Assembly: GCA_947169935.1 (NCBI GenBank)
Contig: CAMVRS010000005.1
Coordinates: 1-63,963, forward strand
Origin: an uncultured Lachnospiraceae bacterium
GTDB taxonomy: Bacteria; Bacillota; Clostridia; Lachnospirales; Lachnospiraceae
Direction of reading: 5' to 3'
Length of the DNA: 63,963 nucleotides
The notes beneath the pieces are model-generated. The model had not been told where the DNA came from. It saw only the letters and a program-made list of their open reading frames with translations, and ran no database searches. A program made the position numbers and the translations under genes. Shown one piece after another: positions 1 to 63,963 of the stretch (the first letter of the stretch is position 1; every line of letters starts with the position of its first letter).

Positions 1-3000
1 ATCTTACCATAGGTGGTACTGCCGGAGAGGAAAAGAAGGAAGAAGCAAAGCCGGAAGAGAAGAAGGAAGAAGCAAAGCCGGAAGAGAAGAAGGAGGAAGC
101 AAAGCCCGAGGAGAAGAAAGAGGAATCTGCGAGTCTGAAGGAATACCTTATCAGCGTGGGCGTAGCTGAAGGAGATGTGATACCGGCTAAGTGGAAGGAG
201 CTGGGGGATAATCTCTGGAAACTGGCATTTGTAGCTAAGGGCAAGGTATATCTGGATCGTGTTCTGGCGCCTGTTGACAGGCTTATTTCCGCTCTTGTGG
301 AAGAAATAAAAGACAAGTCTGATAAAAAGGCTCTGGCAGCCAAATATAACAGTATATTAAAAGCTTATAATCAAATAAAGATCAACGGCGCTGAGATAGC
401 GGGTGATCTGTCGGGGAAGATGTATGAGGATAATAGTGAGATAATAGCCGCAGCTCTTGCCCTTTCAAATCATGCAATAGAGGAGGTAAGACCCTTTACT
501 ATCGGGGGGAAGACCCTGCTGAGAAATCCGAAGGTAACCAAAAAACTGGAGGACTGTACACACTGGCTGGAAGTGATCAGGGCCGGCGAAACGCTGCCCG
601 AAGACGCGGCGGCTATGAAAGCGGGGAAAGAGCAGGAGGAAAAGCCGGAAGAGGAAGAGATCGAAGACGATGCTCTTGCTTTGCTGTTTGATGAAGAAAA
701 GGCAAAAGAAGACGATCTGGCGGACGGTGAACATGAGTTTGCGGTTAATGCGGCTTTCCTGAAAGAGCCGGAAGATGAGAAAGCTTATGCTAAACGCTGG
801 GAAGATATGGCCAAGAGTATTATGCAGCTTACCAACGGTAAATATAAGAGTGATAAGCTGATGTTTCTTGTTAAATTCTGTTTCAGTCAGGCGTCTGCGC
901 TTTCCGGTAATGTGCCGCTAAGCAGGTTCAGAAAGAAGGTTGTTTTAGGCAAAAATGATAATACCATTAAAAATAATTATATTGAAATACGCGAACTTGG
1001 CAGGAATCTTGTGACTGCACTTTCCAAGCAGGATTTTGACGGTGCAGGGGATGCGAAGATCCTGGCCGGAACCATTGTCAAAACCGCTATCAGGGAGCTG
1101 GAGGTATTCGAAAGAGGCTGCGGCAGGATCGACAATGAAAAAGATAAAAAGGATATGACCTGGGCCAGAGCGCTGATCGTTGGCAAAACAGGGATGTTTG
1201 ATGATGCTGAGGTGGTAGAGAAAGAAAAAGAGCCGGAGAAAAAGGAGCCGGCGAAGAAAGAGCCCGAGAAAAAAGAGCCGGAGCAAAAGGAGGAGCAGAA
1301 AGCTGCCCCGGGTATTGAGTTTACGGAAATGGTCAAGGAAGGCGCCGATTATGTGGAATTCTGGAGAGTTATGAAAGAAAAACTCCAGGGCAGCGTCACC
1401 GAGAAGTTCAAGTTAAAACACCCCGGTAAGGGACAGGTCTTTAAGGATTTTGACAAAGTGGTAACGAGTATTGGCACTGTCATGAAGCTGCTGGCTATTA
1501 AGTCGCCGGGATTGCTGAATGCGAAGCTTCGTTCCGATATATCTGCCCAGCTTAAGTTTTATTACAGTTACATAGACAAAATAGGTGATGTACTCTCACA
1601 GGTCATGGAAACGGATGATGTGAAGAATACAGAGGCGGCGGCTGCCCTGAAACAGGTATCGTCACTTGCAAAAAAAGAGCATATTTACCTTATCGCGGGA
1701 ACAAGAATGGCCGGACAGGGAAAGAATATTAAGACTTTTGCCGATTATTTGGTGACAGGAAGAAAGGAATATGAAACCCTGAAAGCCAGGAAAGCATCCA
1801 AAGAGCAGCAGAAAGAAGCCGGTAAAGGAAAGGCACAGCCTGTTGCGCCCCAGCAGCCTCTGCAGCCTGCAGGAGGCGGTAATGATGGTGCTCCGAAGAA
1901 TGAGCCTCAGCAGATCGCCGGTGGCGGGGATCATGCAAATGAAGAGCAGGTAAACGGTGATCAGGTAAACGGTGACCAGGTAAATGACGGTCAGGGAAAT
2001 GAAGATCTGGCAAAAGAGGGGCATGGTGACGGTCAGGGAGTTGAGCCTCCTAAGGATAATGAACAGAAAGAGGAGCCTCCTAAGGATGATGAACAGCTTG
2101 ACAGGGAACTGGAGCAGCTTGAAAAAGAGTTCGGAGATGAAGAAGAAGCCGGAGATGATGAGGACCAGCTGGCAGACATAAAACGTGACATGGATCTGTT
2201 TAGAGGCCGCTTCGAGGCGGAAATGAAAAGGTATAACAAAGTCCTGGGTATTGAAGACGAGAAGGGAGAAGAAAAGGCGCCCGGGAAGAAGAAAGCGCCT
2301 GATAAAAAGAAGGCGCCCGAGAAGAAGAAAGCTCCAGGAGGCAGAAGAAACAGCATAAGCGGACCGGTTGAGAAGAAAGAAGATAAGCCCGAAGTGGGAA
2401 GAAAACGCAGGATGAGCGTTGATCTTACTCATAAGACCAATCCCGAAAAGATAGCTGATGCTGCCAAGGAGATGAAGGCTCTTAATGATGGTGCAAAAGA
2501 AGTCGGAAAGCAGAGCTTTGTACCTATCAGCAAAGGTGAGATAGCCAAGAACCGGGTCGTTTCCGGAGCCAAATATGTATGGGGATCAGCCATGATGCCT
2601 TTTAACGCCCTTACTATGGGTGTCAGCAAGCTGCTGCTGAAGTATAAGAAGTCAAAACGCCCCGGGGACGTGCAGGCTGACAGAACAGAAAAGAATGTAA
2701 AGAAGATCGCCGGACGCGGGACTAAGAGTCTGGCAGAGAAAAATGTTCCCAAGGATAACGAGGGGAAGGAGCTGGTCTATGATGATACACGCAATGTTCC
2801 TCTGGTCTGGGAATTTATAACTGCCGGGGATACCGAAGAAGAACCGGAGATGAGTATTAACGTAGATCAGCCCGTAGAAGGAAAGACCAAGGCGACCTCC
2901 GGTACTAACGCCGGCCATACATTTATAAGCCTTTCATATACCAGGCATAATCTGTCGACTGACAGTAAGGAAAGGTATAAAGTTGAATATGGTTTTTATC

Positions 3001-4802
3001 CCAAGGACGGTTTCGGAAGTATAGGGCTTTCGATCAATCAGGGTATGAAAGCAATGATACCGGGTATGCTTTTTAATGACAGAGGACACAGTTACAGCAT
3101 TTCCAAGAGATACAGCATACCGGTAAATAAGGTTAATGAAGTTTTAAAAGCATCAGAAAATTATGCGAACGAAGGCTATAATATAATGACCCGAAACTGC
3201 ACTACCTTTGCTGTGGAGATGGGTAAGATTGCCGGAATTCCCGTAGCTGATCAGATAAAGGAATCTGAGTATGAGCTTGGAACCGGGGCAAGGATAGGTT
3301 CTGTGTTCTTCGGCGGTTTTGCACCCTCTGCAAGATATACGGGTGAGATGGATATCGAAGAAATGCTCACAAAGGAAGATAAATCCGGTTATCAGTTTTA
3401 TGGGCAGAAGATGGCAACTCTTGGAGAAAGAGAAAAATATAAGAAGACCCGTGAATTAATGCCGCATACGCCCTATGGGTTTTCACCGGCTGTAGCGGGA
3501 GAGACCATGCGTCAGGTGAAGGAGGAAAAAGGAGAGACAGGTGCATATCTCGAACTGAATATGGAGAAGAATTTTAAGACCATGGGAGAGGAAGCGGACA
3601 AGCTTACTTCAGATATCGTAAATAAATTTACCACTTTATATCAGGCGGAAAAAGGAAATGCAAAGGATAAAAGTGAAGGCAGGAAGGATGACAAGGGAAA
3701 TGAGATAAATCCCAGATACGACATGATCCAGAAGATCCAGGCGAAAGACATATGGGCTAAGATGAAGAAATACAAGCCCAAGCCGAGGCAGGAAGCAAAA
3801 GATGAGCTGGAGGAGATCAAAGCATTCAGAAAGGAAATCAATGACTGGCGTAAGAGCTTTGCCTCCTTTATCAGTGGCTATCCCGAATACGCCAAAACCA
3901 GCATGGAAAAAAATATGCAGCTGCTGAGCATTCTGGAGGAGGCGATAAACCAGCTGGATGATGCTTATATGAAGCAATATAATGCGAAGTATACAGGTGA
4001 TCTTGCAGAGACACGCGAGCGTTATCTCAGGACGGATATTCCGTTAAAATATACAGATGCCAAGAATAATGTGCATGAAGTAAGGCTTCCGCCCACGATC
4101 GTAGAGGCATATCTGCAGATGTTCGGATCCATGGATGAAGCTGCGCCCCAAATGGCGGAGTATTGCAGATACAGTAATGAGTTACTGGATGCCAAAACAG
4201 ACAAAGATAAAGCTGCGTTAAATAAGAGATATGCAGATGCTATACAAACATATAAAACAGCAACCGAATTTGCTGCTTCACACAGATATCTCTTTAACAG
4301 GAAGTCGTTTGATAAGGAAGAGCTTGATTATGCATTCAAAGAGCTGCCACGGATGGAAAAACCGGGAAAAGACGCTTCGGTCTCAGATGCTATGGTAACG
4401 GAGAAACTCACTCCTTCTGCGATGCTGCAGACGCTTATGATTGAACCGGTATTTAGAGGTTTTGGCCGGAATATAGGTGAATTTGAGCGTAAGAAAAATA
4501 ATGAAGAAAAAACAGCCTGGGTAAAAAACCGTATTATGGAAGTAATACAGCAGGAGGATAATAAGAAGGAATTAAAGAGGATACTGGCGTATTTTAAGAA
4601 AGACTCAGGTAATGATGCGAAAGCTAAAGAAAAGTTTTTAAAAGCGGTGTTTGATTCGTTTTTACCCAATTTCCTGATAGATCACACTCTTTCAGATAAG
4701 GAGAGGAACGCAATAATTGATGAGCTGCCAAAGTGGGCTGAATTTAAAAACCATATTGATGCCGTGCTGGCAGAAGTAACGGTTGAAGATTTTACTGAAT
4801 AG
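1..4802 (+). CDS. Giant charged protein with embedded papain-like His/Cys core (5' end outside window)
   Basis: The frame is open to the left edge, so the start is missing; about 1600 residues are visible. The visible N-terminus carries almost four 9-residue repeats rich in E and K. Further low-complexity linkers (acidic, Lys-Pro-Ala, Asn-Gly-Asp-Gln) separate helical blocks. No signal peptide or membrane segment is seen in the visible part. A compact domain at about nt 2880-3260 has AGHTFI (His at 2916), then GFYP, then RNCTTF (Cys at 3198). His before Cys is the order of circularly permuted NlpC/P60-type papain folds, so a cysteine peptidase, amidase or acyltransferase-like activity is inferred. 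The family was not recognised. A good terminator follows. It could be an effector or toxin-like protein or a large structural protein; the sequence does not decide. Confidence 0.75.
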   Translation, partial: LTIGGTAGEEKKEEAKPEEKKEEAKPEEKKEEAKPEEKKEESASLKEYLISVGVAEGDVIPAKWKELGDNLWKLAFVAKGKVYLDRVLAPVDRLISALVEEIKDKSDKKALAAKYNSILKAYNQIKINGAEIAGDLSGKMYEDNSEIIAAALALSNHAIEEVRPFTIGGKTLLRNPKVTKKLEDCTHWLEVIRAGETLPEDAAAMKAGKEQEEKPEEEEIEDDALALLFDEEKAKEDDLADGEHEFAVNAAFLKEPEDEKAYAKRWEDMAKSIMQLTNGKYKSDKLMFLVKFCFSQASALSGNVPLSRFRKKVVLGKNDNTIKNNYIEIRELGRNLVTALSKQDFDGAGDAKILAGTIVKTAIRELEVFERGCGRIDNEKDKKDMTWARALIVGKTGMFDDAEVVEKEKEPEKKEPAKKEPEKKEPEQKEEQKAAPGIEFTEMVKEGADYVEFWRVMKEKLQGSVTEKFKLKHPGKGQVFKDFDKVVTSIGTVMKLLAIKSPGLLNAKLRSDISAQLKFYYSYIDKIGDVLSQVMETDDVKNTEAAAALKQVSSLAKKEHIYLIAGTRMAGQGKNIKTFADYLVTGRKEYETLKARKASKEQQKEAGKGKAQPVAPQQPLQPAGGGNDGAPKNEPQQIAGGGDHANEEQVNGDQVNGDQVNDGQGNEDLAKEGHGDGQGVEPPKDNEQKEEPPKDDEQLDRELEQLEKEFGDEEEAGDDEDQLADIKRDMDLFRGRFEAEMKRYNKVLGIEDEKGEEKAPGKKKAPDKKKAPEKKKAPGGRRNSISGPVEKKEDKPEVGRKRRMSVDLTHKTNPEKIADAAKEMKALNDGAKEVGKQSFVPISKGEIAKNRVVSGAKYVWGSAMMPFNALTMGVSKLLLKYKKSKRPGDVQADRTEKNVKKIAGRGTKSLAEKNVPKDNEGKELVYDDTRNVPLVWEFITAGDTEEEPEMSINVDQPVEGKTKATSGTNAGHTFISLSYTRHNLSTDSKERYKVEYGFYPKDGFGSIGLSINQGMKAMIPGMLFNDRGHSYSISKRYSIPVNKVNEVLKASENYANEGYNIMTRNCTTFAVEMGKIAGIPVADQIKESEYELGTGARIGSVFFGGFAPSARYTGEMDIEEMLTKEDKSGYQFYGQKMATLGEREKYKKTRELMPHTPYGFSPAVAGETMRQVKEEKGETGAYLELNMEKNFKTMGEEADKLTSDIVNKFTTLYQAEKGNAKDKSEGRKDDKGNEINPRYDMIQKIQAKDIWAKMKKYKPKPRQEAKDELEEIKAFRKEINDWRKSFASFISGYPEYAKTSMEKNMQLLSILEEAINQLDDAYMKQYNAKYTGDLAETRERYLRTDIPLKYTDAKNNVHEVRLPPTIVEAYLQMFGSMDEAAPQMAEYCRYSNELLDAKTDKDKAALNKRYADAIQTYKTATEFAASHRYLFNRKSFDKEELDYAFKELPRMEKPGKDASVSDAMVTEKLTPSAMLQTLMIEPVFRGFGRNIGEFERKKNNEEKTAWVKNRIMEVIQQEDNKKELKRILAYFKKDSGNDAKAKEKFLKAVFDSFLPNFLIDHTLSDKERNAIIDELPKWAEFKNHIDAVLAEVTVEDFTE
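27..128 (+). repeat. 27-bp tandem repeat in coding sequence (about 3.7 units)
   Basis: Units of 27 bases begin at 27, 54, 81 and 108 and encode EEKKEEAKP. They differ by only a few synonymous changes, and the last unit is partial. The block probably continues a linker that began outside the window. Its unit number is expected to vary by slippage. Confidence 0.85.
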
Positions 4803-4832
4803 TATGGCAGTATCTGACGGAATTTGACAGAT

Positions 4833-4870
4833 GGGGGCAGACTCCCTTGCAAAGGGGACTGCCCCTTTTT
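4833..4870 (+). terminator. Rho-independent terminator
   Basis: GGGGCAG (4834-4840) pairs with CTGCCCC (4859-4865), extended inward by CTCCC against GGGGA with a bulge, followed by a run of T. It ends the giant gene. Confidence 0.85.
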
Positions 4871-4872
4871 CA

Positions 4873-4900
4873 TGTCATCCTGAGCGCAGCGAAGGATCTT
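4873..4900 (+). repeat. GNA mini-hairpin repeat, copy 1
   Basis: A 28-bp intergenic repeat. Outer stem ATCCT/AGGAT, GA/GA internal loop, then GC-GCA-GC at the centre. It lies directly after the terminator of the giant gene and before the promoter of the next gene. Confidence 0.85.
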
Positions 4901-4925
4901 TTATTCCCGGATTGATTCGCTGCAA

Positions 4926-4954
4926 TTGATTATTTTACACATTTATAGTAAAAT
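4926..4954 (+). promoter_or_regulatory. Sigma-A promoter of the MBG-repeat protein
   Basis: TTGATT (4926-4931), 17-nt spacer, TAAAAT (4949-4954). The start codon at 4999 lies 44 nt downstream and has a good ribosome binding site. Confidence 0.65.
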
Positions 4955-4998
4955 CCATCTTTGATGCATAATATCATACAGGTAAGGAGGGAATGAAT

Positions 4999-7900
4999 AT
5001 GCAAAAATTCTTTACAAGAAAAAGAAGCCTTGCACGTAAAGCAGCTGCCATGATGTCTGCAGTTATGCTCTTTACGTCGGAGGCGGGCGTATTCCTGGAG
5101 AGCGCGGCTGTCGTAAATGCGGCAGATGATGAAGCACAGGAAGACGCTGCAGAGGAGAGCGGAACGGTAAGCGCTGCGGACGGTGCATTTTCCGTAACGG
5201 TTTCCAAGCTTCAGTACGGTGAGGACGGAAGCAATGCAAAGGGCAATCTGGATGCCATCTTCGCACCTAAGCTGATGGCAGACGGAGCAGAACTGGTATT
5301 GGGCAAAGACTATACCACAAGCTATAAGTTCTTTGCAGATAAGGAAGAGGCCCTGGCAGTAACGGCAGATTCCTTTGCTGATGCAGAAGGTCTGGTGCTT
5401 TCCGAAGTGCCCGCAGGCACAACTGTCTACGCAGTGGTTAAAGCCGTTGCAGCCGATGCAGACTATCTGGTATCAGCAGAGCTTACAGTAGCAAAGAGAA
5501 CAATAAGCTTAAGCTATGAGGCATCCGCAGATGCAGCTATCGAAGGCCGTGATGTGGCAGAGGACGGCAGCTATGTGATAGCAGCAGATGATGTTGATTA
5601 CAGTGGATTCACCCTTGATATCGCAGACGGTTTTGCTTATGAGCTTAATGCAGAGGCGCTGCTTTCCGGTGATGTGGTCCTGGATCTGTCCGGTGTGGAC
5701 CTTTCAGCTGACAGCTGCAGCAGCGTACCCATGGAAGTCTGGCTTGACCCCGCTTTTGAAGATAATTATGAGCTGGATAAGAACATCCATGGTGATTATT
5801 ACATCTTAAAGGCACAGTATTATGTAGTATTTACCGCAAATAATAACGGTGAAGTATTTACAAAGACCTATGCTTTTCCTTCATATGATTTTAGCGGGAC
5901 AGCACAGGAGCTGCTGGATAAGCTTGGGGCTACAGCAGATATATTCACCGGGACCGGCAGTGAGTATACCCTGGGCGGATTCCTTGATACCGCCACCGAT
6001 CATCTGACCGGCTGGACAGTGTATACCGACGGATTCAACGCAAAGAGCGATAATTATCAGTCGGGATATTACAACACTACAGTTAATGTCAATGCCGATG
6101 CTTCAACCTATGATGATGCGGGAAACAAAAAGGATTTCAAACTGAGCGGCAAGAAGGATTATCTTTTTGTAGGACAGATCAGTAAGGCTGCAGCAGATAA
6201 TCTTTTTGTTTCGGTAATACCTTCGGTTTACTACGATACACGTGAGCATGTGGCTCTGGGTTCAAAGGCCAATGCAAAGAAACAGGCTGCAGACCTTCGT
6301 ATCAAGGTCAACTATTCTGATAATGGTAAAGTTGGCGGTATGCAGAGCTACAGCGAACTGAACCTGAACACGGATTACACTGTCAAGTATTTCAATAATA
6401 AAGATGCATCCATGGCAGTGAGTGAGAACGGCACCTATGTACGCATAAAGTCTGACGATCAGCGCCCCCGCGTAGAGATCACAGGAAAGGGCAATTATAC
6501 CGGTTTTTCCGCTACCGTATACTTTGATATCCTCCCGATCAATATGGGTGATTATGAGTATAAGTATGATTTTATCCATGAAAAAAATGATACCTATCGC
6601 GACGGATTTGATTATAGCAGCTTAGATAATCCCTATACCTATGTTCATTCGGAGGCAGCTAAGGTTTCGGGCATAAGCAAAGATACCTATATATTGAAGA
6701 ACGGAAAGGTCAGCGGTATCAATCCCAAGCTTACGAAGTACTATTATACCTACGGCTACGGCAACTACAAGACCGCATATAATACCATAACACTTAAGGC
6801 GGGCACCGATTACACCCAGGAAATCTGGAAATGGAACAGCGAAGATAATTGCTGGGATAAAGTTGAGGGTATCACGGATCCCAATAAGATAACCGAAGCA
6901 GGTGATTATCTCCTGTTATTCAGGGGCACGGGCAATTACTGCGGAGCAATTTTCGGCGGATATGATGCCAATCATTTTGCAAGCGGCAGGGATACCGAAG
7001 GATACATTAATCCTTCACATGATCCCGGCACCGATTTCCAGTTCCGTATAACGGATACTACAAATTTCGATGTGGAATATGCTACCGTCACCATCGGTAC
7101 CAAGTCCGTTAAGTGGGACGGCCTGGAACGTAATTCTGCAAGCTTTAATATAGTTGTAAAGGATAAGAGCAAGAAGGAACTGGAATACGGTAAGGATTAT
7201 CTCATAAACTTTAGTGCAAGATATTCTAATGCTAACGGCAAAAACGGCGGAGAAAGCATAACAGCTTCCAACGTTTATACCCTGTATCTGATCGGCGTAG
7301 GTGATTATTACGGTTACAAGTACGGAAAGACCGTTACCATTCAGGGACTTAAGCTCAATAAAAAGTTCTTTACCATTAACGGATCAAGCTGGGATGTTTC
7401 AGAGGCAGGCAAGACTGCAGGACTGGTTAAGGATCAAAGCAGTAATGCATATTATGTAAGTTCCTATACAAGCAGCAGTAACGGTAAAAAGAACCTGGTG
7501 ATCGGCGGCAGCGGCCGTTCCGGACAGGCTATCGATCCGGCTTCCACAGTAAAATCTCCCATAAAGGTAACCAAGATGCAGCTTAAAGATGCTATAGCCA
7601 ATGGTTATGTGAGCTTTACTGTTTCCGATAACGGTGCATACAACATCAAGGGAGCCATACCTGACAGTATACAATACAGATCAGGTAAATATCAGAGCAA
7701 TAACTGGGGAATAAGCAGTCTGTATAGCGGATTCAGAGCATATATAAGCATCTATGATCCCGAAACCAACAACTACATGGGTTATGCATATGTGACCTTT
7801 ACCTTCAAAAATAATACAAAGCTGGGCAAGACTGCAAAAGTTACAGCAAGCGTTACGGGAGGCAATATGCTTACCGGAAGTGCCGAATTAGGTACTTATA

Positions 7901-8577
7901 AGGTAGTTAACAAAGATGTATTCAACATACCCGTATACAGCAATGTTACTCCCTATGCAGGAAGCATGAGCTATTCGGCTGTATACTCTGTGGTTATGGA
8001 TGCACCTCAGTCAAAGGGCAAGCTGGATAAGCCTAATGTAAAGCTTTATCAGGTATACCGTGACAAGAACGGCAGCTATAAGTCTGTAGCTCTTTCCGCA
8101 AAGCAGTATACGATAAAAACCGGTGATGAGCTGGGCAGCAACCATATCGCTATCAATACCTATGCGGCTAACGGCAAGACCGGTGATTTCAACTTCATAC
8201 CCGAGTACTCGGATCTTGGAGTATTTACCGGCGTATTTGCTCTGTATAAGGCAAAGCTTACACCTGCCGATATAAGCGCTGTATCTATCAACGGTATTGG
8301 ATACACAGTAAACAAGGGCGTTATCGACAGCTCTTTTGCTCCTGAATTCACCGGTTATTACATCAATCCCCAGGTGGATAAAGTAACGGCGTCCAAGGCA
8401 GAGCTTGTAAATTCTTCTGATTATGATCTGGGTTATTATACCAATACCGCGGCAGGCGATAAGAGCGGTACCATTATGATAATGCCTCATTATAATTCAA
8501 AAACCGACAGCTACGAGTATGGCGGAACAGCTTTGATCAACTTTAAGATAGCTTCCGTTGAAGGCGTAACGCTGTAA
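4999..8577 (+). CDS. Secreted repeat protein with MBG/YDG-like domains
   Basis: A 1192-residue exported protein. The N-terminus has a run of Lys/Arg, a hydrophobic stretch and an Ala-rich cleavage region near residue 40. The start at 4999 is chosen over 4993 because AAGGAGG (4984-4990) is 8 nt from it but only 2 nt from the earlier ATG. The body is beta-rich, with recurring patterns of the type G-x-GNY-x-G followed by a short F-x-I strand (for example TGKGNYTGF and RGTGNYCGA). This is typical of MBG-like modules in Lachnospiraceae surface proteins. There is no LPXTG motif, lipobox or C-terminal membrane anchor, so it is probably released or held non-covalently. Ligand or adhesion roles are possible, and no catalytic motif was seen. 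Confidence 0.85.
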   Translation: MQKFFTRKRSLARKAAAMMSAVMLFTSEAGVFLESAAVVNAADDEAQEDAAEESGTVSAADGAFSVTVSKLQYGEDGSNAKGNLDAIFAPKLMADGAELVLGKDYTTSYKFFADKEEALAVTADSFADAEGLVLSEVPAGTTVYAVVKAVAADADYLVSAELTVAKRTISLSYEASADAAIEGRDVAEDGSYVIAADDVDYSGFTLDIADGFAYELNAEALLSGDVVLDLSGVDLSADSCSSVPMEVWLDPAFEDNYELDKNIHGDYYILKAQYYVVFTANNNGEVFTKTYAFPSYDFSGTAQELLDKLGATADIFTGTGSEYTLGGFLDTATDHLTGWTVYTDGFNAKSDNYQSGYYNTTVNVNADASTYDDAGNKKDFKLSGKKDYLFVGQISKAAADNLFVSVIPSVYYDTREHVALGSKANAKKQAADLRIKVNYSDNGKVGGMQSYSELNLNTDYTVKYFNNKDASMAVSENGTYVRIKSDDQRPRVEITGKGNYTGFSATVYFDILPINMGDYEYKYDFIHEKNDTYRDGFDYSSLDNPYTYVHSEAAKVSGISKDTYILKNGKVSGINPKLTKYYYTYGYGNYKTAYNTITLKAGTDYTQEIWKWNSEDNCWDKVEGITDPNKITEAGDYLLLFRGTGNYCGAIFGGYDANHFASGRDTEGYINPSHDPGTDFQFRITDTTNFDVEYATVTIGTKSVKWDGLERNSASFNIVVKDKSKKELEYGKDYLINFSARYSNANGKNGGESITASNVYTLYLIGVGDYYGYKYGKTVTIQGLKLNKKFFTINGSSWDVSEAGKTAGLVKDQSSNAYYVSSYTSSSNGKKNLVIGGSGRSGQAIDPASTVKSPIKVTKMQLKDAIANGYVSFTVSDNGAYNIKGAIPDSIQYRSGKYQSNNWGISSLYSGFRAYISIYDPETNNYMGYAYVTFTFKNNTKLGKTAKVTASVTGGNMLTGSAELGTYKVVNKDVFNIPVYSNVTPYAGSMSYSAVYSVVMDAPQSKGKLDKPNVKLYQVYRDKNGSYKSVALSAKQYTIKTGDELGSNHIAINTYAANGKTGDFNFIPEYSDLGVFTGVFALYKAKLTPADISAVSINGIGYTVNKGVIDSSFAPEFTGYYINPQVDKVTASKAELVNSSDYDLGYYTNTAAGDKSGTIMIMPHYNSKTDSYEYGGTALINFKIASVEGVTL

Positions 8578-8608
8578 TACTGTTTTATCGGACTTTTGTC
8601 TGACATTT

Positions 8609-8638
8609 AAGGGCGCGGCTTAAGGCTGCGCCCTTTTT
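8609..8638 (+). terminator. Rho-independent terminator
   Basis: AAGGGCGC (8609-8616) pairs with GCGCCCTT (8628-8635) and is followed by TTTTT. It closes the MBG-repeat gene. Confidence 0.9.
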
Positions 8639-8715
8639 AGTGATTTTTATGGCTGGGCAAAATATAGAACTAAACCCGACAAAGTATAGGGCAGGGGCGT
8701 TTTTTGCCCCTTAGC

Positions 8716-8744
8716 TTGAATAAAAACCTTTGGTATAGTATAAT
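8716..8744 (+). promoter_or_regulatory. Sigma-A promoter of the subtilase gene
   Basis: TTGAAT (8716-8721), 17-nt spacer, TATAAT (8739-8744). It is followed by a leader of about 50 nt and AAGGAGG at 8791-8797. Confidence 0.8.
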
Positions 8745-8802
8745 ACCATACGTTACCCTATCATAACACAAACCATTATTATCTATTATTAAGGAGGAAA
8801 AA

Positions 8803-11646
8803 ATGAAACGCAGAAAGGTTTTAGCTATGCTAATGACTGCTGTGATGACATTTACTTCCGTTGCACCTGAGACAGCTCTGGTTGCTTTGGCGGGAGACGA
8901 TGACGCAGCAGAAGACGTAGTAGTAGAAGAACTGCCTTTTGATCTCAAGGGAATGCCTGAAGGTTATGTGCTTGATGAAGAACAGTATGAGATGAAGGCT
9001 GCTCTTAAAGAGAATGATGTTCTGAATGTCTTTAAAGGAATGACCGAAGGCGTAGATTATGAGGCTGATACCGTAGTCTGCCTTGCCGACAGTGAGGAAG
9101 AGGCACAGACCATCGCAGAAGCTTACAACGGAGAACTCGAGTTATACGCCCAGGGTGTTGCAGAGATCAAGCTTAACGGTAATGTTCCCGTAGAGCAGGC
9201 TTTCACCGTTGCAGCAGACGAAGCTTACGCTATACCCGTAGTTGAGCCTAACTATTATGGAAAACTGGAAGATCCTTTCCAGTACAACGTTGAAACAGAT
9301 TATATAGACGGATCAGATTTCTTTGCCGAAATGGACGCTTCCGCAAAGAAGCCCGGTAAGCTGGTATGGCAGGATTGGGTAACCGGAAAAGACGGCGCAG
9401 CAGCGCTTCTGAGCAATCCCGATGAGTATATCAAGGATCCCGCTTCTACATATTATCAGTATATGCATGAAATGGTCGGTACCTATAATGCATGGTCTGC
9501 TTCCATGGGCAGTGCTGATATAACTGCTGCTGTTATTGATACCGGCGTTTATCCTGATCATCCCGATCTTAAAGGCCGTGTAACCCAGGTTGCAGTAGGA
9601 AACGTTAAGGCAGATGCATATTCAAGCAGCCATGCTACACATGTTGCCGGTATCATCGGCGCTAGTGCAAATAACGGCGTCGGCGGCGCAGGTATCGCAC
9701 CTAACGTAAAGATCCTCAGCCTGAATGTATTTGGCGAGAATGAAGAGTATACCCATGCGGCTGTTGCACGTGCGCTCAATATCTGCGCAGAGCGTAAGGT
9801 GCAGGTAGTAAATATGAGTATCGGAACTATAGCCTACAGCCCGATGGAAGCTGAGGCAACGAAGACTGCCGTTGACGCAGGCTGCGTTATATTTGTTGCA
9901 ATGGGAAATGAAAACTCCGAATGCAGATGTACTCCTGTTTGCTACGACGGTGTTATAGGCGTTGCTTCCGTTGATATCACAGGAGAGAGATCCTGCTTTT
10001 CAAACTTCGGATCCTGGGCTGATATCGCAGCTCCCGGAACTTCGATCCTGAGCTGCTATAATCCTCTGGTTTCAGGTGATAAGTCAAGAAGTGTCGGAGG
10101 TCAGGGCTTATATGGTCTTATGAGCGGTACATCCATGGCTTCACCCGTAGCAGCAGGCTGTGCAGCTCTGTATATGAGCAAATTCGGAAAGGTTTCTGCC
10201 GACGAGATGCTCAAGATAATGCAGAAAAATGCAACCAAGACCAAGTCTAAAAAGATCGGTAAGATCGTAAACGTAGGCGAAATGTTCTTAGCTAACGGCG
10301 CAGGCGGCAAAGCTACAGCAGCTCAGAGCGATGATAAGAACTTCTTTACCATTGAGCTGGAAGATGCAGCTGAAGGCAGCTATGCTGTTTATACCGTTGA
10401 TGGCAGTGAGCCTGCATTGATGGACGGAGTCGTAGTAAACGGAACCGTTTATACCGACAGCGTAGAGCTTGTTCCTGCAGAAGGACAGAATACTGTTGTT
10501 GTTAACACCATGGTAGTTGATCCCAGCGGAATCGCAGGGGAAGTTGAAAGCTACACATTTGAGGTTCCCAATACCGAGATCACAGGCGCTAAGTCCGGAG
10601 CTTCCTTTACAATAAAGAGTGACTCCAGACTGGCTGATGGCAAGGCTACCATCTTTACAGTTAATGTACCCGGAACAACAATAGATGATGCTGCCATGAC
10701 CCTTGATGCCGGTACAGCTGTCAGCTGGACCAGTTCCAATGCAAAGGTTGTGGAGGTTGTAACTGCTGAAGGAAATAAAACTGTTGTCAAAGCATTAAAG
10801 GCCGGTTCTGCAAAGATCACAGCTAAGGCTTCTGACGGATCCAAGGCTGTAGTCAATATTAAGGTTGTTGTGCCCGTATCAAAGCTTGTTGTGGATGTAG
10901 ACGGTTTTGGATACGGCGGACAGATCGCAGTCGGAAAGAGCAGAAAAGCAAAAGTATATGTAGGCGACAGCTATGGAAAGCCCACCAACAAGAAGCTGGA
11001 ATGGGATTACCTCGTAGCCAATGATGAGGCTGCTACCGCTGTATTTAAGAATGCCAAGGCAGTAAAGATCACTGCAAACGGCAAGGTCAGCATCAACAAG
11101 AAGAACTGGAATAAGGCACTCCAGTCCGCATTTAATGTTAAGGAAATGGTGATCGGTGACAGAGTGGGACTTACTGTTACTGCCAGAACTACCGACGGAA
11201 CCAATCTTTCCGATTCTGTTCCGTTTATCGTACATAACTGCGCAACTGTTTTTGTACCTGTGGATCTCAGCGGCTACTATAACGGTAAGAATTTCAATTT
11301 CTCCTCCTCAGAATGGTATACCAATGACGATATAGGTACAAATGGTTATCTTGCCGGAAGAAGAATACCTATAGCAGTTGATTCCTATAATCCTTATGAT
11401 CTGGATGTTGAAGTGTCCAGCAGCAACCCTGAGCTGGTCAGCGTAAGAGCTGACGGAGCTTATGCAAACAGTGCCGGACAGCTTTATACCGATACATATA
11501 AGGGTAAAAAAGTTTATTTTTATGCAGTTACGATATATGCTCCCGATACCTGTGCTAAAGCCGGAAAAACCGGCAGTGCAAAGATCACTGTCAAGCTTAA
11601 AGACGGAAGCAATAAAAAAGCTACATTTACCGTAAAGGTTAAGTAA
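8803..11646 (+). CDS. Secreted subtilisin-like serine protease (S8) with Big-type C-terminal domains
   Basis: A 947-residue exported S8 protease. After a signal peptide (about residues 1-30) comes a propeptide region (about 80-155) of I9 type, with a segment SEEEAQ...IAEAY...LYAQGVA. The catalytic triad is clear: D246 in VIDTG, H277 in SHATHVAG, S444 in GTSMASP; the oxyanion Asn lies in MGNEN. From about residue 590 the protein is beta-rich, with a Big_2-like module (WTSSNAKVVEV...GSAKITAK) and a further Ig-like part at the end. No covalent anchor motif is visible. It probably acts outside the cell on proteins or as a processing protease. The next gene encodes a lipoprotein resembling its propeptide. 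Confidence 0.95.
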   Translation: MKRRKVLAMLMTAVMTFTSVAPETALVALAGDDDAAEDVVVEELPFDLKGMPEGYVLDEEQYEMKAALKENDVLNVFKGMTEGVDYEADTVVCLADSEEEAQTIAEAYNGELELYAQGVAEIKLNGNVPVEQAFTVAADEAYAIPVVEPNYYGKLEDPFQYNVETDYIDGSDFFAEMDASAKKPGKLVWQDWVTGKDGAAALLSNPDEYIKDPASTYYQYMHEMVGTYNAWSASMGSADITAAVIDTGVYPDHPDLKGRVTQVAVGNVKADAYSSSHATHVAGIIGASANNGVGGAGIAPNVKILSLNVFGENEEYTHAAVARALNICAERKVQVVNMSIGTIAYSPMEAEATKTAVDAGCVIFVAMGNENSECRCTPVCYDGVIGVASVDITGERSCFSNFGSWADIAAPGTSILSCYNPLVSGDKSRSVGGQGLYGLMSGTSMASPVAAGCAALYMSKFGKVSADEMLKIMQKNATKTKSKKIGKIVNVGEMFLANGAGGKATAAQSDDKNFFTIELEDAAEGSYAVYTVDGSEPALMDGVVVNGTVYTDSVELVPAEGQNTVVVNTMVVDPSGIAGEVESYTFEVPNTEITGAKSGASFTIKSDSRLADGKATIFTVNVPGTTIDDAAMTLDAGTAVSWTSSNAKVVEVVTAEGNKTVVKALKAGSAKITAKASDGSKAVVNIKVVVPVSKLVVDVDGFGYGGQIAVGKSRKAKVYVGDSYGKPTNKKLEWDYLVANDEAATAVFKNAKAVKITANGKVSINKKNWNKALQSAFNVKEMVIGDRVGLTVTARTTDGTNLSDSVPFIVHNCATVFVPVDLSGYYNGKNFNFSSSEWYTNDDIGTNGYLAGRRIPIAVDSYNPYDLDVEVSSSNPELVSVRADGAYANSAGQLYTDTYKGKKVYFYAVTIYAPDTCAKAGKTGSAKITVKLKDGSNKKATFTVKVK

Positions 11647-11669
11647 TGACTGTTTAAGGTGTGTATTTT

Positions 11670-11697
11670 GAGACCGGCGGCTCTTGTCGCCGGTCTC
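11670..11697 (+). terminator. Strong hairpin between subtilase and lipoprotein genes
   Basis: GAGACCGGCG (11670-11679) and CGCCGGTCTC (11688-11697) pair perfectly and extend inward to a 12-bp stem (one G-T) with a 4-nt loop. There is no T run after it, so it may be a weak terminator, an attenuator or an mRNA 3'-end stabiliser rather than a full stop. The lipoprotein gene starts 35 nt further on, with no clear promoter of its own. Confidence 0.55.
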
Positions 11698-11731
11698 TCC
11701 TATATCTGCAGATAATAGGAGGTTTAAGCAA

Positions 11732-12229
11732 ATGAAAAAGAAAAAGCTGGTATTAAGTACGATATTGCTGTCGCTTGCCCTGCTTACGGCATGCAGCACC
11801 GGTGATGGTCCTGTCATAGTGGAAAAGGATGAGGGCGGTGAAGTGACAGATGAAAGCAGAGGAAGTATTGGCGATGCAGAGGAGGGGGATCCTGTGGTCA
11901 GCGGAAGTATAGTTCCTGTGGTATCAGGCAGTATTGTCGCAATAGACGATGAGGAGAACGAAAAAGAAAAGGTAAGTGATGAGGAGATCATAACGGGAAA
12001 GGCAGATGACGGCGCCGGAATAGCAGAGGGTGAGGAATTGTGGGCCCTTGCCGGTTCCGAAGAAGAGGCAAAAGAGATAGCAGAACTGTATGGCATAGAG
12101 CTGGTGCTTTATGACCAGGGGGTCGCAACTTTTCATACAGATGAGGATCCGGCTGCGGTGATACAGCGCGGGATCGATAACGGCTGGAAGGCCTTAGCGG
12201 TGAATAAAACAGGCAAACTTGTAGATTAG
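11732..12229 (+). CDS. Lipoprotein with stand-alone subtilase-propeptide-like (I9-like) domain
   Basis: A 165-residue lipoprotein. The start at 11732 is set by AGGAGG at 11717-11722; the ATG is followed by four Lys codons, a hydrophobic stretch and LTAC with the lipid-bearing Cys at 21. Residues about 22-100 are an acidic linker. Residues about 100-160 resemble the propeptide of the upstream subtilase: SEEEAKEIAELY...LYDQGVA here against SEEEAQTIAEAY...LYAQGVA there. It was probably derived from that propeptide by duplication. The inferred role is a membrane-tethered inhibitor or folding helper for the protease. It lies 85 nt after the protease stop, across a hairpin, and probably shares its transcript. 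Confidence 0.85.
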   Translation: MKKKKLVLSTILLSLALLTACSTGDGPVIVEKDEGGEVTDESRGSIGDAEEGDPVVSGSIVPVVSGSIVAIDDEENEKEKVSDEEIITGKADDGAGIAEGEELWALAGSEEEAKEIAELYGIELVLYDQGVATFHTDEDPAAVIQRGIDNGWKALAVNKTGKLVD

Positions 12230-12231
12230 TG

Positions 12232-12260
12232 TTGAAATGGAACAGGTCTTTTGGTATAAT
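12232..12260 (+). promoter_or_regulatory. Sigma-A promoter of the transglutaminase-like gene
   Basis: TTGAAA (12232-12237), 17-nt spacer, TATAAT (12255-12260), starting just after the lipoprotein stop. A ribosome binding site TGGAGG precedes the ATG at 12293. Confidence 0.8.
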
Positions 12261-12292
12261 CACGCAATCATTTGTTTTATGGAGGTAATCTG

Positions 12293-14500
12293 ATGAAAAA
12301 AAGAAGGCTGGTATCAATGCTGCTCACAGCAGTGATGACAGGCGGAAGCATTTTTTCGGAATATGCTTACGCGGCGCCGGAAGATGACATCGATACGGAG
12401 ATTATACTTGAAGAGGAACCGGCAGAAGAGGAAACCGGTGAAGCAGATAACGATGACGGAAATAACGCCGAAGCCGGTAATGCTTCGGTCAGCGAAGATA
12501 TGCCGGTAACGGAAGATGATACGTCTTCGGTCAGTGAAGATGTAACGGATCCGGAAGCCATAGACTATAATGATATAGAGAGCATCAGGTATGGTACGTA
12601 CGCCACGCCTGTAGAAGGAGTTGTTTATCTTCCGGATGATGTGCTTAAGAAAATGAGCGCGGAGGAACTGGAAGTTTATGTTGCTTATTGTGATGAGCTG
12701 GCCGATGTTAAGCAGCAGTATCCGGAGATGGAAGATATGGTCATCTTCACGGATGAAAAGGGCCGGCTTTGTTATACCTATGAGATACCTGCAGAGGTGA
12801 TCAGCGGTATAAGCACGGTAAGCTTTGGCGGAAATGCGCTGCTTGAGCCCGGTGACGATACCGATTGGGCAGATGATATTGAATTTATCGATGAAGAGGA
12901 TACCGATGCAGCGGGAACAGGTAATATGACTGTTGCAGGCTGTAATCTGGAGATCGCGGATATCGATACCGACTACGATATATCCGATTACGAAGATATC
13001 GATCTGGAGGATGAGCTTAAGGAAGAGTATGGCGACATGATCATCGATGGCTCTATGTTTTCTCCGGATATGAAGGATTATTTCTGCAGCCAGCTGGATT
13101 CTACTTCCAGGAAGTTCTATGACAAGGCGTATGAGAACATAATCAAGAAAAAGAAGAGATGTTACATGTATACGGACAGAAGCTCCGGTGTGAGCTGGGC
13201 GCCGCATTGTAATGCTGTTTCTGCCCTCGAAGATACCTATCCTACGAAGCTTGGCTGGAAGAACCCGTCGGGCGGTATCAGGGCGATGACTTATTATAAT
13301 TACCGGACAGGGACTGCAACCCATACCATTTCCATGTCCAAATCCAGTCATTACAGCTCTGCACTTAATTCAAAAGCCAATAAGCAGATCGAAAAGCTTG
13401 TTAAAGAGGCATACAGTTTTGCGGCAGAGAATTATCCCGCATCACCTACATATGGCATAGTATATTATTTCAACAAATGGATCATGGATAATAATTACTA
13501 TGATTACAGGGGAACCTATACGGATGCGGCAACCCGTAAATCTGCTGTGTATTATTACTGCCACAGGCAGTACGGGATACTCCTTAAAGGCTACGGCGTA
13601 TGCGAGAGCTACGCGCTGGCTATGAGCTGTCTGCTTGACAAGGCCGGTATACAGAATGTATACATAGTAGGTGACGCCGGCGGCGGACATGCATGGAATT
13701 ATGTAAAAATGCCAAACGGCTACTGGTATATGCTCGACAGTACCTGGAATGATTCTGCAGGTTCCTGGAGCAGGTATTTCCTGGTGCCCGACGACAGCAC
13801 CCACACACCCAGGGGACAGTACTATTCAGGACTCAGCGGATTGAAGGTTTTCAGCTATCCTTCAACTGCAGGCAGCACATACAGCAGGGCAAACGAAAGC
13901 TTCAGCCTTCCGAATGTTGCTATCAAAAAGGGCAAGAGTGTTGTGATAGAGCCTAAAGGAACTTATGCAAAGATGATCACAAGCAACTGGGTAAGCAGTG
14001 ACCCCAAGGTGGTATCTATAGGCAAGAACGGAAAGGTTAAAGGCAAGAAGACCGGAAGCGCTGTTTTAAGCTGTAAGATAAACGGTCTGAGCGCAAGCTG
14101 CACCGTTGTTGTGTATAGTGTTTCCAAGATGAGTTTTGCGGCTAACAATAAAGGCTCACTTTCCGGGACCCAGGCATTAGGCAGCGCAGCGAAATATGTG
14201 ATCAACGTAGAACAGAAAGATAAGGTATATACTGCACAGCAGCTTTATAATACCGGTTATCTGGATGCGCCTGTCATCAAGTACAGTAAAAAGAATGTAG
14301 TAAGCGCCTCATATACTATATCCGGGGATCAGCTTAACCTTACGGTTACGCCTCTGAAGGCAGGCAAGACTGTAGTTAAAGTGAAATTTGCGGGTAAGAC
14401 GGCAAAGCTCACTGTAAAGGTAAATCAGAGCGGTGCATATAACAGCGCATCGGATGTGCAGGATTACGAAGTAAACATCGATGATCTGGTAATGGAATAA
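12293..14500 (+). CDS. Secreted transglutaminase-like protein with Big domain
   Basis: 735 residues. The start at 12293 is preceded by TGGAGG. The N-terminus is a signal peptide (Lys/Arg, then a hydrophobic stretch ending near YAYA), followed by a long acidic region to about residue 240. The central domain has the transglutaminase-core triad: C437 in GYGVCESYA, H466 in GGHAWNYV and D482 in MLDSTWND. The C-terminal third holds a Big_2-like module (SDPKVVSIGKNGKVKGKKTG) and one more beta-rich stretch. Bacterial relatives are cysteine peptidases or peptide-crosslinking enzymes at the surface; which applies here cannot be told. It has its own promoter and a strong terminator, so it is monocistronic. 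Confidence 0.9.
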   Translation: MKKRRLVSMLLTAVMTGGSIFSEYAYAAPEDDIDTEIILEEEPAEEETGEADNDDGNNAEAGNASVSEDMPVTEDDTSSVSEDVTDPEAIDYNDIESIRYGTYATPVEGVVYLPDDVLKKMSAEELEVYVAYCDELADVKQQYPEMEDMVIFTDEKGRLCYTYEIPAEVISGISTVSFGGNALLEPGDDTDWADDIEFIDEEDTDAAGTGNMTVAGCNLEIADIDTDYDISDYEDIDLEDELKEEYGDMIIDGSMFSPDMKDYFCSQLDSTSRKFYDKAYENIIKKKKRCYMYTDRSSGVSWAPHCNAVSALEDTYPTKLGWKNPSGGIRAMTYYNYRTGTATHTISMSKSSHYSSALNSKANKQIEKLVKEAYSFAAENYPASPTYGIVYYFNKWIMDNNYYDYRGTYTDAATRKSAVYYYCHRQYGILLKGYGVCESYALAMSCLLDKAGIQNVYIVGDAGGGHAWNYVKMPNGYWYMLDSTWNDSAGSWSRYFLVPDDSTHTPRGQYYSGLSGLKVFSYPSTAGSTYSRANESFSLPNVAIKKGKSVVIEPKGTYAKMITSNWVSSDPKVVSIGKNGKVKGKKTGSAVLSCKINGLSASCTVVVYSVSKMSFAANNKGSLSGTQALGSAAKYVINVEQKDKVYTAQQLYNTGYLDAPVIKYSKKNVVSASYTISGDQLNLTVTPLKAGKTVVKVKFAGKTAKLTVKVNQSGAYNSASDVQDYEVNIDDLVME

Positions 14501-14520
14501 GAAAGACAGATTTAGAGGAA

Positions 14521-14557
14521 AGCGGAACGCTGCAATAGACGGCGTTCCGCTTTTTTT
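14521..14557 (+). terminator. Rho-independent terminator between convergent genes
   Basis: AGCGGAACGC (14521-14530) and GCGTTCCGCT (14542-14551) form a perfect 10-bp stem followed by a T run. It ends the transglutaminase-like gene and may also act for uvrA from the other side. Confidence 0.9.
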
Positions 14558-14560
14558 ACT

Positions 14561-17413
14561 TTATAACATTCTCTTTAAGAACTGTCCTGTATAGGACTGC
14601 TTTTGCTGTGCCACTTCTTCCGGCGTGCCCTGCGCTATAACGGTGCCGCCGCCGTCGCCGCCTTCGGGACCCATATCGATGATATAGTCAGCGTTTTTTA
14701 TAACATCCAGATTATGCTCGATGACTACCACGGAATTGCCGCCGTCAGTAAGCTTCTGCAGGATGGCGATCAGTTTGTTTACGTCTTCGAAGTGAAGGCC
14801 GGTGGTGGGCTCATCAAGTATATATATGGTCTTTCCCGTGGAACGGCGGGATAATTCCGAAGCCAGCTTGATACGCTGGGCTTCACCGCCGGACAGTTCT
14901 GTGGAAGGCTGGCCCAGTCTGATATAGCCAAGTCCCACATCATAGAGAGTCTGTATCTTGGTGCTGATGGCTTTTATCGGTGCAAAGAATTCCAATGCTT
15001 CCTCTACAGTCATCTCCAGCACGTCCGAAATACTTTTTCCCTTATAGAGAACATCAAGAGTTTCACGGTTATACCTTTTTCCTCCGCAGACTTCGCAGGG
15101 AACATATACATCCGGCAGGAAATGCATTTCTATCTTTACGATACCGTCGCCGCTGCAGGCTTCGCAACGTCCGCCTTTTACATTAAAAGAGAAACGGCCT
15201 TTTTTATAGCCCTTTGCTTTTGCATCCTGGGTGGAAGCGAAGAGATCCCTTATCAGATCGAACACTCCCGTATATGTGGCGGGATTGGATCTGGGCGTGC
15301 GTCCTATGGGAGACTGGTCTATGGCTATAACCTTATCCAGCGCCTGCATTCCGCTTATCTTTTTGTGCTTGCCGGGTACTGCGTAGGCGCGGTTCAGCTT
15401 TCTGGCCAGCGCTTTATACAGCACCTCGTTTATCAGCGATGATTTGCCGGAGCCGGATACGCCTGTTATGCAGGTGAATATACCCAGGGGTACATCCACA
15501 TCGATATTTTTCAGATTGTTTTCCGAAGCCCCCTGTATCTTAAGCCAGTTTGAAGGCTTTCTGCGTACTTCGGGAACGGCGATCTTTTTCTTTCCGCTCA
15601 GATACTGCCCTGTGATGGAACGCTTTTCCTTGATGATATCCTCTACAGTGCCGGTGGCCACGATCTCTCCGCCGTGTTCGCCTGCAAGGGGGCCTACGTC
15701 AACGATAAAGTCCGCTTCACGCATGGTATCCTCATCATGCTCTACGACTATAAGGGTATTGCCCAGGCTCTGCAGTCCCCGCAGTGCGCCTAGCAGCTTA
15801 TCGTTATCCCTCTGGTGAAGGCCTATGGAGGGCTCGTCCAGTATGTAGCATACGCCCACCAGGCCGGAGCCTATCTGTGTTGCCAGACGTATGCGCTGGG
15901 CTTCGCCGCCGGAGAGTGTGGCGGTGGCTCTTGAGAGGCTTAGGTATTCAAGCCCGACTTCTACAAGAAAACCGACGCGTGACTTGATCTCACGTATTAC
16001 CTGGTCGGCGATAAGATGCTGCTGTTTTGTCAGCTCCATTCCGTCCAGGAAATCCTTGAGCGCGCCTATGGATATCGAGGTTATTTCGTATATGTTCTTT
16101 CCGCCGACGGTGACTGCCAGGGATTCCTTTTTAAGGCGCATGCCATGGCATTCGTCACAGGGGGATATGGACATGTATTTTTCATACTCGGCCTTACCTG
16201 CATCTGAAGAGGATTCGCGGTATCTGCGTTCCACGTTGCGGATCAGTCCTTCAAAAGCCGTGGGATATACGCCGTAGCCGCGCTGTCCCTGATAGTGAAC
16301 ATCCACTTCTATATCCGTACCATAGAGCAGGATATCTTTTATCTTATCATCCAGATCTGCCCAGGGAGTATCAAGGCTGAATTTGAATCTCTTGACCAGG
16401 GCCTGCAGCAGGGCGTTTGAAAAGCTGCCTTCGGAAGAGGCGCTCTGCCAGCCGAGTACCTGTATACAGCCGTCGTTGATGGATCTTGTGGGATCGGGGA
16501 TCATGGATCCTTCGGTGAATTCCATCTTTATTCCCAGACCTGCGCAGTTGGGGCAGGCGCCGAAGGGATTATTGAAGGAAAAGCTGCGGGGTTCTATCTC
16601 GTCAATGCTGATGCCGCAATCGGGGCAGGAGAAGCTCTGTGAAAAATTCAGGCGGTCTCCGCCAACCACTTCCACTACCAGCAGACCGTCGGTCAGCTGC
16701 AGCACGGTCTCGATTGAATCCGTAAGACGGCGTTCTATACCGGGCTTTACCACAAGACGGTCCACAACCACTTCTATGGTATGCTTGACATTCTTATCCA
16801 GTTCTATATCTTCTTCCAGTTCATAGAGGCTGCCGTCTATCAGGGCGCGGACATAACCGCTTTTTTTCATGCGCTCCAGCACCTTTTCATGGCGTCCTTT
16901 TTTTCCACGCACAACGGGAGCCAGCAGCTGTATCTTGCTGCCTTCATCAAGAGCCATTACCTGGTCGCACATCTGGTCGACGGTCTGGCGCTTTATCTCC
17001 CTGCCGCATTCGGGACAGTGGGGTATGCCGGCCCTGGCATAAAGCAGACGGAAATAATCATAGATCTCCGTAACCGTGCCTACGGTGGAACGGGGATTCT
17101 TATTGGTTGATTTCTGGTCGATGCTTATAGCGGGGCTGAGTCCCTCTATCTTTTCGACATCGGGCTTCTCCATCTGGCCCAGGAACTGTCTTGCATAGGA
17201 CGAGAGACTTTCCATATAACGCCGCTGTCCTTCGGCGTATATGGTATCGAATGCGAGCGAGGACTTTCCTGAGCCGGAAAGTCCCGTAAATACTACGAAC
17301 TTATTTCGGGGGATAGTCAGGTCTATCCCTTTCAGGTTATGCTCCCTGGCGCCGGTGATGCGTATGCATTCCGAGGCCGGCAGCATCTTTAATGCTTTAT
17401 CTTTCGAAGGCAT
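14561..17413 (-). CDS. uvrA: UvrABC excinuclease subunit A
   Basis: 950 residues, the usual length. UvrA is the damage-recognition ATPase of nucleotide excision repair. Both ABC modules are complete: Walker [10 protein letters not shown] near the N-terminus and GVSGSGKSS in the second half, with LSGGEAQRI signatures in each. Zinc-binding CxxC pairs are present (CPECG, CPDCG...CPNC, and CEAC...CEVCGGKR). The start at 17413 is preferred over an in-frame ATG at 17446, because AAAGGTGG precedes the former at proper spacing and nothing precedes the latter. A promoter lies 70-97 nt upstream. No LexA-type box was seen in that stretch. Confidence 0.98.
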
Positions 17414-17481
17414 TCTGCCACCTTTCATAGGGCCATCAAAGGCCATTCAATATCTGTATGTTTTTTGGGATAACGAAAGGC

Positions 17482-17510
17482 ATTTTACCAGAAAAGGAGT
17501 TTTTTTTCAA
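17482..17510 (-). promoter_or_regulatory. Sigma-A promoter of uvrA
   Basis: Read on the minus strand: TTGAAA (17505-17510), 17-nt spacer, TAAAAT (17482-17487), with TG one base before the -10 box (extended -10). Confidence 0.7.
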
Positions 17511-17547
17511 TATGAAAAGCCGGGGACTTTTGGTCCGGTAACAGCTT

Positions 17548-18459
17548 CTATAACAGCGACAGAAGCAGCGGGATGGTGGCGATGGATACCACAGTTGTCA
17601 GCGCTATCGCGGAAGAGAGTATACGTGTATCTTCTCCGTTTTTTTCGGCCTGGATCATGGGCAGATTTCCTACCGGAACGGCTGCCATCAGGCACATGGC
17701 CTGAATGGAGATATCATCAAACTTAAGGGCACGCATAACAAATACGATCGCTAAGGGAACGAGCAGCATCCTCAGTCCCACATAAACCCAGAGCCTTATA
17801 TCCTTCAGGGACTCTCCAAGATGTGAGCGTGATATGTTTACTCCCAGCAGTGCCATAGAGATAAAAATCGTGGCGTTGCCGGTATATTGTATGGTATTTG
17901 CGATTATGGGTGGAGGAGTCAGTCTGAACCAGAAGACAACCAGACTGAGAACCGCCATGATGATGCCGGGATTGATGATGTTTTTGAGTTCGATCCGGCC
18001 CTTTTTTCCGCTTAATACGCTTATGCCGTGGGTATAGAAAAGAACACTGTAGAAGATGTTTATGACTATGACATAGATTATGGCGTTATCGGGCAGTATT
18101 GCCTTTGCGATGGGAATGCCCAGAAAGCCGGTGTTGGTATAGACCGTCATCAGGTTGTAGAATTTCCGCTTATCCGGCGCGGAGCGCAGTATCAGGGGCA
18201 GCAGAAAACCAAGTATTATCAGCAGAAGATAAAAACAAAAGCCCAGTATCCCTGCAGTGATAAGGTCTTCATGGGTAGCGGTGATATTGCCGGACAGGAT
18301 AGAAGCCATGATAAGTGCGGGATTGCATACGTCAACGACTATAGCGGATAATTTCTTTGAGGTAAGGCTGTCCACAACTCCTTTCTTTTCCAGAAGGATG
18401 CCGATGGATACCAGTATGACGATCACGCCCATCTGTTGTAAAAGTATGGATAAGCTCAT
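17548..18459 (-). CDS. AEC-family (auxin efflux carrier type) permease
   Basis: 303 residues, almost entirely membrane-embedded, with about ten hydrophobic segments in two halves separated by a short polar centre. The N-terminal pattern VILVSIGILLEKKGVV and the DVCNPALIM segment are typical of AEC transporters (YwkB/MleP type), which carry organic anions such as malate. The substrate cannot be read from the sequence. It lies upstream of uvrA on the same strand. The start has no ribosome binding site: the -10 box ends 7 nt before the ATG, so the mRNA is probably leaderless. Confidence 0.9.
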   Translation of the reverse strand: MSLSILLQQMGVIVILVSIGILLEKKGVVDSLTSKKLSAIVVDVCNPALIMASILSGNITATHEDLITAGILGFCFYLLLIILGFLLPLILRSAPDKRKFYNLMTVYTNTGFLGIPIAKAILPDNAIIYVIVINIFYSVLFYTHGISVLSGKKGRIELKNIINPGIIMAVLSLVVFWFRLTPPPIIANTIQYTGNATIFISMALLGVNISRSHLGESLKDIRLWVYVGLRMLLVPLAIVFVMRALKFDDISIQAMCLMAAVPVGNLPMIQAEKNGEDTRILSSAIALTTVVSIATIPLLLSLL

Positions 18460-18466
18460 TCTGTCA

Positions 18467-18494
18467 ATAATAGCACAAAGCTTTCTGCTGTCAA
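18467..18494 (-). promoter_or_regulatory. Promoter of the AEC permease with -10 box abutting the start codon
   Basis: On the minus strand: TTGACA (18489-18494), 16-nt spacer, extended TGC-TATTAT (18467-18472), then only 7 nt to the ATG (18459). No Shine-Dalgarno is present. Confidence 0.7.
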
Positions 18495-18573
18495 GAAAGT
18501 AATGTGCCTTCCAATGGTGCTAAACAACTATATAGAAGGGGTTATGTATACTAATATTTGTGAAAAAATAATC

Positions 18574-18602
18574 TTTCCAAATCAGCCTGTTTGGCTTATA
18601 AT
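18574..18602 (+). promoter_or_regulatory. Likely sigma-A promoter of mbl
   Basis: TATAAT (18597-18602), preceded at 17 nt by TTTCCA (4 of 6 match). The leader of about 45 nt contains GGAAAGG before the ATG at 18655. Confidence 0.55.
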
Positions 18603-18654
18603 TTTAACTCGGACGTTTTTACCATTTCGCTTTTTGGAAAGGGGTTTTATATAT

Positions 18655-19656
18655 ATGGCAGGCACTGATGTCGGTATAGATCTGGGAACAGCCAGCATAC
18701 TTGTTTATATAAAGGGAAAGGGAGTCGTGTTAAAGGAGCCCTCTGTGGTTGCCTTTGACCGTGATGATAATAAGATAAAGGCCATAGGCGAGGACGCCAG
18801 GCTTATGATAGGACGTACACCCGGCAATATAGTCGTAGTGCGCCCTCTGCGTCAGGGAGTTATATCCAATTACACCGTTACCGAACAGATGATGAAGCAT
18901 TTCCTTGATAAAGCTCTCGGTAAAAGAGGCTTACGCTTCAAAAAGCCCAGGGTGGCAGTCTGCGTGCCCAGCGGCGTTACCGAGGTTGAGAAGAAGGCGG
19001 TTGAAGATGCTACTTATCAGGCGGGCGCAGGTAAGGTGGCAATCATCGAAGAGCCTATTGCAGCAGCTATAGGTGCAGGTATCGATATCGCAAAGCCCCA
19101 GGGTAATATGATCGTGGATATCGGAGGCGGAACAACGGACGTTGCGGTAATATCCCTGGGCGGTACGGTTGAGAGCGCATCTATCAAGATAGCCGGTGAC
19201 GATTTTGACGAAGCCATTGTGCGTTACATGAGAAAGAAATACAATCTTCTGGTGGGTGACCGTACCGCAGAGGATATCAAGATAAATATCGGCACCGCAT
19301 ATAAGCGTGCGGAAGTTGATTATATGGATGTAAAGGGACGTAATCTGGTATCGGGTCTGCCCGAGACCGTACGTGTATCATCTGACGAGACAACGGAGGC
19401 TCTGCGTGAGACCACCTCGCAGATACTGGATACCATCTGCGCCGTACTTGAGAAAACTCCCCCGGAACTGGCGGGAGATATCGTTGACAGGGGTATAGTG
19501 CTCACAGGCGGCGGTTCCATGCTGCGCGGCCTGGAGGAGCTTATCGAGGAGCGCACCCATATCAATACCATGACGGCTGACGAGCCCATGACCTGCGTGG
19601 CAATAGGAACAGGTAAGTATATCGAGTTCCTGGCAGGTTATAATGATGAAGCTTAG
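18655..19656 (+). CDS. mbl: MreB/Mbl-family rod-shape actin homologue
   Basis: 333 residues, the standard length. It is an actin-like ATPase that forms membrane-associated filaments directing lateral wall synthesis. Actin-fold motifs are visible: the phosphate-1 loop DVGIDLGTAS at residues 4-13, phosphate-2 MIVDIGGGTTDVAV and the adenosine motif GIVLTGGGSML. The start at 18655 is chosen over an upstream in-frame start because GGAAAGG precedes it and MreB proteins begin here. It is followed by two FlgF/G-type genes, as in B. subtilis mbl-flhO-flhP, which supports the Mbl assignment over MreB. It is divergent from the AEC permease. Confidence 0.93.
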   Translation: MAGTDVGIDLGTASILVYIKGKGVVLKEPSVVAFDRDDNKIKAIGEDARLMIGRTPGNIVVVRPLRQGVISNYTVTEQMMKHFLDKALGKRGLRFKKPRVAVCVPSGVTEVEKKAVEDATYQAGAGKVAIIEEPIAAAIGAGIDIAKPQGNMIVDIGGGTTDVAVISLGGTVESASIKIAGDDFDEAIVRYMRKKYNLLVGDRTAEDIKINIGTAYKRAEVDYMDVKGRNLVSGLPETVRVSSDETTEALRETTSQILDTICAVLEKTPPELAGDIVDRGIVLTGGGSMLRGLEELIEERTHINTMTADEPMTCVAIGTGKYIEFLAGYNDEA

Positions 19657-19659
19657 GCA

Positions 19660-19687
19660 TAAAGTTTTGTGAAGCATGAGCCGATAA
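19660..19687 (+). promoter_or_regulatory. Sigma-D/sigma-28 (flagellar) promoter
   Basis: TAAAGTTT (19660-19667), 12-nt gap, GCCGATAA (19680-19687). This is nearly the textbook FliA/SigD sequence with a spacer one base longer than in enterics. It starts 4 nt after the mbl stop and gives flhO-flhP their own motility-controlled transcript. Confidence 0.8.
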
Positions 19688-19743
19688 AAATTATAAGATT
19701 CATTCCGGGCATGGATTTTATGTTATCATGAACATGAATTTTA

Positions 19744-19771
19744 TGTCATTCTGAGCGAAGCGAAGAATCTT
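19744..19771 (+). repeat. GNA mini-hairpin repeat, copy 2
   Basis: Variant with outer stem ATTCT/AGAAT and centre GC-GAA-GC. It lies in the leader between the sigma-D promoter and flhO, 63 nt before the start codon. Confidence 0.85.
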
Positions 19772-19834
19772 ATATATGTACATGGAAGAGATTATCTGGC
19801 ACGGATGCCGGCAGAGTAATATGGAGGGCTATCC

Positions 19835-20623
19835 ATGCTGAAAGGGCTTTATGTTGCATATACAGGCATGCTCCAGGAGCAGAGGCGAATGGACAATCTG
19901 GCCAACAATCTGGCCAATGCCGACACCACGGGTTTTAAGAAAGAAGGGCTTTCCAGCCAGACTTTCGAGACCGTGCTGGTGGACAAGATCAAAGACGGTT
20001 CTGAAGGATACCGCTACGCAAACAGAATAGGCAGCGCCAATCCGGGCGTTAAGATAGGCGAGAGCTATGTGGACTGGTCGGAAGGCTCATTCCAGGTGAC
20101 CGACATTCCCATGGATATGGCTATCGGTGGCAGAGGTTTCTTCACTGTGGAATTCACCAATAAAAATCAGGAATCTACAACACTATATACCCGTGACGGT
20201 AACTTCCAGATGACTACCGACGGCTATCTGGTCACCACCGACGGTGATTATGTGCTGGGGAAAGACGGCAATACCAACAAGAGGATCAAGCTGGATCCCA
20301 CTAAAGAGATCTCGGTGGATCAGCAGGGTTTCATATTCCAGGACGGCAAGCAGGTAGCACAGCTGGCGATCACGGATTTTGACGATTATAATTATCTTGA
20401 ACACTACGGTGAGAATTATTATTATCCCGTTGACGGAGCCACACAGAGAGCGGCTACCGGCCAGGTTTTCCAGGGATACCTTGAAACCAGTAACGTAAGC
20501 GTGGTCAGGGAAATGGTGGAGATGATAAGCGTATCCCGCCAGTACGAAGCAAACCAGAAGGTCATCCAGACCTATGACACTTCGCTGCAGACAGCAACAC
20601 AGCTGGGTAAGTTAAACGGATAA
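19835..20623 (+). CDS. flhO: Flagellar rod/hook-basal body protein (FlgF/FlgG family)
   Basis: 262 residues. The N-terminus (GMLQEQRRMDNLANNLANADTTGFKKE) is the coiled rod domain of axial flagellar proteins, with the NLANxxTxGFK motif. The middle is the FlgF/FlgE/FlgG beta domain (GRGFFTV...LYTRDGNF...DGYLV). The C-terminus (QGYLETSNVSVVREMVEMI...) is the second half of the coiled rod. The order after mbl matches B. subtilis flhO. It is secreted through the flagellar export gate and builds the rod. TGGAGGG precedes the ATG. It sits 16 nt upstream of its paralogue. Confidence 0.93.
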   Translation: MLKGLYVAYTGMLQEQRRMDNLANNLANADTTGFKKEGLSSQTFETVLVDKIKDGSEGYRYANRIGSANPGVKIGESYVDWSEGSFQVTDIPMDMAIGGRGFFTVEFTNKNQESTTLYTRDGNFQMTTDGYLVTTDGDYVLGKDGNTNKRIKLDPTKEISVDQQGFIFQDGKQVAQLAITDFDDYNYLEHYGENYYYPVDGATQRAATGQVFQGYLETSNVSVVREMVEMISVSRQYEANQKVIQTYDTSLQTATQLGKLNG

Positions 20624-20638
20624 CAGGAGGTTTTCAAT

Positions 20639-21457
20639 ATGGTACGTTCATTATGGTCAGGCGCGACCGGAATGCTGGCGCAGCAGACGGCGGTCGACGT
20701 TATATCAAATAATATCGCAAACGTTAATACTGCAGGTTTCAAGACCGGCCAGATGGAGTTCAAATCCCTGCTTTATCAGGAACTCCAGACAAAGACTACC
20801 AGCGCAAACGGCGATACCAAGCCTATTGATTCGCAGGTTGGTCTGGGTGTGCGTAATTCCTCCATAACCACGATCTTTACCCAGGGTGCGTTCCTTGAAG
20901 CGGGAAACAACACGGCATTTGCTATCGGCGGCGATGGTCTTTTCGGGGTAAAGCTTGCAGACGGCACCACAGCTTATACCCGCAACGGTGATTTCCATTT
21001 TGCTCTGCATGCGCAGGGACTTGAGCTTACGGATTCCAACGGTAATGCCGTTCTGGACACCAAAGGACAGCCTATCATTATCAAGGGTGAGGAGTATATG
21101 TCCAGCAGGATAACGATATCGGGCGACGGTGAGCTTTTCTATCCCGATGAGGATAATAATCCCAAGTCCATGAACATAAAGATCGGCTTGTGGCAGTTCA
21201 ACAACCCTGCCGGCCTTGAAAAGCGAGACAGTTCGCTTTATGTAGAGACTGCAGCCAGCGGCAAGCCTTTAAATGAGGCAGACAACAGAACTCTTTCAAA
21301 GAGCAAGATAGTGCAGGGATACCTGGAAGGCTCCAATGTACAGCTGGCAGACGAGATGGTAAACCTGATCATAGCCCAGAGAGCATACGAAGCCAACAGC
21401 CGTGTCATCACTACATCCGATACCATGATGCAGCAGGCTAACCAATTAAAACAGTAA
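20639..21457 (+). CDS. flhP: Flagellar distal rod protein (FlgG family)
   Basis: 272 residues, with the same three-part layout as its upstream neighbour: N-terminal ISNNIANVNTAGFK, central GGDGLFGV...AYTRNGDF and C-terminal QGYLEGSNVQLADEMVNLI followed by QRAYEANSRVI. It forms the rod of the flagellar basal body. AGGAGG stands 8 nt before the start. It is transcribed with flhO from the sigma-D promoter and followed by an inverted pair of hairpin repeats. Confidence 0.95.
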   Translation: MVRSLWSGATGMLAQQTAVDVISNNIANVNTAGFKTGQMEFKSLLYQELQTKTTSANGDTKPIDSQVGLGVRNSSITTIFTQGAFLEAGNNTAFAIGGDGLFGVKLADGTTAYTRNGDFHFALHAQGLELTDSNGNAVLDTKGQPIIIKGEEYMSSRITISGDGELFYPDEDNNPKSMNIKIGLWQFNNPAGLEKRDSSLYVETAASGKPLNEADNRTLSKSKIVQGYLEGSNVQLADEMVNLIIAQRAYEANSRVITTSDTMMQQANQLKQ

Positions 21458-21463
21458 ATAGAT

Positions 21464-21497
21464 AGGATTCTTCGGGCTGATGCCGTCAGAATGACAC
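21464..21497 (-). repeat. Degenerate GNA-hairpin repeat in reverse orientation
   Basis: GATTCTTCG (21466-21474) and TCAGAATGACAC (21486-21497) match the ends of the reverse complement of the repeat, with a divergent centre. It is head to head with copy 3, so ATGACAC and GTGTCAT can pair across 5 nt. Confidence 0.7.
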
Positions 21498-21503
21498 GCA
21501 GGG

Positions 21504-21531
21504 TGTCATCCTGAGCGAAGCGAAGGATCTT
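21504..21531 (+). repeat. GNA mini-hairpin repeat, copy 3
   Basis: Outer stem ATCCT/AGGAT, centre GC-GAA-GC. It ends 17 nt before the start codon of the rod-binding gene, so it fills that gene's 5' leader up to the ribosome binding site. Confidence 0.85.
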
Positions 21532-21548
21532 TATGAGAGGTACATTAT

Positions 21549-21956
21549 ATGGATATAACTAACATCACAGCCATGACCGATTACGCCTCATCCCTGGCGT
21601 CTGCGCAGAATACCGATAAGCTTAAGTCCAATGCAAAGACAGCGCAGACCGATGATGAGATGCTTGATGCCTGTAAGGAGTTTGAAACCTATCTCTGGGA
21701 GCAGGTCATAAAATCCATGAAGAAATCCGCGGAGGTTTTCTCCGACGGAAATGAAGACCAGACGGTAAGCTATTTTATGGACAGCGCCATTACCGAAACG
21801 GCAAGGCAGATGACGGAGCAGACCATGGGAAGCAACAGCCTGGCTATGCAGATGTATGAACAGATGAAAAGAAATGCCGGCGGTCTTACGCTGGAAGAGA
21901 TAATGGAAAAGCAGGCCGCCTCGGGAACGGTGGCCGGCAATACGGAAGGAGAATGA
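21549..21956 (+). CDS. Flagellar rod-binding (FlgJ N-domain-like) protein
   Basis: 135 residues. The core (MLDACKEFETYLWEQVIKSM...QTVSYFMDSAITETARQM) matches the rod-binding domain of FlgJ, with the conserved FExxLxxxMxK-like helix pair and the C-terminal LAxQMYEQM segment. The muramidase domain of proteobacterial FlgJ is absent, as usual in Firmicutes. It probably caps or scaffolds the growing rod made by the two upstream genes. GAGAGG precedes the ATG. It ends before a hairpin at 21962. Confidence 0.88.
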   Translation: MDITNITAMTDYASSLASAQNTDKLKSNAKTAQTDDEMLDACKEFETYLWEQVIKSMKKSAEVFSDGNEDQTVSYFMDSAITETARQMTEQTMGSNSLAMQMYEQMKRNAGGLTLEEIMEKQAASGTVAGNTEGE

Positions 21957-21961
21957 TAAGT

Positions 21962-21995
21962 CGCCCTCTTTAGAAAATGAAGAGGGCGATCGTTT
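21962..21995 (+). terminator. Terminator-like hairpin before recD2
   Basis: CGCCCTCTT (21962-21970) and AAGAGGGCG (21980-21988) form a perfect 9-bp stem followed by ATCGTTTT. It probably ends the flagellar transcript. It is only 13 nt from the recD2 start. Confidence 0.75.
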
Positions 21996-22001
21996 TAATA
22001 T

Positions 22002-24218
22002 ATGGATACTATCAAAGGTTACATAGATCACATTACATATCAGACCGACGACGGTTATACCGTCATGACTCTGGCCGCCTCTGACGGCAGCAAGACCTGT
22101 GTCGGTTTTGCAAAGGATTACAGTCCCGGTGAGACAGTGGAGCTTGAAGGTACCTGGGTGGATCATAACATTTACGGCAGGCAGTTCAAGTTTACATCCA
22201 TAAAGGCAGTCCCCCCTTCTGACAGGATATCCGTGATACGCTATCTGGGCTCCGGCGCCGTTAAGGGCGTGGGGGAAAAGATGGCTGTGCGTATCGTGGA
22301 TAAATTCGGGGATGATACTTTCCGCATAATGGAAGAAGAGCCGGAGAGGCTGGCTGAGATAAAAGGCATATCCCTGCGCATGGCACAGGAACTGGCTGGG
22401 CAGCTTGCGGGTAAGCGCGACCGCCGTAACGCCATGATCTTTCTGCAGCAGTACGGCATCAGTCTGACCATAGCCGACAGGATATACGAGATATACGGTA
22501 ATGATGTTTACAATGTAATAAAGAACAACCCCTACAGGCTGGCGGAAGATGTGCCTGCTGTGGGCTTTAAGAAGGCTGACGCAATAGCGGTAAAGGCCGG
22601 CATAAGTATGGATTCCGAATACAGGATCTGCAGCGCAGTGATCTATGAGCTGGGGATGGAAGCGGCGGAAGGCCACTGTTATTTTCCTATGGAGGATCTG
22701 TGTGACAGGGTATCCCGTATGTTAAATCTTGATAAGGAGCTTATCAGCGAACAGCTTCCGGTGATGGCACTGGACCACAGAATAGAAATAAAGAACACTC
22801 CCGAAGGAGCGCGGGTATATTCCCCGGGGTATTTCCGGGCGGAGAAATTCTGTGCGGAGAAGCTGCTGCAGCTGAGAGATGCATATGAAAAAAGCGACGA
22901 CGGCGATGAGGACTGGCTGCCGGAGCTGGAAAAAGATATGGGAATGGAGCTGGATGAGCTGCAGAGAAGGGCCGTAAAACTCAGTGATGAGAGCGGCGTA
23001 TTGATACTGTCCGGCGGACCCGGTACCGGAAAGACCACCACGATAAATGCGATAATCAGGCGCATGCAGGATAAGGGGCTTGAATTTGTACTGGCTGCGC
23101 CTACAGGCAGGGCGGCCAAGCGTATGAACGAAGCTACCGGCTACGAGGCAAAGACCATACACAGGCTGCTTGAGATGGGGGCGGACCAGAACGAGCTCCG
23201 TTTTGAAAGAAATGAGGATGAGCCCCTGGAAGCCGACTGTGTGATCATCGATGAGATGAGCATGGTGGATATATGGCTGCTGAAGGCGCTGCTGGCTGCC
23301 ATTGCTCCCGGCAGCAGGCTTATCATGGTGGGAGATGTGGACCAGCTGCCCAGCGTCGGCCCGGGACAGGTGCTCAGGGACATAATGGACAGTAACGAAT
23401 TCTCTGTTGTACGTCTTCAGAGGATATTCAGACAGTCCGGTGACAGCCATATAGTGGAAAACGCCCATAAGATAAACAGGGGAGAGCATCTGGATCTTTC
23501 GGTTAAATATGAGGACTTCTTCCTGCTGGAAAAGGACAGGGTGGAAGTGATACAGGAGTATCTGGTGAAGCTCATTTCCGATGTGCTGCCCAGAAAGCTT
23601 GGTCTTTCTTCCGGGGACATACAGGTCATGACGCCCATGAGAAAAGGCCTTTTAGGAGTTGAAGGCTTAAATGAGATGCTGCAGGAGAGGCTCAATCCCG
23701 CCCGTGAAGATAAGGCGGAAGTACCCTACGGCGACAGGGTATTCCGTAACGGCGACAAGGTCATGCAGATAAAGAACGACTACCAGCTTGAGTGGGAGAT
23801 CATAGGGGATCATAATGTCTGCGTGGCTTCCGGCAGCGGGGTCTTTAACGGCGACGTGGGAGTCATCACCCAGATAAATTCGTATCTGAAGCTGGTGGAG
23901 GTTCATTTTGACGATGGCAGGAAGGTATACTATCCCTTCCAGCAGCTTGATGAACTTGAACTGGCTTATGCGGTAACCATACATAAATCGCAGGGAAGTG
24001 AGTATCCCCTGGTAATACTGCCTGTTCTTTCGGGGCCGGAAATGCTCATGTCCAGGAATCTGCTCTATACCGCCGTTACCAGGGCGAAGCGCTGTGTTAT
24101 CCTTATAGGCAGTAATGACAGGATACAGCAGATGATAGATAACGATCATGTACAGCACAGATACACCTCGCTCTGCGAGCGTATAAAGGAAGCCGGTGAG
24201 ATGAGGAATGATGCTTAA
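22002..24218 (+). CDS. recD2: RecD2-type ATP-dependent DNA helicase
   Basis: 738 residues, typical of RecD2 (YrrC). It unwinds DNA 5'-3' and acts in repair without RecBC. An OB-like N-terminus (GYIDHITYQTDDGYTVMTL) fixes the start. Next come helix-hairpin-helix segments (GVGEKMAVRIV, KGISLRMAQELAG). Superfamily 1B motifs follow: Walker A GGPGTGKTT at about 338, Walker B VIIDEMSM, GDVDQLPSVGPG, and motifs VMTPMRKGLLGV and YAVTIHKSQGSEYP near the end. No ribosome binding site precedes the ATG. The only purine-rich stretch lies inside the hairpin just upstream. The 3' end overlaps comFC by 11 nt. Confidence 0.95.
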   Translation: MDTIKGYIDHITYQTDDGYTVMTLAASDGSKTCVGFAKDYSPGETVELEGTWVDHNIYGRQFKFTSIKAVPPSDRISVIRYLGSGAVKGVGEKMAVRIVDKFGDDTFRIMEEEPERLAEIKGISLRMAQELAGQLAGKRDRRNAMIFLQQYGISLTIADRIYEIYGNDVYNVIKNNPYRLAEDVPAVGFKKADAIAVKAGISMDSEYRICSAVIYELGMEAAEGHCYFPMEDLCDRVSRMLNLDKELISEQLPVMALDHRIEIKNTPEGARVYSPGYFRAEKFCAEKLLQLRDAYEKSDDGDEDWLPELEKDMGMELDELQRRAVKLSDESGVLILSGGPGTGKTTTINAIIRRMQDKGLEFVLAAPTGRAAKRMNEATGYEAKTIHRLLEMGADQNELRFERNEDEPLEADCVIIDEMSMVDIWLLKALLAAIAPGSRLIMVGDVDQLPSVGPGQVLRDIMDSNEFSVVRLQRIFRQSGDSHIVENAHKINRGEHLDLSVKYEDFFLLEKDRVEVIQEYLVKLISDVLPRKLGLSSGDIQVMTPMRKGLLGVEGLNEMLQERLNPAREDKAEVPYGDRVFRNGDKVMQIKNDYQLEWEIIGDHNVCVASGSGVFNGDVGVITQINSYLKLVEVHFDDGRKVYYPFQQLDELELAYAVTIHKSQGSEYPLVILPVLSGPEMLMSRNLLYTAVTRAKRCVILIGSNDRIQQMIDNDHVQHRYTSLCERIKEAGEMRNDA

Positions 24219-24933
24219 GGCCTTGAATGGGAAGATATGTGATCTGCTATTTCCGCCGCGCTGTCCTGTATGCGACAGGGTCATGACGCCCGGGGACAGG
24301 AAAAAGGGCGTATGCGCTGAATGCAGAAATGATCTTAAGCTTATAAAAGAGCCCAGATGCATAAAGTGCGGAGCACAGCTTAAAGCGGATGAGGAAGAAT
24401 ACTGCAGATCCTGCAGGGGGCGCCGGCATTATTATGACCGCGGACTGGCATTATATGAATATGCATCAGTGAGAGGCGCTATATACCGGCTTAAATACAG
24501 CGGACGTTTGGAATACGCCGAATTTTTCGGAAGGGAGATGGCCAGACGTCTGGGACCGGCCATCAGGGAGTGGGGGGCCGAAGCCCTTATTCCCGTCCCG
24601 CTTCATGCATCCAGACAGCGCCGCAGGGGCTATAACCAGGCGGCAGCCATAGCCCGCGCCTGCGGCAGGGCGCTGGATCTGCCGGTGCGGGAAGATATCA
24701 TCCGCAGGGCCAGAAAGACGCGTCCCATGAAGCTTCTGGATGCAAAAGAAAGACAAATAAATTTGAAAAATGCTTTCATTATGCTACAAGATGTAGTAAA
24801 ATTAAGTATAGTTGTTGTCGTGGATGACATATATACCACCGGCAGTACTATAGATGCCATGGCTGCGCTTTTGAAAGCGTCGGGGGTTAAAAAAGTTTAT
24901 TTTGTGACGCTTGCCATTGGCAGTGGGGTTTAA
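24208..24933 (+). CDS. comFC: ComF-family phosphoribosyltransferase-like protein
   Basis: 241 residues. Two N-terminal CxxC pairs (CPVCDR, CAEC, then CIKCG, CRSC) form a zinc-ribbon region. The C-terminal part is a PRTase fold with the PRPP-binding stretch VVVVDDIYTTGSTI and the ComF-typical HASRQRRRGYNQA. ComFC acts in natural competence, or in purine salvage-like reactions on DNA; the exact reaction is unsettled. The start overlaps the recD2 stop; an ATG three bases later is equally possible. It is followed by yvyF as in the B. subtilis comF operon, with recD2 in the place of the ComFA helicase. Confidence 0.93.
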   Translation: MMLKALNGKICDLLFPPRCPVCDRVMTPGDRKKGVCAECRNDLKLIKEPRCIKCGAQLKADEEEYCRSCRGRRHYYDRGLALYEYASVRGAIYRLKYSGRLEYAEFFGREMARRLGPAIREWGAEALIPVPLHASRQRRRGYNQAAAIARACGRALDLPVREDIIRRARKTRPMKLLDAKERQINLKNAFIMLQDVVKLSIVVVVDDIYTTGSTIDAMAALLKASGVKKVYFVTLAIGSGV

Positions 24934-24959
24934 GTATTCATAAGAGAGGAGAAGGACTC

Positions 24960-25370
24960 ATGAATGCGAGAAATTGCAAAAAATGCGGGAAGCTTTTTAA
25001 CTATATTGCTGGGCCACCTATCTGCCAGGCCTGCAAGGAAGCGATAGAGGCTAAATTCCAGGAAGTAAAGGAATTTGTCCGCGAACATAAAACAGCCAGC
25101 ATGAAGGAGATCGTTGCCAACTGCGGAGTTGAGGAACGCCAGGTTGAACAGTGGATACGTGAGGAGAGGCTTGTGTTTGCCACGGATTCCCCTATAAAGC
25201 TTTTCTGTGAAACCTGTGGCGCGCCTATTTTTACAGGGCGTTATTGCGGCAAATGCAAAAATGAAACGGCTAACAGCTTTGGCGCGGCAGGAAGGAAACC
25301 TGAGACGCACCAGGCGCCTGCATCAGGCGGCGGTGCCAGCTCCAGTGCCAGAATGTATTCCCGGAAGTAA
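24960..25370 (+). CDS. yvyF: YvyF-like flagellar operon protein
   Basis: 136 residues. It begins with a CKKCGKLF zinc-ribbon half, followed by CQAC. A helical middle reads like a winged-helix segment (SMKEIVANCGVEERQVEQWIREERL). A second pair CETC...CGKC follows, then a polar tail. This layout matches the YvyF family (TIGR03826), found next to comFC and flgM in Firmicutes; YvyF is linked to flagellar export control. GAGAGGAG precedes the ATG. The four paired cysteines suggest one or two zinc sites. Confidence 0.85.
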   Translation: MNARNCKKCGKLFNYIAGPPICQACKEAIEAKFQEVKEFVREHKTASMKEIVANCGVEERQVEQWIREERLVFATDSPIKLFCETCGAPIFTGRYCGKCKNETANSFGAAGRKPETHQAPASGGGASSSARMYSRK

Positions 25371-25376
25371 GGAAAG

Positions 25377-25799
25377 ATGCTTAACGAATCAAGGATAAAA
25401 TTAATGACGCGCCTTGCCTCTTTTGAAACGGGGGAAGGTAAAAAAAGTATGGCCATAGGCTCTTATTTTCGCGGGGATTATATCGCAAAGGAAATGGTCA
25501 AATCCATAATATACGGGACTGTTACTTTCGGTATTATCCTTGGACTGTATCTGGCCTATGATTTTGAGATGTTCATGGAAAATATCTATGAGATAGATCT
25601 GTGGGCTTTCGGAAAGGCAATACTCATACGTTATCTCATTACGGTAGGTGTATATTCCGTTGTCACCTACATTGTTTACGTTGTAAGATATCGCAGAGCC
25701 AGAAGGAATCTGCGTATATATAATAATAATCTGCGCCGTCTGGCTTCGATGTACCGTAAGGAAGCCGAGCGGGCGGAAATGAACAAAGGTGGATCATGA
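25377..25799 (+). CDS. Small membrane protein upstream of the cdaA operon (unknown)
   Basis: 140 residues, not recognised. Two hydrophobic segments (about 47-62 and 82-105) are visible, with basic residues on the cytoplasmic side and a coiled, Arg-rich C-terminus. The ATG at 25377 has only a close GGA. An in-frame ATG at 25404 has AAGGA at better spacing, so the protein may be 131 residues. The last codons overlap the next gene by 4 nt, which implies translational coupling. Because the following genes run without gaps into cdaA, a role near c-di-AMP synthesis is possible but only inferred from position. Confidence 0.75.
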   Translation: MLNESRIKLMTRLASFETGEGKKSMAIGSYFRGDYIAKEMVKSIIYGTVTFGIILGLYLAYDFEMFMENIYEIDLWAFGKAILIRYLITVGVYSVVTYIVYVVRYRRARRNLRIYNNNLRRLASMYRKEAERAEMNKGGS

Positions 25800-26890
25800 C
25801 TTATTTATTGATGATAAGGGAGCGGATTAAAAGCTTTTACAGCCGCTATGAAGGCTTCTGCAATCCCGCATTAAAATTCATACTTGCTTTTATCGCTTTC
25901 CGGATGATTAACAAAAACATTAATTTCGCCGCTGTGCTTACGTCGCTCCCCATCACGCTGATACTTTCATTGCTGTGTTCGTTCTTCCCCATGAACTTCA
26001 TACTGGTGATGAGTGTGCTGGTGATACTTTTACATTTATATGCGCTTTCGCTGGAAACAGTGCTGATAACGGGGGTTTTCTTCCTGGTATTGTTCCTTAT
26101 GTATTTCAGGTTTTCACCCAAGGATACGATCCTCCTGATAATGACGCCGCTGTGTTTTGTTTTGAAGATACCTTATGTTATCCCCATCTGTGCCGGCCTG
26201 GTGGCAGCACCCACCTCCGTGATATCTACGGGCTGTGGAGTGGTTACCTATCATCTGCTGCATTATATCGCAGGTAATTCTTCGGCACTGATGACGCAGG
26301 AAGACGATCCGGCCTTTGCCCTGGAAAAACTCAGGGTGCTGATAGACGCGCTTATGAGCAACAGGGAGATGCAGGTGGAAGTGGCGGCTTTTGCCATCAC
26401 GATCCTTGTGGTCTATATCATACGCCGTCTGCCTGTGGATCATTGCTGGACCATAGCCATGATAACCGGCATGCTCATAGATATAGTCGTGATACTGGTA
26501 GGCGATCTGCGTTTCGAGACCAGGATCTCCATAGCGGGACTTATAATCGGCAGCATCATGGCGCTGGTAGTGGCGATAATACTTAAATTCTTTATCTTCA
26601 ATGTGGATTATTCGCGAACGGAACGTGTCCAGTTCGAAGATGACGAATATTATTATTATGTAAAGGCCGTTCCCAAGAATACAGTGGCCCTTACCGAAAA
26701 GAAAGTCAAGAAGATAAAAGGCAGCGAAAAGGTGCCCGCTGCAGCAGCGGAAGAAACGGATATGGATCCGGATAATCCGCTGAAAGATGCACCCGAATAC
26801 AGATTAAGAAGAAGTGGCAGTACGGCAGGCAATAAAAACCGCACCCGGCGCATTAGAATACCGGAGGGTATAAAAGATAATAAACCATGA
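25796..26890 (+). CDS. Multi-spanning membrane protein coupled to cdaA (unknown)
   Basis: 364 residues with about eight or nine hydrophobic segments between residues 20 and 280. A charged cytoplasmic tail of about 80 residues follows, with DDEYYYYVKAVPK, a Lys-rich stretch, a Pro/Ala/Glu region and a basic end. No transporter signature or catalytic motif was recognised. It overlaps its neighbours by 4 nt on both sides, the tightest spacing in this operon, so it is made in step with CdaA. It could be a scaffold or transporter partner of the cyclase; that is a positional guess. Confidence 0.8.
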   Translation: MTYLLMIRERIKSFYSRYEGFCNPALKFILAFIAFRMINKNINFAAVLTSLPITLILSLLCSFFPMNFILVMSVLVILLHLYALSLETVLITGVFFLVLFLMYFRFSPKDTILLIMTPLCFVLKIPYVIPICAGLVAAPTSVISTGCGVVTYHLLHYIAGNSSALMTQEDDPAFALEKLRVLIDALMSNREMQVEVAAFAITILVVYIIRRLPVDHCWTIAMITGMLIDIVVILVGDLRFETRISIAGLIIGSIMALVVAIILKFFIFNVDYSRTERVQFEDDEYYYYVKAVPKNTVALTEKKVKKIKGSEKVPAAAAEETDMDPDNPLKDAPEYRLRRSGSTAGNKNRTRRIRIPEGIKDNKP

Positions 26891-27786
26891 TCAATTCATT
26901 CCTGTCATTCATACAAGATTATATCGCAGGTATTCACATGCCGAGGATCAGGATCACCGATATCATCGAGGTCCTGATCATCACGTTCCTTATCTACCAT
27001 TTGATGGTCTGGGTGAGGGGCACCAAGGCATGGTCTCTTTTAAAAGGCCTTATAGTCATATTGGGCTTTTTGCTTCTTGCGGCTATTTTCAATATGTCGA
27101 CTATCCTCTGGATCGCGGAAAAGAGTCTTTCCATGATGGTAATAGCCATAGTGGTCGTGCTCCAGCCGGAGCTGCGCCGCGCCCTTGAACAGCTGGGACA
27201 GAAGAATATACTGTTTTCTTTTATGAATTACGACTCGGGCAGGCAGGGCGGACGTTATTCCGATCATACCATCGATGAGATAGTAAAGGCCAGCTTTGCA
27301 ATGGGCAGGGTTAAGACCGGCGCCCTTATGGTCCTTGAAAGGAATGAATCCCTGGCTGAATACGAAAAGACAGGTATCGCAATAGACGCAGCCGTTTCCA
27401 GCCAGCTGCTGATCAATATCTTTGAACACAATACCCCGCTGCATGACGGCGCGGTGATATTCAGGGGGGACAGGATAGTATCAGCTACCTGTTATCTGCC
27501 TCTTTCGGATAACCGCTCCTTAAGCAAAGCGCTTGGAACAAGACACAGAGCGGGCGTAGGTATATCTGAAGCTACGGATTCCCTTACCGTTATCGTTTCC
27601 GAGGAGAACGGAAAGGTAAGCGTGGCATACGGCGGAGAATTATTCAGCTCGCTGACCCAGGAAGGGCTCAGGGAGAAGCTTGAGATAGTACGTGACAGAC
27701 CCGTTGAAGAAGCCGGAAAACAGAGGAAAGGACTGTTTGTAAGGCAGAAAGGAGAATTGCTTGCTGATAAAAAAGCTGACGCATAA
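26887..27786 (+). CDS. cdaA: Diadenylate cyclase CdaA
   Basis: 299 residues. It makes c-di-AMP from two ATP at the membrane. About three N-terminal transmembrane segments (residues 15-95) precede the DAC domain. The DAC domain holds the diagnostic motifs HDGA (D187-G188-A189) and RHR (219-221). The start overlaps the upstream membrane-protein stop as ATGA. The 3' end overlaps cdaR by 26 nt, as is usual for cdaA-cdaR. The customary third gene glmM is not here: a promoter and an HPr gene follow cdaR. Confidence 0.96.
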   Translation: MINSFLSFIQDYIAGIHMPRIRITDIIEVLIITFLIYHLMVWVRGTKAWSLLKGLIVILGFLLLAAIFNMSTILWIAEKSLSMMVIAIVVVLQPELRRALEQLGQKNILFSFMNYDSGRQGGRYSDHTIDEIVKASFAMGRVKTGALMVLERNESLAEYEKTGIAIDAAVSSQLLINIFEHNTPLHDGAVIFRGDRIVSATCYLPLSDNRSLSKALGTRHRAGVGISEATDSLTVIVSEENGKVSVAYGGELFSSLTQEGLREKLEIVRDRPVEEAGKQRKGLFVRQKGELLADKKADA

Positions 27787-29083
27787 TCTGGGACTTAAGA
27801 TACTGGCTTTTTTTGTGGCATTCGGCATCTGGCTGATAGTCATAAACTATGCCGATCCCGTGGATAAGATCACCTACAGCGGCATCAAAGTCGAGCTGCT
27901 TAACACGGAGAGTCTCACGGATGTCGGTAAGGTTTATGATGTGCTCAATGACAGCGATACGGTCAATGTTACGATATACGGAAAGCGTTCATTTCTGGAA
28001 AATATAAGCCAGGAAAATATACATGCTGTTGCGGATCTGGAAGACATAACCATTATGAACACTGTGGCTATCGAGGTGTATTCCAACAAGAACAACTCCG
28101 AGATAGACAGCATCAAGCAGAGCCGCGCCGCAGTAGAGCTGGAAGTTGAGAACCTTAAGGAGATACCGCTTACCGTTCTGGTCACCACTACGGGTGAACC
28201 GGCAGACGGTTATATCCTGGGAGATGTTACGCAGAACCAGAACACCGTGCGCGTATCAGGTCCGGAATCCGTTGTTAACCGTATAACCAGGGCAGCCTGC
28301 AACGTGAGTGTGGCCGGCCGTAATTCGGATCTGTCCACCAGCGCCGATATCCGCCTTCTTGATACCGACGGTAAGATAGTGACCCATAATAACCTTAAGA
28401 CAAACGTATCGACCATTAACGTGGGCGTGGAAGTGCTGCCTACAAAGGAGGTCCCCGTTGTTTACAACTATCTGGGAACTCCTGCGGAAGGATATAAGAT
28501 GACCGGTGAGCCGGAAGCGGATTACAATGTGGTCACCATAGCCGGCAGATCCTCCAGTCTTTCGAATATCAGCGCGATCAACGTGCCGGCAGCAGAGCTC
28601 AGCGTAGACGGAGCCGACACCAGCATCAGCAGGCAGCTGGATCTTAACGACTATCTGCCCGAGGGCATACGCCTTGTGACCGATGATGAAGAAGGCTTTG
28701 ACGGTCTGGTGAGCGTCAATATCGATATCGAAGAGCTTATTTATAAGTATTTCAACGTTCCTATCAGGAATCTCAGGGCGATCGGCGTTCCCGATGATTA
28801 CGAGGTGGAGATACTGGTAAGACGGGAAGACGAAGATGATGACAGCGAATACAGACCGGTAAATCTTAAGGTGCATCTCTTCGGTATTGCCGATGATATG
28901 AAGAATCTGACTTCCGCTTCCATAAGAGGCGTTGTGGATGTCGGAGCATATCTGGATACGTATAACGCAGGCAAGGGCAAGGAAGGTACTTTCCAGATGG
29001 AACTTGCACTGGAACTTCCCGAAGGAGTTGAAGCCTCGGAAAAGTACTATGCGGACGTACGTCTGACAGAGAAAACAGATTAA
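27761..29083 (+). CDS. cdaR: YbbR-domain regulator of CdaA
   Basis: 440 residues. One N-terminal membrane segment (about 10-30) anchors a long extracytoplasmic part made of consecutive YbbR repeats, visible as recurring blocks such as VTTTGEPADGYILGDV...VRVSGPESVVNRI and YLGTPAEGYKMTGEP...VTIAGRSSSLSNI. CdaR binds CdaA and modulates cyclase activity. The start is TTG at 27761, with GGAG 6 nt before it and inside the cdaA coding end. An acidic segment near residue 350 (REDEDDDSE) interrupts the last repeat. Confidence 0.92.
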   Translation: MLIKKLTHNLGLKILAFFVAFGIWLIVINYADPVDKITYSGIKVELLNTESLTDVGKVYDVLNDSDTVNVTIYGKRSFLENISQENIHAVADLEDITIMNTVAIEVYSNKNNSEIDSIKQSRAAVELEVENLKEIPLTVLVTTTGEPADGYILGDVTQNQNTVRVSGPESVVNRITRAACNVSVAGRNSDLSTSADIRLLDTDGKIVTHNNLKTNVSTINVGVEVLPTKEVPVVYNYLGTPAEGYKMTGEPEADYNVVTIAGRSSSLSNISAINVPAAELSVDGADTSISRQLDLNDYLPEGIRLVTDDEEGFDGLVSVNIDIEELIYKYFNVPIRNLRAIGVPDDYEVEILVRREDEDDDSEYRPVNLKVHLFGIADDMKNLTSASIRGVVDVGAYLDTYNAGKGKEGTFQMELALELPEGVEASEKYYADVRLTEKTD

Positions 29084-29093
29084 CGGGCCTGCC

Positions 29094-29122
29094 TTGAATA
29101 TTTTGTGCTGAAGTGTTATAAT
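29094..29122 (+). promoter_or_regulatory. Sigma-A promoter of the HPr-leuA unit
   Basis: TTGAAT (29094-29099), 17-nt spacer, TATAAT (29117-29122). It begins 11 nt after the cdaR stop, so HPr and leuA form a new transcript. Confidence 0.75.
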
Positions 29123-29182
29123 TATCTTTTAATAAGGGGTTATGGGGTTAAAATACAGTAAGATGTTTTGGAGGAAATGCCA

Positions 29183-29446
29183 ATGGTAAGGCAGAAGGTT
29201 ACGATCAAGAATCCGACCGGCCTTCATCTGCGTCCTGCAGGGAATCTCTGCAAGGAAGCTATGAAATTCAGGTCGATGACCACGTTCACTTTTCGCGACA
29301 ATACCGCCAATGCGAAGAGCGTATTAAGCGTTCTGGGCGCATGTGTCAAATGCGGTGATGAGGTGGAATTTGTCTGCGAGGGCGAAGACGAACAGGAGGC
29401 TCTCGAATGCCTCGTCAAAGCCATAGAAAGCGGACTTGGGGAATAA
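29183..29446 (+). CDS. HPr-family phosphocarrier protein
   Basis: 87 residues. The phosphorelay histidine is H15 in GLHLRPAG, and the regulatory serine falls exactly at S46 in NAKSVLSV. Both sites used by enzyme I and HPr kinase are therefore kept, and it is not a Crh (which lacks His15). It has Leu where most HPr proteins have Ala after His15. The start at 29183 is set by GGAGG 8 nt upstream; an ATG two codons earlier is too close. It may be the general PTS carrier or a second HPr. It precedes leuA by 22 nt, possibly co-expressed. Confidence 0.9.
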   Translation: MVRQKVTIKNPTGLHLRPAGNLCKEAMKFRSMTTFTFRDNTANAKSVLSVLGACVKCGDEVEFVCEGEDEQEALECLVKAIESGLGE

Positions 29447-29468
29447 ATCAGCCAAGGAGTGAGAAGAA

Positions 29469-31151
29469 ATGTTAAATTACAAACGTTACCAGCGCGTTCC
29501 CGTAGATCACTATCCGGAAAGAACATGGCCGGATAAGGAGATTGAGAAAGCACCGGTATGGTGCAGTGTGGACTTAAGGGATGGTAATCAGGCTCTTATT
29601 GACCCGATGATAGTATCGGAGAAGATAGAGTTTTTTAATTTTTTGGTAAAACTGGGATTTAAAGAGATTGAAGTAGGCTTTCCCGCAGCCAGCCAGATAG
29701 AGTATGATTTTCTGCGCCAGCTGGTCGAGAGAAAGATGATACCCGATGATGTCAAGATCCAGGTGCTGGCCCAGTGCCGTGAGGAGCAGATCATCAAGAG
29801 CTTTGAATCCGCAAAGGGTATCAAAAAGATAGTCATGCATATCTATAATTCCACTTCCACACTTCAGAGGGATGTGGTTTTCAATGCCAGCAAGGAAGAG
29901 GTCAAGGAGATCGCTTTAAAAGGTACCCGTATGGTCATGGATCATATGCATGAGTACGACGGCGAAGTTACCCTTGAGTATTCACCGGAGAGCTTTACCG
30001 GAACAGAGCTGGACTATGCGCTTGAAGTATGTAATGCAGTCATCGATCTGTGGAACCCCACTCCGGAACATCCCATGATCATCAATCTGCCCTCAACGGT
30101 AGAGATGACCACGCCCAATGTTTTTGCTGACCGTATCGAATATATGAGCAAGAACATGCATAAGAGGGATTCGGTGATCTTAAGCGTTCATCCCCACAAC
30201 GACAGGGGAACCGGCGTTGCCACCGCGGAGCTTGCAATTTTAGCGGGTGCGGATCGTATAGAGGGTACGCTCTTCGGAAACGGCGAGCGCACAGGTAATG
30301 TTGATATAGTTAATCTTGCATATAACATGTTCTCACAGGGCATCGACTGCGGACTTAACCTGGATAATGTAAAAGAAGCGGCAGAGATCTATGAAAGATG
30401 CTGCAAGCTGCCGATCCATCCCCGTCATCCCTATGCAGGCAAGCTGGTGTTCACGGCATTCTCCGGATCACACCAGGATGCCATCAACAAGGGCGTTCAT
30501 GCTATGCAGGTACGCAATTCGCAGATATGGCAGGTGCCTTATCTTACCATCGATCCCGCAGATATCGGCAGGGAATACGAGCCTATCGTACGTATCAATT
30601 CCCAGTCCGGTAAGGGCGGCGTGGCATTCGTAATGGAGACTTATTTCGGCTTCAAGCTTCCCAAGCCTATGCAGAGGGAATTTGCCGATGTTATACAGAA
30701 GCTTTCGGAAAAGCAGGGTGAGGTATCTCCCGAGACCGTTATGGAGAAATTCCGTGAGGAATATCTTAAGAAGAACGAGCCCATACATTTCAGAAAGCTC
30801 AAGGTAGACGATCTTTCCGGCGAGACCGAATCGGAGTTTGATACCGGAGTACATGTAACATATACCGATCATGATATTGAGAAGACCTTTGACGCTGTGG
30901 GTAACGGACCTCTGGATGCCGTACAGCGCGGCTTAAGAGAGACCTTCGGCATTAAGATAAAGATCCTGGATTATGAGGAGCATGCTCTCCAGAGCGGTTC
31001 CAATTCACAGGCTGCCGCATATATCCATATGCTCAATGAAGAGACCGGCGATGTTACCTACGGCGTGGGCGTAAGTTCAAATATCACACGCGCATCTGTA
31101 AGGGCGATATTCTCTGCTATCAACAGATTTAACCTGGGGGAAAACAGATGA
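29469..31151 (+). CDS. leuA: 2-isopropylmalate synthase
   Basis: 560 residues, the long form. It catalyses acetyl-CoA plus 2-oxoisovalerate to 2-isopropylmalate, the first step of leucine synthesis. The catalytic barrel shows the metal/substrate motif DLRDGNQAL and HPHNDRGTG. The C-terminal part is the leucine-sensing regulatory domain (VTYGVGVSSNITRASVRAI). AAGGAG precedes the ATG. No T-box or leader peptide lies upstream, since the HPr gene is only 22 nt away. It overlaps the reductase gene downstream by 4 nt, which links leucine synthesis to the polysaccharide cluster by transcription only. Confidence 0.96.
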   Translation: MLNYKRYQRVPVDHYPERTWPDKEIEKAPVWCSVDLRDGNQALIDPMIVSEKIEFFNFLVKLGFKEIEVGFPAASQIEYDFLRQLVERKMIPDDVKIQVLAQCREEQIIKSFESAKGIKKIVMHIYNSTSTLQRDVVFNASKEEVKEIALKGTRMVMDHMHEYDGEVTLEYSPESFTGTELDYALEVCNAVIDLWNPTPEHPMIINLPSTVEMTTPNVFADRIEYMSKNMHKRDSVILSVHPHNDRGTGVATAELAILAGADRIEGTLFGNGERTGNVDIVNLAYNMFSQGIDCGLNLDNVKEAAEIYERCCKLPIHPRHPYAGKLVFTAFSGSHQDAINKGVHAMQVRNSQIWQVPYLTIDPADIGREYEPIVRINSQSGKGGVAFVMETYFGFKLPKPMQREFADVIQKLSEKQGEVSPETVMEKFREEYLKKNEPIHFRKLKVDDLSGETESEFDTGVHVTYTDHDIEKTFDAVGNGPLDAVQRGLRETFGIKIKILDYEEHALQSGSNSQAAAYIHMLNEETGDVTYGVGVSSNITRASVRAIFSAINRFNLGENR

Positions 31152-31999
31152 GTTATAAGCTGATGGTTACCGGCTGTAACGGACAGCTGGGAAAGGCATT
31201 GCAGAAACTTACAGCTGAGGATCCGGCCTTTGAATATGTGGGATCCGACGTGCCCGAGCTGGATATCACGGACAGCGAAGCACTTATAAAATATGTCAGC
31301 GAACTTAAGCCTGATGTGATCATAAACTGCGCTGCCGCTACCAATGTGGACGGCTGCGAAAAGGACGAGGATCTGGCGTTTAAGATAAACGCCCTGGGGC
31401 CCCGCAATCTGGCTATAGCGGCTTCTGCCGTGGATGCAAAGCTGGTACATATTTCCACGGATTATGTTTTTCCCGGAGACGGTGATACACCCAGGGTTGA
31501 GACCGACCCCGTGGGACCCAGGAGCGCATATGGCCGTACCAAGCTGGCAGGAGAAGAGTTCGTTAAGCTGTTTGCGAAAAAGTGGTTCATCATCCGTACC
31601 GCCTGGTTATACGGGGAGGGAAAGAATTTCGTGCGTACCATGCTCAAGCTGTCGGAAACAAGGGACAGCATCAGTGTGGTAGACGACCAGCTGGGGAATC
31701 CCACCAGCGCCCTGGAACTGGCCAGAGGAATACTAAAACTGGTACCCACACAGCTCTACGGTATTTACCATGGTACCTGTGAAGGTGTCTGCAGCTGGGC
31801 GGATTTTACCGAGGAGATATTCCGTATCAAGGGAATATCCACTGAGGTAGTACACATAAGCTCTGCGGAGTATAAAAAGAATTATCCCGAATCGGCGGAC
31901 AGACCGTCGTTTTCGGCTTTGGATAACAGGATGTTCAGATTAAATCTTGGGTATGATTTCAAGGACTGGAAAGATGCCCTGGAAGAGTATCTGAAATAA
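31148..31999 (+). CDS. rfbD: dTDP-4-dehydrorhamnose reductase
   Basis: 283 residues of the short-chain dehydrogenase extended family. It reduces dTDP-4-keto-L-rhamnose to dTDP-L-rhamnose. Visible motifs are GCNGQLG at the nucleotide-binding N-terminus, the STDYVFPG stretch and the catalytic YGRTK. The other three genes of the pathway (rfbA, rfbB, rfbC) are absent here and must lie elsewhere if rhamnose is made. Its start overlaps leuA by ATGA. It meets the DUF212 gene tail to tail with a 6-nt gap. Confidence 0.93.
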   Translation: MSYKLMVTGCNGQLGKALQKLTAEDPAFEYVGSDVPELDITDSEALIKYVSELKPDVIINCAAATNVDGCEKDEDLAFKINALGPRNLAIAASAVDAKLVHISTDYVFPGDGDTPRVETDPVGPRSAYGRTKLAGEEFVKLFAKKWFIIRTAWLYGEGKNFVRTMLKLSETRDSISVVDDQLGNPTSALELARGILKLVPTQLYGIYHGTCEGVCSWADFTEEIFRIKGISTEVVHISSAEYKKNYPESADRPSFSALDNRMFRLNLGYDFKDWKDALEEYLK

Positions 32000-32005
32000 A
32001 CTGTG

Positions 32006-32482
32006 TTAAGGCAATACCTTTAAGCACATAAGGCATGCAAGAAATACGCCTATTATGATACCCACGATAACCTGAAGAGGTGTATGTCCAAGGAATTCCT
32101 TAAGACGGTCATCGGGGGAAAGATTGCTCCAGTCGATCTGATCCATCCTCTCCATGGTATCCATCATTTCATTAAGTACCTGAGCGTGTTTGCCGGCCTG
32201 GCGGCGTATGCCAAGGGCATCGTACATGACGATTATGGCAAGAGATGCTGCAAGCGCAAAATCAACGGAATCAGGACCGCACTTAATGAATACCGCCGTG
32301 GCCAGAGCAGTCACTGTGGCAGAATGGGAACTGGGCATACCGCCTGTCCCTATAAGCCTTTCGGCTACGAAGTTACGGGTGAGTACGGTGTGTAATATGG
32401 ATTTCATGACCTGGGCTACAAACCAGGCCGATACCGCCGACATAAGGATGGGATTGTGAAACAGTTCATATAAGTAACGCAT
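32006..32482 (-). CDS. DUF212 family membrane protein (acid phosphatase/haloperoxidase-related)
   Basis: 158 residues, YuiD-like. Three or four hydrophobic segments surround the conserved GTGGMPSSHSATVTALA stretch and RRQAGKHA. These resemble the SxxxH and basic phosphate-binding motifs of the PAP2/vanadium haloperoxidase superfamily. Its substrate is unknown; lipid phosphates are likely. There is no Shine-Dalgarno: the -10 box TATAAT ends 6 nt before the ATG, so the mRNA is probably leaderless. It is the only minus-strand gene between leuA and the GT-C gene. Confidence 0.9.
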   Translation of the reverse strand: MRYLYELFHNPILMSAVSAWFVAQVMKSILHTVLTRNFVAERLIGTGGMPSSHSATVTALATAVFIKCGPDSVDFALAASLAIIVMYDALGIRRQAGKHAQVLNEMMDTMERMDQIDWSNLSPDDRLKEFLGHTPLQVIVGIIIGVFLACLMCLKVLP

Positions 32483-32488
32483 GCGTCT

Positions 32489-32517
32489 ATTATATAGGTT
32501 AGCCCCAAAAAAAACAA
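32489..32517 (-). promoter_or_regulatory. Promoter of the DUF212 gene abutting the start codon
   Basis: On the minus strand: TTGTTT (32512-32517), 17-nt spacer, TATAAT (32489-32494), then 6 nt to the ATG. Confidence 0.65.
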
Positions 32518-32523
32518 GAAAAA

Positions 32524-32537
32524 TGTCATCCTGAGCG
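32524..32537 (+). repeat. 5' half copy of the GNA-hairpin repeat
   Basis: The first 14 bases of the repeat occur alone, followed by unrelated sequence. A full copy begins 32 nt after its start. Confidence 0.75.
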
Positions 32538-32555
32538 CATGTTACCTTGAGTATG

Positions 32556-32583
32556 TGTCATCCTGAGCGAAGCGAAGGATCTT
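32556..32583 (+). repeat. GNA mini-hairpin repeat, copy 4
   Basis: Outer stem ATCCT/AGGAT, centre GC-GAA-GC. It ends 33 nt before the TTG start of the fucose synthase gene. Confidence 0.85.
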
Positions 32584-32616
32584 ATCAATAAATAAAATAT
32601 TTAGGAGGAGAATAAA

Positions 32617-33576
32617 TTGGCTACGATCGAAAAGAAAGACAAGATATATGTTGCCGGTCACAGAGGACTGGTAGGCAGCGCGATAGTAAGAGCCCTTAAC
32701 CGTAAGGGATATGAACATATCGTGGGACGTACCCATACGGAACTGGATCTGATAGAGCAGTCGGACGTAAGGGCGTTTTTTGAAGTGGAGCGTCCCGATG
32801 TAGTGGTACTGGCTGCGGCAAAGGTGGGCGGTATCAACGCCAATAATACTTCTCCTGCGGAATTTGCATACAGCAATATGCAGATACAGTGTAACGTTAT
32901 CGAATGCTGCCACCGTTACATGGTAAAGAAGCTTCTTTTCCTTGGAAGCACCTGCATCTATCCCCGTATGGCACCCCAGCCTATCCCCGAGAATGCACTT
33001 CTCACCGGACCGCTGGAGACCACTAACGAGGCTTATGCGATCGCAAAGATAGCAGGTCTTGAGATGTGTAAATTCTATAAAAGACAGTACGGCAATGATT
33101 TCATAAGCTGCATGCCCACCAATCTTTACGGACCGCATGATAATTACGAGCTTAAGGGTTCCCATGTGCTTCCTGCCATGATCAGAAAATTCCATGAGGC
33201 GAAGATGTATGCATCACCTTTTGTGGAACTGTGGGGAACAGGTGCACCTTTAAGGGAATTCCTTTATGTTGACGATATGGCAGATGCCTGTGTATTCCTG
33301 CTGGAGAATTATTCGGGCGAAGAGCATGTCAATATAGGTACAGGTAAAGAGATATCCATCAGGGATCTGGCTGAACTGGTAAAGCGCACCGTAGGCTATG
33401 GCGGCGAGATCAGATGGAATACCAATATGCCTGACGGTACTCCCAGAAAGCTGACAGATGTTACCAAGCTTCATAAGATGGGCTTTCATCATAAAGTAGA
33501 GCTTGAAGAAGGCGTAAGACTGGCTTATCAGTGGTTCAGGGAGAATATCGACACGGCCAGGATGGGTAAGAGATGA
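32617..33576 (+). CDS. fcl: GDP-L-fucose synthase
   Basis: 319 residues. It converts GDP-4-keto-6-deoxymannose to GDP-L-fucose with NADPH. The N-terminal [13 protein letters not shown] binds the nucleotide. [17 protein letters not shown] is the family's hallmark stretch, and YAIAK carries the catalytic Tyr/Lys. It starts with TTG at 32617, with AGGAGG 8 nt before it; no in-frame ATG fits. The partner gmd is not in the window. It overlaps the next glycosyltransferase by 4 nt and begins the main run of the polysaccharide operon. Confidence 0.95.
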
Positions 33577-34328
33577 ATCAGCCGCCGGTAAGCATTGTAA
33601 TGCCGGTGCATAACGCGGAAGCTGTTCTTGAGGAGACTGTAGGCAGTGTCCTCATGCAGAGCTTCGGTGATCTTGAACTCATAATGGTGGAAGATAATTC
33701 TGATGACGGCAGCCTTGGGCTGATGAAGGAGCTGGCTTCAAAGGATGCACGTATACGTGTTCTTGTTAATGAAGGAGAGCACGGGGCGGCGCATGCGAGA
33801 AATATGGGGATAAAGGCGGCAAGAGGCCGCTATCTTGCATATCTTGACGCAGATGATATCTGGCATAAGGATAAGCTTAAAAAGACGCTGGGCTTCCTAA
33901 AGAAGCAGGATGCGTCTTTTGTTTTTACATCTTATGAATTCGGTGATGAGAATGCAAAAGGAACCGGCAGGGTGGTCAAAGTGCCACGCGTACTGGATTA
34001 TGCCCATGCCCTTACCAGGACGATAATATTTACCTCAACGGTGATGCTGGACCTTGAGAAGCTGGGGAAAAAGCTGGTCTATATGCCTGCTGTTCCCTCA
34101 GAGGATACGGCGAGCTGGTGGCGTATCCTGCGCAGCGGTGTAAATGCGTACGGACTCAATGAGAATCTGGTAACATACCGCAGGGCGGGGAAGAGTCTTT
34201 CGTCAAACAAGCTGGTGGCAGTAAAAAGAATATGGTATCTCTACCGCAGACAGGCGCATCTGAGCGTGCCGCGCAGCATTATCTGCATGTTCGGCTGGGG
34301 CGTCCGCGCGGTTTTACGGAGGATCTGA
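33573..34328 (+). CDS. Family 2 glycosyltransferase
   Basis: 251 residues, GT-A fold. The N-terminus [15 protein letters not shown] and the EDNSDDGS motif bind the nucleotide sugar; LDADD is the metal-binding DxD. The C-terminal 40 residues are basic and amphipathic, suitable for membrane association. The sugar and acceptor are not predictable. It overlaps fcl by 4 nt, and pth starts 1 nt after its stop. Confidence 0.92.
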
Positions 34329-34329
34329 T

Positions 34330-34890
34330 ATGTATATAATAGCCGGGCTGGGAAATCCGGGAAGACAATACGCAAATACAAGACATAATGTGGGCTTTAT
34401 GGCTCTGGACCTTTTGGGACAGAGGCATAATATAGGCTATCCCGAAGACGGCCACAAGTCCATGTTCGGCAAGGGCCGTATCGGTTCAGAGAAGGTTGTG
34501 CTGGTAAAACCCCTGACTTTTATGAACTTGAGCGGAGAGGCTTTGGTCAGCATATGTAATTATTACAAGATAGATGTGAGCAGCGAACTCATAGTGATCT
34601 ATGACGATATCGATCTGGATCCCGGAGTGCTCCGTATCAGAAAGAGCGGAAGCGCGGGCGGTCACAACGGCATGAAGAATATAGTCAAAATGCTTGGGAC
34701 CCAGGAATTCATGAGGGTACGTATAGGTGTCGGGGCCAAGCCCAAGGGTTGGGATCTGGCGGATTATGTGCTTGCCCAGCTTAATGATGAGGATTCCGGG
34801 CCTATAAAGGATGGAGTGGAACACGCTGCAGATGCGGTGGAGATGATATTATCCGACGGCATCGATATGGCAATGAACAGATTTAATTAG
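34330..34890 (+). CDS. pth: Peptidyl-tRNA hydrolase
   Basis: 186 residues, full length. It recycles peptidyl-tRNA released from stalled ribosomes. The family motifs are present: AGLGNPG, the catalytic His in NTRHNVGF, TFMNLSG, the catalytic Asp in YDDIDL and SAGGHNG. GGAGG precedes the ATG, which comes one base after the stop of the upstream glycosyltransferase. It is a housekeeping enzyme, so its place inside a polysaccharide operon is probably accidental or for co-expression. Confidence 0.97.
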   Translation: MYIIAGLGNPGRQYANTRHNVGFMALDLLGQRHNIGYPEDGHKSMFGKGRIGSEKVVLVKPLTFMNLSGEALVSICNYYKIDVSSELIVIYDDIDLDPGVLRIRKSGSAGGHNGMKNIVKMLGTQEFMRVRIGVGAKPKGWDLADYVLAQLNDEDSGPIKDGVEHAADAVEMILSDGIDMAMNRFN

Positions 34891-34933
34891 CGGGTACTTA
34901 TAACAGGCTGTATTTTGGGTTACATAAATAATC

Positions 34934-34962
34934 TGGATATATGAGCATTTATCTGATATAAT
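34934..34962 (+). promoter_or_regulatory. Promoter abutting the phosphoglycosyltransferase start codon
   Basis: TGGATA (34934-34939), 17-nt spacer, extended TGA-TATAAT (34957-34962), then 8 nt to the ATG at 34971. No Shine-Dalgarno precedes that ATG. Confidence 0.6.
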
Positions 34963-34970
34963 AAAGTGTT

Positions 34971-36371
34971 ATGAAGAAGCTGGAAACTTCCAGAAGGGTT
35001 ATAATGCTGTTTTTATCATTTTTGAACCTGGCTGCGCAGGTCGCAGGCTTTGCGCTGTGCTGGTTCTGGTATTATAAACCCTTCTTAAAAGCTACATGGG
35101 GCATTGAGTTCTGGGAAAAGGGTGATATCACGCTGATCGCAGTTTATCTGGTGATATTGTTCATGTTCTCGCGTATGTACGGCGGTACCCGTGTAGGATA
35201 TCTAAAGGCCTGGGAGGTATTCTTCTCCCAGATATTCTCGACCCTTATCGCAAATGTTATGGCCTATGCGGTCCTGGCACTGATGGCTACCAAGGTGATC
35301 CCCGCCAGGGAGCTGCTTATACTGACAGCCATACAGTTTGCCTGGATAGCGGTGTGGACTGCGTCGGCGCAGTTCGTATACAGCTGTCTGTTCCCGCCGC
35401 GGGATCTGCTTCTGGTGAGCGGAGAGCGTTCGACTGACGGGATACTTCAAAAATTTGCCAGCCGTCCTGATAAGTATAATATCTGCAAATGTATGGATAT
35501 CGCGGAAGGCGTGCCCGCTATCTGTGAGGAGGTGGAGAAACGCTATGACGGTCTGGTGCTCTGGGATATTCCCACAAAGGAGCGTAATATGCTTCTTAAG
35601 TATTGCTATGCCAGATCTCTGCGCGTCTATATCATGCCCAAGATCCCCGATGTGCTGGTAAAAGGTACGGAGGAACTTCACATCTTTGATACACCTATCT
35701 ATCTTATACGCGAGTACGCCCTTACCGTGGAGCAGAGGGCTGCCAAGCGTATCATTGACATTGTATGTTCGTTTATCCTGCTGATACTGGCTTCGCCTTT
35801 TATGCTGTTGGTGGCGCTGGCTGTAAAGATCTACGATGGCGGTCCGGTATTGTATAAGCAGGTGCGCTGCACCATAGGAGGCAGGGAATTCAAGATACTT
35901 AAATTCCGCAGTATGAGGGTAGACGCAGAGAAGGATGGCGTTGCCAGACTGGCGGCGAAGAAGGATGACCGTATCACTCCTGTGGGCCGTTTTATCCGTG
36001 CCTGCAGGCTGGATGAGCTTCCGCAGCTCTGGAATATCTTAAAGGGAGAGATGAGTTTTATAGGCCCCAGGCCTGAACGCCCCCAGCTTATAAAGGAATA
36101 TGAGAAGGAGATGCCGGAATTTGTATTCCGTATGAAGGTAAAGGCCGGACTGGCAGGCTATGCCCAGGTTTACGGCAAGTACAACACCACTCCTTATGAC
36201 AAACTGAAACTCGATCTTACTTACATAGAGAATTATTCGGTATGGCTTGATCTTAAGCTGATGCTGCTGACTCTTAAGATACTCTTTAAGCCCGAGGCAA
36301 CAGAGGGCGTGGATAATGAGACGCATCAGAAGGAAAAGGCCGGGGAGGAGAAGAAAGTTGAAGGGGAATGA
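34971..36371 (+). CDS. Polyprenyl-phosphate sugar phosphotransferase starting polysaccharide synthesis
   Basis: 466 residues. It transfers a sugar-1-phosphate to undecaprenyl phosphate, the first step of repeat-unit assembly. Four N-terminal hydrophobic segments (about 10-150) are followed by a Rossmann-like middle, one more membrane hairpin (IVCSFILLILASPFMLLVAL) and the catalytic domain with KFRSMR, DELPQLWNIL and SFIGPRPERP. The ATG at 34971 has no ribosome binding site and sits 8 nt after a -10 box. An alternative ATG at 35004 has GAAGGG 5 nt before it. The C-terminal end overlaps the Wzz-like gene. Confidence 0.94.
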   Translation: MKKLETSRRVIMLFLSFLNLAAQVAGFALCWFWYYKPFLKATWGIEFWEKGDITLIAVYLVILFMFSRMYGGTRVGYLKAWEVFFSQIFSTLIANVMAYAVLALMATKVIPARELLILTAIQFAWIAVWTASAQFVYSCLFPPRDLLLVSGERSTDGILQKFASRPDKYNICKCMDIAEGVPAICEEVEKRYDGLVLWDIPTKERNMLLKYCYARSLRVYIMPKIPDVLVKGTEELHIFDTPIYLIREYALTVEQRAAKRIIDIVCSFILLILASPFMLLVALAVKIYDGGPVLYKQVRCTIGGREFKILKFRSMRVDAEKDGVARLAAKKDDRITPVGRFIRACRLDELPQLWNILKGEMSFIGPRPERPQLIKEYEKEMPEFVFRMKVKAGLAGYAQVYGKYNTTPYDKLKLDLTYIENYSVWLDLKLMLLTLKILFKPEATEGVDNETHQKEKAGEEKKVEGE

Positions 36372-37404
36372 TCTGGACAGAGGATTCGACTTGCGTCGTT
36401 TTCTCCTGCTTTCCGTACGCAGGTTTTGGATGTTGCTGGTCGGTGCGGTCATTGGCGCAGCGCTTTTCGGAGGATACCGTTTCCTGAAGGAGAAGGTATT
36501 TGCTCCCGCGCAGATATACCGTGCGGATACGGAGTTTTATATCAATTTCACAAAGGGTGAGGAAGAGGAAACACAGGCCTATTTTAATGACTATACCTGG
36601 AATGATGTGATAGATACGGATGTGATAGCAGGCTCTGCGGCTGCCATAGTAGAAGGCGCGGATAAAGCATATATCGCGGCCGCTACCTTTGTACCTACTT
36701 TGTCCGATATCCGTATGTTCCATGTTCAGGTTGATGATACCGATCCCGCAATGGCTGACAGGATAATGAATGCGCTGGAATTAAGCATTATGGTCTTTCC
36801 CAATTATGTGGAGGGCATGGACAGCATAACTGTTCTGGACCGTGAGCCGGCAAAGGCGGTAGTCGAGATGAGCACCATATTCCGCTGGGCTGCAGCTGGT
36901 GCGATAACAGGTGTTCTTGCGGCAATCCTTGTACTTTCTTATATCTATGTAATGGACGATACCATCCGTATTGCAGAGGACATAAAGACTGCAGGCGGAA
37001 ACTGTCTGGGGATCCTTTTTAAGGGAAAGCAGCTTGAGCGTGAAGAAGAAAGTTTAAAAGAAGCCCTGGACCGGGAGTTCGGCAAGACGGAAGAGATAAG
37101 GATGATAGATCCCGCAGGTACTGCGGTTCCGGCAGAAGCAGCCGCTAAGATAAAGGAGATGCTGGGCGGGGATAAGAAGTATAATACCGGAAATAAGGAG
37201 GCAAAGATCCTTTGCTGTGTGGCAGCCGGCAGCATGAGCATTGCAGAGCTTAAGCGTTTTATGCAGGATAAGGATACGGCTGTAGTATTCTGTGAAGCCG
37301 ATCATAAGCTTCACAGACTTTATTATTTCTATGCAAACAGAAAAGAAGCAGCGAGTCTTCCAGGAGAGATCGGTTCGGCATCAAAAGAGGATAATAAAAA
37401 ATGA
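36358..37404 (+). CDS. Wzz-like chain-length/export regulator with unusual cytoplasmic tail
   Basis: 348 residues. Two membrane segments (about 20-40 and 185-210) flank an extracytoplasmic domain, as in Wzz/Wzc/CapA proteins. After the second comes the typical MDDTIRIAEDI stretch, then about 130 residues ending in a short Rossmann-like block (AKILCCVAAGSMS...TAVVFCEADHK). No Walker A or B motif and no Tyr cluster is present, so it is not an active BY-kinase. The start is TTG at 36358, with GGGGAGGAG 8 nt upstream; an ATG at 36316 lacks such a site. It overlaps the upstream transferase by 14 nt. Confidence 0.82.
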   Translation: MKGNDLDRGFDLRRFLLLSVRRFWMLLVGAVIGAALFGGYRFLKEKVFAPAQIYRADTEFYINFTKGEEEETQAYFNDYTWNDVIDTDVIAGSAAAIVEGADKAYIAAATFVPTLSDIRMFHVQVDDTDPAMADRIMNALELSIMVFPNYVEGMDSITVLDREPAKAVVEMSTIFRWAAAGAITGVLAAILVLSYIYVMDDTIRIAEDIKTAGGNCLGILFKGKQLEREEESLKEALDREFGKTEEIRMIDPAGTAVPAEAAAKIKEMLGGDKKYNTGNKEAKILCCVAAGSMSIAELKRFMQDKDTAVVFCEADHKLHRLYYFYANRKEAASLPGEIGSASKEDNKK

Positions 37405-38192
37405 GATTATGTGTTCTTGTATCGGCTCTTGAACAGGATACCATGAAACTGCCCCAGAAGATGAGGCTTAAATCCGATGCTGTAATAGTGAACCAGTGCG
37501 GCTGCAACAGCGAGGAAGAGCTTTCCTATAACGGAAAAAGGATACGTGTCATAAACAGGAATGCGCGCGGCGTGGGCAAGAGCCGAAATTTGGCGGTGGA
37601 TAACGCCTGGGGTGATGTGGTTCTTTTTTCGGATGATGACATTATCTATGAAGAGGATTATGCAGCGCGCATAATACAGGCCTTCAGACGCAGGGAAGAT
37701 GCGGATATAATCCTCTTTAACGTAAGGGTAAATCCCGAGCGCCGTACCTACTGGACCGAGAGGAGCAAACGTGTTCACTGGTTTAACTGCGGCCGTTATC
37801 CTACCTTCAGCGCGGCTGTAAGACTTGAAAGATTAAAGGAAGCGGGAGTGCGTTTTTCGCATCTTTTTGGCGGCGGAGCTCCATACAGTAACGGAGAAGA
37901 CAGCCTCTTCTTTATGGACTGCATACGTAAGGGGCTTAAAGTATATGCGGTATCCTCCGTGATCGGTACCGAGCGCAGCAGAAAATCCACCTGGTTTAAG
38001 GGCTATGACGAGAAGTTCTTCTTTGACAGGGGAGTGCTTTTCCATTTCCTTTACGGAAAGTGGGCAAAGCTGTGGGCACTGCGTTTCGTACTGACAAAGA
38101 GCGGAGTGATGTGCAGGGATATAAAACCGATGCAGGCGCTTAAGCTGCTTGTTTCAGGGGTTGAAAAAGGAAAGACCTTATGCAGGGAATGA
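37401..38192 (+). CDS. Family 2 glycosyltransferase
   Basis: 263 residues, GT-A type. A shortened N-terminus leads to RNARGVGKSRN and the metal site FSDDDI. Later FGGGAPYSNGEDSLF carries the conserved ED pair that binds the acceptor. GAGG precedes the ATG, which overlaps the Wzz-like gene by 4 nt. It overlaps the next gene by 13 nt. The sugar is unknown. Confidence 0.88.
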   Translation: MRLCVLVSALEQDTMKLPQKMRLKSDAVIVNQCGCNSEEELSYNGKRIRVINRNARGVGKSRNLAVDNAWGDVVLFSDDDIIYEEDYAARIIQAFRRREDADIILFNVRVNPERRTYWTERSKRVHWFNCGRYPTFSAAVRLERLKEAGVRFSHLFGGGAPYSNGEDSLFFMDCIRKGLKVYAVSSVIGTERSRKSTWFKGYDEKFFFDRGVLFHFLYGKWAKLWALRFVLTKSGVMCRDIKPMQALKLLVSGVEKGKTLCRE

Positions 38193-39295
38193 TGCTGTAC
38201 ACATTGCTGCTGGCTGTAGGTACAGGCGTTGCAGCTTTTATATCACCAAGGTTGGCTGTGGTAAGAGGGACACGCAGGGAAGCCCTGAACAGGGTTTATC
38301 TTGCTGTGCTTTTTCTGATGCTGCTGATCCCTTCCGTACTGCGTCTTTATACCGGGAATGACTATTATACCTATATCGAGCATTTTCATGATGTACGATG
38401 CGGGCATTATGTGGTGACGGAACCCGGCTTTAATATACTGGTAAAGCTGGTATATTCCGCTCTCGGAGGAGAATACTTCCTGGTGATATTTGCGATCTTT
38501 GCTTTTGCTACGATCCTGTTTTTCATTAAAGCCCTTTACGAGCAGAGCTGTGACATGGGGATCTCCTTCTTTCTCTTTCTGGCGCTTGGCCTGTATTTTC
38601 AGAGTTACAATTCGGTAAGATATTATCTGGCCCTGGCTATGGGGCTGTATTCACTTGGCTTTGTAAGCCGCAGGCAGTGGGGAAAATTCGTGATCACAGT
38701 CCTTGCTGCGGCGTTATTCCATAAGACGGCTTTGGTGATGCTGGTTCTTTATCCGGCGTCTGCCATACCCTGGAAAAAGTGGTATTACGGTATACTTGCA
38801 GCACTGGGTGTTTCCGGGCTGGTCTTTAAGGATCTGTATATGAAACTCTTCGTATTCCTTTATCCTTCGTATGTGAATGAGGAAGAATACTTAAGCGGTG
38901 ATTACTTCAGCATAGTCAATATAGCGCGCTGCCTGGCGGTGATCGCCTTATTCATTTTTGTTTACCAGTTTGAGAAGAAGGCGCTCGAGGAAAGACCGGT
39001 GTGCAATATGTATCTTAAGATGAATGTGCTGGCGCTTTTATTGTACAGCTGCTTCTCCTTTGTGCCTTTTGTATCCAGGATAGGATATTATCTTAATGTA
39101 AGCCAGATCCTGCTGATACCGGAACTGATATTATGTCTTAAGGATAAAAAGCGTGAAGCGGCACTGGCAATATTATTATTTGGGGGAGCGGTATATTTTA
39201 TGATCTTTTTGTTCAAGGCGGATGATATGTATGTCAACATTCTGCCTTATACCACCTGGCTGTCTGTACCGGATGGGATAATGCCTGAGTTTTGA
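38180..39295 (+). CDS. EpsG-like polysaccharide membrane protein (likely polymerase)
   Basis: 371 residues with about ten hydrophobic segments. The pattern YTGNDYYTYIEHF near the N-terminus, followed by a segment resembling VTEPGFNILVKLVYS, is typical of the EpsG family. Those proteins occupy the polymerase position in many Gram-positive exopolysaccharide clusters. AAAGGAAAG precedes the ATG. A second Wzy/WaaL-like protein is encoded further on, so one may polymerise and the other ligate or modify. Confidence 0.87.
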   Translation: MQGMMLYTLLLAVGTGVAAFISPRLAVVRGTRREALNRVYLAVLFLMLLIPSVLRLYTGNDYYTYIEHFHDVRCGHYVVTEPGFNILVKLVYSALGGEYFLVIFAIFAFATILFFIKALYEQSCDMGISFFLFLALGLYFQSYNSVRYYLALAMGLYSLGFVSRRQWGKFVITVLAAALFHKTALVMLVLYPASAIPWKKWYYGILAALGVSGLVFKDLYMKLFVFLYPSYVNEEEYLSGDYFSIVNIARCLAVIALFIFVYQFEKKALEERPVCNMYLKMNVLALLLYSCFSFVPFVSRIGYYLNVSQILLIPELILCLKDKKREAALAILLFGGAVYFMIFLFKADDMYVNILPYTTWLSVPDGIMPEF

Positions 39296-39321
39296 TATAT
39301 CGCCGGCCAAAGGGAGGGGTT

Positions 39322-40113
39322 ATGCGTTTTACTATAGTGGTAGTCAGCCTTAACGCTGGCGATGAACTGAAAAAGACGATAGACAGCGTGCTCTGCCAGA
39401 CTTACAGCGATTATGAGATAGTGGTAAAAGACGGGATGTCTGCCGACGGATCGCTGGATACGCTGCCCGGAGATAAGCATATCAAGCTGATAAAGCGTGC
39501 GGATAAGGGCATCTATGATGCAATGAACCAGGCAGTGGGAAGGATACGCGGGGATTATGTGCTCTTCTTAAACTGCGGGGATTATCTGTATGATGACCAT
39601 GTGCTGGCAAGGCTTGCAAAGGCTGTAGCTAAGACGCGGGCGGATATCTATTACGGGGATCTTTACCGGAGGGCTCTTGGCAGCGTTGATATATCGCCGT
39701 CAAAGATAAGTGATTTTGTATGCTACCGTAATGTGCCCTGTCATCAGGTATGTCTGTATGCCGGAAAGCTGTTTTCAAAAAGAGCTTATAACTTAAGATA
39801 TGCGGTGCGTGCGGACTATGAGCATTTTCTCTATTGCGTTTATAAGGAAGGGGCTGTCTGCGAACATGTCCCCCTTACTGTATGTTCTTACCAGGGCGGA
39901 GGTTTTTCCGAAACGGAAGAACACAGGAGAGAGGCTGCGATAGAGCATAAAGAGATAACAGATCATTATCTCGGAAAGAAAGCGATACTGTTTCGCATCA
40001 TTATGATCATTACGCTGCAGCCCCTGAGGGAGAAGCTGGCGAATGATCCTAAATTTTCATCATTATATCATGGGGTAAAGGGTCTTTTGTACGGAAAAAA
40101 GACCGGGGGTTGA
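39322..40113 (+). CDS. Family 2 glycosyltransferase
   Basis: 263 residues. Motifs are FTIVVVSLNAGDEL at the start, VKDGMSADGS for the nucleotide sugar, and FLNCGDYLY at the metal site, where the usual DxD is replaced by NCGD as in WcaA/colanic-acid-like GT2 enzymes. The start at 39322 follows GGGAGGGG closely; an upstream TTG at 39292 lacks support. It lies 26 nt after epsG and 3 nt before the next gene. Confidence 0.9.
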   Translation: MRFTIVVVSLNAGDELKKTIDSVLCQTYSDYEIVVKDGMSADGSLDTLPGDKHIKLIKRADKGIYDAMNQAVGRIRGDYVLFLNCGDYLYDDHVLARLAKAVAKTRADIYYGDLYRRALGSVDISPSKISDFVCYRNVPCHQVCLYAGKLFSKRAYNLRYAVRADYEHFLYCVYKEGAVCEHVPLTVCSYQGGGFSETEEHRREAAIEHKEITDHYLGKKAILFRIIMIITLQPLREKLANDPKFSSLYHGVKGLLYGKKTGG

Positions 40114-40116
40114 TCT

Positions 40117-41391
40117 ATGAAGGTTTTGTGGATATGTAATCGTTGCCCGGCGATCTTTGCCGAGGATGCCGGTATCAGGCGTTCAAATATGGAAGGCTGG
40201 GTAAGCGGCGCGCTGGATACACTGCTTAAACACTGCAAAGAAGACGGCATACAGCTTGCTGTTGCTTTTCCCATGCCGTATGAAGAAACATTACACGGAA
40301 AAGTTAAGGGCGTAGAGTACTTCGGTTTTGTTGAGGATACTTCACATCCGGAAAAGTATGATCCGGCACTGGCGGCGGCGCTTGGCGTTATCTGTGAGGA
40401 ATTCCATCCTGATGTCATACATGTATTCGGAACGGAATACCCCCACACCCTGGCGATGATGAGGGTGCTGGAATGGAAGAAGAGGACTGTTGTTCATATG
40501 CAGGGCGTAGTGCAGAGCTGCGCGGATGAATACTTTGCAGGGCTTCCCCAGGATGTACTTGAAAGGGCTACCTTAAGGGATGTTGTCAGGAAAGACAGTC
40601 TGGAACGCCAGAAGGAAAAGTATGAGGGCAGGGCATTAAACGAGCAGCAGGCGCTGGAAGCTGCGGATTACGCCTGCGGCAGGACGGATTTTGATAAGGC
40701 GTTTTTTGCAGCAATGCATCCCGATGCGGTGTATTATTCACTGAATGAAACTCTGCGTCCCTGTTTTTATGAGGGCTCATGGGATCCCGATGCATGTGAC
40801 CTCTATACTGTGTGTTTATCGCAGGGCAATATACCGTTAAAGGGAGCGCATATCGCGATAGAAGCAGTCTCCCTGCTTAAAGACAGGTATCCCGATATAA
40901 AGCTTAAGATAGCGGGCGATGATATATTAAAAGGCGAAGGGCCTATTTCCGCAATATCGCGAAGTGAATATGGGGAGTATTTAAGATCTCTTGTCAGGGG
41001 ATTTGACCTGCAGGATAAAGTCCAATATATGGGACAGTTAAAAGATACGGAAATGAAGGACCTGTATCTTTCATCATATGTATTTCTTATGCCTTCCTTT
41101 ATTGAGAATTCACCCAATTCCCTGGGAGAAGCTATGCTTCTGGGAATGCCATGTGTAGCATCCCGTGTGGGCGGCATACCCTCAATGGCGTCCGAGGAGG
41201 AGATACGTTATGTGACTGCAGGCAATGCGGAAGAACTTGCCAAAGCGATAAGCGATATCTTTGATAACAGGGAAGCGGCTTTAAAGACTGCGGCTGCGGG
41301 AAGAAAAAGAGCCGTACTTACATATGACAGGGAAGCAAATTATAAAATGCTCAAATGGGTTTACGAGAGCATGATAAAAGATAACTCATGA
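40117..41391 (+). CDS. Family 4 glycosyltransferase
   Basis: 424 residues, GT-B fold. The N-terminal half (VLWICNRCP...GGIxxSNxEGW-like) contacts the acceptor. The C-terminal half has the donor motifs LSQGNIPLKG, KIAGDD, FLMPSFIENSPNSLGEAMLLGMP and the E-x7-E pair. A retaining mechanism is expected. It overlaps the next glycosyltransferase by 4 nt (ATGA), so the three GT4 genes are translated as a coupled set. Confidence 0.93.
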   Translation: MKVLWICNRCPAIFAEDAGIRRSNMEGWVSGALDTLLKHCKEDGIQLAVAFPMPYEETLHGKVKGVEYFGFVEDTSHPEKYDPALAAALGVICEEFHPDVIHVFGTEYPHTLAMMRVLEWKKRTVVHMQGVVQSCADEYFAGLPQDVLERATLRDVVRKDSLERQKEKYEGRALNEQQALEAADYACGRTDFDKAFFAAMHPDAVYYSLNETLRPCFYEGSWDPDACDLYTVCLSQGNIPLKGAHIAIEAVSLLKDRYPDIKLKIAGDDILKGEGPISAISRSEYGEYLRSLVRGFDLQDKVQYMGQLKDTEMKDLYLSSYVFLMPSFIENSPNSLGEAMLLGMPCVASRVGGIPSMASEEEIRYVTAGNAEELAKAISDIFDNREAALKTAAAGRKRAVLTYDREANYKMLKWVYESMIKDNS

Positions 41392-42575
41392 AATTTACAT
41401 TCATCACAAATTACCTGACACACCATCAGCTGCCTTTTTGCCTGGAAATGGTAAAGCGCCTGGGCGATGATTTTAAGCTCATAGCCACCAACAGCATGGA
41501 GGAAGAGCGTATCCGCATGGGCTGGGACCTGGATCCCAAAGCTTATCCCTTTGTTATACAGACAGATGAGTATGAGGGTGAATGCAGAAGACTCATGATG
41601 GAGTCTGATGCGGTGATGTGCGGCGGCGCCAGCGTATATTATGTTCTGGAGCGTATGGACGCGGGAAAGCTGACCTACCGCTATCATGAACGTTTGTATA
41701 AGACGGGACGCATACATGCTTTTGCACCCCGCGGCTATATAAAGAAGCTTAAGGAACATACGAAGTACAGAAGATCGCCTGTATACCTCCTGTGCGCGGG
41801 AGCATATGTACCGGCAGATTTTTCCCTGTTTTTTTCCTATCCGGGAAAGATGCTCAAGTGGGGATATTTTCCGGAATGCATAGAATATTCCGAAGAACAG
41901 CGCAGGCGTCCGGAAAGAGAGAAGCTTAAACTCTTATGGACAGGACGCATGCTTAAGTGGAAACATCCGCAGACAGCCGTGCATGCAGCCAAACTGCTTA
42001 AGGAAGAATACGGCGTTCCCTTTGAGCTTGAAATGATAGGTGAAGGCGAATGCCGCAGCGAGATAGAAGAAATGAGATCACGTTACGGTCTTGAGGATAT
42101 TCTGACTATAAGGGATTTTATCAGGCCGGAAGAAGTGCGCAGGAAAATGCTGGATGCAGACATTTACCTTATGACCAGCGATCATCAGGAAGGCTGGGGT
42201 GCTGTGGTAAATGAAGCCATGAATGCGGGCTGTGCCCTGGCGGCGTCTACGGCAGCCGGAAGCGTACCCTATCTTCTGATGGAAAAGCAGTGCGGACTTG
42301 CCTATCCTTTTTACAGCAGCGAAAAGGAAAATGCGGAATATCTGGCGATGCAGCTGAACCATCTGTGTACAGAGGAGGATATGAGAAATACCTTATCCCG
42401 TCTGGCATATGAGCGTATAACGCAGCTGTGGAATGCATCGGTGGCAGCAGAGCGCCTGCTTGAGTTTTCTGAAGCTGTATTGGCAGGCGGACAAAAGTGC
42501 TGGGAAGAAGGACCTTTGAGTGCTCCGCCCATGATGCAGCCTATAGTTTTCAAACCACCTAAGGAGCCTAAATGA
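41388..42575 (+). CDS. Family 4 glycosyltransferase (first of a tandem pair)
   Basis: 395 residues, GT-B fold. It shares unusual N-terminal blocks with the next gene: YLTHHQLP, then MEEERIRMGW. Donor-side motifs are LLWTGRMLKWKHP, GEGECRSEIEEM and SDHQEGWGAVVNEAMNAGC. There is no ribosome binding site; the start overlaps the upstream stop. It belongs with the following gene to a duplicated pair whose acceptor sides have diverged. Confidence 0.9.
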   Translation: MKFTFITNYLTHHQLPFCLEMVKRLGDDFKLIATNSMEEERIRMGWDLDPKAYPFVIQTDEYEGECRRLMMESDAVMCGGASVYYVLERMDAGKLTYRYHERLYKTGRIHAFAPRGYIKKLKEHTKYRRSPVYLLCAGAYVPADFSLFFSYPGKMLKWGYFPECIEYSEEQRRRPEREKLKLLWTGRMLKWKHPQTAVHAAKLLKEEYGVPFELEMIGEGECRSEIEEMRSRYGLEDILTIRDFIRPEEVRRKMLDADIYLMTSDHQEGWGAVVNEAMNAGCALAASTAAGSVPYLLMEKQCGLAYPFYSSEKENAEYLAMQLNHLCTEEDMRNTLSRLAYERITQLWNASVAAERLLEFSEAVLAGGQKCWEEGPLSAPPMMQPIVFKPPKEPK

Positions 42576-43810
42576 AGCTTACCTTCGTTTCAAATTATTT
42601 TAACCACCATCAGCGTCCGGTGAGTGAAGCCTTTGCGAATACGGAGGGTGTTGAATATACCTTTATCCAGACCGAGGATATGGAAGAGGAACGCGTAAGG
42701 ATGGGATGGGCTGTTGATATAACGCGTTATCCTTATGTGAAAGTCTGGAAAGGAAACGAGGAAGAATGCCGCGCTCTTATCATGGACAGCGATGTCGTTA
42801 TCTGGGGCGGACTGGAGATGGAAGAAGAGATAGAACCGAGACTTCAGGCAAACAGGCTGACTTTCAGATACAGCGAGCGCATATATAAAGAGGGGCAGTG
42901 GAAGTTCATTTCACCCCGCGGACTTAAAAAGAAATACCACGACCATGTAAGGTATCGTAAGTCAAATGTATATCTTTTATGTTCCGGGGCCTTTGTGGGA
43001 TCTGATTTTAAGCTGATACATGCTTATCCGAAAAAGAAATTTGTTTGGGGTTATTTTCCAGAGGTTAAGCATTATGATATAGATGAGCTGATGGCAAAGA
43101 AGAGTAAGGATGGAGAAGCAATCCGGCTCTTCTGGGCAGGAAGGATGATCGACTGGAAACATCCGGAATTTGCCATCGAGGCAGCGGATAAGCTGCTGCA
43201 CGGGGATCCTGCGCAGCGGTTTCCGGGAAGGCTTGCGCAGCAGGGCGGTTTTATGCTGACTATGGCCGGTGGCGGAGATATGGAAGAAGAACTTCGGCGC
43301 ATGGTGCGTGAAAGGGGCCTTGAGAATGTGGTGCGTTTTACGGGCTTTATGTCTCCCGAGGAAATACGCGCCGAGATGGAACGGTCCGATATATTTCTCT
43401 TTACCAGCGATCAGAAAGAAGGCTGGGGTGCAGTGCTTAACGAAGCCATGAACAGCGGATGTCTGGTAGTGGCCAGACCGTTTATAGGAGCTGTTCCGTA
43501 TATGGTCCAGCAGGGATGGAACGGTGTGGTATGTGATAATAATATATCAGGGTTTTGCAGAACGGTTTACGGCGCAGTGCTTAACCGTGAGGGATGCCGC
43601 GAAAAGGGCAGACGCGCCTATGAGACCATGATAAAATACTGGAATGCTGATAATGCCACGGCTCAGTTTTTGAGGGTTGCGAAGAGCCTGCTGGCAGGTA
43701 AGGGTTTTGAATATTCAGAGAAGGAAAAAGAAAGCTGGGCTCTGCAGCCTATGTGTAAAGATCCGGAGATAGGACCGGCGGATGCCGCGCGATTTGTAAG
43801 ACGGTGGTAA
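42572..43810 (+). CDS. Family 4 glycosyltransferase (second of a tandem pair)
   Basis: 412 residues. Block-by-block similarity to the gene before it: YFNHHQRP, MEEERVRMGW, FWAGRMIDWKHP and SDQKEGWGAVLNEAMNSGC. It carries an extra segment after the HP motif (the GRLAQQG region) that the first copy lacks. It is coupled by a 4-nt overlap. It ends about 10 nt before the tandem array of hairpin repeats, so this may be the end of one operon segment. Confidence 0.9.
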   Translation: MKLTFVSNYFNHHQRPVSEAFANTEGVEYTFIQTEDMEEERVRMGWAVDITRYPYVKVWKGNEEECRALIMDSDVVIWGGLEMEEEIEPRLQANRLTFRYSERIYKEGQWKFISPRGLKKKYHDHVRYRKSNVYLLCSGAFVGSDFKLIHAYPKKKFVWGYFPEVKHYDIDELMAKKSKDGEAIRLFWAGRMIDWKHPEFAIEAADKLLHGDPAQRFPGRLAQQGGFMLTMAGGGDMEEELRRMVRERGLENVVRFTGFMSPEEIRAEMERSDIFLFTSDQKEGWGAVLNEAMNSGCLVVARPFIGAVPYMVQQGWNGVVCDNNISGFCRTVYGAVLNREGCREKGRRAYETMIKYWNADNATAQFLRVAKSLLAGKGFEYSEKEKESWALQPMCKDPEIGPADAARFVRRW

Positions 43811-43819
43811 GCTGCCACG

Positions 43820-43867
43820 TGTCATCCTGAGCGCTAAAATGCGTGTCATCCTGAGCGCTAAAATGCG
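43820..43867 (+). repeat. Two 24-bp tandem units built from the 5' half of the GNA-hairpin repeat
   Basis: Units start at 43820 and 43844 and are identical. Each carries the first 15 bases of the repeat followed by TAAAATGCG. They run straight into a full copy at 43868 with the same 24-nt phase. Confidence 0.85.
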
Positions 43868-43895
43868 TGTCATCCTGAGCGCAGCGAAGGATCTT
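43868..43895 (+). repeat. GNA mini-hairpin repeat, copy 5
   Basis: Outer stem ATCCT/AGGAT, centre GC-GCA-GC, followed by a T run. It ends 15 nt before the ATG of the next glycosyltransferase and abuts that gene's ribosome binding site. Confidence 0.85.
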
Positions 43896-43910
43896 TTTTA
43901 GAGGTAAACT

Positions 43911-44909
43911 ATGGGGTTAACAGAAAACGACATCATCAGTGTCATCATACCTGTTTACAATGAGGAAGCGCATCTTACGCGCTGCCTTGACTCTGTGTTG
44001 TCGCAGACCTACGGCAATCTGGAGATAATAACGGTAGATGACGGATCCACGGACAGGAGTCCGGAAATATTAAAAGAATATGCTGCGAAAGATAAGCGTA
44101 TAAAGATCATAAGCAAGGAAAACGGCGGGGCTTCCACTGCAAGGAACATGGGCATCGAAGCAGCTGAGGGAAGCTATATAGGTTTTGTTGATGCTGATGA
44201 CTGGGTGGAAGAAGGAATGTATGAGGCGTTATACGGTTACCTCAGTACAGAGGGCAGCGCCTACGAGTTGGCCAGGATCATGTGCCGCAGCTTTTCCGAT
44301 GACGGAAAGCTTATCGAAGAGCCAAAGAACGAAGACGGAAAAACTACAGTATTGAAACAGGAAGATTATTTCCGTGAGCTTGTTATGCATGAAGGCGTTT
44401 TCAGCCTGTGCAACAAATTATTCCGCAGTTCTTTCTTGAAACAGTACCGTTTCATGGAAGGACACAGGAACGAAGAATTCGAACTGATGCTGCGGCTGCT
44501 TAAAGGGTTATCTGCCGGAGTGCCTACTATCGGTTCGGTATTATACAATATTAATCTTCCGGTGCAGACGGCAGACGGCGGCGTATATAAGCAGCAGTAT
44601 TATGAGGACTGGATGTATAATGCTTTCACTGCCTGCCGTATAGCGAGGGATTATTATCCCGAATACTGGGAAGAGGGCAAGCGCCTGCGCCTTGTGCGGC
44701 TTCTGGATTATATGACCCATATGCCCATAGAGGAAATGAAAAAGGACAATGCTTTTTATATGCGTATGGAACGCTTTTTAAAGAGCGAGAAAAAAGAGAT
44801 AAAAAAGAACAGATATTTAAGCAGGAAACAAAAGAGTTATCTCTTCCTGCTCAGCACCTCGCCTGCGAGGATAAGGAAGATACAAAAGGCGGGACAGCGC
44901 AGACACTGA
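43911..44909 (+). CDS. Family 2 glycosyltransferase
   Basis: 332 residues, GT-A type. It has the classical blocks ISVIIPVYNEEAHL, TVDDGSTDRSP, NGGASTARNMG and FVDADDWVE (DxD). The C-terminal third has the CpsJ/EpsJ-like basic helical end. AGAGG precedes the ATG, directly after a hairpin repeat. It is probably the first gene after a transcript break or a leader-controlled segment. Confidence 0.94.
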   Translation: MGLTENDIISVIIPVYNEEAHLTRCLDSVLSQTYGNLEIITVDDGSTDRSPEILKEYAAKDKRIKIISKENGGASTARNMGIEAAEGSYIGFVDADDWVEEGMYEALYGYLSTEGSAYELARIMCRSFSDDGKLIEEPKNEDGKTTVLKQEDYFRELVMHEGVFSLCNKLFRSSFLKQYRFMEGHRNEEFELMLRLLKGLSAGVPTIGSVLYNINLPVQTADGGVYKQQYYEDWMYNAFTACRIARDYYPEYWEEGKRLRLVRLLDYMTHMPIEEMKKDNAFYMRMERFLKSEKKEIKKNRYLSRKQKSYLFLLSTSPARIRKIQKAGQRRH

Positions 44910-44911
44910 GT

Positions 44912-44941
44912 TTGACACTGTCCGGAAAATAATGATACAAT
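44912..44941 (+). promoter_or_regulatory. Promoter abutting the ABC exporter start codon
   Basis: Perfect TTGACA (44912-44917), 18-nt spacer, extended TGA-TACAAT (44936-44941), then 10 nt to the ATG. No Shine-Dalgarno is present. Confidence 0.75.
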
Positions 44942-44951
44942 CACGGGCTGT

Positions 44952-46694
44952 ATGATAAAGACACTGAAAAAACTGAATAAGCTGCTGGATAAAAAACAGA
45001 AGAGTTTCATGATGGTGCTGCTTCTCATGATGCTCTTCGGAGCTGTTCTGGAAACGGCCAGCGTAGCGATAATCGTACCTGTAGTGACTCTGTTGATGGA
45101 CAGTGATGCCATAACAGATAACGCTCTTGTTTCGGGTATATATGATTTTCTTCATTTCAGTTCACACAGGGCGTTTATAATTACCGTAATGCTCTCGCTG
45201 ATATTTATATTCATCTTTAAGAATCTGTATCTGTACATACAGCAGAAGGTGCTGTTCCGTTTTGTATATACCAACCAGTTCCGTACTTCGGAGCGCATGA
45301 TGAAGAATTACATGCGTAAGGATTATGAGTTTTATCTCAATGCAGATACGGCGGTGATACAGAGGAATATCACTTCGGATGTAAATAATATGTACGCCCT
45401 GATACTTTCGCTCCTGCAGCTTCTGTCGGAGAGCATAGTTTTTGTATTTGTGGTAGTGGTGCTCTTTATCGCGGATCCCGCAATGACCCTGATGATCGCG
45501 ACACTGCTTCTTATCACACTTTTTATCATCAAGTCGGTTTTGAAACCCCTTATGCATAAAGCTGGAAAGGATAACCAGGATTATTATTCGGATCTGTTCA
45601 AATGGATAAGCGAAGCGGTTACGGGTATCAAGGATATAAAGACCGGCGGCCGTGAACAGTATTTTATAGATGAATACATAAAGTGCGGAAACGGCTATGT
45701 CAATGCCGTTCAGAAGTATACGCTCTATAACAATATTCCCCGCCTTCTGATCGAAACGGTATGTGTTGTGGCCATGGTGCTTTACATGCTGATACTTATG
45801 TTATCCGGCAGGGACACATCCCAGATGATGGCGATAATCGGCGCATTCGGTATAGCGGTCATGCGTCTTATGCCCTGCGCCAATAGAATAAATAACCAGC
45901 TGAACAATATCGCATACTTTGAGCCTTTCCTTATGGGTGTATCCGATAATCTTCAGGATGAGATAAACATTGATATCAGTGAGAACGAATTTGATCCCGA
46001 TGTAAAGAAACTCCCTGTAAAGGAAAAGATCGAGCTTAAGGATATCTGTTATCATTATCCTAACAGCGATGTGCAGATATACGATCATGCAAGCCTTACC
46101 ATACCCGTCGGAAAGAGTGTGGGTATCGTGGGCAGTTCCGGAGCAGGCAAGTCCACGATAGTGGATGTGCTGCTGGGACTTTTGAAGATACAGGAGGGCA
46201 GCATCACGGCAGACGGCGCGGATGTGCTGGACGGGAAGAATTACCGCGGCTGGCTTAGAAATATCGGTTATATACCCCAGAGCATCTTTATGCTGGATGC
46301 CACCATAAGACAGAATGTGGCTTTTGGCGTACCTGAGGAAAAGATCAGCGAAGAGCGTATCTGGCAGGTACTTAAGGATGCGCAGCTCGATGAGTTTGTA
46401 AAGTCCCTTCCGGAAGGGCTTGATACAGGCATAGGAGAGCGGGGAGTACGTCTTTCCGGCGGACAGAGACAGCGTATAGGAATAGCCCGCGCACTTTACG
46501 AGGACCCCGAAGTACTGATCCTGGATGAGGCTACCAGCGCGCTTGATAATGATACGGAGAGCGCTATCATGGATTCCATCAACCGTTTCCAGGGCGAGAA
46601 GACCATGGTGATAATAGCCCACCGTCTGCAGACTATAGAAAAATGCGATATGGTATTCCGCGTTGAAGACGGAGCCATCAAGAGGGAGAGATGA
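44952..46694 (+). CDS. ABC exporter (PglK/MsbA-like, fused permease and ATPase)
   Basis: 580 residues. Six hydrophobic segments in the first 330 residues are followed by the ATPase domain: Walker A GSSGAGKST, Q-loop IPQSIFM, signature LSGGQRQRI, Walker B VLILDEATSALD and the switch His in IIAHR. In this cluster the likely job is flipping lipid-linked repeat units or exporting glycan, since no Wzx gene is seen. The start has no ribosome binding site and lies 10 nt after a -10 box. Its stop overlaps the next gene by 4 nt. Confidence 0.93.
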   Translation: MIKTLKKLNKLLDKKQKSFMMVLLLMMLFGAVLETASVAIIVPVVTLLMDSDAITDNALVSGIYDFLHFSSHRAFIITVMLSLIFIFIFKNLYLYIQQKVLFRFVYTNQFRTSERMMKNYMRKDYEFYLNADTAVIQRNITSDVNNMYALILSLLQLLSESIVFVFVVVVLFIADPAMTLMIATLLLITLFIIKSVLKPLMHKAGKDNQDYYSDLFKWISEAVTGIKDIKTGGREQYFIDEYIKCGNGYVNAVQKYTLYNNIPRLLIETVCVVAMVLYMLILMLSGRDTSQMMAIIGAFGIAVMRLMPCANRINNQLNNIAYFEPFLMGVSDNLQDEINIDISENEFDPDVKKLPVKEKIELKDICYHYPNSDVQIYDHASLTIPVGKSVGIVGSSGAGKSTIVDVLLGLLKIQEGSITADGADVLDGKNYRGWLRNIGYIPQSIFMLDATIRQNVAFGVPEEKISEERIWQVLKDAQLDEFVKSLPEGLDTGIGERGVRLSGGQRQRIGIARALYEDPEVLILDEATSALDNDTESAIMDSINRFQGEKTMVIIAHRLQTIEKCDMVFRVEDGAIKRER

Positions 46695-48316
46695 AGGAAA
46701 TTATCCTTAAATACAAAGATAAAGCGGTATACCTGATCTCGATGATGCTTTTTGTCGTTATCAGTTACATGAGCGTAAAATACTGTAATGCAGGGCATTC
46801 CTACGAACAGGATCTGCCTTTCCGTGTGGCATGCATAAGCATAGCGCTGATAGTGCTTATCAACCTGCCGCTTAAAGATACGCTGACTGTCTGGTCTGTG
46901 ATCTGGATCCCCATCTGTTATTTCATTACGCATGTCGGTTATGAAAAACACTGGATACCGGATAACTGCGATTACCAGTTTGTGGAGCTGATACGCCTTG
47001 GCAAGCTGGTAGCTCTTACCTGGGGTCTTATGATCATAGCCGTTATCAAGAATATAGTCAGGGAAGATCTGGTACGTAAATTCCTGGCGTGGATCAATGA
47101 GGCCGGCAGATTAAAGAAAACCGTTGCGCTGCTCTGGATCTTATATGCGGCTGTGCTCACGGTCATTAATCCCGGATATGAGTATGTGATAGTCTTCACC
47201 ATAGGTTTTCCCGCTGCCCTTGTGGCCTGCAGGGAAAAAGAAAAAGCTAAGGCGCTTTTAAACGCCTACCTTGACGGCATGCTTTTATGCTTCCTGATAC
47301 TATCCGTAAAATCCATGCTGCACCGGCCCTATGATACGGAGCGCTATCTGTTCTATTTTTCCAATGAGAATATGGCAGGCATGTATCTTTCCGTGATAAT
47401 GATCACCATGGTATACAGACTGGGGAAGGCATGGGCTATGGCAAAGTCACGCTTAAGGACGCTGTTTCTTATAGCAGGGCATTTGCTTATCGTATGGACC
47501 GGCGTTTTGGTGATGTTTAATTATACGCGTACCTATCTGCTGGGTATGGGCTTTTCACTTTTTGTATATTTCTGCGTACGCCTTTTTGTACACAGGGAAA
47601 AGAAAGCATTTCTGCTTCGTTTCTTCCTGCCGGTGATACTTATAATTGTCTGTTTCTATCCGGGATATCTTACTTTACGTTATCTTCCGGCATTTTCAAA
47701 CGATCCGGTTTATTTTACCGGTGAATGGGGGAATGATACCAGAGTACAGCCGGATGATCCCATAGATTCACCCCATTATACAAGTATCAAACGCTATCTG
47801 CGCCTGGCTTTCGGCAAGCTGGGTATCAGTCTGGACCTGGATGACGGGGAACAGAGGGAGGAGCAGTCTTCATTTGTTGAGATAGAAGAAGACCGCGATG
47901 TTTCCAATGGCCGCATGTTTGTCTGGAAGAATTTCCTGCAGCGCATGAACATAAGAGGCCATTATCCCGGACATATAGTTCTTGACGGAGACTGGGTAAT
48001 ATATCATGCCCACAATACTTATTTCCAGAATATGTTCCAGTTCGGCATACCCGTGGGTCTGTTCTTCGGGCTGCTGATACTGCTCACGTATATTTTTGCG
48101 GTGATATCTTTTGCAAAGAAGAGAAGCGGCAGCTTTGCGATGCTGGCCATGGGAAATATGATGGTGGCAATGCTGACGGAGTGGTCAGGACATCCGGCCT
48201 ATCCTTTCGGAATGTTTTTACTGCTGACGCTTCTCTGTCTTGTTTTCACGAAGACCGCCGATGAAAAGGCAGATGACAAAGCAGACGGTAGCAGCGAAGT
48301 CGCCGAAGGAAAATAG
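46691..48316 (+). CDS. Wzy/WaaL-like O-antigen polymerase or ligase
   Basis: 541 residues with about 11-12 hydrophobic segments. A long loop near residues 340-440 carries NGRMFVWKNFLQ and the conserved YHAHNTYFQNMFQFGIPVG block, typical of Wzy/WaaL (Wzy_C) enzymes, which use His and Arg there. Start coupled to the ABC exporter by a 4-nt overlap. The last 22 residues (TKTADEKADDKA...) form a charged tail whose coding sequence overlaps the end of the opposite-strand GT-C gene. Confidence 0.88.
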   Translation: MKEIILKYKDKAVYLISMMLFVVISYMSVKYCNAGHSYEQDLPFRVACISIALIVLINLPLKDTLTVWSVIWIPICYFITHVGYEKHWIPDNCDYQFVELIRLGKLVALTWGLMIIAVIKNIVREDLVRKFLAWINEAGRLKKTVALLWILYAAVLTVINPGYEYVIVFTIGFPAALVACREKEKAKALLNAYLDGMLLCFLILSVKSMLHRPYDTERYLFYFSNENMAGMYLSVIMITMVYRLGKAWAMAKSRLRTLFLIAGHLLIVWTGVLVMFNYTRTYLLGMGFSLFVYFCVRLFVHREKKAFLLRFFLPVILIIVCFYPGYLTLRYLPAFSNDPVYFTGEWGNDTRVQPDDPIDSPHYTSIKRYLRLAFGKLGISLDLDDGEQREEQSSFVEIEEDRDVSNGRMFVWKNFLQRMNIRGHYPGHIVLDGDWVIYHAHNTYFQNMFQFGIPVGLFFGLLILLTYIFAVISFAKKRSGSFAMLAMGNMMVAMLTEWSGHPAYPFGMFLLLTLLCLVFTKTADEKADDKADGSSEVAEGK

Positions 48317-49489
48317 TTTTTCGATTCTTTCCTGTATCCCGGCGAGAGCCGAAAAGCCATCCTGCAGCGCAAAGCCGTATACAAATACCGTATTTGCAAG
48401 CTGCAGCAGGCTGAAACAGATGTAAAAAGCCAACAGGGATTTTGAAGGTTTATAGATATACGCAAGGGCCAGCAAAATAAGGCCCGAGAGCATATAACGC
48501 TCATGCATGCCCGTTGCGAAGCAGAATACGGGAAGTATTAGCGAAGCCCCCAGCAGGGGGTATTTTTTTTCGTCTTTTCTGTAAAGGAAAGCCAGGATGA
48601 AGCACAGAAGCGTTATACCTATGATAGCCAGTTTTCCCCAGGTACCGCAGGGGATACCTATGAAGGTGGTGTCCATGCTGCACCAGCCGCGGTTTACCAG
48701 CATCCAGAAATTATAAGCCCCAACGCTTACATAGGGCATGCCGCTCTGTACGGAGAGATACTGCTTAAGCATCTCACCCAGTCCGAAGGGGAGGCTGATC
48801 AGGAGCATGGCGGCGATCACGGCCATGCCCCAGCCGATCACGGGGACGGTTCTGCGGTTGAAAAAACGATGTTTTTCAACCGCAGAACCGTCCCCGTGAT
48901 CGGCCGGAAATACCTGCTCAAAGACAGCAACCATCAGTACAGGCGCAAAAGTAAGAGTCTGCTGCTTCAGCATCAGTCCTGCGCCAAAGCAGATAAAAGC
49001 CTGCGGCAGTTTCTTTTCGCACAGGAATACACACATCAGTGCCACGGCAAGGGTGAATACGGCATCGGTCTGGCCCCACATGGAAGAGTTGTGTATCAAT
49101 GCAGGATTAAAGGTATAAGCGGCGGTGAATATCAGAGCCTTCTTATCGTCAAGCCGCTTTGAAGCAACATGCCAAATAAGACATGCACCGGCGATATCGC
49201 AGATTATGGGAGGCAGTTCTATGATCAGCTCCCTGAGGCCGGGATCGCTGATATTAAAAACCTTCAGGATAAGTCCCAGTACCCAGAGTATATACAGATA
49301 AAGCGGAGGATAGGGCCACTGCACTTCGGGACCGTAAAAGTGAGCAAATCCGGTCTCCACTATGCGCTGCGCCCAGTCCTTCATGGTCTCAGGATAAGGC
49401 GGATAGCTGTATCCCAGTATAAGCCTGAGCAGCAGTCCTGCTCCCAGTATTATGATCAGTATGGTGTTTGTACGCTTATTTTTGCTCAT
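48218..49489 (-). CDS. GT-C type membrane glycosyltransferase with palindrome-encoded insert
   Basis: 423 residues with about ten hydrophobic segments. The first extracytoplasmic loop has YPPYPETMKDWAQRI, with FYGPEVQWPYPPLYLYIL after it; this resembles polyprenyl-phosphate mannosyl/hexosyltransferases (GT39/GT87-like), with an acidic catalytic residue in that loop. The donor would be a polyprenyl-phosphate sugar. Residues about 196-219 are encoded by a 72-bp perfect palindrome and look like an insertion in a loop. The start has no ribosome binding site and lies 7 nt after a -10 box. The 3' end overlaps the Wzy/WaaL-like gene by 99 nt. Confidence 0.88.
   Translation of the reverse strand: MSKNKRTNTILIIILGAGLLLRLILGYSYPPYPETMKDWAQRIVETGFAHFYGPEVQWPYPPLYLYILWVLGLILKVFNISDPGLRELIIELPPIICDIAGACLIWHVASKRLDDKKALIFTAAYTFNPALIHNSSMWGQTDAVFTLAVALMCVFLCEKKLPQAFICFGAGLMLKQQTLTFAPVLMVAVFEQVFPADHGDGSAVEKHRFFNRRTVPVIGWGMAVIAAMLLISLPFGLGEMLKQYLSVQSGMPYVSVGAYNFWMLVNRGWCSMDTTFIGIPCGTWGKLAIIGITLLCFILAFLYRKDEKKYPLLGASLILPVFCFATGMHERYMLSGLILLALAYIYKPSKSLLAFYICFSLLQLANTVFVYGFALQDGFSALAGIQERIEKLFSFGDFAATVCFVICLFIGGLRENKTEKRQQ
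48833..48904. repeat. Perfect 33-bp inverted repeat (72 bp) inside a coding gene
   Basis: Arms 48833-48865 and 48872-48904 are exact reverse complements around a 6-nt centre. Each arm contains the block GGGGACGGTTCTGCGGTTG or its complement. The length is 24 codons, in frame with the GT-C gene. No second copy was seen in the window. Confidence 0.95.
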
Positions 49490-49496
49490 GAGGGAG

Positions 49497-49526
49497 ATTA
49501 TAATTCACTTCATTCGGGAGTGTCAA
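49497..49526 (-). promoter_or_regulatory. Promoter abutting the GT-C gene start codon
   Basis: On the minus strand: perfect TTGACA (49521-49526), 18-nt spacer, perfect TATAAT (49497-49502), then 7 nt to the ATG (49489). Confidence 0.8.
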
Positions 49527-49587
49527 TGGGTACCCGGGACTGTTATACGGAGGCCGGAGTATGGGGAGGCTGAGGTTCTTTAAGTAT

Positions 49588-49616
49588 TTGAAATTATCGC
49601 GGTTTTATGATATAAT
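49588..49616 (+). promoter_or_regulatory. Sigma-A promoter of citrate synthase
   Basis: TTGAAA (49588-49593), 17-nt spacer, extended TGA-TATAAT (49611-49616). The leader is about 28 nt and carries AAGGAGG before the ATG. Confidence 0.85.
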
Positions 49617-49650
49617 GCCCCTCAGTATTATGTTTTCAAGGAGGACGCAA

Positions 49651-51006
49651 ATGACTTATCACAAGACCATCATGGAATATGCCGAAAAGCAGGTACCTGA
49701 GTGTGTATCGCATGATACGATCTCTGACGAGCTGTTTGCAAAGTACGGGGTTAACAGAGGACTGAGAGATATCAACGGAAAGGGCGTACTTACCGGCCTG
49801 ACAAATATCTCAAAGATAGTCTCTTTTAAGGAACTGGGAGAAGGAAAGCGCCAGCCCTGTGACGGCGAGCTCTGGTACAGAGGCTATAATGTGCGGGACC
49901 TGGTCAGCACACTGGCAGGGCCGGGAAAGCGTTTCGGTTTTGAAAGGACCGCATATCTGCTGCTTTTTGGCGAACTTCCCAATGAAGAGCAGGAGGCGGA
50001 TTTCTTCAAGCACCTGGCAAAGAGCCGTTCACTCCCCACCAATTTTACACGTGACGTTATCATGAAAGCGCCGGGCAGCGATATCATGAGCAGCATGACC
50101 AGGAGCATACTGACCCTGGCCAGCTATGATCCGGAGGCGCTTTCTTCCACGCTTGCCGATAATCTGAGGCAGTGCATAATGCTGATAGCCACTTTCCCTA
50201 TGCTGGCGGCATACGGCTATCATGCATATAATCATTATGAGAACAATGCCAGCATGTATATCCATCGTCCCATGCCCAGAAAGAGCACGGCAGAGAATCT
50301 GCTGCGTATGTTAAGGCCGGACGGCAGCTTCACCCAGACAGAGGCGGAAGTCCTGGATGTGGCGCTTATGCTGCATATGGAGCACGGCGGCGGTAACAAT
50401 TCCACATTTACCACCCGCGTAGTCACCAGCTCCGGCGCGGATACCTATGCGACCATGGCAGCTGCCATGAGTTCTCTTAAGGGACCCAGGCACGGCGGCG
50501 CAAACATCAAGGTTATGGAGATGATGGACGATATCCGTGAGCATGTCCAGAACTATGAGGATGAGGATGCAATCCGGAAATATCTTACCAAGATGATCCG
50601 CGGAAAGGCCTTTGACGGAAAGGGACTGATCTACGGTATGGGACACGCGGTGTATTCCATCTCCGATCCCAGAGAGCAGGTATTTAAGAGCTTTGTTACC
50701 AGGCTGGCCGAGGAAAAGGGCCGCTGCGACGAGCTGATGCTCTATAATAATATCGAGAAGATAGCTCCCGAAGTAATAGCTGCGGAGCGTAAGATATATA
50801 AGGGCGTAAGCCCCAACGTGGATTTCTACAGCGGTTTCGTATACAGCATGCTGGGTATACCCGTAGAGCTCTACACGCCGCTCTTTGCCATCGCGCGTAT
50901 CGTAGGATGGAGCGCACACCGTATCGAGGAACTGGTGGGCAACGGAAAGATCATACGTCCTGCGTACTTAAGCATCATGAAAGAGCGCAAGATGGATAAA
51001 AAGTAA
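49651..51006 (+). CDS. Citrate synthase
   Basis: 451 residues. It condenses oxaloacetate with acetyl-CoA. The catalytic residues are in place: H245 in MEHGGGN, H332 in GMGHAVY and D391 in VDFYSG; GPRHGGAN and REQVFK also fit. The start at 49651 is set by AAGGAGG. No aconitase or isocitrate dehydrogenase gene is next to it. In a fermentative Clostridium its product most likely feeds glutamate synthesis. It has its own promoter and is probably monocistronic. Confidence 0.96.
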   Translation: MTYHKTIMEYAEKQVPECVSHDTISDELFAKYGVNRGLRDINGKGVLTGLTNISKIVSFKELGEGKRQPCDGELWYRGYNVRDLVSTLAGPGKRFGFERTAYLLLFGELPNEEQEADFFKHLAKSRSLPTNFTRDVIMKAPGSDIMSSMTRSILTLASYDPEALSSTLADNLRQCIMLIATFPMLAAYGYHAYNHYENNASMYIHRPMPRKSTAENLLRMLRPDGSFTQTEAEVLDVALMLHMEHGGGNNSTFTTRVVTSSGADTYATMAAAMSSLKGPRHGGANIKVMEMMDDIREHVQNYEDEDAIRKYLTKMIRGKAFDGKGLIYGMGHAVYSISDPREQVFKSFVTRLAEEKGRCDELMLYNNIEKIAPEVIAAERKIYKGVSPNVDFYSGFVYSMLGIPVELYTPLFAIARIVGWSAHRIEELVGNGKIIRPAYLSIMKERKMDKK

Positions 51007-51029
51007 TCCGGAAATTTGATAAAAAGAAT

Positions 51030-51073
51030 AGTATAGTAAAATGCATTTTAATATGCTATACTGTAAAATACAG
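51030..51073 (+). promoter_or_regulatory. Nested palindromes overlapping a probable promoter of the HDOD gene
   Basis: A perfect 14-bp palindrome TAAAATGCATTTTA (51037-51050) is flanked by AGTATAG (51030-51036) and CTATACT (51056-51062). The right flank contains an extended -10, TGC-TATACT (-10 hexamer 51057-51062). CTGTA-AAA-TACAG follows at 51061-51073. It looks like an operator over a promoter; the matching -35 box is poor. Confidence 0.5.
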
Positions 51074-51100
51074 AAAAATGTCTGATTAAGGAGGTTCATC

Positions 51101-52321
51101 ATGCTAGCTACACTGATACCTTTGTTTGACCATACAATGAGCGTCTGCGCGTATTCGGTGTTTGCGCAGAAGGATAATTTTCTTCTGAATCCCCGCCTGC
51201 TGGGGGTTGGGCGCTATGACGGCGCTGCCAATGTGGTGGGCTTCGAGATAATCGAGAGCATGGGCCTTGAGACCATGGCCGGCGACAAATTCGTATTTAT
51301 CGAGATGAACAATATCTCGATCTTTGCCGATATCGCCGCACAGTGTAATGCTCCTCACGATCGTATCGTTCTGCTGGTGGATAATGAGCTTCCGCCTGAT
51401 GAGAGATACACCGAAAGGCTCAAGGAATTAAAAGCCGAGAATTATAAGCTGGCAATACGCAGACTGCCTGTTGTCAGATTTGAGGAATACCGTCCGGTAC
51501 TGGCGCTGATGGATTTCATCATGCTCGACCATAAGAAGATCGATATCAGCAAGGCTAAGGTATACTTCTCAAAGGTATATCCCAATATCAAGCTTATTGC
51601 GGTTAACGTTGATTCACAGGAAGAGTACGACCGTTTGAAAGAGGGCGGCGGATACGATCTTTACGAAGGCCGTTTCTTCCGTATGCCGGTTACGAAGGGC
51701 AGGGAAGAACTGGCGCCCTTAAAGGTGAATTATCTCGAACTGCTCAAGGTTGTCAATGACGAGGACTTTGACTTATCGGATGCGGCGTCCGTAATAGAGC
51801 GTGACCCTGCGCTGGTCGTATCACTGCTGGCTATGGTTAACCGTATGACAGTTAATTCCGGCATCACTTCCGTAAAGCATGCGGCTGCAATGCTGGGCCA
51901 GAAAGAATTAAAGCGCTGGATAAATACCGCAGCAACTAAGGAGCTCTGCGTAGACAGACCCAGCGAGATACTGCGCCTGTCGATGATACGTGCCCGTTTT
52001 GCGGAAAACCTGGCACCTGTATTCAAGCTTGCAAGCCAGACATCGGAGCTCTTCCTCATGGGACTATTCTCCGTGCTGGATGTCATCATAGAAAAGCCTA
52101 TGTCAGAGGCTCTGGCAATGGTAAGGGTTTCAAACGAGATACAGAAGGCGCTGCTCCAGAAGGAAGGCGCATTTGCATCGGTATATGATTTTATGGTGCA
52201 GTACGAGAACGCATCCTGGCAGGAGGTTTCCAGGCAGATGGTTGTCGGGGACATAGATATGGATCTGGTCTTCAGAGCCTATGTGGACGCGCTCTGCTGG
52301 TTCAGGGATCTGTTTACCTGA
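51101..52321 (+). CDS. HDOD signalling protein with degenerate EAL domain (YuxH-like)
   Basis: 406 residues. The first about 200 residues follow the EAL barrel (FVFIEMNN..., MDFIMLDHKKIDI...) but lack the ExLxR and the metal-binding acidic set, so no c-di-GMP hydrolysis is expected. The last about 200 are an HDOD domain (DFDLSDAASVIERDPALVVSLLAMVNR...). Such EAL-HDOD proteins (YuxH, CdgJ type) act as signalling scaffolds, often in motility. AAGGAGG precedes the ATG. cheV follows after a hairpin. A nested palindrome lies in the promoter region. Confidence 0.87.
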   Translation: MLATLIPLFDHTMSVCAYSVFAQKDNFLLNPRLLGVGRYDGAANVVGFEIIESMGLETMAGDKFVFIEMNNISIFADIAAQCNAPHDRIVLLVDNELPPDERYTERLKELKAENYKLAIRRLPVVRFEEYRPVLALMDFIMLDHKKIDISKAKVYFSKVYPNIKLIAVNVDSQEEYDRLKEGGGYDLYEGRFFRMPVTKGREELAPLKVNYLELLKVVNDEDFDLSDAASVIERDPALVVSLLAMVNRMTVNSGITSVKHAAAMLGQKELKRWINTAATKELCVDRPSEILRLSMIRARFAENLAPVFKLASQTSELFLMGLFSVLDVIIEKPMSEALAMVRVSNEIQKALLQKEGAFASVYDFMVQYENASWQEVSRQMVVGDIDMDLVFRAYVDALCWFRDLFT

Positions 52322-52352
52322 TAAAGATCTTAATAAACCGAAAGATAAACTT

Positions 52353-52375
52353 ATCCCCTGCCTGAGGCGGGGGAT
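52353..52375 (+). terminator. Hairpin between HDOD gene and cheV
   Basis: A 10-bp stem (52353-52362 with 52366-52375, one G-T) and a 3-nt loop, followed by ATTATTAA rather than a T run. It is a partial terminator or attenuator; some read-through into cheV is likely. Confidence 0.5.
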
Positions 52376-52398
52376 ATTATTAAGAAAAGGAGAGAGCA

Positions 52399-53301
52399 TT
52401 GGATACCAGTATTTTACTTGAAAACGGAACAAATGAACTGGAAGTTCTTGAGTTCAAAGTAGGCAATCGTCATTACGGCATCAATGTTGCGAAGGTAAGG
52501 GAGATAATCACTTATCAGGAAGTGACCCCCATGCCCCATGCGCATCCGGGCATCGAAGGCGTTTTTATGCCCCGCGGTACCATGCTCACAGCCATAGACT
52601 TAAAGAGCTGTCTCCAGATGGGAGCTTCGCAGCCCGGCGGTCTGTTCATTATCACTAATTTCAATTCGCTGGATCTGGCTTTCCATGTTGAGAGCGTGCT
52701 GGGTATCCACAGGGTTTCCTGGGCTGATATCATGAAACCTTCGGCTACCGTAGCCAATGTGGAGGACGGCGTATCCACAGGTATCGTCAAGAAGGGCGAT
52801 AAGCTGATAATAATACTTGATTTTGAAAAGATAATCGCAGACATCAATCCCGAGATAGCTATCAAGGTTACCGATGTGGCGGCTCTGTCCGACAGGAAGC
52901 GTATTGATGTACCCATTCTGATAGCAGAAGATTCCGCACTGCTTAACAAGCTGATAGTGCAGTCACTGGAGACGGCAGGGTATACCAATCTTACCCATAC
53001 GGAGAACGGGCAGCAGGCCTGGGATCTTATCAGCAAATGGAAGGATGAAGGCACCCTGGAGGAGAACGTCCAGTGTGTCATCACCGATATCGAGATGCCC
53101 ATAATGGACGGTCATCATCTTACCAAACTGATAAAGACAGATGATAAACTTAAGAACCTGATCGTGGTTATCTTCTCGTCGATGATAAATGATGATCTGC
53201 GCCGCAAGGGAGAACAGCTTGGAGCTGATGCGCAGCTCACCAAGCCCGAGATAGGAAGCCTTGTGAGCGCAGTGGATAAGCTTTTGGGGGTAACATGTTA
53301 G
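52399..53301 (+). CDS. cheV: Chemotaxis coupling protein CheV
   Basis: 300 residues. An N-terminal CheW domain (about 10-155: FKVGNRHYGINVAKVREI...) couples receptors to CheA. A C-terminal receiver domain (about 170-300) has the phospho-acceptor D230 in ITDIEMP, acidic AED at the start and the Lys in LTKPE. Phosphorylation is known to tune receptor adaptation. It starts with TTG at 52399 behind AAAGGAGAG. It overlaps the antiporter gene by 7 nt. Confidence 0.95.
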   Translation: MDTSILLENGTNELEVLEFKVGNRHYGINVAKVREIITYQEVTPMPHAHPGIEGVFMPRGTMLTAIDLKSCLQMGASQPGGLFIITNFNSLDLAFHVESVLGIHRVSWADIMKPSATVANVEDGVSTGIVKKGDKLIIILDFEKIIADINPEIAIKVTDVAALSDRKRIDVPILIAEDSALLNKLIVQSLETAGYTNLTHTENGQQAWDLISKWKDEGTLEENVQCVITDIEMPIMDGHHLTKLIKTDDKLKNLIVVIFSSMINDDLRRKGEQLGADAQLTKPEIGSLVSAVDKLLGVTC

Positions 53302-54287
53302 AACTTATAGTACATATAGCTATGTTGGTGGTCGGATTCGTCGGCCTTATCAAAGGGGCAGACCTTTTTGTGGATGGCAGTTCATCCATAGCCAGACAGT
53401 TCAAGGTCCCGGGCGTCATCATAGGTCTCACTATCGTGGCTATGGGTACCAGTGCTCCGGAGCTTGCTGTAAGTACTTCGGCTGCTGTATCGGGTTCAAA
53501 CGAGATCGCCTTAAGTAATGTGCTTGGTTCCAATATCTTCAACCTGCTGGTTGTGCTTGGCTTCTGTGCACTCTTTAATACCATACCCGTAGAAAAGAAC
53601 ATACTTAAAAGGGATTTTCCCCTGCTTATAGTTATGTCCATAGCGGTCTTTTTACTGACCTGTTTTGGCAGCATCACTAAGGGAACCCTTTTCAGCGGAG
53701 CTTTTTCCGGTGAGGTCGGCGAGGTAAGCCGTTATATAGGGATCATCTTTATGGTTGTCTTTGTTATCTATATCGTGGTACTGATACAGGATGCAAGAAA
53801 GAACAAGATAGAGGAAGAGACGGAAGACCCCATGCCTCTGCTTAAGAGCATAGGGTTTATACTGATCGGACTTTTGCTGATAGTTGCCGGCGGTGAAGGC
53901 GTCGTGCTGGGTGCCAAGTATATAGCGGCAGCAGCGGGAATGAGTGAAACGCTTATAGGTCTTACCATTGTGGCTGTCGGTACATCGCTCCCCGAACTGG
54001 TAACTTCCACAGTGGCTGCAAAGAAGGGCGAAGTAGGCATGGCAGTAGGTAATGCGGTGGGATCCTCCATATTCAATCTGCTGCTCATACTGGGTATCTC
54101 ATCAGCGATACATCCCTTCGGCGTTAACATGGCGTCGGCAGCTGATATGCTGGTACAGATCTTTGTAGTGGTTGTGACCCTGATCTTTTCGGCCACCGGC
54201 AAGGGCATAACCAAACTTAAAGGCGCTGTAATGCTGCTTATGTATGTAGCCGATATCGCCTTTGCTATCTGGAGAAATTATTTATAA
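53295..54287 (+). CDS. Calcium/sodium antiporter (CaCA family, YrbG-like)
   Basis: 330 residues with about ten hydrophobic segments in two inverted halves. Each half carries the alpha-repeat signature: GTSAPELAVS...SNVLGSNIFNLL in the first and GTSLPELVTS...GNAVGSSIFNLL in the second. The acidic and Asn/Ser residues coordinate Ca2+/Na+. GGGGG precedes the ATG within the end of cheV. Translational coupling to cheV is probable; a functional link is not evident. Confidence 0.94.
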   Translation: MLELIVHIAMLVVGFVGLIKGADLFVDGSSSIARQFKVPGVIIGLTIVAMGTSAPELAVSTSAAVSGSNEIALSNVLGSNIFNLLVVLGFCALFNTIPVEKNILKRDFPLLIVMSIAVFLLTCFGSITKGTLFSGAFSGEVGEVSRYIGIIFMVVFVIYIVVLIQDARKNKIEEETEDPMPLLKSIGFILIGLLLIVAGGEGVVLGAKYIAAAAGMSETLIGLTIVAVGTSLPELVTSTVAAKKGEVGMAVGNAVGSSIFNLLLILGISSAIHPFGVNMASAADMLVQIFVVVVTLIFSATGKGITKLKGAVMLLMYVADIAFAIWRNYL

Positions 54288-54288
54288 G

Positions 54289-55137
54289 ATGTTAAAACTT
54301 GGAGAAAAACAGAAACTTATAGTTATTAAAACCGTGGACTTCGGCGTATATCTGGCGGAAAGCACAGAGAGCGCAGATGACAGGGTATTGCTTCCCAAAG
54401 CCCAGGTGCCTGAGGGCTGCAAGATGGGTGATGAGCTGGAAGTCTTTATCTACAGGGATTCACAGGACAGGCTTATTTCTACGACACGCACGCCGCTCAT
54501 TACGCTGGATGGCGTTGCTGCGCTTAAGGTGGTAAGCGTCGGTAAACAGGGCGCTTTTCTGGACTGGGGGCTTGAGAAGGACCTTTTCCTGCCTTACGCC
54601 CAGCAGACCAGGAAACCTGCTGTGGGTGAAGAAGTGCTGGTATATCTTTATATAGACAAGAGCAAGCGTCTTTGCGCCAGCATGAAAGTCTACGATCATC
54701 TGCGTACGGACCCGCCTTATAAGTCCGGGGATGATGTGAACGGTCTGGTATTCCAGGCAAATGAAGATTACGGTATGTTCGTGGCAGTGGATGATATCTA
54801 CTGTGCAGCTATCTTAAAACAGGAATTATATGGGGATGTTAAGCCCGGAGACCGTATCAGGGCAAGGGTCAGCCGTGTGCGTGAAGACGGCAGGCTGAAC
54901 TTAAGCATCCGCGAAAAGGCGCATGTACAGATCTTTCCCGATATGGAACGCATAATGGAGCTTCTGGAGCAGTATGGCGGTATCCTTCCCTTTACGGAGA
55001 AAGCTACGCCGGAAGTCATAAAGCGTGAGACGGGCATGAGCAAAAATGAGTTCAAGCGTGCCGTGGGGCATCTGTACAAGGAAAGAAAGATAATTATTGA
55101 AGACGGAAAGATAAGACTGGTTAAAGATGAACAGTAG
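54289..55137 (+). CDS. CvfB/YitL-like S1 RNA-binding protein
   Basis: 282 residues. Three consecutive S1-like OB folds (about 5-65, 70-135, 145-215) are followed by a winged-helix end (GMSKNEFKRAVGHLYKERKIII). This is the CvfB layout; those proteins bind RNA and affect virulence and gene expression in staphylococci. The start at 54289 follows GGAGA; an upstream TTG lies inside the antiporter gene. It overlaps the CPBP protease gene by 11 nt. Confidence 0.9.
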   Translation: MLKLGEKQKLIVIKTVDFGVYLAESTESADDRVLLPKAQVPEGCKMGDELEVFIYRDSQDRLISTTRTPLITLDGVAALKVVSVGKQGAFLDWGLEKDLFLPYAQQTRKPAVGEEVLVYLYIDKSKRLCASMKVYDHLRTDPPYKSGDDVNGLVFQANEDYGMFVAVDDIYCAAILKQELYGDVKPGDRIRARVSRVREDGRLNLSIREKAHVQIFPDMERIMELLEQYGGILPFTEKATPEVIKRETGMSKNEFKRAVGHLYKERKIIIEDGKIRLVKDEQ

Positions 55138-56071
55138 CAAAGCCGGATGGCTTTTTCTGGTAATCGTATCATGCTTTATCGCAGTGGAGCTGGCCATAAG
55201 CTTTACTCCTGTCGGAGATGCGCTTTCCGTACCTGCTCTGATGGTGATCAGCGAGCTTACGTTCATGCTGCCGGTGGCAGTATGTTTTCTGTTTTCGGGC
55301 AGTTCTGCCGGGGAATGTTTTGCATTAAGGGGCGTAAAGCCTTCCGTAGCCCTTCTCAGTATACCTTATACCTGGATGGTAATACCGCTTACTACGGCGC
55401 TTAATCTCCTTACGCTGTTCTTTACCGATAACCGCGCTTCGGAGATAATGAATTCGCTCTCCGGCGGCGGACTTTTTCTTATGGCTTTATTTACGGCTGT
55501 TATAGGTCCCGTATGTGAGGAGCTTACATTCAGGGGCATTATCTATACAGGTATAAGAAAAAGCGGATCCGCCATGCAGGCAATAGTCTTAAGCGGTCTG
55601 CTTTTCGGGCTTTTTCATATGAACATCAATCAGGCTTTGTATGCCTTCGGACTGGGACTTTTCTTCGGAGCTGTCAGGGAAGTGACCGGATCCATTATCC
55701 CTCCGATAATCTGCCATATGACGGTAAACAGCGGCAGCGTGATAGTGATCATAATACAGAGGTACTTTTTAAAGGATAATGAACTGCTTGAGGAAGCTAC
55801 AAAGACAGTGCTTAAGCCGGAGACCCTGGCGATGGGACTGACGAGTGATATTATACTGGCTTTTATCGGAGTGGCTATAGCCCTCTGCCTGCTGGCTTAT
55901 ATAGCGCGTAAACAGGGAAATATCAGGGCTTTTAAGGATATAGTTGATAAGCGCGACAGCAGCAGGGGAAAAGTCTGGGGTGTGCCTCTCTGGATAGGGG
56001 TATCCATGTCGGTAGCCTTTATGATCGCCATCCTGATACTGGAGTGCATTCTGGGCGGAAGCAGCGCATAA
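55127..56071 (+). CDS. CPBP-family intramembrane metalloprotease
   Basis: 314 residues with about eight membrane segments. Conserved motifs of the Abi/CAAX family are present: EELTFRG (the EExxxR glutamates), FGLFHMN and CHMTVNS, which supply the catalytic and metal-binding residues. Bacterial members act in peptide processing, bacteriocin immunity or anti-sigma control. No bacteriocin gene is near. The start overlaps the S1-protein stop. A hairpin repeat lies 20 nt after the end. Confidence 0.9.
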   Translation: MNSSKAGWLFLVIVSCFIAVELAISFTPVGDALSVPALMVISELTFMLPVAVCFLFSGSSAGECFALRGVKPSVALLSIPYTWMVIPLTTALNLLTLFFTDNRASEIMNSLSGGGLFLMALFTAVIGPVCEELTFRGIIYTGIRKSGSAMQAIVLSGLLFGLFHMNINQALYAFGLGLFFGAVREVTGSIIPPIICHMTVNSGSVIVIIIQRYFLKDNELLEEATKTVLKPETLAMGLTSDIILAFIGVAIALCLLAYIARKQGNIRAFKDIVDKRDSSRGKVWGVPLWIGVSMSVAFMIAILILECILGGSSA

Positions 56072-56091
56072 AAAAAGAACCTCCGCGCGCC

Positions 56092-56119
56092 TGTCATCCT
56101 GAGCGCAGCGAAGGATCTT
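56092..56119 (+). repeat. GNA mini-hairpin repeat, copy 6
   Basis: Outer stem ATCCT/AGGAT, centre GC-GCA-GC. It lies between the 3' ends of the convergent CPBP and yjfB genes. Confidence 0.85.
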
Positions 56120-56130
56120 TCCTGATAATT

Positions 56131-56334
56131 TCAAACCTTTATATCAATATTGCCGCCCACTGCGGGATTCACGGAACGCTCCATAGCAGCGGAATCAAGC
56201 ATCTTTATTAAGCCCTGGCCTTCGTCAGACTGCTGATCCAGAGCTTTGCTGAGCATTATTGTTCCTATGTCACCCATAGTTCCCTGTCTTACAGCAGATA
56301 AAGCAACATTAGTATTAATACCGCCGATACCCAT
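56131..56334 (-). CDS. yjfB: YjfB-family putative motility protein
   Basis: 67 residues. The central helix pair (GTIMLSKALDQQSDEGQGLIKMLDSA) and the C-terminal GGNIDIKV end match the YjfB family, small proteins linked to motility in Firmicutes. AAAGGAGG precedes the ATG on the minus strand. It has its own consensus promoter and no operon partners. Its molecular role is unknown. Confidence 0.85.
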   Translation of the reverse strand: MGIGGINTNVALSAVRQGTMGDIGTIMLSKALDQQSDEGQGLIKMLDSAAMERSVNPAVGGNIDIKV

Positions 56335-56368
56335 GGCACAGTCCTCCTTTCGCTGTATACCTGTTTAA

Positions 56369-56397
56369 ATTATCTCCCATTCGGGCATAGATGTCAA
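56369..56397 (-). promoter_or_regulatory. Sigma-A promoter of yjfB
   Basis: On the minus strand: perfect TTGACA (56392-56397), 17-nt spacer, GATAAT (56369-56374). No sigma-D-type box is present, although the family is tied to motility. Confidence 0.8.
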
Positions 56398-56575
56398 GAA
56401 AAAGCGGAAATTGTAAATTTTTTATGAAAAATGCAAGGTTTACACTAGATTTATTTGTAGAAATAGTTTAAAATATCATTGGTTATAGATAAACTATGTA
56501 ATAATCCGTGCGCGGTATTGTAGATATTTACCATTACGGGTTACATGAGCTTTTTGGGGGAAGGGAGTACTTTAT

Positions 56576-57667
56576 ATGATATCAAATCAGATCCTGCAGA
56601 ATACTATTGATGGTATGACATCCATTACACATGTGGAATTCACCGTGACGGATACGGAAGGCAGGGCAGTTGTTTCTACTATGCAGGAACGCAAGAACTT
56701 TGAAAAAGCGGTTCTTGATTTTGTGCGTTCTGCTGCAGATTCACAGGAACAGCAGAACTATCATTTCTTTAAGATCTTTGATGAGCAGCAGCTTGAGTAT
56801 GTGCTGATCGTGGGCGGAAGCAACGAGAATGCATATCTTGTGGGCAAGATGGCTGCATATCAGCTGCAGAGCCTGCTGGTCGCATATAAGGAAAGATTCG
56901 ATAAGGATAATTTTATCAAGAATCTGCTTCTTGATAATATGCTGCTGGTGGATATCTACGGCCGTGCCAAGAAGCTGCATATGCCCATTGATGCAAGACG
57001 TATAGTTATGATAGTGGAGACCGTTTCCGGCAAGGATAATAATGCCATCGATCTGGTAAAGGAATGCCTGGCAGCAGGCGGCGGAAAAGAGATAGTCACA
57101 GCCGTTGATGAGAAGAACGTTGTGATAGTCAAAGAGCTCTCGGATGATGTGACGGCTAAGGACATCGAAAAATCAGCAAGGGGCATAGTGAGCTTCATGA
57201 ACAAGGAGAAGCTCGAAGGAGTAAAGGTGGCTTACGGTACCGTGGTCGATGAGATCAAAGAAGTGAGCCGTTCCTACAAGGAAGCCAAGATGGCCCTGGA
57301 TGTAGGAAAGATATTCTTTGCGGATAAGGATGTAATCCCTTACAACGAGCTGGGTATAGGCCGTCTTATCTATCAGCTTCCCCTGCCGCTGTGCAAGATG
57401 TTCATACAGGAGATATTTGACGGGAAAAATCCCGAGGAGTTTGATGAAGAAACCCTTACTACTATTCACAAATTCTTTGAGAACAGCTTAAACGTTTCCG
57501 AAACGTCAAGACAGCTGTTCATCCACAGAAACACTCTGGTATATCGTCTGGACAAGCTCCAGAAGAGTACCAATCTGGATCTGAGGGTCTTTGAGGATGC
57601 CATCACCTTCCGCATTGCGCTTATGGTGGTGGAGTACATGAAGTACATGGAAGAGCAGAATTATTAA
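56576..57667 (+). CDS. PucR/CdaR-type transcriptional regulator
   Basis: 363 residues. The N-terminal part (about 1-130) resembles a sugar-diacid or PAS-like sensing domain. The middle is the GGDEF-like module of CdaR regulators without catalytic residues. The C-terminal helix-turn-helix (NVSETSRQLFIHRNTLVYRLDKL) is the PucR signature. The ligand is unknown. GGAAGGGAG precedes the ATG. It stands 16 nt before ftsE and is most likely co-transcribed with the ftsEX wall-hydrolysis genes, which suggests a link to their control. Confidence 0.88.
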   Translation: MISNQILQNTIDGMTSITHVEFTVTDTEGRAVVSTMQERKNFEKAVLDFVRSAADSQEQQNYHFFKIFDEQQLEYVLIVGGSNENAYLVGKMAAYQLQSLLVAYKERFDKDNFIKNLLLDNMLLVDIYGRAKKLHMPIDARRIVMIVETVSGKDNNAIDLVKECLAAGGGKEIVTAVDEKNVVIVKELSDDVTAKDIEKSARGIVSFMNKEKLEGVKVAYGTVVDEIKEVSRSYKEAKMALDVGKIFFADKDVIPYNELGIGRLIYQLPLPLCKMFIQEIFDGKNPEEFDEETLTTIHKFFENSLNVSETSRQLFIHRNTLVYRLDKLQKSTNLDLRVFEDAITFRIALMVVEYMKYMEEQNY

Positions 57668-57683
57668 AGAAAGGAAAAGCGTT

Positions 57684-58787
57684 TTGGCAAAGAGAGAATT
57701 GAACGGCGATCCCGAAGAGATAAAGGCTGCTATAGCCGATCTTCAGGGTAAGGTAGCTGCGAAAAACGCTGCATCTGAAGAGGCATACGAAGAAGAGGCA
57801 TACGATGAGGAAGAGCAGACGCCTGACGTAGAGATAGCCGTAAAGAATTTTGAGGACAGGATTAATGATACGGTCCGCCTTGGAAATGTTGGTGACCTTA
57901 TCAATGACGCCGAAGAAGAGCTGGAAGAACAGCAGCGTTACGAAGAGGAAATAGAGGCAGAAGAGCGCAGACAGCGCAGGGAAATGAGACGCCGCAGCCG
58001 TATGGAAAGCTTAAAGCAGGAACGTGCGGCAGAGGAGGCAGCAGAGCCTGCCCCCAGGAAGATCAAACGAAATAAGAAGTACAAACCTGATGATGATATT
58101 ATCATAGAGATGGAAGGAGTCAGCAAGTCCTATGTAAAGGGCGTGCCGGCTCTTAATGACGTTAATCTCAAAATTAAAAAGGGCGAGTTTGTATTCATAG
58201 TAGGCGACAGCGGATCGGGAAAATCCACGCTGATACGTCTGCTTTTGCGTGAGCTTAAACCTACCACCGGAAGCATATGGGTGAACGGCTATCAGGTAGA
58301 GAAACTCCGCCGCGGTAAAGTTCCCAAGCTTCGCCGCAGCATGGGCGTTGTGTTCCAGGACTTCCGTCTTTTAAAGGACAGGAATGTTTACGAGAACGTT
58401 GCTTTTGCGCAGAGGATCATACAGGTTCCCATCAGGGAGATGAAGAGGAACGTGCCCAATATACTGGCAACCGTAGGGCTTGCAGGTAAGTATAAGGCGC
58501 GCCCCGACGAGCTTTCCGGCGGTGAACAGCAGAGAGTGGCTCTTGCCAGGGCTTTGGTTAACAGGCCGCCTATTCTGCTGGCAGATGAGCCTACAGGTAA
58601 CCTGGATCCCAAGAATACCATTGAGATCATGAATCTTCTGGACACCATCAATAAGAACGGTACTACCGTGCTGGTGGTGACACATAATGACAAGATCGTC
58701 AATGATATGCAGAAGCGCGTTATCACGATAAAGAACGGCGTGATAGTCAGTGATGAAGAAATGGGTGGATATTTAGATGAGGATTAG
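57684..58787 (+). CDS. ftsE: Cell-division ABC ATPase FtsE with long N-terminal extension
   Basis: 367 residues against about 230 for usual FtsE. The ATPase core starts near residue 138 and is complete: Walker [10 protein letters not shown], signature LSGGEQQRV, Walker [12 protein letters not shown] and switch His in VTHND. The first about 137 residues are unique: Ala/Glu-rich, then a Glu/Arg-rich predicted coiled coil (residues 75-115). The start is TTG behind AAAGGAAAAG. The internal Met at the usual FtsE start has no ribosome binding site, so the extension looks real. It overlaps ftsX by 11 nt. Confidence 0.95.
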
Positions 58788-59676
58788 GACTTTCTTTTAT
58801 GTTATAAAGCAGGGTATCAAGAGCACCTTTAAAAACAAGTGGTTTACACTGGCATCCATAGCAACCATTGGAGCCTGCCTGTTCCTCTTTGGTATAGGCT
58901 ATTCCATAGTGATGAACCTGCAGTATATGGTGAAGGCGGCAGAGGAAGGCGTTTCCATCACGGTATTCTTTAATGATGATATCACCGATGACCGCATTGC
59001 GGAGATAGGAAACATAGTTACCAATCATCCTGCCGTATCCAAGGTAGTATACGTATCGGCTGATGAAGCCTGGGAGCGTTACAAAGCCAGGTATCTGGGC
59101 GATGAGTTCAAGGATGGTTTTACGGAGAACCCGCTGGAACACTCAATGAACTATGAGATCTACTTAAAGGATGTTGAGCGCCAGGCAGAACTGGTATCGT
59201 ATCTTCAGACCCTGCAGGGCGTGCGCCGTGTAAACCGTTCGGACATCACGGCAAACATGCTCAGCGGTATGAATTCACTGATAGCCTATGTTTCCATCGG
59301 TATCATATTCATCCTGCTGGCAGTATCCATCTTCCTTATATCGAATACCGTTATGATAGGTATCTCGGTCAGAAAGGAAGAGATAGCGATCATGAAATAC
59401 ATCGGAGCAACGGATTTCTTTGTCCGCAGCCCCTTCGTTATAGAGGGTTTGCTGATAGGAGCCGTGGGAGCGCTGCTTCCTCTTGGAGTAATATGGTTTT
59501 TATATGACAAGGGGATCAATTATGTGATGGGACGTTTCCCCATCCTTTCGGGAGTACTTACCTTTATGCCCAAGGAGCAGATCTTTGAAAAACTCTTCCC
59601 TGTATCCATGGCGGTGGGTGTAGGCATAGGCTTCCTGGGAAGTTTTGTAACCGTCCGCAGACATTTGAAGGTATAG
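58777..59676 (+). CDS. ftsX: Cell-division membrane protein FtsX
   Basis: 299 residues. The topology is typical of FtsX: one N-terminal membrane segment (about 20-45), an extracytoplasmic domain (about 50-165, with [14 protein letters not shown]) and three C-terminal segments. With FtsE it converts ATP hydrolysis into activation of a wall hydrolase on the outer face. The hydrolase is most likely the M23 protein encoded 3 nt downstream. Confidence 0.95.
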
Positions 59677-59679
59677 CTT

Positions 59680-60921
59680 ATGAGCAGATTAAAAGGAAAA
59701 AAATACATATTGATGATAGTTTGCGTCTGGCTTCTGGGATTACCCTTTTTCCTGCCGCAGACTGAAGGCTATGCAGGGGATAAGAACAACGTAGACGAAC
59801 TTAAGGAGCGCATCAGCAAGCGCGAAAAAGAAAAGCAGAATCTCGAGAATGAAAAGAAGCAGATCCAGCAGGGAAAGAGGGATGTGCAGAATTTTATCAG
59901 TTCCCTTGAAGGAGAGAAGGCAGAGCTGGGTGCGATGGTCAGCGAGCTGGACAGCGAGGTGGCAGCTGTTGAAGCCGAGATCGAAGAGTACCAGAAGAAG
60001 ATAGCAGACAAAGAAGAAGAGATAGAGATAATCCGTAAGGAGCTTATTGCCGCAGAGGAAGAAGCTCTGGAACAGTACAATGCCATGAAGATCCGCATCC
60101 GTTATATGTATGAGCGCGGTGAGAATTATTATATGGAGATACTGCTGGGCTCCGAATCCTTTGGTGATATGCTCAATAAGGCAGAGTATGTTCAGACCCT
60201 TAACGAGTATGACCGTAATAAGCTGAACGAATACCAGTATGTGGTTGATAATGTCAGAGCCACAAAGGAAGTGCTGGAAGGCGAAGAGGAAGTGCTGGAG
60301 GAAGCAAAGCAGGCTGCCCAGGAGGATGAGGATAATCTCAATACACTCATTGAAGAAAAGAAAAAGCAGATAGAGGAATATAAGGCGCAGATAGCAGAGC
60401 AGGAAGCGCTTGTTGCCGAATTTGAGGCTGAAGAAGCTGCTCAGGCGGCTGTCATAGCCCAGGTGGAAGCTCAGCTGGCAGCAGACAGAAATGCTCTTGC
60501 GGAAGCACAGCGCATCCATTATAATGGCGGAAAATTCTGCTGGCCCGCTCCTGATTATATACGTATATCAAGTCCTTACGGATACCGTATACATCCTATT
60601 TCCGGAGTGCAGAAGCTGCATGCCGGCGTGGATCTGGCTTCGGCAATGGGAACGCGCATACTGGCAGCTTATGACGGAAAGGTAGTGGCTGCCGCATATA
60701 ATAACAGTATGGGAAATTATGTTATGATCGATCACGGCGATGGTCTGGTGACCGTATATATGCATGCATCCGCACTGCTGGTATCCACGGGACAGAATGT
60801 TACCAAAGGACAGCAGATCGCCAAGGTTGGTTCCACCGGTAATTCCACCGGCCCCCACCTGCATTTTGCGGTACGTCTAAACGGAGCATACGTGGATCCC
60901 ATGCCGTATTTGCGCGGATAA
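59680..60921 (+). CDS. EnvC-like murein hydrolase with coiled coil and M23 domain
   Basis: 413 residues. A signal peptide or anchor (about 8-30) precedes a long coiled coil (about 35-280, rich in E, K, Q and A) and a C-terminal M23/LytM domain (about 285-413). The metal ligands seem complete: HAGVDLA gives the first His and Asp, and GPHLHFA the HxH. That differs from E. coli EnvC, whose LytM site is degenerate, so this protein may cut peptidoglycan itself when FtsEX pulls on its coiled coil. It is followed by an S41 protease gene after 24 nt. Confidence 0.93.
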   Translation: MSRLKGKKYILMIVCVWLLGLPFFLPQTEGYAGDKNNVDELKERISKREKEKQNLENEKKQIQQGKRDVQNFISSLEGEKAELGAMVSELDSEVAAVEAEIEEYQKKIADKEEEIEIIRKELIAAEEEALEQYNAMKIRIRYMYERGENYYMEILLGSESFGDMLNKAEYVQTLNEYDRNKLNEYQYVVDNVRATKEVLEGEEEVLEEAKQAAQEDEDNLNTLIEEKKKQIEEYKAQIAEQEALVAEFEAEEAAQAAVIAQVEAQLAADRNALAEAQRIHYNGGKFCWPAPDYIRISSPYGYRIHPISGVQKLHAGVDLASAMGTRILAAYDGKVVAAAYNNSMGNYVMIDHGDGLVTVYMHASALLVSTGQNVTKGQQIAKVGSTGNSTGPHLHFAVRLNGAYVDPMPYLRG

Positions 60922-60945
60922 TTCGAAAGAAGGCAATACTAAATT

Positions 60946-62253
60946 ATGGATAACAGCAACAAGAGATCATATTTATTAGGTTTACTTACAGGCTGCATCA
61001 TAGCAGCCTTTATATTCTGTGTGGTACTGATAGTAAAAGTGATTACCGGCGGACCTGCAGGCGAAGGTAACACCCGCGGTAACCATGTTCCTACTGTCAC
61101 ATCAAAACCCACACAGGCGGCAGGCGCCGAACCTACAGAAGGAGGTGCAGCTCCCACAGAGGCGGTTATGGCCGATGACGGATATGTACTGGATGATCCC
61201 AGGATCGTGAACAAGATGGATTATCTTGAGAACCTGATCGACAGGGAATATATCCAGAGCGTCAGCAACGACAGACTGGAGGAGGGCATCTATGACGGTA
61301 TGATGGACGCCCTGGACGATCCTTATGCTGATTATTATACGCCTGAAGAATGGATCGCGATGCAGCAGTCTACACAGGGTATCTATTACGGTATAGGTGC
61401 TTATCTTGCAAAGGATACGGAGACCTTATATCCAAAGATCACAGGTATCATAAAGAATACACCTGCGGAGGAAGCGGGACTTTTAGAGGATGACTTTATC
61501 ATGGAAGTCGCGGGAGAGGATGTCTATGACATGGATCTGGAGGAAGTTGTTTCCAAGATAAAGGGACCTGAAGGCACCACCGTGGAACTCAGGATAATCC
61601 GTGGAAAGGATACAGCTAACAGGGAGGACCTGAAATTTACGGTTGAGCGCCGTAAGGTTGAAACTCCCACGGTTGAATATCAGAAGAAAGATAACGGCAT
61701 AGCATATATCGCTATAAGCGAGTTTGATGTAGTGACCATAAACCAGTTTGCGGAAGCGCTGGCAGAAGCCCGGGCAGATGGTATGGAAAGTCTTATCATT
61801 GATCTGCGCAGCAATCCCGGCGGTTCGCTTAAGGCGGCGGTGGAGATAGGTAATATGCTGCTTCCCGCAGGCAACGTGGTTTATACCGAGGATAAATACG
61901 GAAACAGAACGGAGTATACAAGCGATGGAAAGCATGAGCTGGATGTTCCGCTTGTGGTCCTGATCAATAAGAACAGTGCCAGCGCTTCCGAGATACTGGC
62001 CGGAGCCATAAAGGATTATAAAAAGGGTACGCTGATGGGCACCACCACCTTCGGAAAAGGCATAGTGCAGCAGTTATTCTCACTGTCTGACGGTTCTGCC
62101 GTAAAGCTTACCGTCAGCCATTACTATACCCCCAACGGAAATGATATCCATAAGGTGGGTATAAAGCCGGATGTTGAAGTGAAATTTGATTCGGAGGCTT
62201 ACCTGAAAGACGGGACCGATAACCAGCTCGTAAGTAACAGGGTCACAAGATGA
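60946..62253 (+). CDS. C-terminal processing protease (S41, CtpA/CtpB-like)
   Basis: 435 residues. One N-terminal membrane segment (about 10-32) is followed by a Pro/Thr-rich linker, a PDZ domain (about 150-230, GIGAYLAKD...AGLLEDDFI) and the S41 core. The catalytic Ser lies in NSASASE and the Lys in TTFGKG. Such proteases often follow ftsEX-envC genes in Firmicutes and may process the wall hydrolase. The gene ends before a hairpin repeat shared with the convergent MutS-family gene. Confidence 0.95.
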   Translation: MDNSNKRSYLLGLLTGCIIAAFIFCVVLIVKVITGGPAGEGNTRGNHVPTVTSKPTQAAGAEPTEGGAAPTEAVMADDGYVLDDPRIVNKMDYLENLIDREYIQSVSNDRLEEGIYDGMMDALDDPYADYYTPEEWIAMQQSTQGIYYGIGAYLAKDTETLYPKITGIIKNTPAEEAGLLEDDFIMEVAGEDVYDMDLEEVVSKIKGPEGTTVELRIIRGKDTANREDLKFTVERRKVETPTVEYQKKDNGIAYIAISEFDVVTINQFAEALAEARADGMESLIIDLRSNPGGSLKAAVEIGNMLLPAGNVVYTEDKYGNRTEYTSDGKHELDVPLVVLINKNSASASEILAGAIKDYKKGTLMGTTTFGKGIVQQLFSLSDGSAVKLTVSHYYTPNGNDIHKVGIKPDVEVKFDSEAYLKDGTDNQLVSNRVTR

Positions 62254-62262
62254 GAGTGATTC

Positions 62263-62290
62263 TGTCATTCTAAACGAAGCGAAGAATCTT
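62263..62290 (+). repeat. GNA mini-hairpin repeat, copy 7 (partly decayed)
   Basis: Outer stem ATTCT/AGAAT kept; the left inner bases GAGC are changed to AAAC, so the inner GC pair is weakened. It ends exactly at the stop codon of the opposite-strand MutS-family gene. Confidence 0.75.
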
Positions 62291-63963
62291 TTAAGTGTCC
62301 TCCGTCTTCACCAATTGCTCATAAGTAACCCCATATTTAACTGCAATATCCTCAGCATAAGAGCGTCCCTCCGGGGACGCTATTTTCATCCTGAAGGAAC
62401 GGGCGCCTTCTGTGGATACAGCGATAAGGGATGCTGCCTGTGCCTCATCCATATCCTTATTGAGTTCGTCTATCTCCAGCGCCAGTTTGTGCATATGTGT
62501 ATTATAAATGGTGCGGATCTTTTTCTTGAGCAGGGCGCGTACGGCGTCCTTTGCGATAAAATAGCCTTCCTCGAAAGAGGTGGTGGAGAAGGTCTCGTTT
62601 AAGAGCAACAGGCTGTTATCTGTGCAGGCGTCGAATATTTCCTTGAACCGCCTGCATTCCTCGCCCAGACGTCCCAGATCCATGGTCTTATCCTCATCAG
62701 CGGGATAGTGGGTGTAAATGCAGTCTACAGGCGTGAAGACAAAGCCTTTGCAGGGAACGCAGATACCGCCCTGCGCCAGTGCATAGAGCAATCCTACCGC
62801 CTGGGTGATGGTGGTCTTTCCGCCGCGGTTTGCACCTGTCAGCAGATAGACGGTATGTTCCTTGGAAAAGTCCAGGTCATTGCGGACTATCTCATTCATG
62901 GGCATTTCGCCTATGGCAGCCAGTTTCAGATTATATATGCCCCAGGCGTTCATGCGCTGCGTGGCGCCTTCTTCCGCGATGGAAGGAGTGCAGAATTCAT
63001 AGCCTTTTTTCTTAAGGGCTTCAATGTATTCCGCCCATCGTATGTAATACATAAATTCAGGTATCAGATCCACTATGTTGTTAATGCTGAAGTTAACGTA
63101 TTTGCTGAGGACCTGTTCAAGGCGCCTTGTGACCAGGTTAAGCATCCCGGTTATTTCTTTATCGAAGAAGCGGGTAACATGCTGGGCGGAGTCGTTATCC
63201 GGAGGTGTGACTAAAGTAGTGGCTAAAAGGGGAGTCATAAGAGGAACCCGCGCAGCCGCATACAGCGCCCCCAGTTTGCCGGCGTTGCCGGAGCTGAATT
63301 CTTCGGAGGTATTGGGAACGGGGCTGAAATGCATCTTTCCGTTCCAGTTATTATCGTCTTTAATGCCGTCTTTGGTTGTAAGGGCGTCAGCGAAATTGCT
63401 TAATATGCCGGAGCTTCTGAACTCTTTGTTGTTTACGGATATCAGGCCTATGCTGTCTACCTGGAAATTGCGGTTAAGATTGATGCCTATGGTAACGCTT
63501 TTTAAGTTTGAGGTATCTGCTTTAAGGGCAGAGATGTCCTTCTTAAGCTCTTCAAAATGTGAATCCTGGTATATTTTTTCGATAAAGCCATGAAGGTTTT
63601 TAAGGGCTTCGGATTCGATCTCGAATTTTTCGAGACACTCATGTATCTGTTCTACGCTCTTTATATAATCGTCCAATTCACTCATGCGGTGGAGCAGTTC
63701 CCACAGGCCTGTGCGCATATCGTGATCCTTCTTGAAACTGCCGTAGTCGCTTAAGAACTGTACGTGTGAGAGCAGCTCCGTCATCTGCGTGCGCAGCTCG
63801 GGAAACTTAAGGATATCATTGAAGACACCTATTCTGTAAGACGCTACGTAGGGATCGTCTGTCATTGCCCTCATAACAGAGGCGATGGTGGTACGCTCTG
63901 TGGTCTTGGGACTTAACTTATCGCATATGGAATCAAGCCCCAGATCATGCCATGAAGCATCGG
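62291..63963 (-). CDS. MutS-family DNA-binding ATPase (5' end outside window)
   Basis: About 557 residues are visible; the frame is open to the right edge, so the N-terminus is missing. The C-terminal ATPase is MutS-like: Walker A GANRGGKTT (GPNMGGKST in MutS), then a Walker B region LLLLNETFSTTS, where MutS1/MutS2 have a DE pair, and THMHKLA after it. A long helical clamp/lever region precedes it. No Smr nuclease domain follows the ATPase, so it is not a complete MutS2. It is probably one of the less-studied MutS subfamilies in Firmicutes, with a role in recombination or repair unknown. Confidence 0.88.
   Translation of the reverse strand, partial: DASWHDLGLDSICDKLSPKTTERTTIASVMRAMTDDPYVASYRIGVFNDILKFPELRTQMTELLSHVQFLSDYGSFKKDHDMRTGLWELLHRMSELDDYIKSVEQIHECLEKFEIESEALKNLHGFIEKIYQDSHFEELKKDISALKADTSNLKSVTIGINLNRNFQVDSIGLISVNNKEFRSSGILSNFADALTTKDGIKDDNNWNGKMHFSPVPNTSEEFSSGNAGKLGALYAAARVPLMTPLLATTLVTPPDNDSAQHVTRFFDKEITGMLNLVTRRLEQVLSKYVNFSINNIVDLIPEFMYYIRWAEYIEALKKKGYEFCTPSIAEEGATQRMNAWGIYNLKLAAIGEMPMNEIVRNDLDFSKEHTVYLLTGANRGGKTTITQAVGLLYALAQGGICVPCKGFVFTPVDCIYTHYPADEDKTMDLGRLGEECRRFKEIFDACTDNSLLLLNETFSTTSFEEGYFIAKDAVRALLKKKIRTIYNTHMHKLALEIDELNKDMDEAQAASLIAVSTEGARSFRMKIASPEGRSYAEDIAVKYGVTYEQLVKTEDT

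Follow-up and report, generated by a model that had tools for sequence, protein, structure and literature searches.

Putative leaderless starts beside ordinary promoters in a Lachnospiraceae-type genus: a minor class favouring, without being confined to, polytopic membrane proteins

In the present study, five genes for polytopic membrane proteins were found to begin beside a promoter and without a Shine-Dalgarno (SD) site in a stretch of 63,963 nucleotides from an uncultured Lachnospiraceae bacterium (contig CAMVRS010000005.1 of assembly GCA_947169935.1; hereafter the window). Herein, we propose that ordinary promoters adjacent to start codons very probably give rise to leaderless mRNAs in this genus, and that such starts would represent a minor mode which favours polytopic products and divergent genes and is used for cytosolic enzymes too. 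This proposal is drawn from promoter geometry, from the distances between -10 boxes and start codons, from conservation in relatives, and from a statistical bias among the products.

Materials and methods

Samples amounting to 2.46 Mb were taken from four genomes, comprising 1.259 Mb of G000, approximately 30% of that genome, and 0.4 Mb each of G006, G001 and G003. The genome to which the window belongs comprises 4.21 Mb in 306 contigs. Genes were called with a home-made program based on two codon models, in which the choice of start was SD-aware and blind to -10 boxes; some of its starts are misplaced. A start was called leaderless when it was a plausible ATG with an SD energy above -4.5 kcal/mol and no other start with a strong SD was available, when a -10 box with A at position 2, T at position 6 and no more than one departure from TATAAT lay at a gap of 5-11 nt from the ATG, and when this box either matched TATAAT exactly, was TG-extended or was accompanied by a -35 box with at most two mismatches. 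Products with at least three hydrophobic segments, counted by hydropathy, were classed as polytopic.

Results

Five start sites in the window

All five promoters described in the first-pass annotation, with -10 boxes ending 6-10 nt before an ATG and no SD site, were found as described (Table 1), and the statement that all five products are polytopic was borne out. The top NCBIfam matches of the ABC exporter were PglK and MsbA, each below its own cut-off, whereas the GT-C-like protein had no match in Pfam or NCBIfam; its "GT-C" label was taken over from the first-pass annotation, and only the hydrophobic segments listed in Table 1 were seen in our analysis. The SD energies at the five ATGs ranged from +0.5 to -2.5 kcal/mol, compared with -5.0 to -12.3 kcal/mol at the 19 SD-led first genes of transcription units in the window. 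Polytopic products were observed for 5/5 leaderless calls versus 0/19 SD-led first genes, in agreement with the annotation that window first genes for other products carry SD sites. One further called first gene, at 24930-25310 (-), is a doubtful ORF with an SD of only -2.5 kcal/mol and no leaderless call, and belongs to neither group. The start codon was ATG at all five sites; ATG was demanded by the survey rule, and hence this observation is informative for the window only. The co-directional gene upstream of the ABC exporter ends 42 nt before it, and we infer from the exporter's own promoter that it forms a separate transcription unit.

Table 1. Genes with start-adjacent promoters in the window (gap, nucleotides between the -10 box and the ATG)
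Product	Coding region	Strand	ATG	-35 box	Spacer (nt)	-10 box	Gap (nt)	Domain matches and remarks
AEC-type permease	17548..18459	-	18459, without SD	TTGACA 18489-18494	16	TATTAT 18467-18472, TG-extended	7	Pfam Mem_trans
DUF212 / divergent PAP2-family membrane protein	32006..32482	-	32482	TTGTTT 32512-32517	17	TATAAT 32489-32494	6	Pfam DUF212
Polyprenyl phosphoglycosyltransferase	34971..36371	+	34971	TGGATA 34934-34939, weak		TATAAT 34957-34962, TG-extended	8	Pfam Bac_transf; NCBIfam EPS_sugtrans above cut-off
ABC exporter	44952..46694	+	44952	TTGACA 44912-44917	18	TACAAT 44936-44941	10	Pfam ABC_membrane and ABC_tran
GT-C-like polytopic protein, 423 aa	48218..49489	-	49489	TTGACA 49521-49526	18	TATAAT 49497-49502	7	9 hydrophobic segments

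Chance occurrence was evaluated over the 457 ATGs of the window followed by an open frame of at least 150 codons. The SD-less, -10-adjacent arrangement was present at 12 of these, namely at 5/39 called gene starts versus 7/418 other ATGs (p = 0.0018). A decoy hexamer gave 5/457 matches, two of which were TATTAT, a sequence that fits the real rule too; one of these two was the AEC site.

A leaderless class in the genus

In the four samples, window included, 56 leaderless calls were obtained in total. When -10 boxes were scored at single gaps from 0 to 39 nt, there were 14, 18, 8, 6 and 11 calls at gaps of 6, 7, 8, 9 and 10 nt, respectively, and 0-6 calls at each of the other gaps. The peak at 6-10 nt is the place from which transcription would begin on or beside the AUG. 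Outside the window, 40/979 first genes were called leaderless, and on this count leaderless initiation, as predicted from sequence, is a minor mode, covering approximately 4% of the first genes of transcription units in the genus. Three hexamer decoys gave only 3, 2 and 2 calls in the same 979 first genes against the 40 real ones; the decoys were scored solely where the gene lacked a real -10 box near its start, and one of them, TAATAT, overlaps the rule at TATTAT and TAAAAT. Shifting the -10 window to gaps of 12-18 and 19-25 nt reduced the calls to 11 and 12, respectively. Moreover, TTG-like -35 bases were over-represented in the 56 calls, a feature that is partly a selection criterion. The position peak, together with the conservation described below, supports the putative leaderless starts.

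Two cruder searches were not taken as evidence. First, the exact pattern TTGACAN16-18TATAATN6-9ATG was found in 35/35 genomes of the genus and 55/60 of the family, with few matches in the reversed control, but most of its matches are ordinary promoters followed by a chance ATG: of 30 genus loci that were read, 9 opened at least 60 codons and 21 fewer than 60. One of the nine was polytopic, the 62-aa L290 seems to be spurious, and no membrane bias was seen among the 30 loci. Second, a looser count of TATAATN5-10ATG in G000 gave 520 matches versus 300 in the reversed sequence.

These observations bear on the concern that the real starts might be SD-led ATGs further downstream, or that the promoters might be chance matches. 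The SD-aware caller did choose ATGs at 35004 and 18432, and the 21 short exact-consensus loci point in the same direction. However, the N-terminus of the phosphoglycosyltransferase from 34971 is conserved in 10/11 same-genus orthologues, and therefore the start at 35004, which the first-pass annotation had named as a possible replacement, is unlikely to be in use. The N-terminus of the AEC permease from 18459 is likewise conserved in G005 and G006, and the starts of the DUF212, ABC exporter and AEC genes are similar in near relatives. With the peak at 6-10 nt and the low hexamer-decoy counts also speaking against it, such an artefact is considered improbable.

Conservation of the geometry in relatives

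For four of the five genes, the leaderless geometry was observed in one or more further species of the genus, the AEC permease (0/6 same-genus orthologues) being the exception. The DUF212 gene has a gap of 6 nt without an SD in G006, one of nine same-genus orthologues. Among 11 same-genus orthologues of the phosphoglycosyltransferase, gaps of 6-10 nt were present in two (8 in G005 and 9 in G009); the gap is 11 in G001, and SD energies of -4.5 and -3.5 kcal/mol were obtained in G002 and G008. In loci from ten named records, gaps of 8-9 nt were found for this gene in 5/10 (L253-L256 and L260) and -10 boxes at gaps of 1 and 15 nt in L261; the records, retrieved by a search with the phosphoglycosyltransferase, are metagenome assemblies throughout, nine labelled Lachnospiraceae and one Bacillota, with rumen or omasum named for five of them, and the loci L257 and L259 probably represent the same genomes as G006 and G004. 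The ABC exporter of G006 is preceded by TTGACG-17-TAAAAT at a gap of 8 nt, one of eight readable same-genus starts, and the GT-C-like gene shows gaps of 6 nt in G006, where the protein is 53% identical, and 7 nt in G028.

Leadered starts were also frequent among these relatives. An SD of -5.4 kcal/mol or stronger was found in 8/9 same-genus orthologues of DUF212 (-5.4 to -10.7 kcal/mol, with a -10 box at gaps of 16-20 nt in three), 6/6 of the AEC permease (-6.2 kcal/mol or stronger), 6/11 of the phosphoglycosyltransferase (-5.9 kcal/mol or stronger) and 2/8 of the ABC exporter, whose remaining starts, apart from that of G006, have neither an SD nor the geometry. Judged by these predicted starts, the leaderless state is retained across real divergence in some lineages and has been swapped for leadered starts elsewhere.

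Bias towards polytopic products

Among first genes outside the window, 15/117 polytopic versus 25/862 others were called leaderless (odds ratio 4.9, p = 2e-5), and by number of segments the rates were 15/117 (at least three), 5/200 (one or two) and 20/662 (none). Still, 102 of the 117 polytopic first genes were not leaderless, and 25 of the 40 leaderless first genes were not called polytopic, having fewer than three predicted segments; the first-pass claim that leaderless starts are confined to integral membrane proteins thus stands in the window and fails in the sampled genomes. One of those 25, the DUF212 gene of G006 with two counted segments, is probably polytopic.

The bias, for which a genome-scale enrichment check had been suggested, was present in the pooled data and uneven among the samples: the rates for polytopic versus other first genes were 8/53 versus 9/432 in G000, 4/19 versus 7/131 in G006, 3/24 versus 6/133 in G001 and 0/21 versus 3/166 in G003, the last showing no bias. 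Contigs C1-C29 of G000 (8/42 versus 7/283) had already been inspected when the rule was coded; the samples uninspected at that time (contigs C30-49, G006, G001 and G003) gave 7/75 versus 18/579 (p = 0.017). No bias was seen in C30-49 of G000 (0/11 versus 2/149), where all leaderless calls compared with SD-led first genes gave 1/4 versus 9/141 (p = 0.25). After removal of two polytopic and one soluble G006 orthologue of G000 calls, the rates were 13/115 versus 24/861 (p = 1e-4). This count retains soluble G001/G003 pairs, and the four samples, all taken from a single genus, have some orthologues in common. When nothing but an exact TATAAT was accepted, 7/117 polytopic and 10/862 other first genes were called (p = 0.002). 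Taken together, the pooled sequence data support a real polytopic bias among the predicted leaderless starts, with an odds ratio of approximately 3-5, which is uneven across samples.

By Pfam, the soluble leaderless first genes include GidB/RsmG, MecA, an IMS-family (Y-family) polymerase and DUF5717, and the polytopic ones include a GGDEF protein, a MATE transporter and an EAL protein, in addition to a histidine kinase whose 7TM-like N-terminus scored just under the cut-off. A tRNA-synt_His protein, presumably HisZ-like, was called leaderless 24 nt behind its neighbour gene, and a guanylate-kinase-like protein was called in G006, with its G000 counterpart found only under a looser rule. Leaderless geometry was also seen for ylxM, in G000, G001 and G003; in G001 and G003 this gene heads a unit with the gene for SRP54 (Ffh).

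The position of ylxM is one point in favour of a dedicated route by which integral membrane proteins would be translated or targeted, such as initiation by 70S ribosomes bound to the membrane, as are the five polytopic products in the window and the enrichment in both the pooled and the uninspected samples. A separate route of this kind had been put forward in the first-pass annotation. However, cytosolic enzymes use leaderless starts, most polytopic first genes do not, and the sister-species orthologues of DUF212 and the AEC permease are mostly or entirely SD-led; a route for membrane proteins only is therefore excluded as stated. Nor are leaderless genes marked by the U content or the structure of their first 50 nt (window included), so that neither weak 5' mRNA structure nor a U-rich 5' coding end was retained as an explanation; A-rich early codons were tested as well and found unsupported. 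We regard a dedicated route as most improbable.

Features that accompany leaderless starts

Orientation is a factor as strong as a polytopic product. Among the 938 first genes whose upstream gene is known, 26/266 divergent versus 14/672 co-directional ones were called leaderless. The polytopic odds ratio was approximately 3.9 in divergent and in co-directional first genes alike, and permutation within genome and orientation gave p = 0.0002 for the polytopic bias in these 938 genes.

Polytopic genes might also be poor in SD sites for some other cause, such as low synthesis or weak initiation, with the leaderless start being one SD-less form among several. Among first genes that were not leaderless, the SD was absent in 23/102 polytopic versus 81/837 others (p = 0.0003), and leaderless starts accounted for 15/38 of polytopic versus 25/106 of other SD-less first genes, a difference reaching only p = 0.05. 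In addition, polytopic products made up a similar share of the calls in the shifted -10 windows (9/23; 6/11 at gaps of 12-18 nt and 3/12 at gaps of 19-25 nt), which suggests that the bias is in part a property of SD-less genes generally. Against this stands the persistence of the bias with exact TATAAT only and, in G000, after allowing for codon adaptation. Low codon adaptation itself was rejected as an explanation: in G000 the values of leaderless genes showed no significant reduction (p = 0.21 and 0.67; reference rpsB and tsf), and the low-dosage part of our own reading of the bias, given in the Discussion, is thus unsupported. We consider it a serious possibility, just short of likely, that the polytopic bias follows from such a general shortage of SD sites.

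Discussion

Our preferred explanation remains that start-adjacent ordinary promoters yield leaderless mRNAs. First, a housekeeping-sigma promoter would lie so near the gene that the RNA begins at the AUG or within about 3 nt of it. Leaderless mRNAs are read from a 5'-terminal AUG without SD contact, a task probably carried out by undissociated 70S ribosomes together with IF2, and the transcripts proposed here might be translated in the same manner. Second, single-gene transporter, exporter and sensor genes, of which little protein is needed, may tolerate or profit from SD-free initiation. Third, a short divergent spacer may leave small room for a leader. In a more far-reaching version, membrane-protein mRNAs without a leader and a leaderless ylxM-ffh unit would constitute a selected, co-regulated group for membrane-protein biogenesis, responding jointly to changes in 70S-type initiation, e.g. 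in the IF2/IF3 ratio; we rate this version as very improbable.

Several reports describe comparable starts in other bacteria. Bacterial leaderless genes with a TA-like -10 signal by the start were described by Zheng et al. (2011, PMC3160421), with a mean of 4.2% leaderless genes across those Firmicutes genomes in which any were detected (56 of 209). Those genes resemble ours in having a TAtAAT-type signal just before the start and no SD, and the proportion is close to the 40/979 first genes reported here, although the denominators differ. In that survey, as excerpted, the leaderless genes of Firmicutes are concentrated in Lactobacillales and Mycoplasma, whereas the present genus is of the Lachnospiraceae type, and cellular-process categories, including envelope biogenesis, generally have lower shares, whereas polytopic products are over-represented here. 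In Streptococcus pneumoniae D39, a Firmicute, 70/768 operons (9%) begin exactly on the coding sequence, and an RBS added to the leaderless pbp2A promoter left luciferase output unaffected (PMC6212727). Those starts were mapped experimentally and ours are predicted from sequence alone; a product-class bias is not mentioned in the excerpted text of that report. In Clostridium acetobutylicum, 212 leaderless transcripts were reported among genes with detected proteins (PMC4533764), and in this clostridium the choice of start is partly stress-dependent, while the evidence in the present genus concerns the DNA only. With such numbers from S. pneumoniae and C. acetobutylicum in the available parts of these reports, the first-pass remark that leaderless mRNAs are unusual in Firmicutes appears too strong. 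In Deinococcus-Thermus, leaderless mRNAs are driven from a -10 box placed a few bases ahead of the ORF (PMC12340547); there, according to the excerpted text, leaderless expression is a common mode, unlike the minor mode proposed here, in which TTG-like -35 bases are over-represented. A literature search limited to titles and abstract openings revealed no report of leaderless enrichment at membrane proteins.

The results have a practical side for annotation. Start annotation that relies on SD sites may misplace leaderless starts, as the caller used herein did twice, and the genes at risk would often be those for transporters, exporters and sensors. Should the bias persist in mapped transcripts and extend to other families, it would represent a product preference undescribed, as far as the literature covered here extends, for leaderless mRNAs of Firmicutes, and this polytopic preference is directly testable in cultured Lachnospiraceae.

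Results

Leaderless geometry, that is, a -10 box closely upstream of the ATG without a Shine-Dalgarno sequence, was predicted at several loci outside the window. First, three polytopic signalling proteins were called leaderless, and the GGDEF and kinase genes also have leaderless orthologues in the same-genus genome G006. Second, reading of the ylxM (UPF0122) loci revealed this geometry in three genomes, with TTGACA-17-CATAAT and a gap of 10 nt to the ATG in the window's own genome (G000), and TTGACA..TATAAT with a gap of 9 nt in the same-genus genomes G001 and G003. An SRP54 (Ffh) gene lies downstream of ylxM in the latter two, the G000 reading having covered the ylxM start only. In G039, one match of the promoter pattern search likewise ended at the YlxM start.

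Within the window, codon-based gene calling gave the GT-C-like gene too low a score in its successive passes, and the gene was included in the set solely for being a long ORF in an otherwise unoccupied region. Its codon use is atypical, and the gene was perhaps acquired. One close, near-full-length relative of the protein (53%) was observed among the 20 genomes searched, and another relative in G028.

A 27-bp repeat, GTCATCCTGAGCGAAGCGAAGGATCTT, is also present in six copies with 0-2 mismatches, none being expected in shuffled sequence; partial copies occur 5' of the DUF212 gene and before 43911.

Positions of the repeat and of the predicted leaderless genes
Feature	Position	Strand or identity
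27-bp repeat	4874-4900, 19745-19771, 21505-21531, 32557-32583, 43869-43895, 56093-56119	+
GT-C-like gene	48218-49489	-
ylxM	L293 (ATG at position 959 of contig G000:C235); L263; L287	
GGDEF, EAL, histidine kinase	L053:11776-12858, L039:2915-4861, L048:18336-19997	
Non-membrane pair	G001:C6:1459, G003:C12:59099	63%
Non-membrane pair	G001:C6:33817, G003:C12:91376	66%

Third, two orthologue pairs without membrane segments were called leaderless in both G001 and G003. Thus, the leaderless mode, which the first-pass annotation had confined to integral membrane proteins, is conserved for non-membrane products too.
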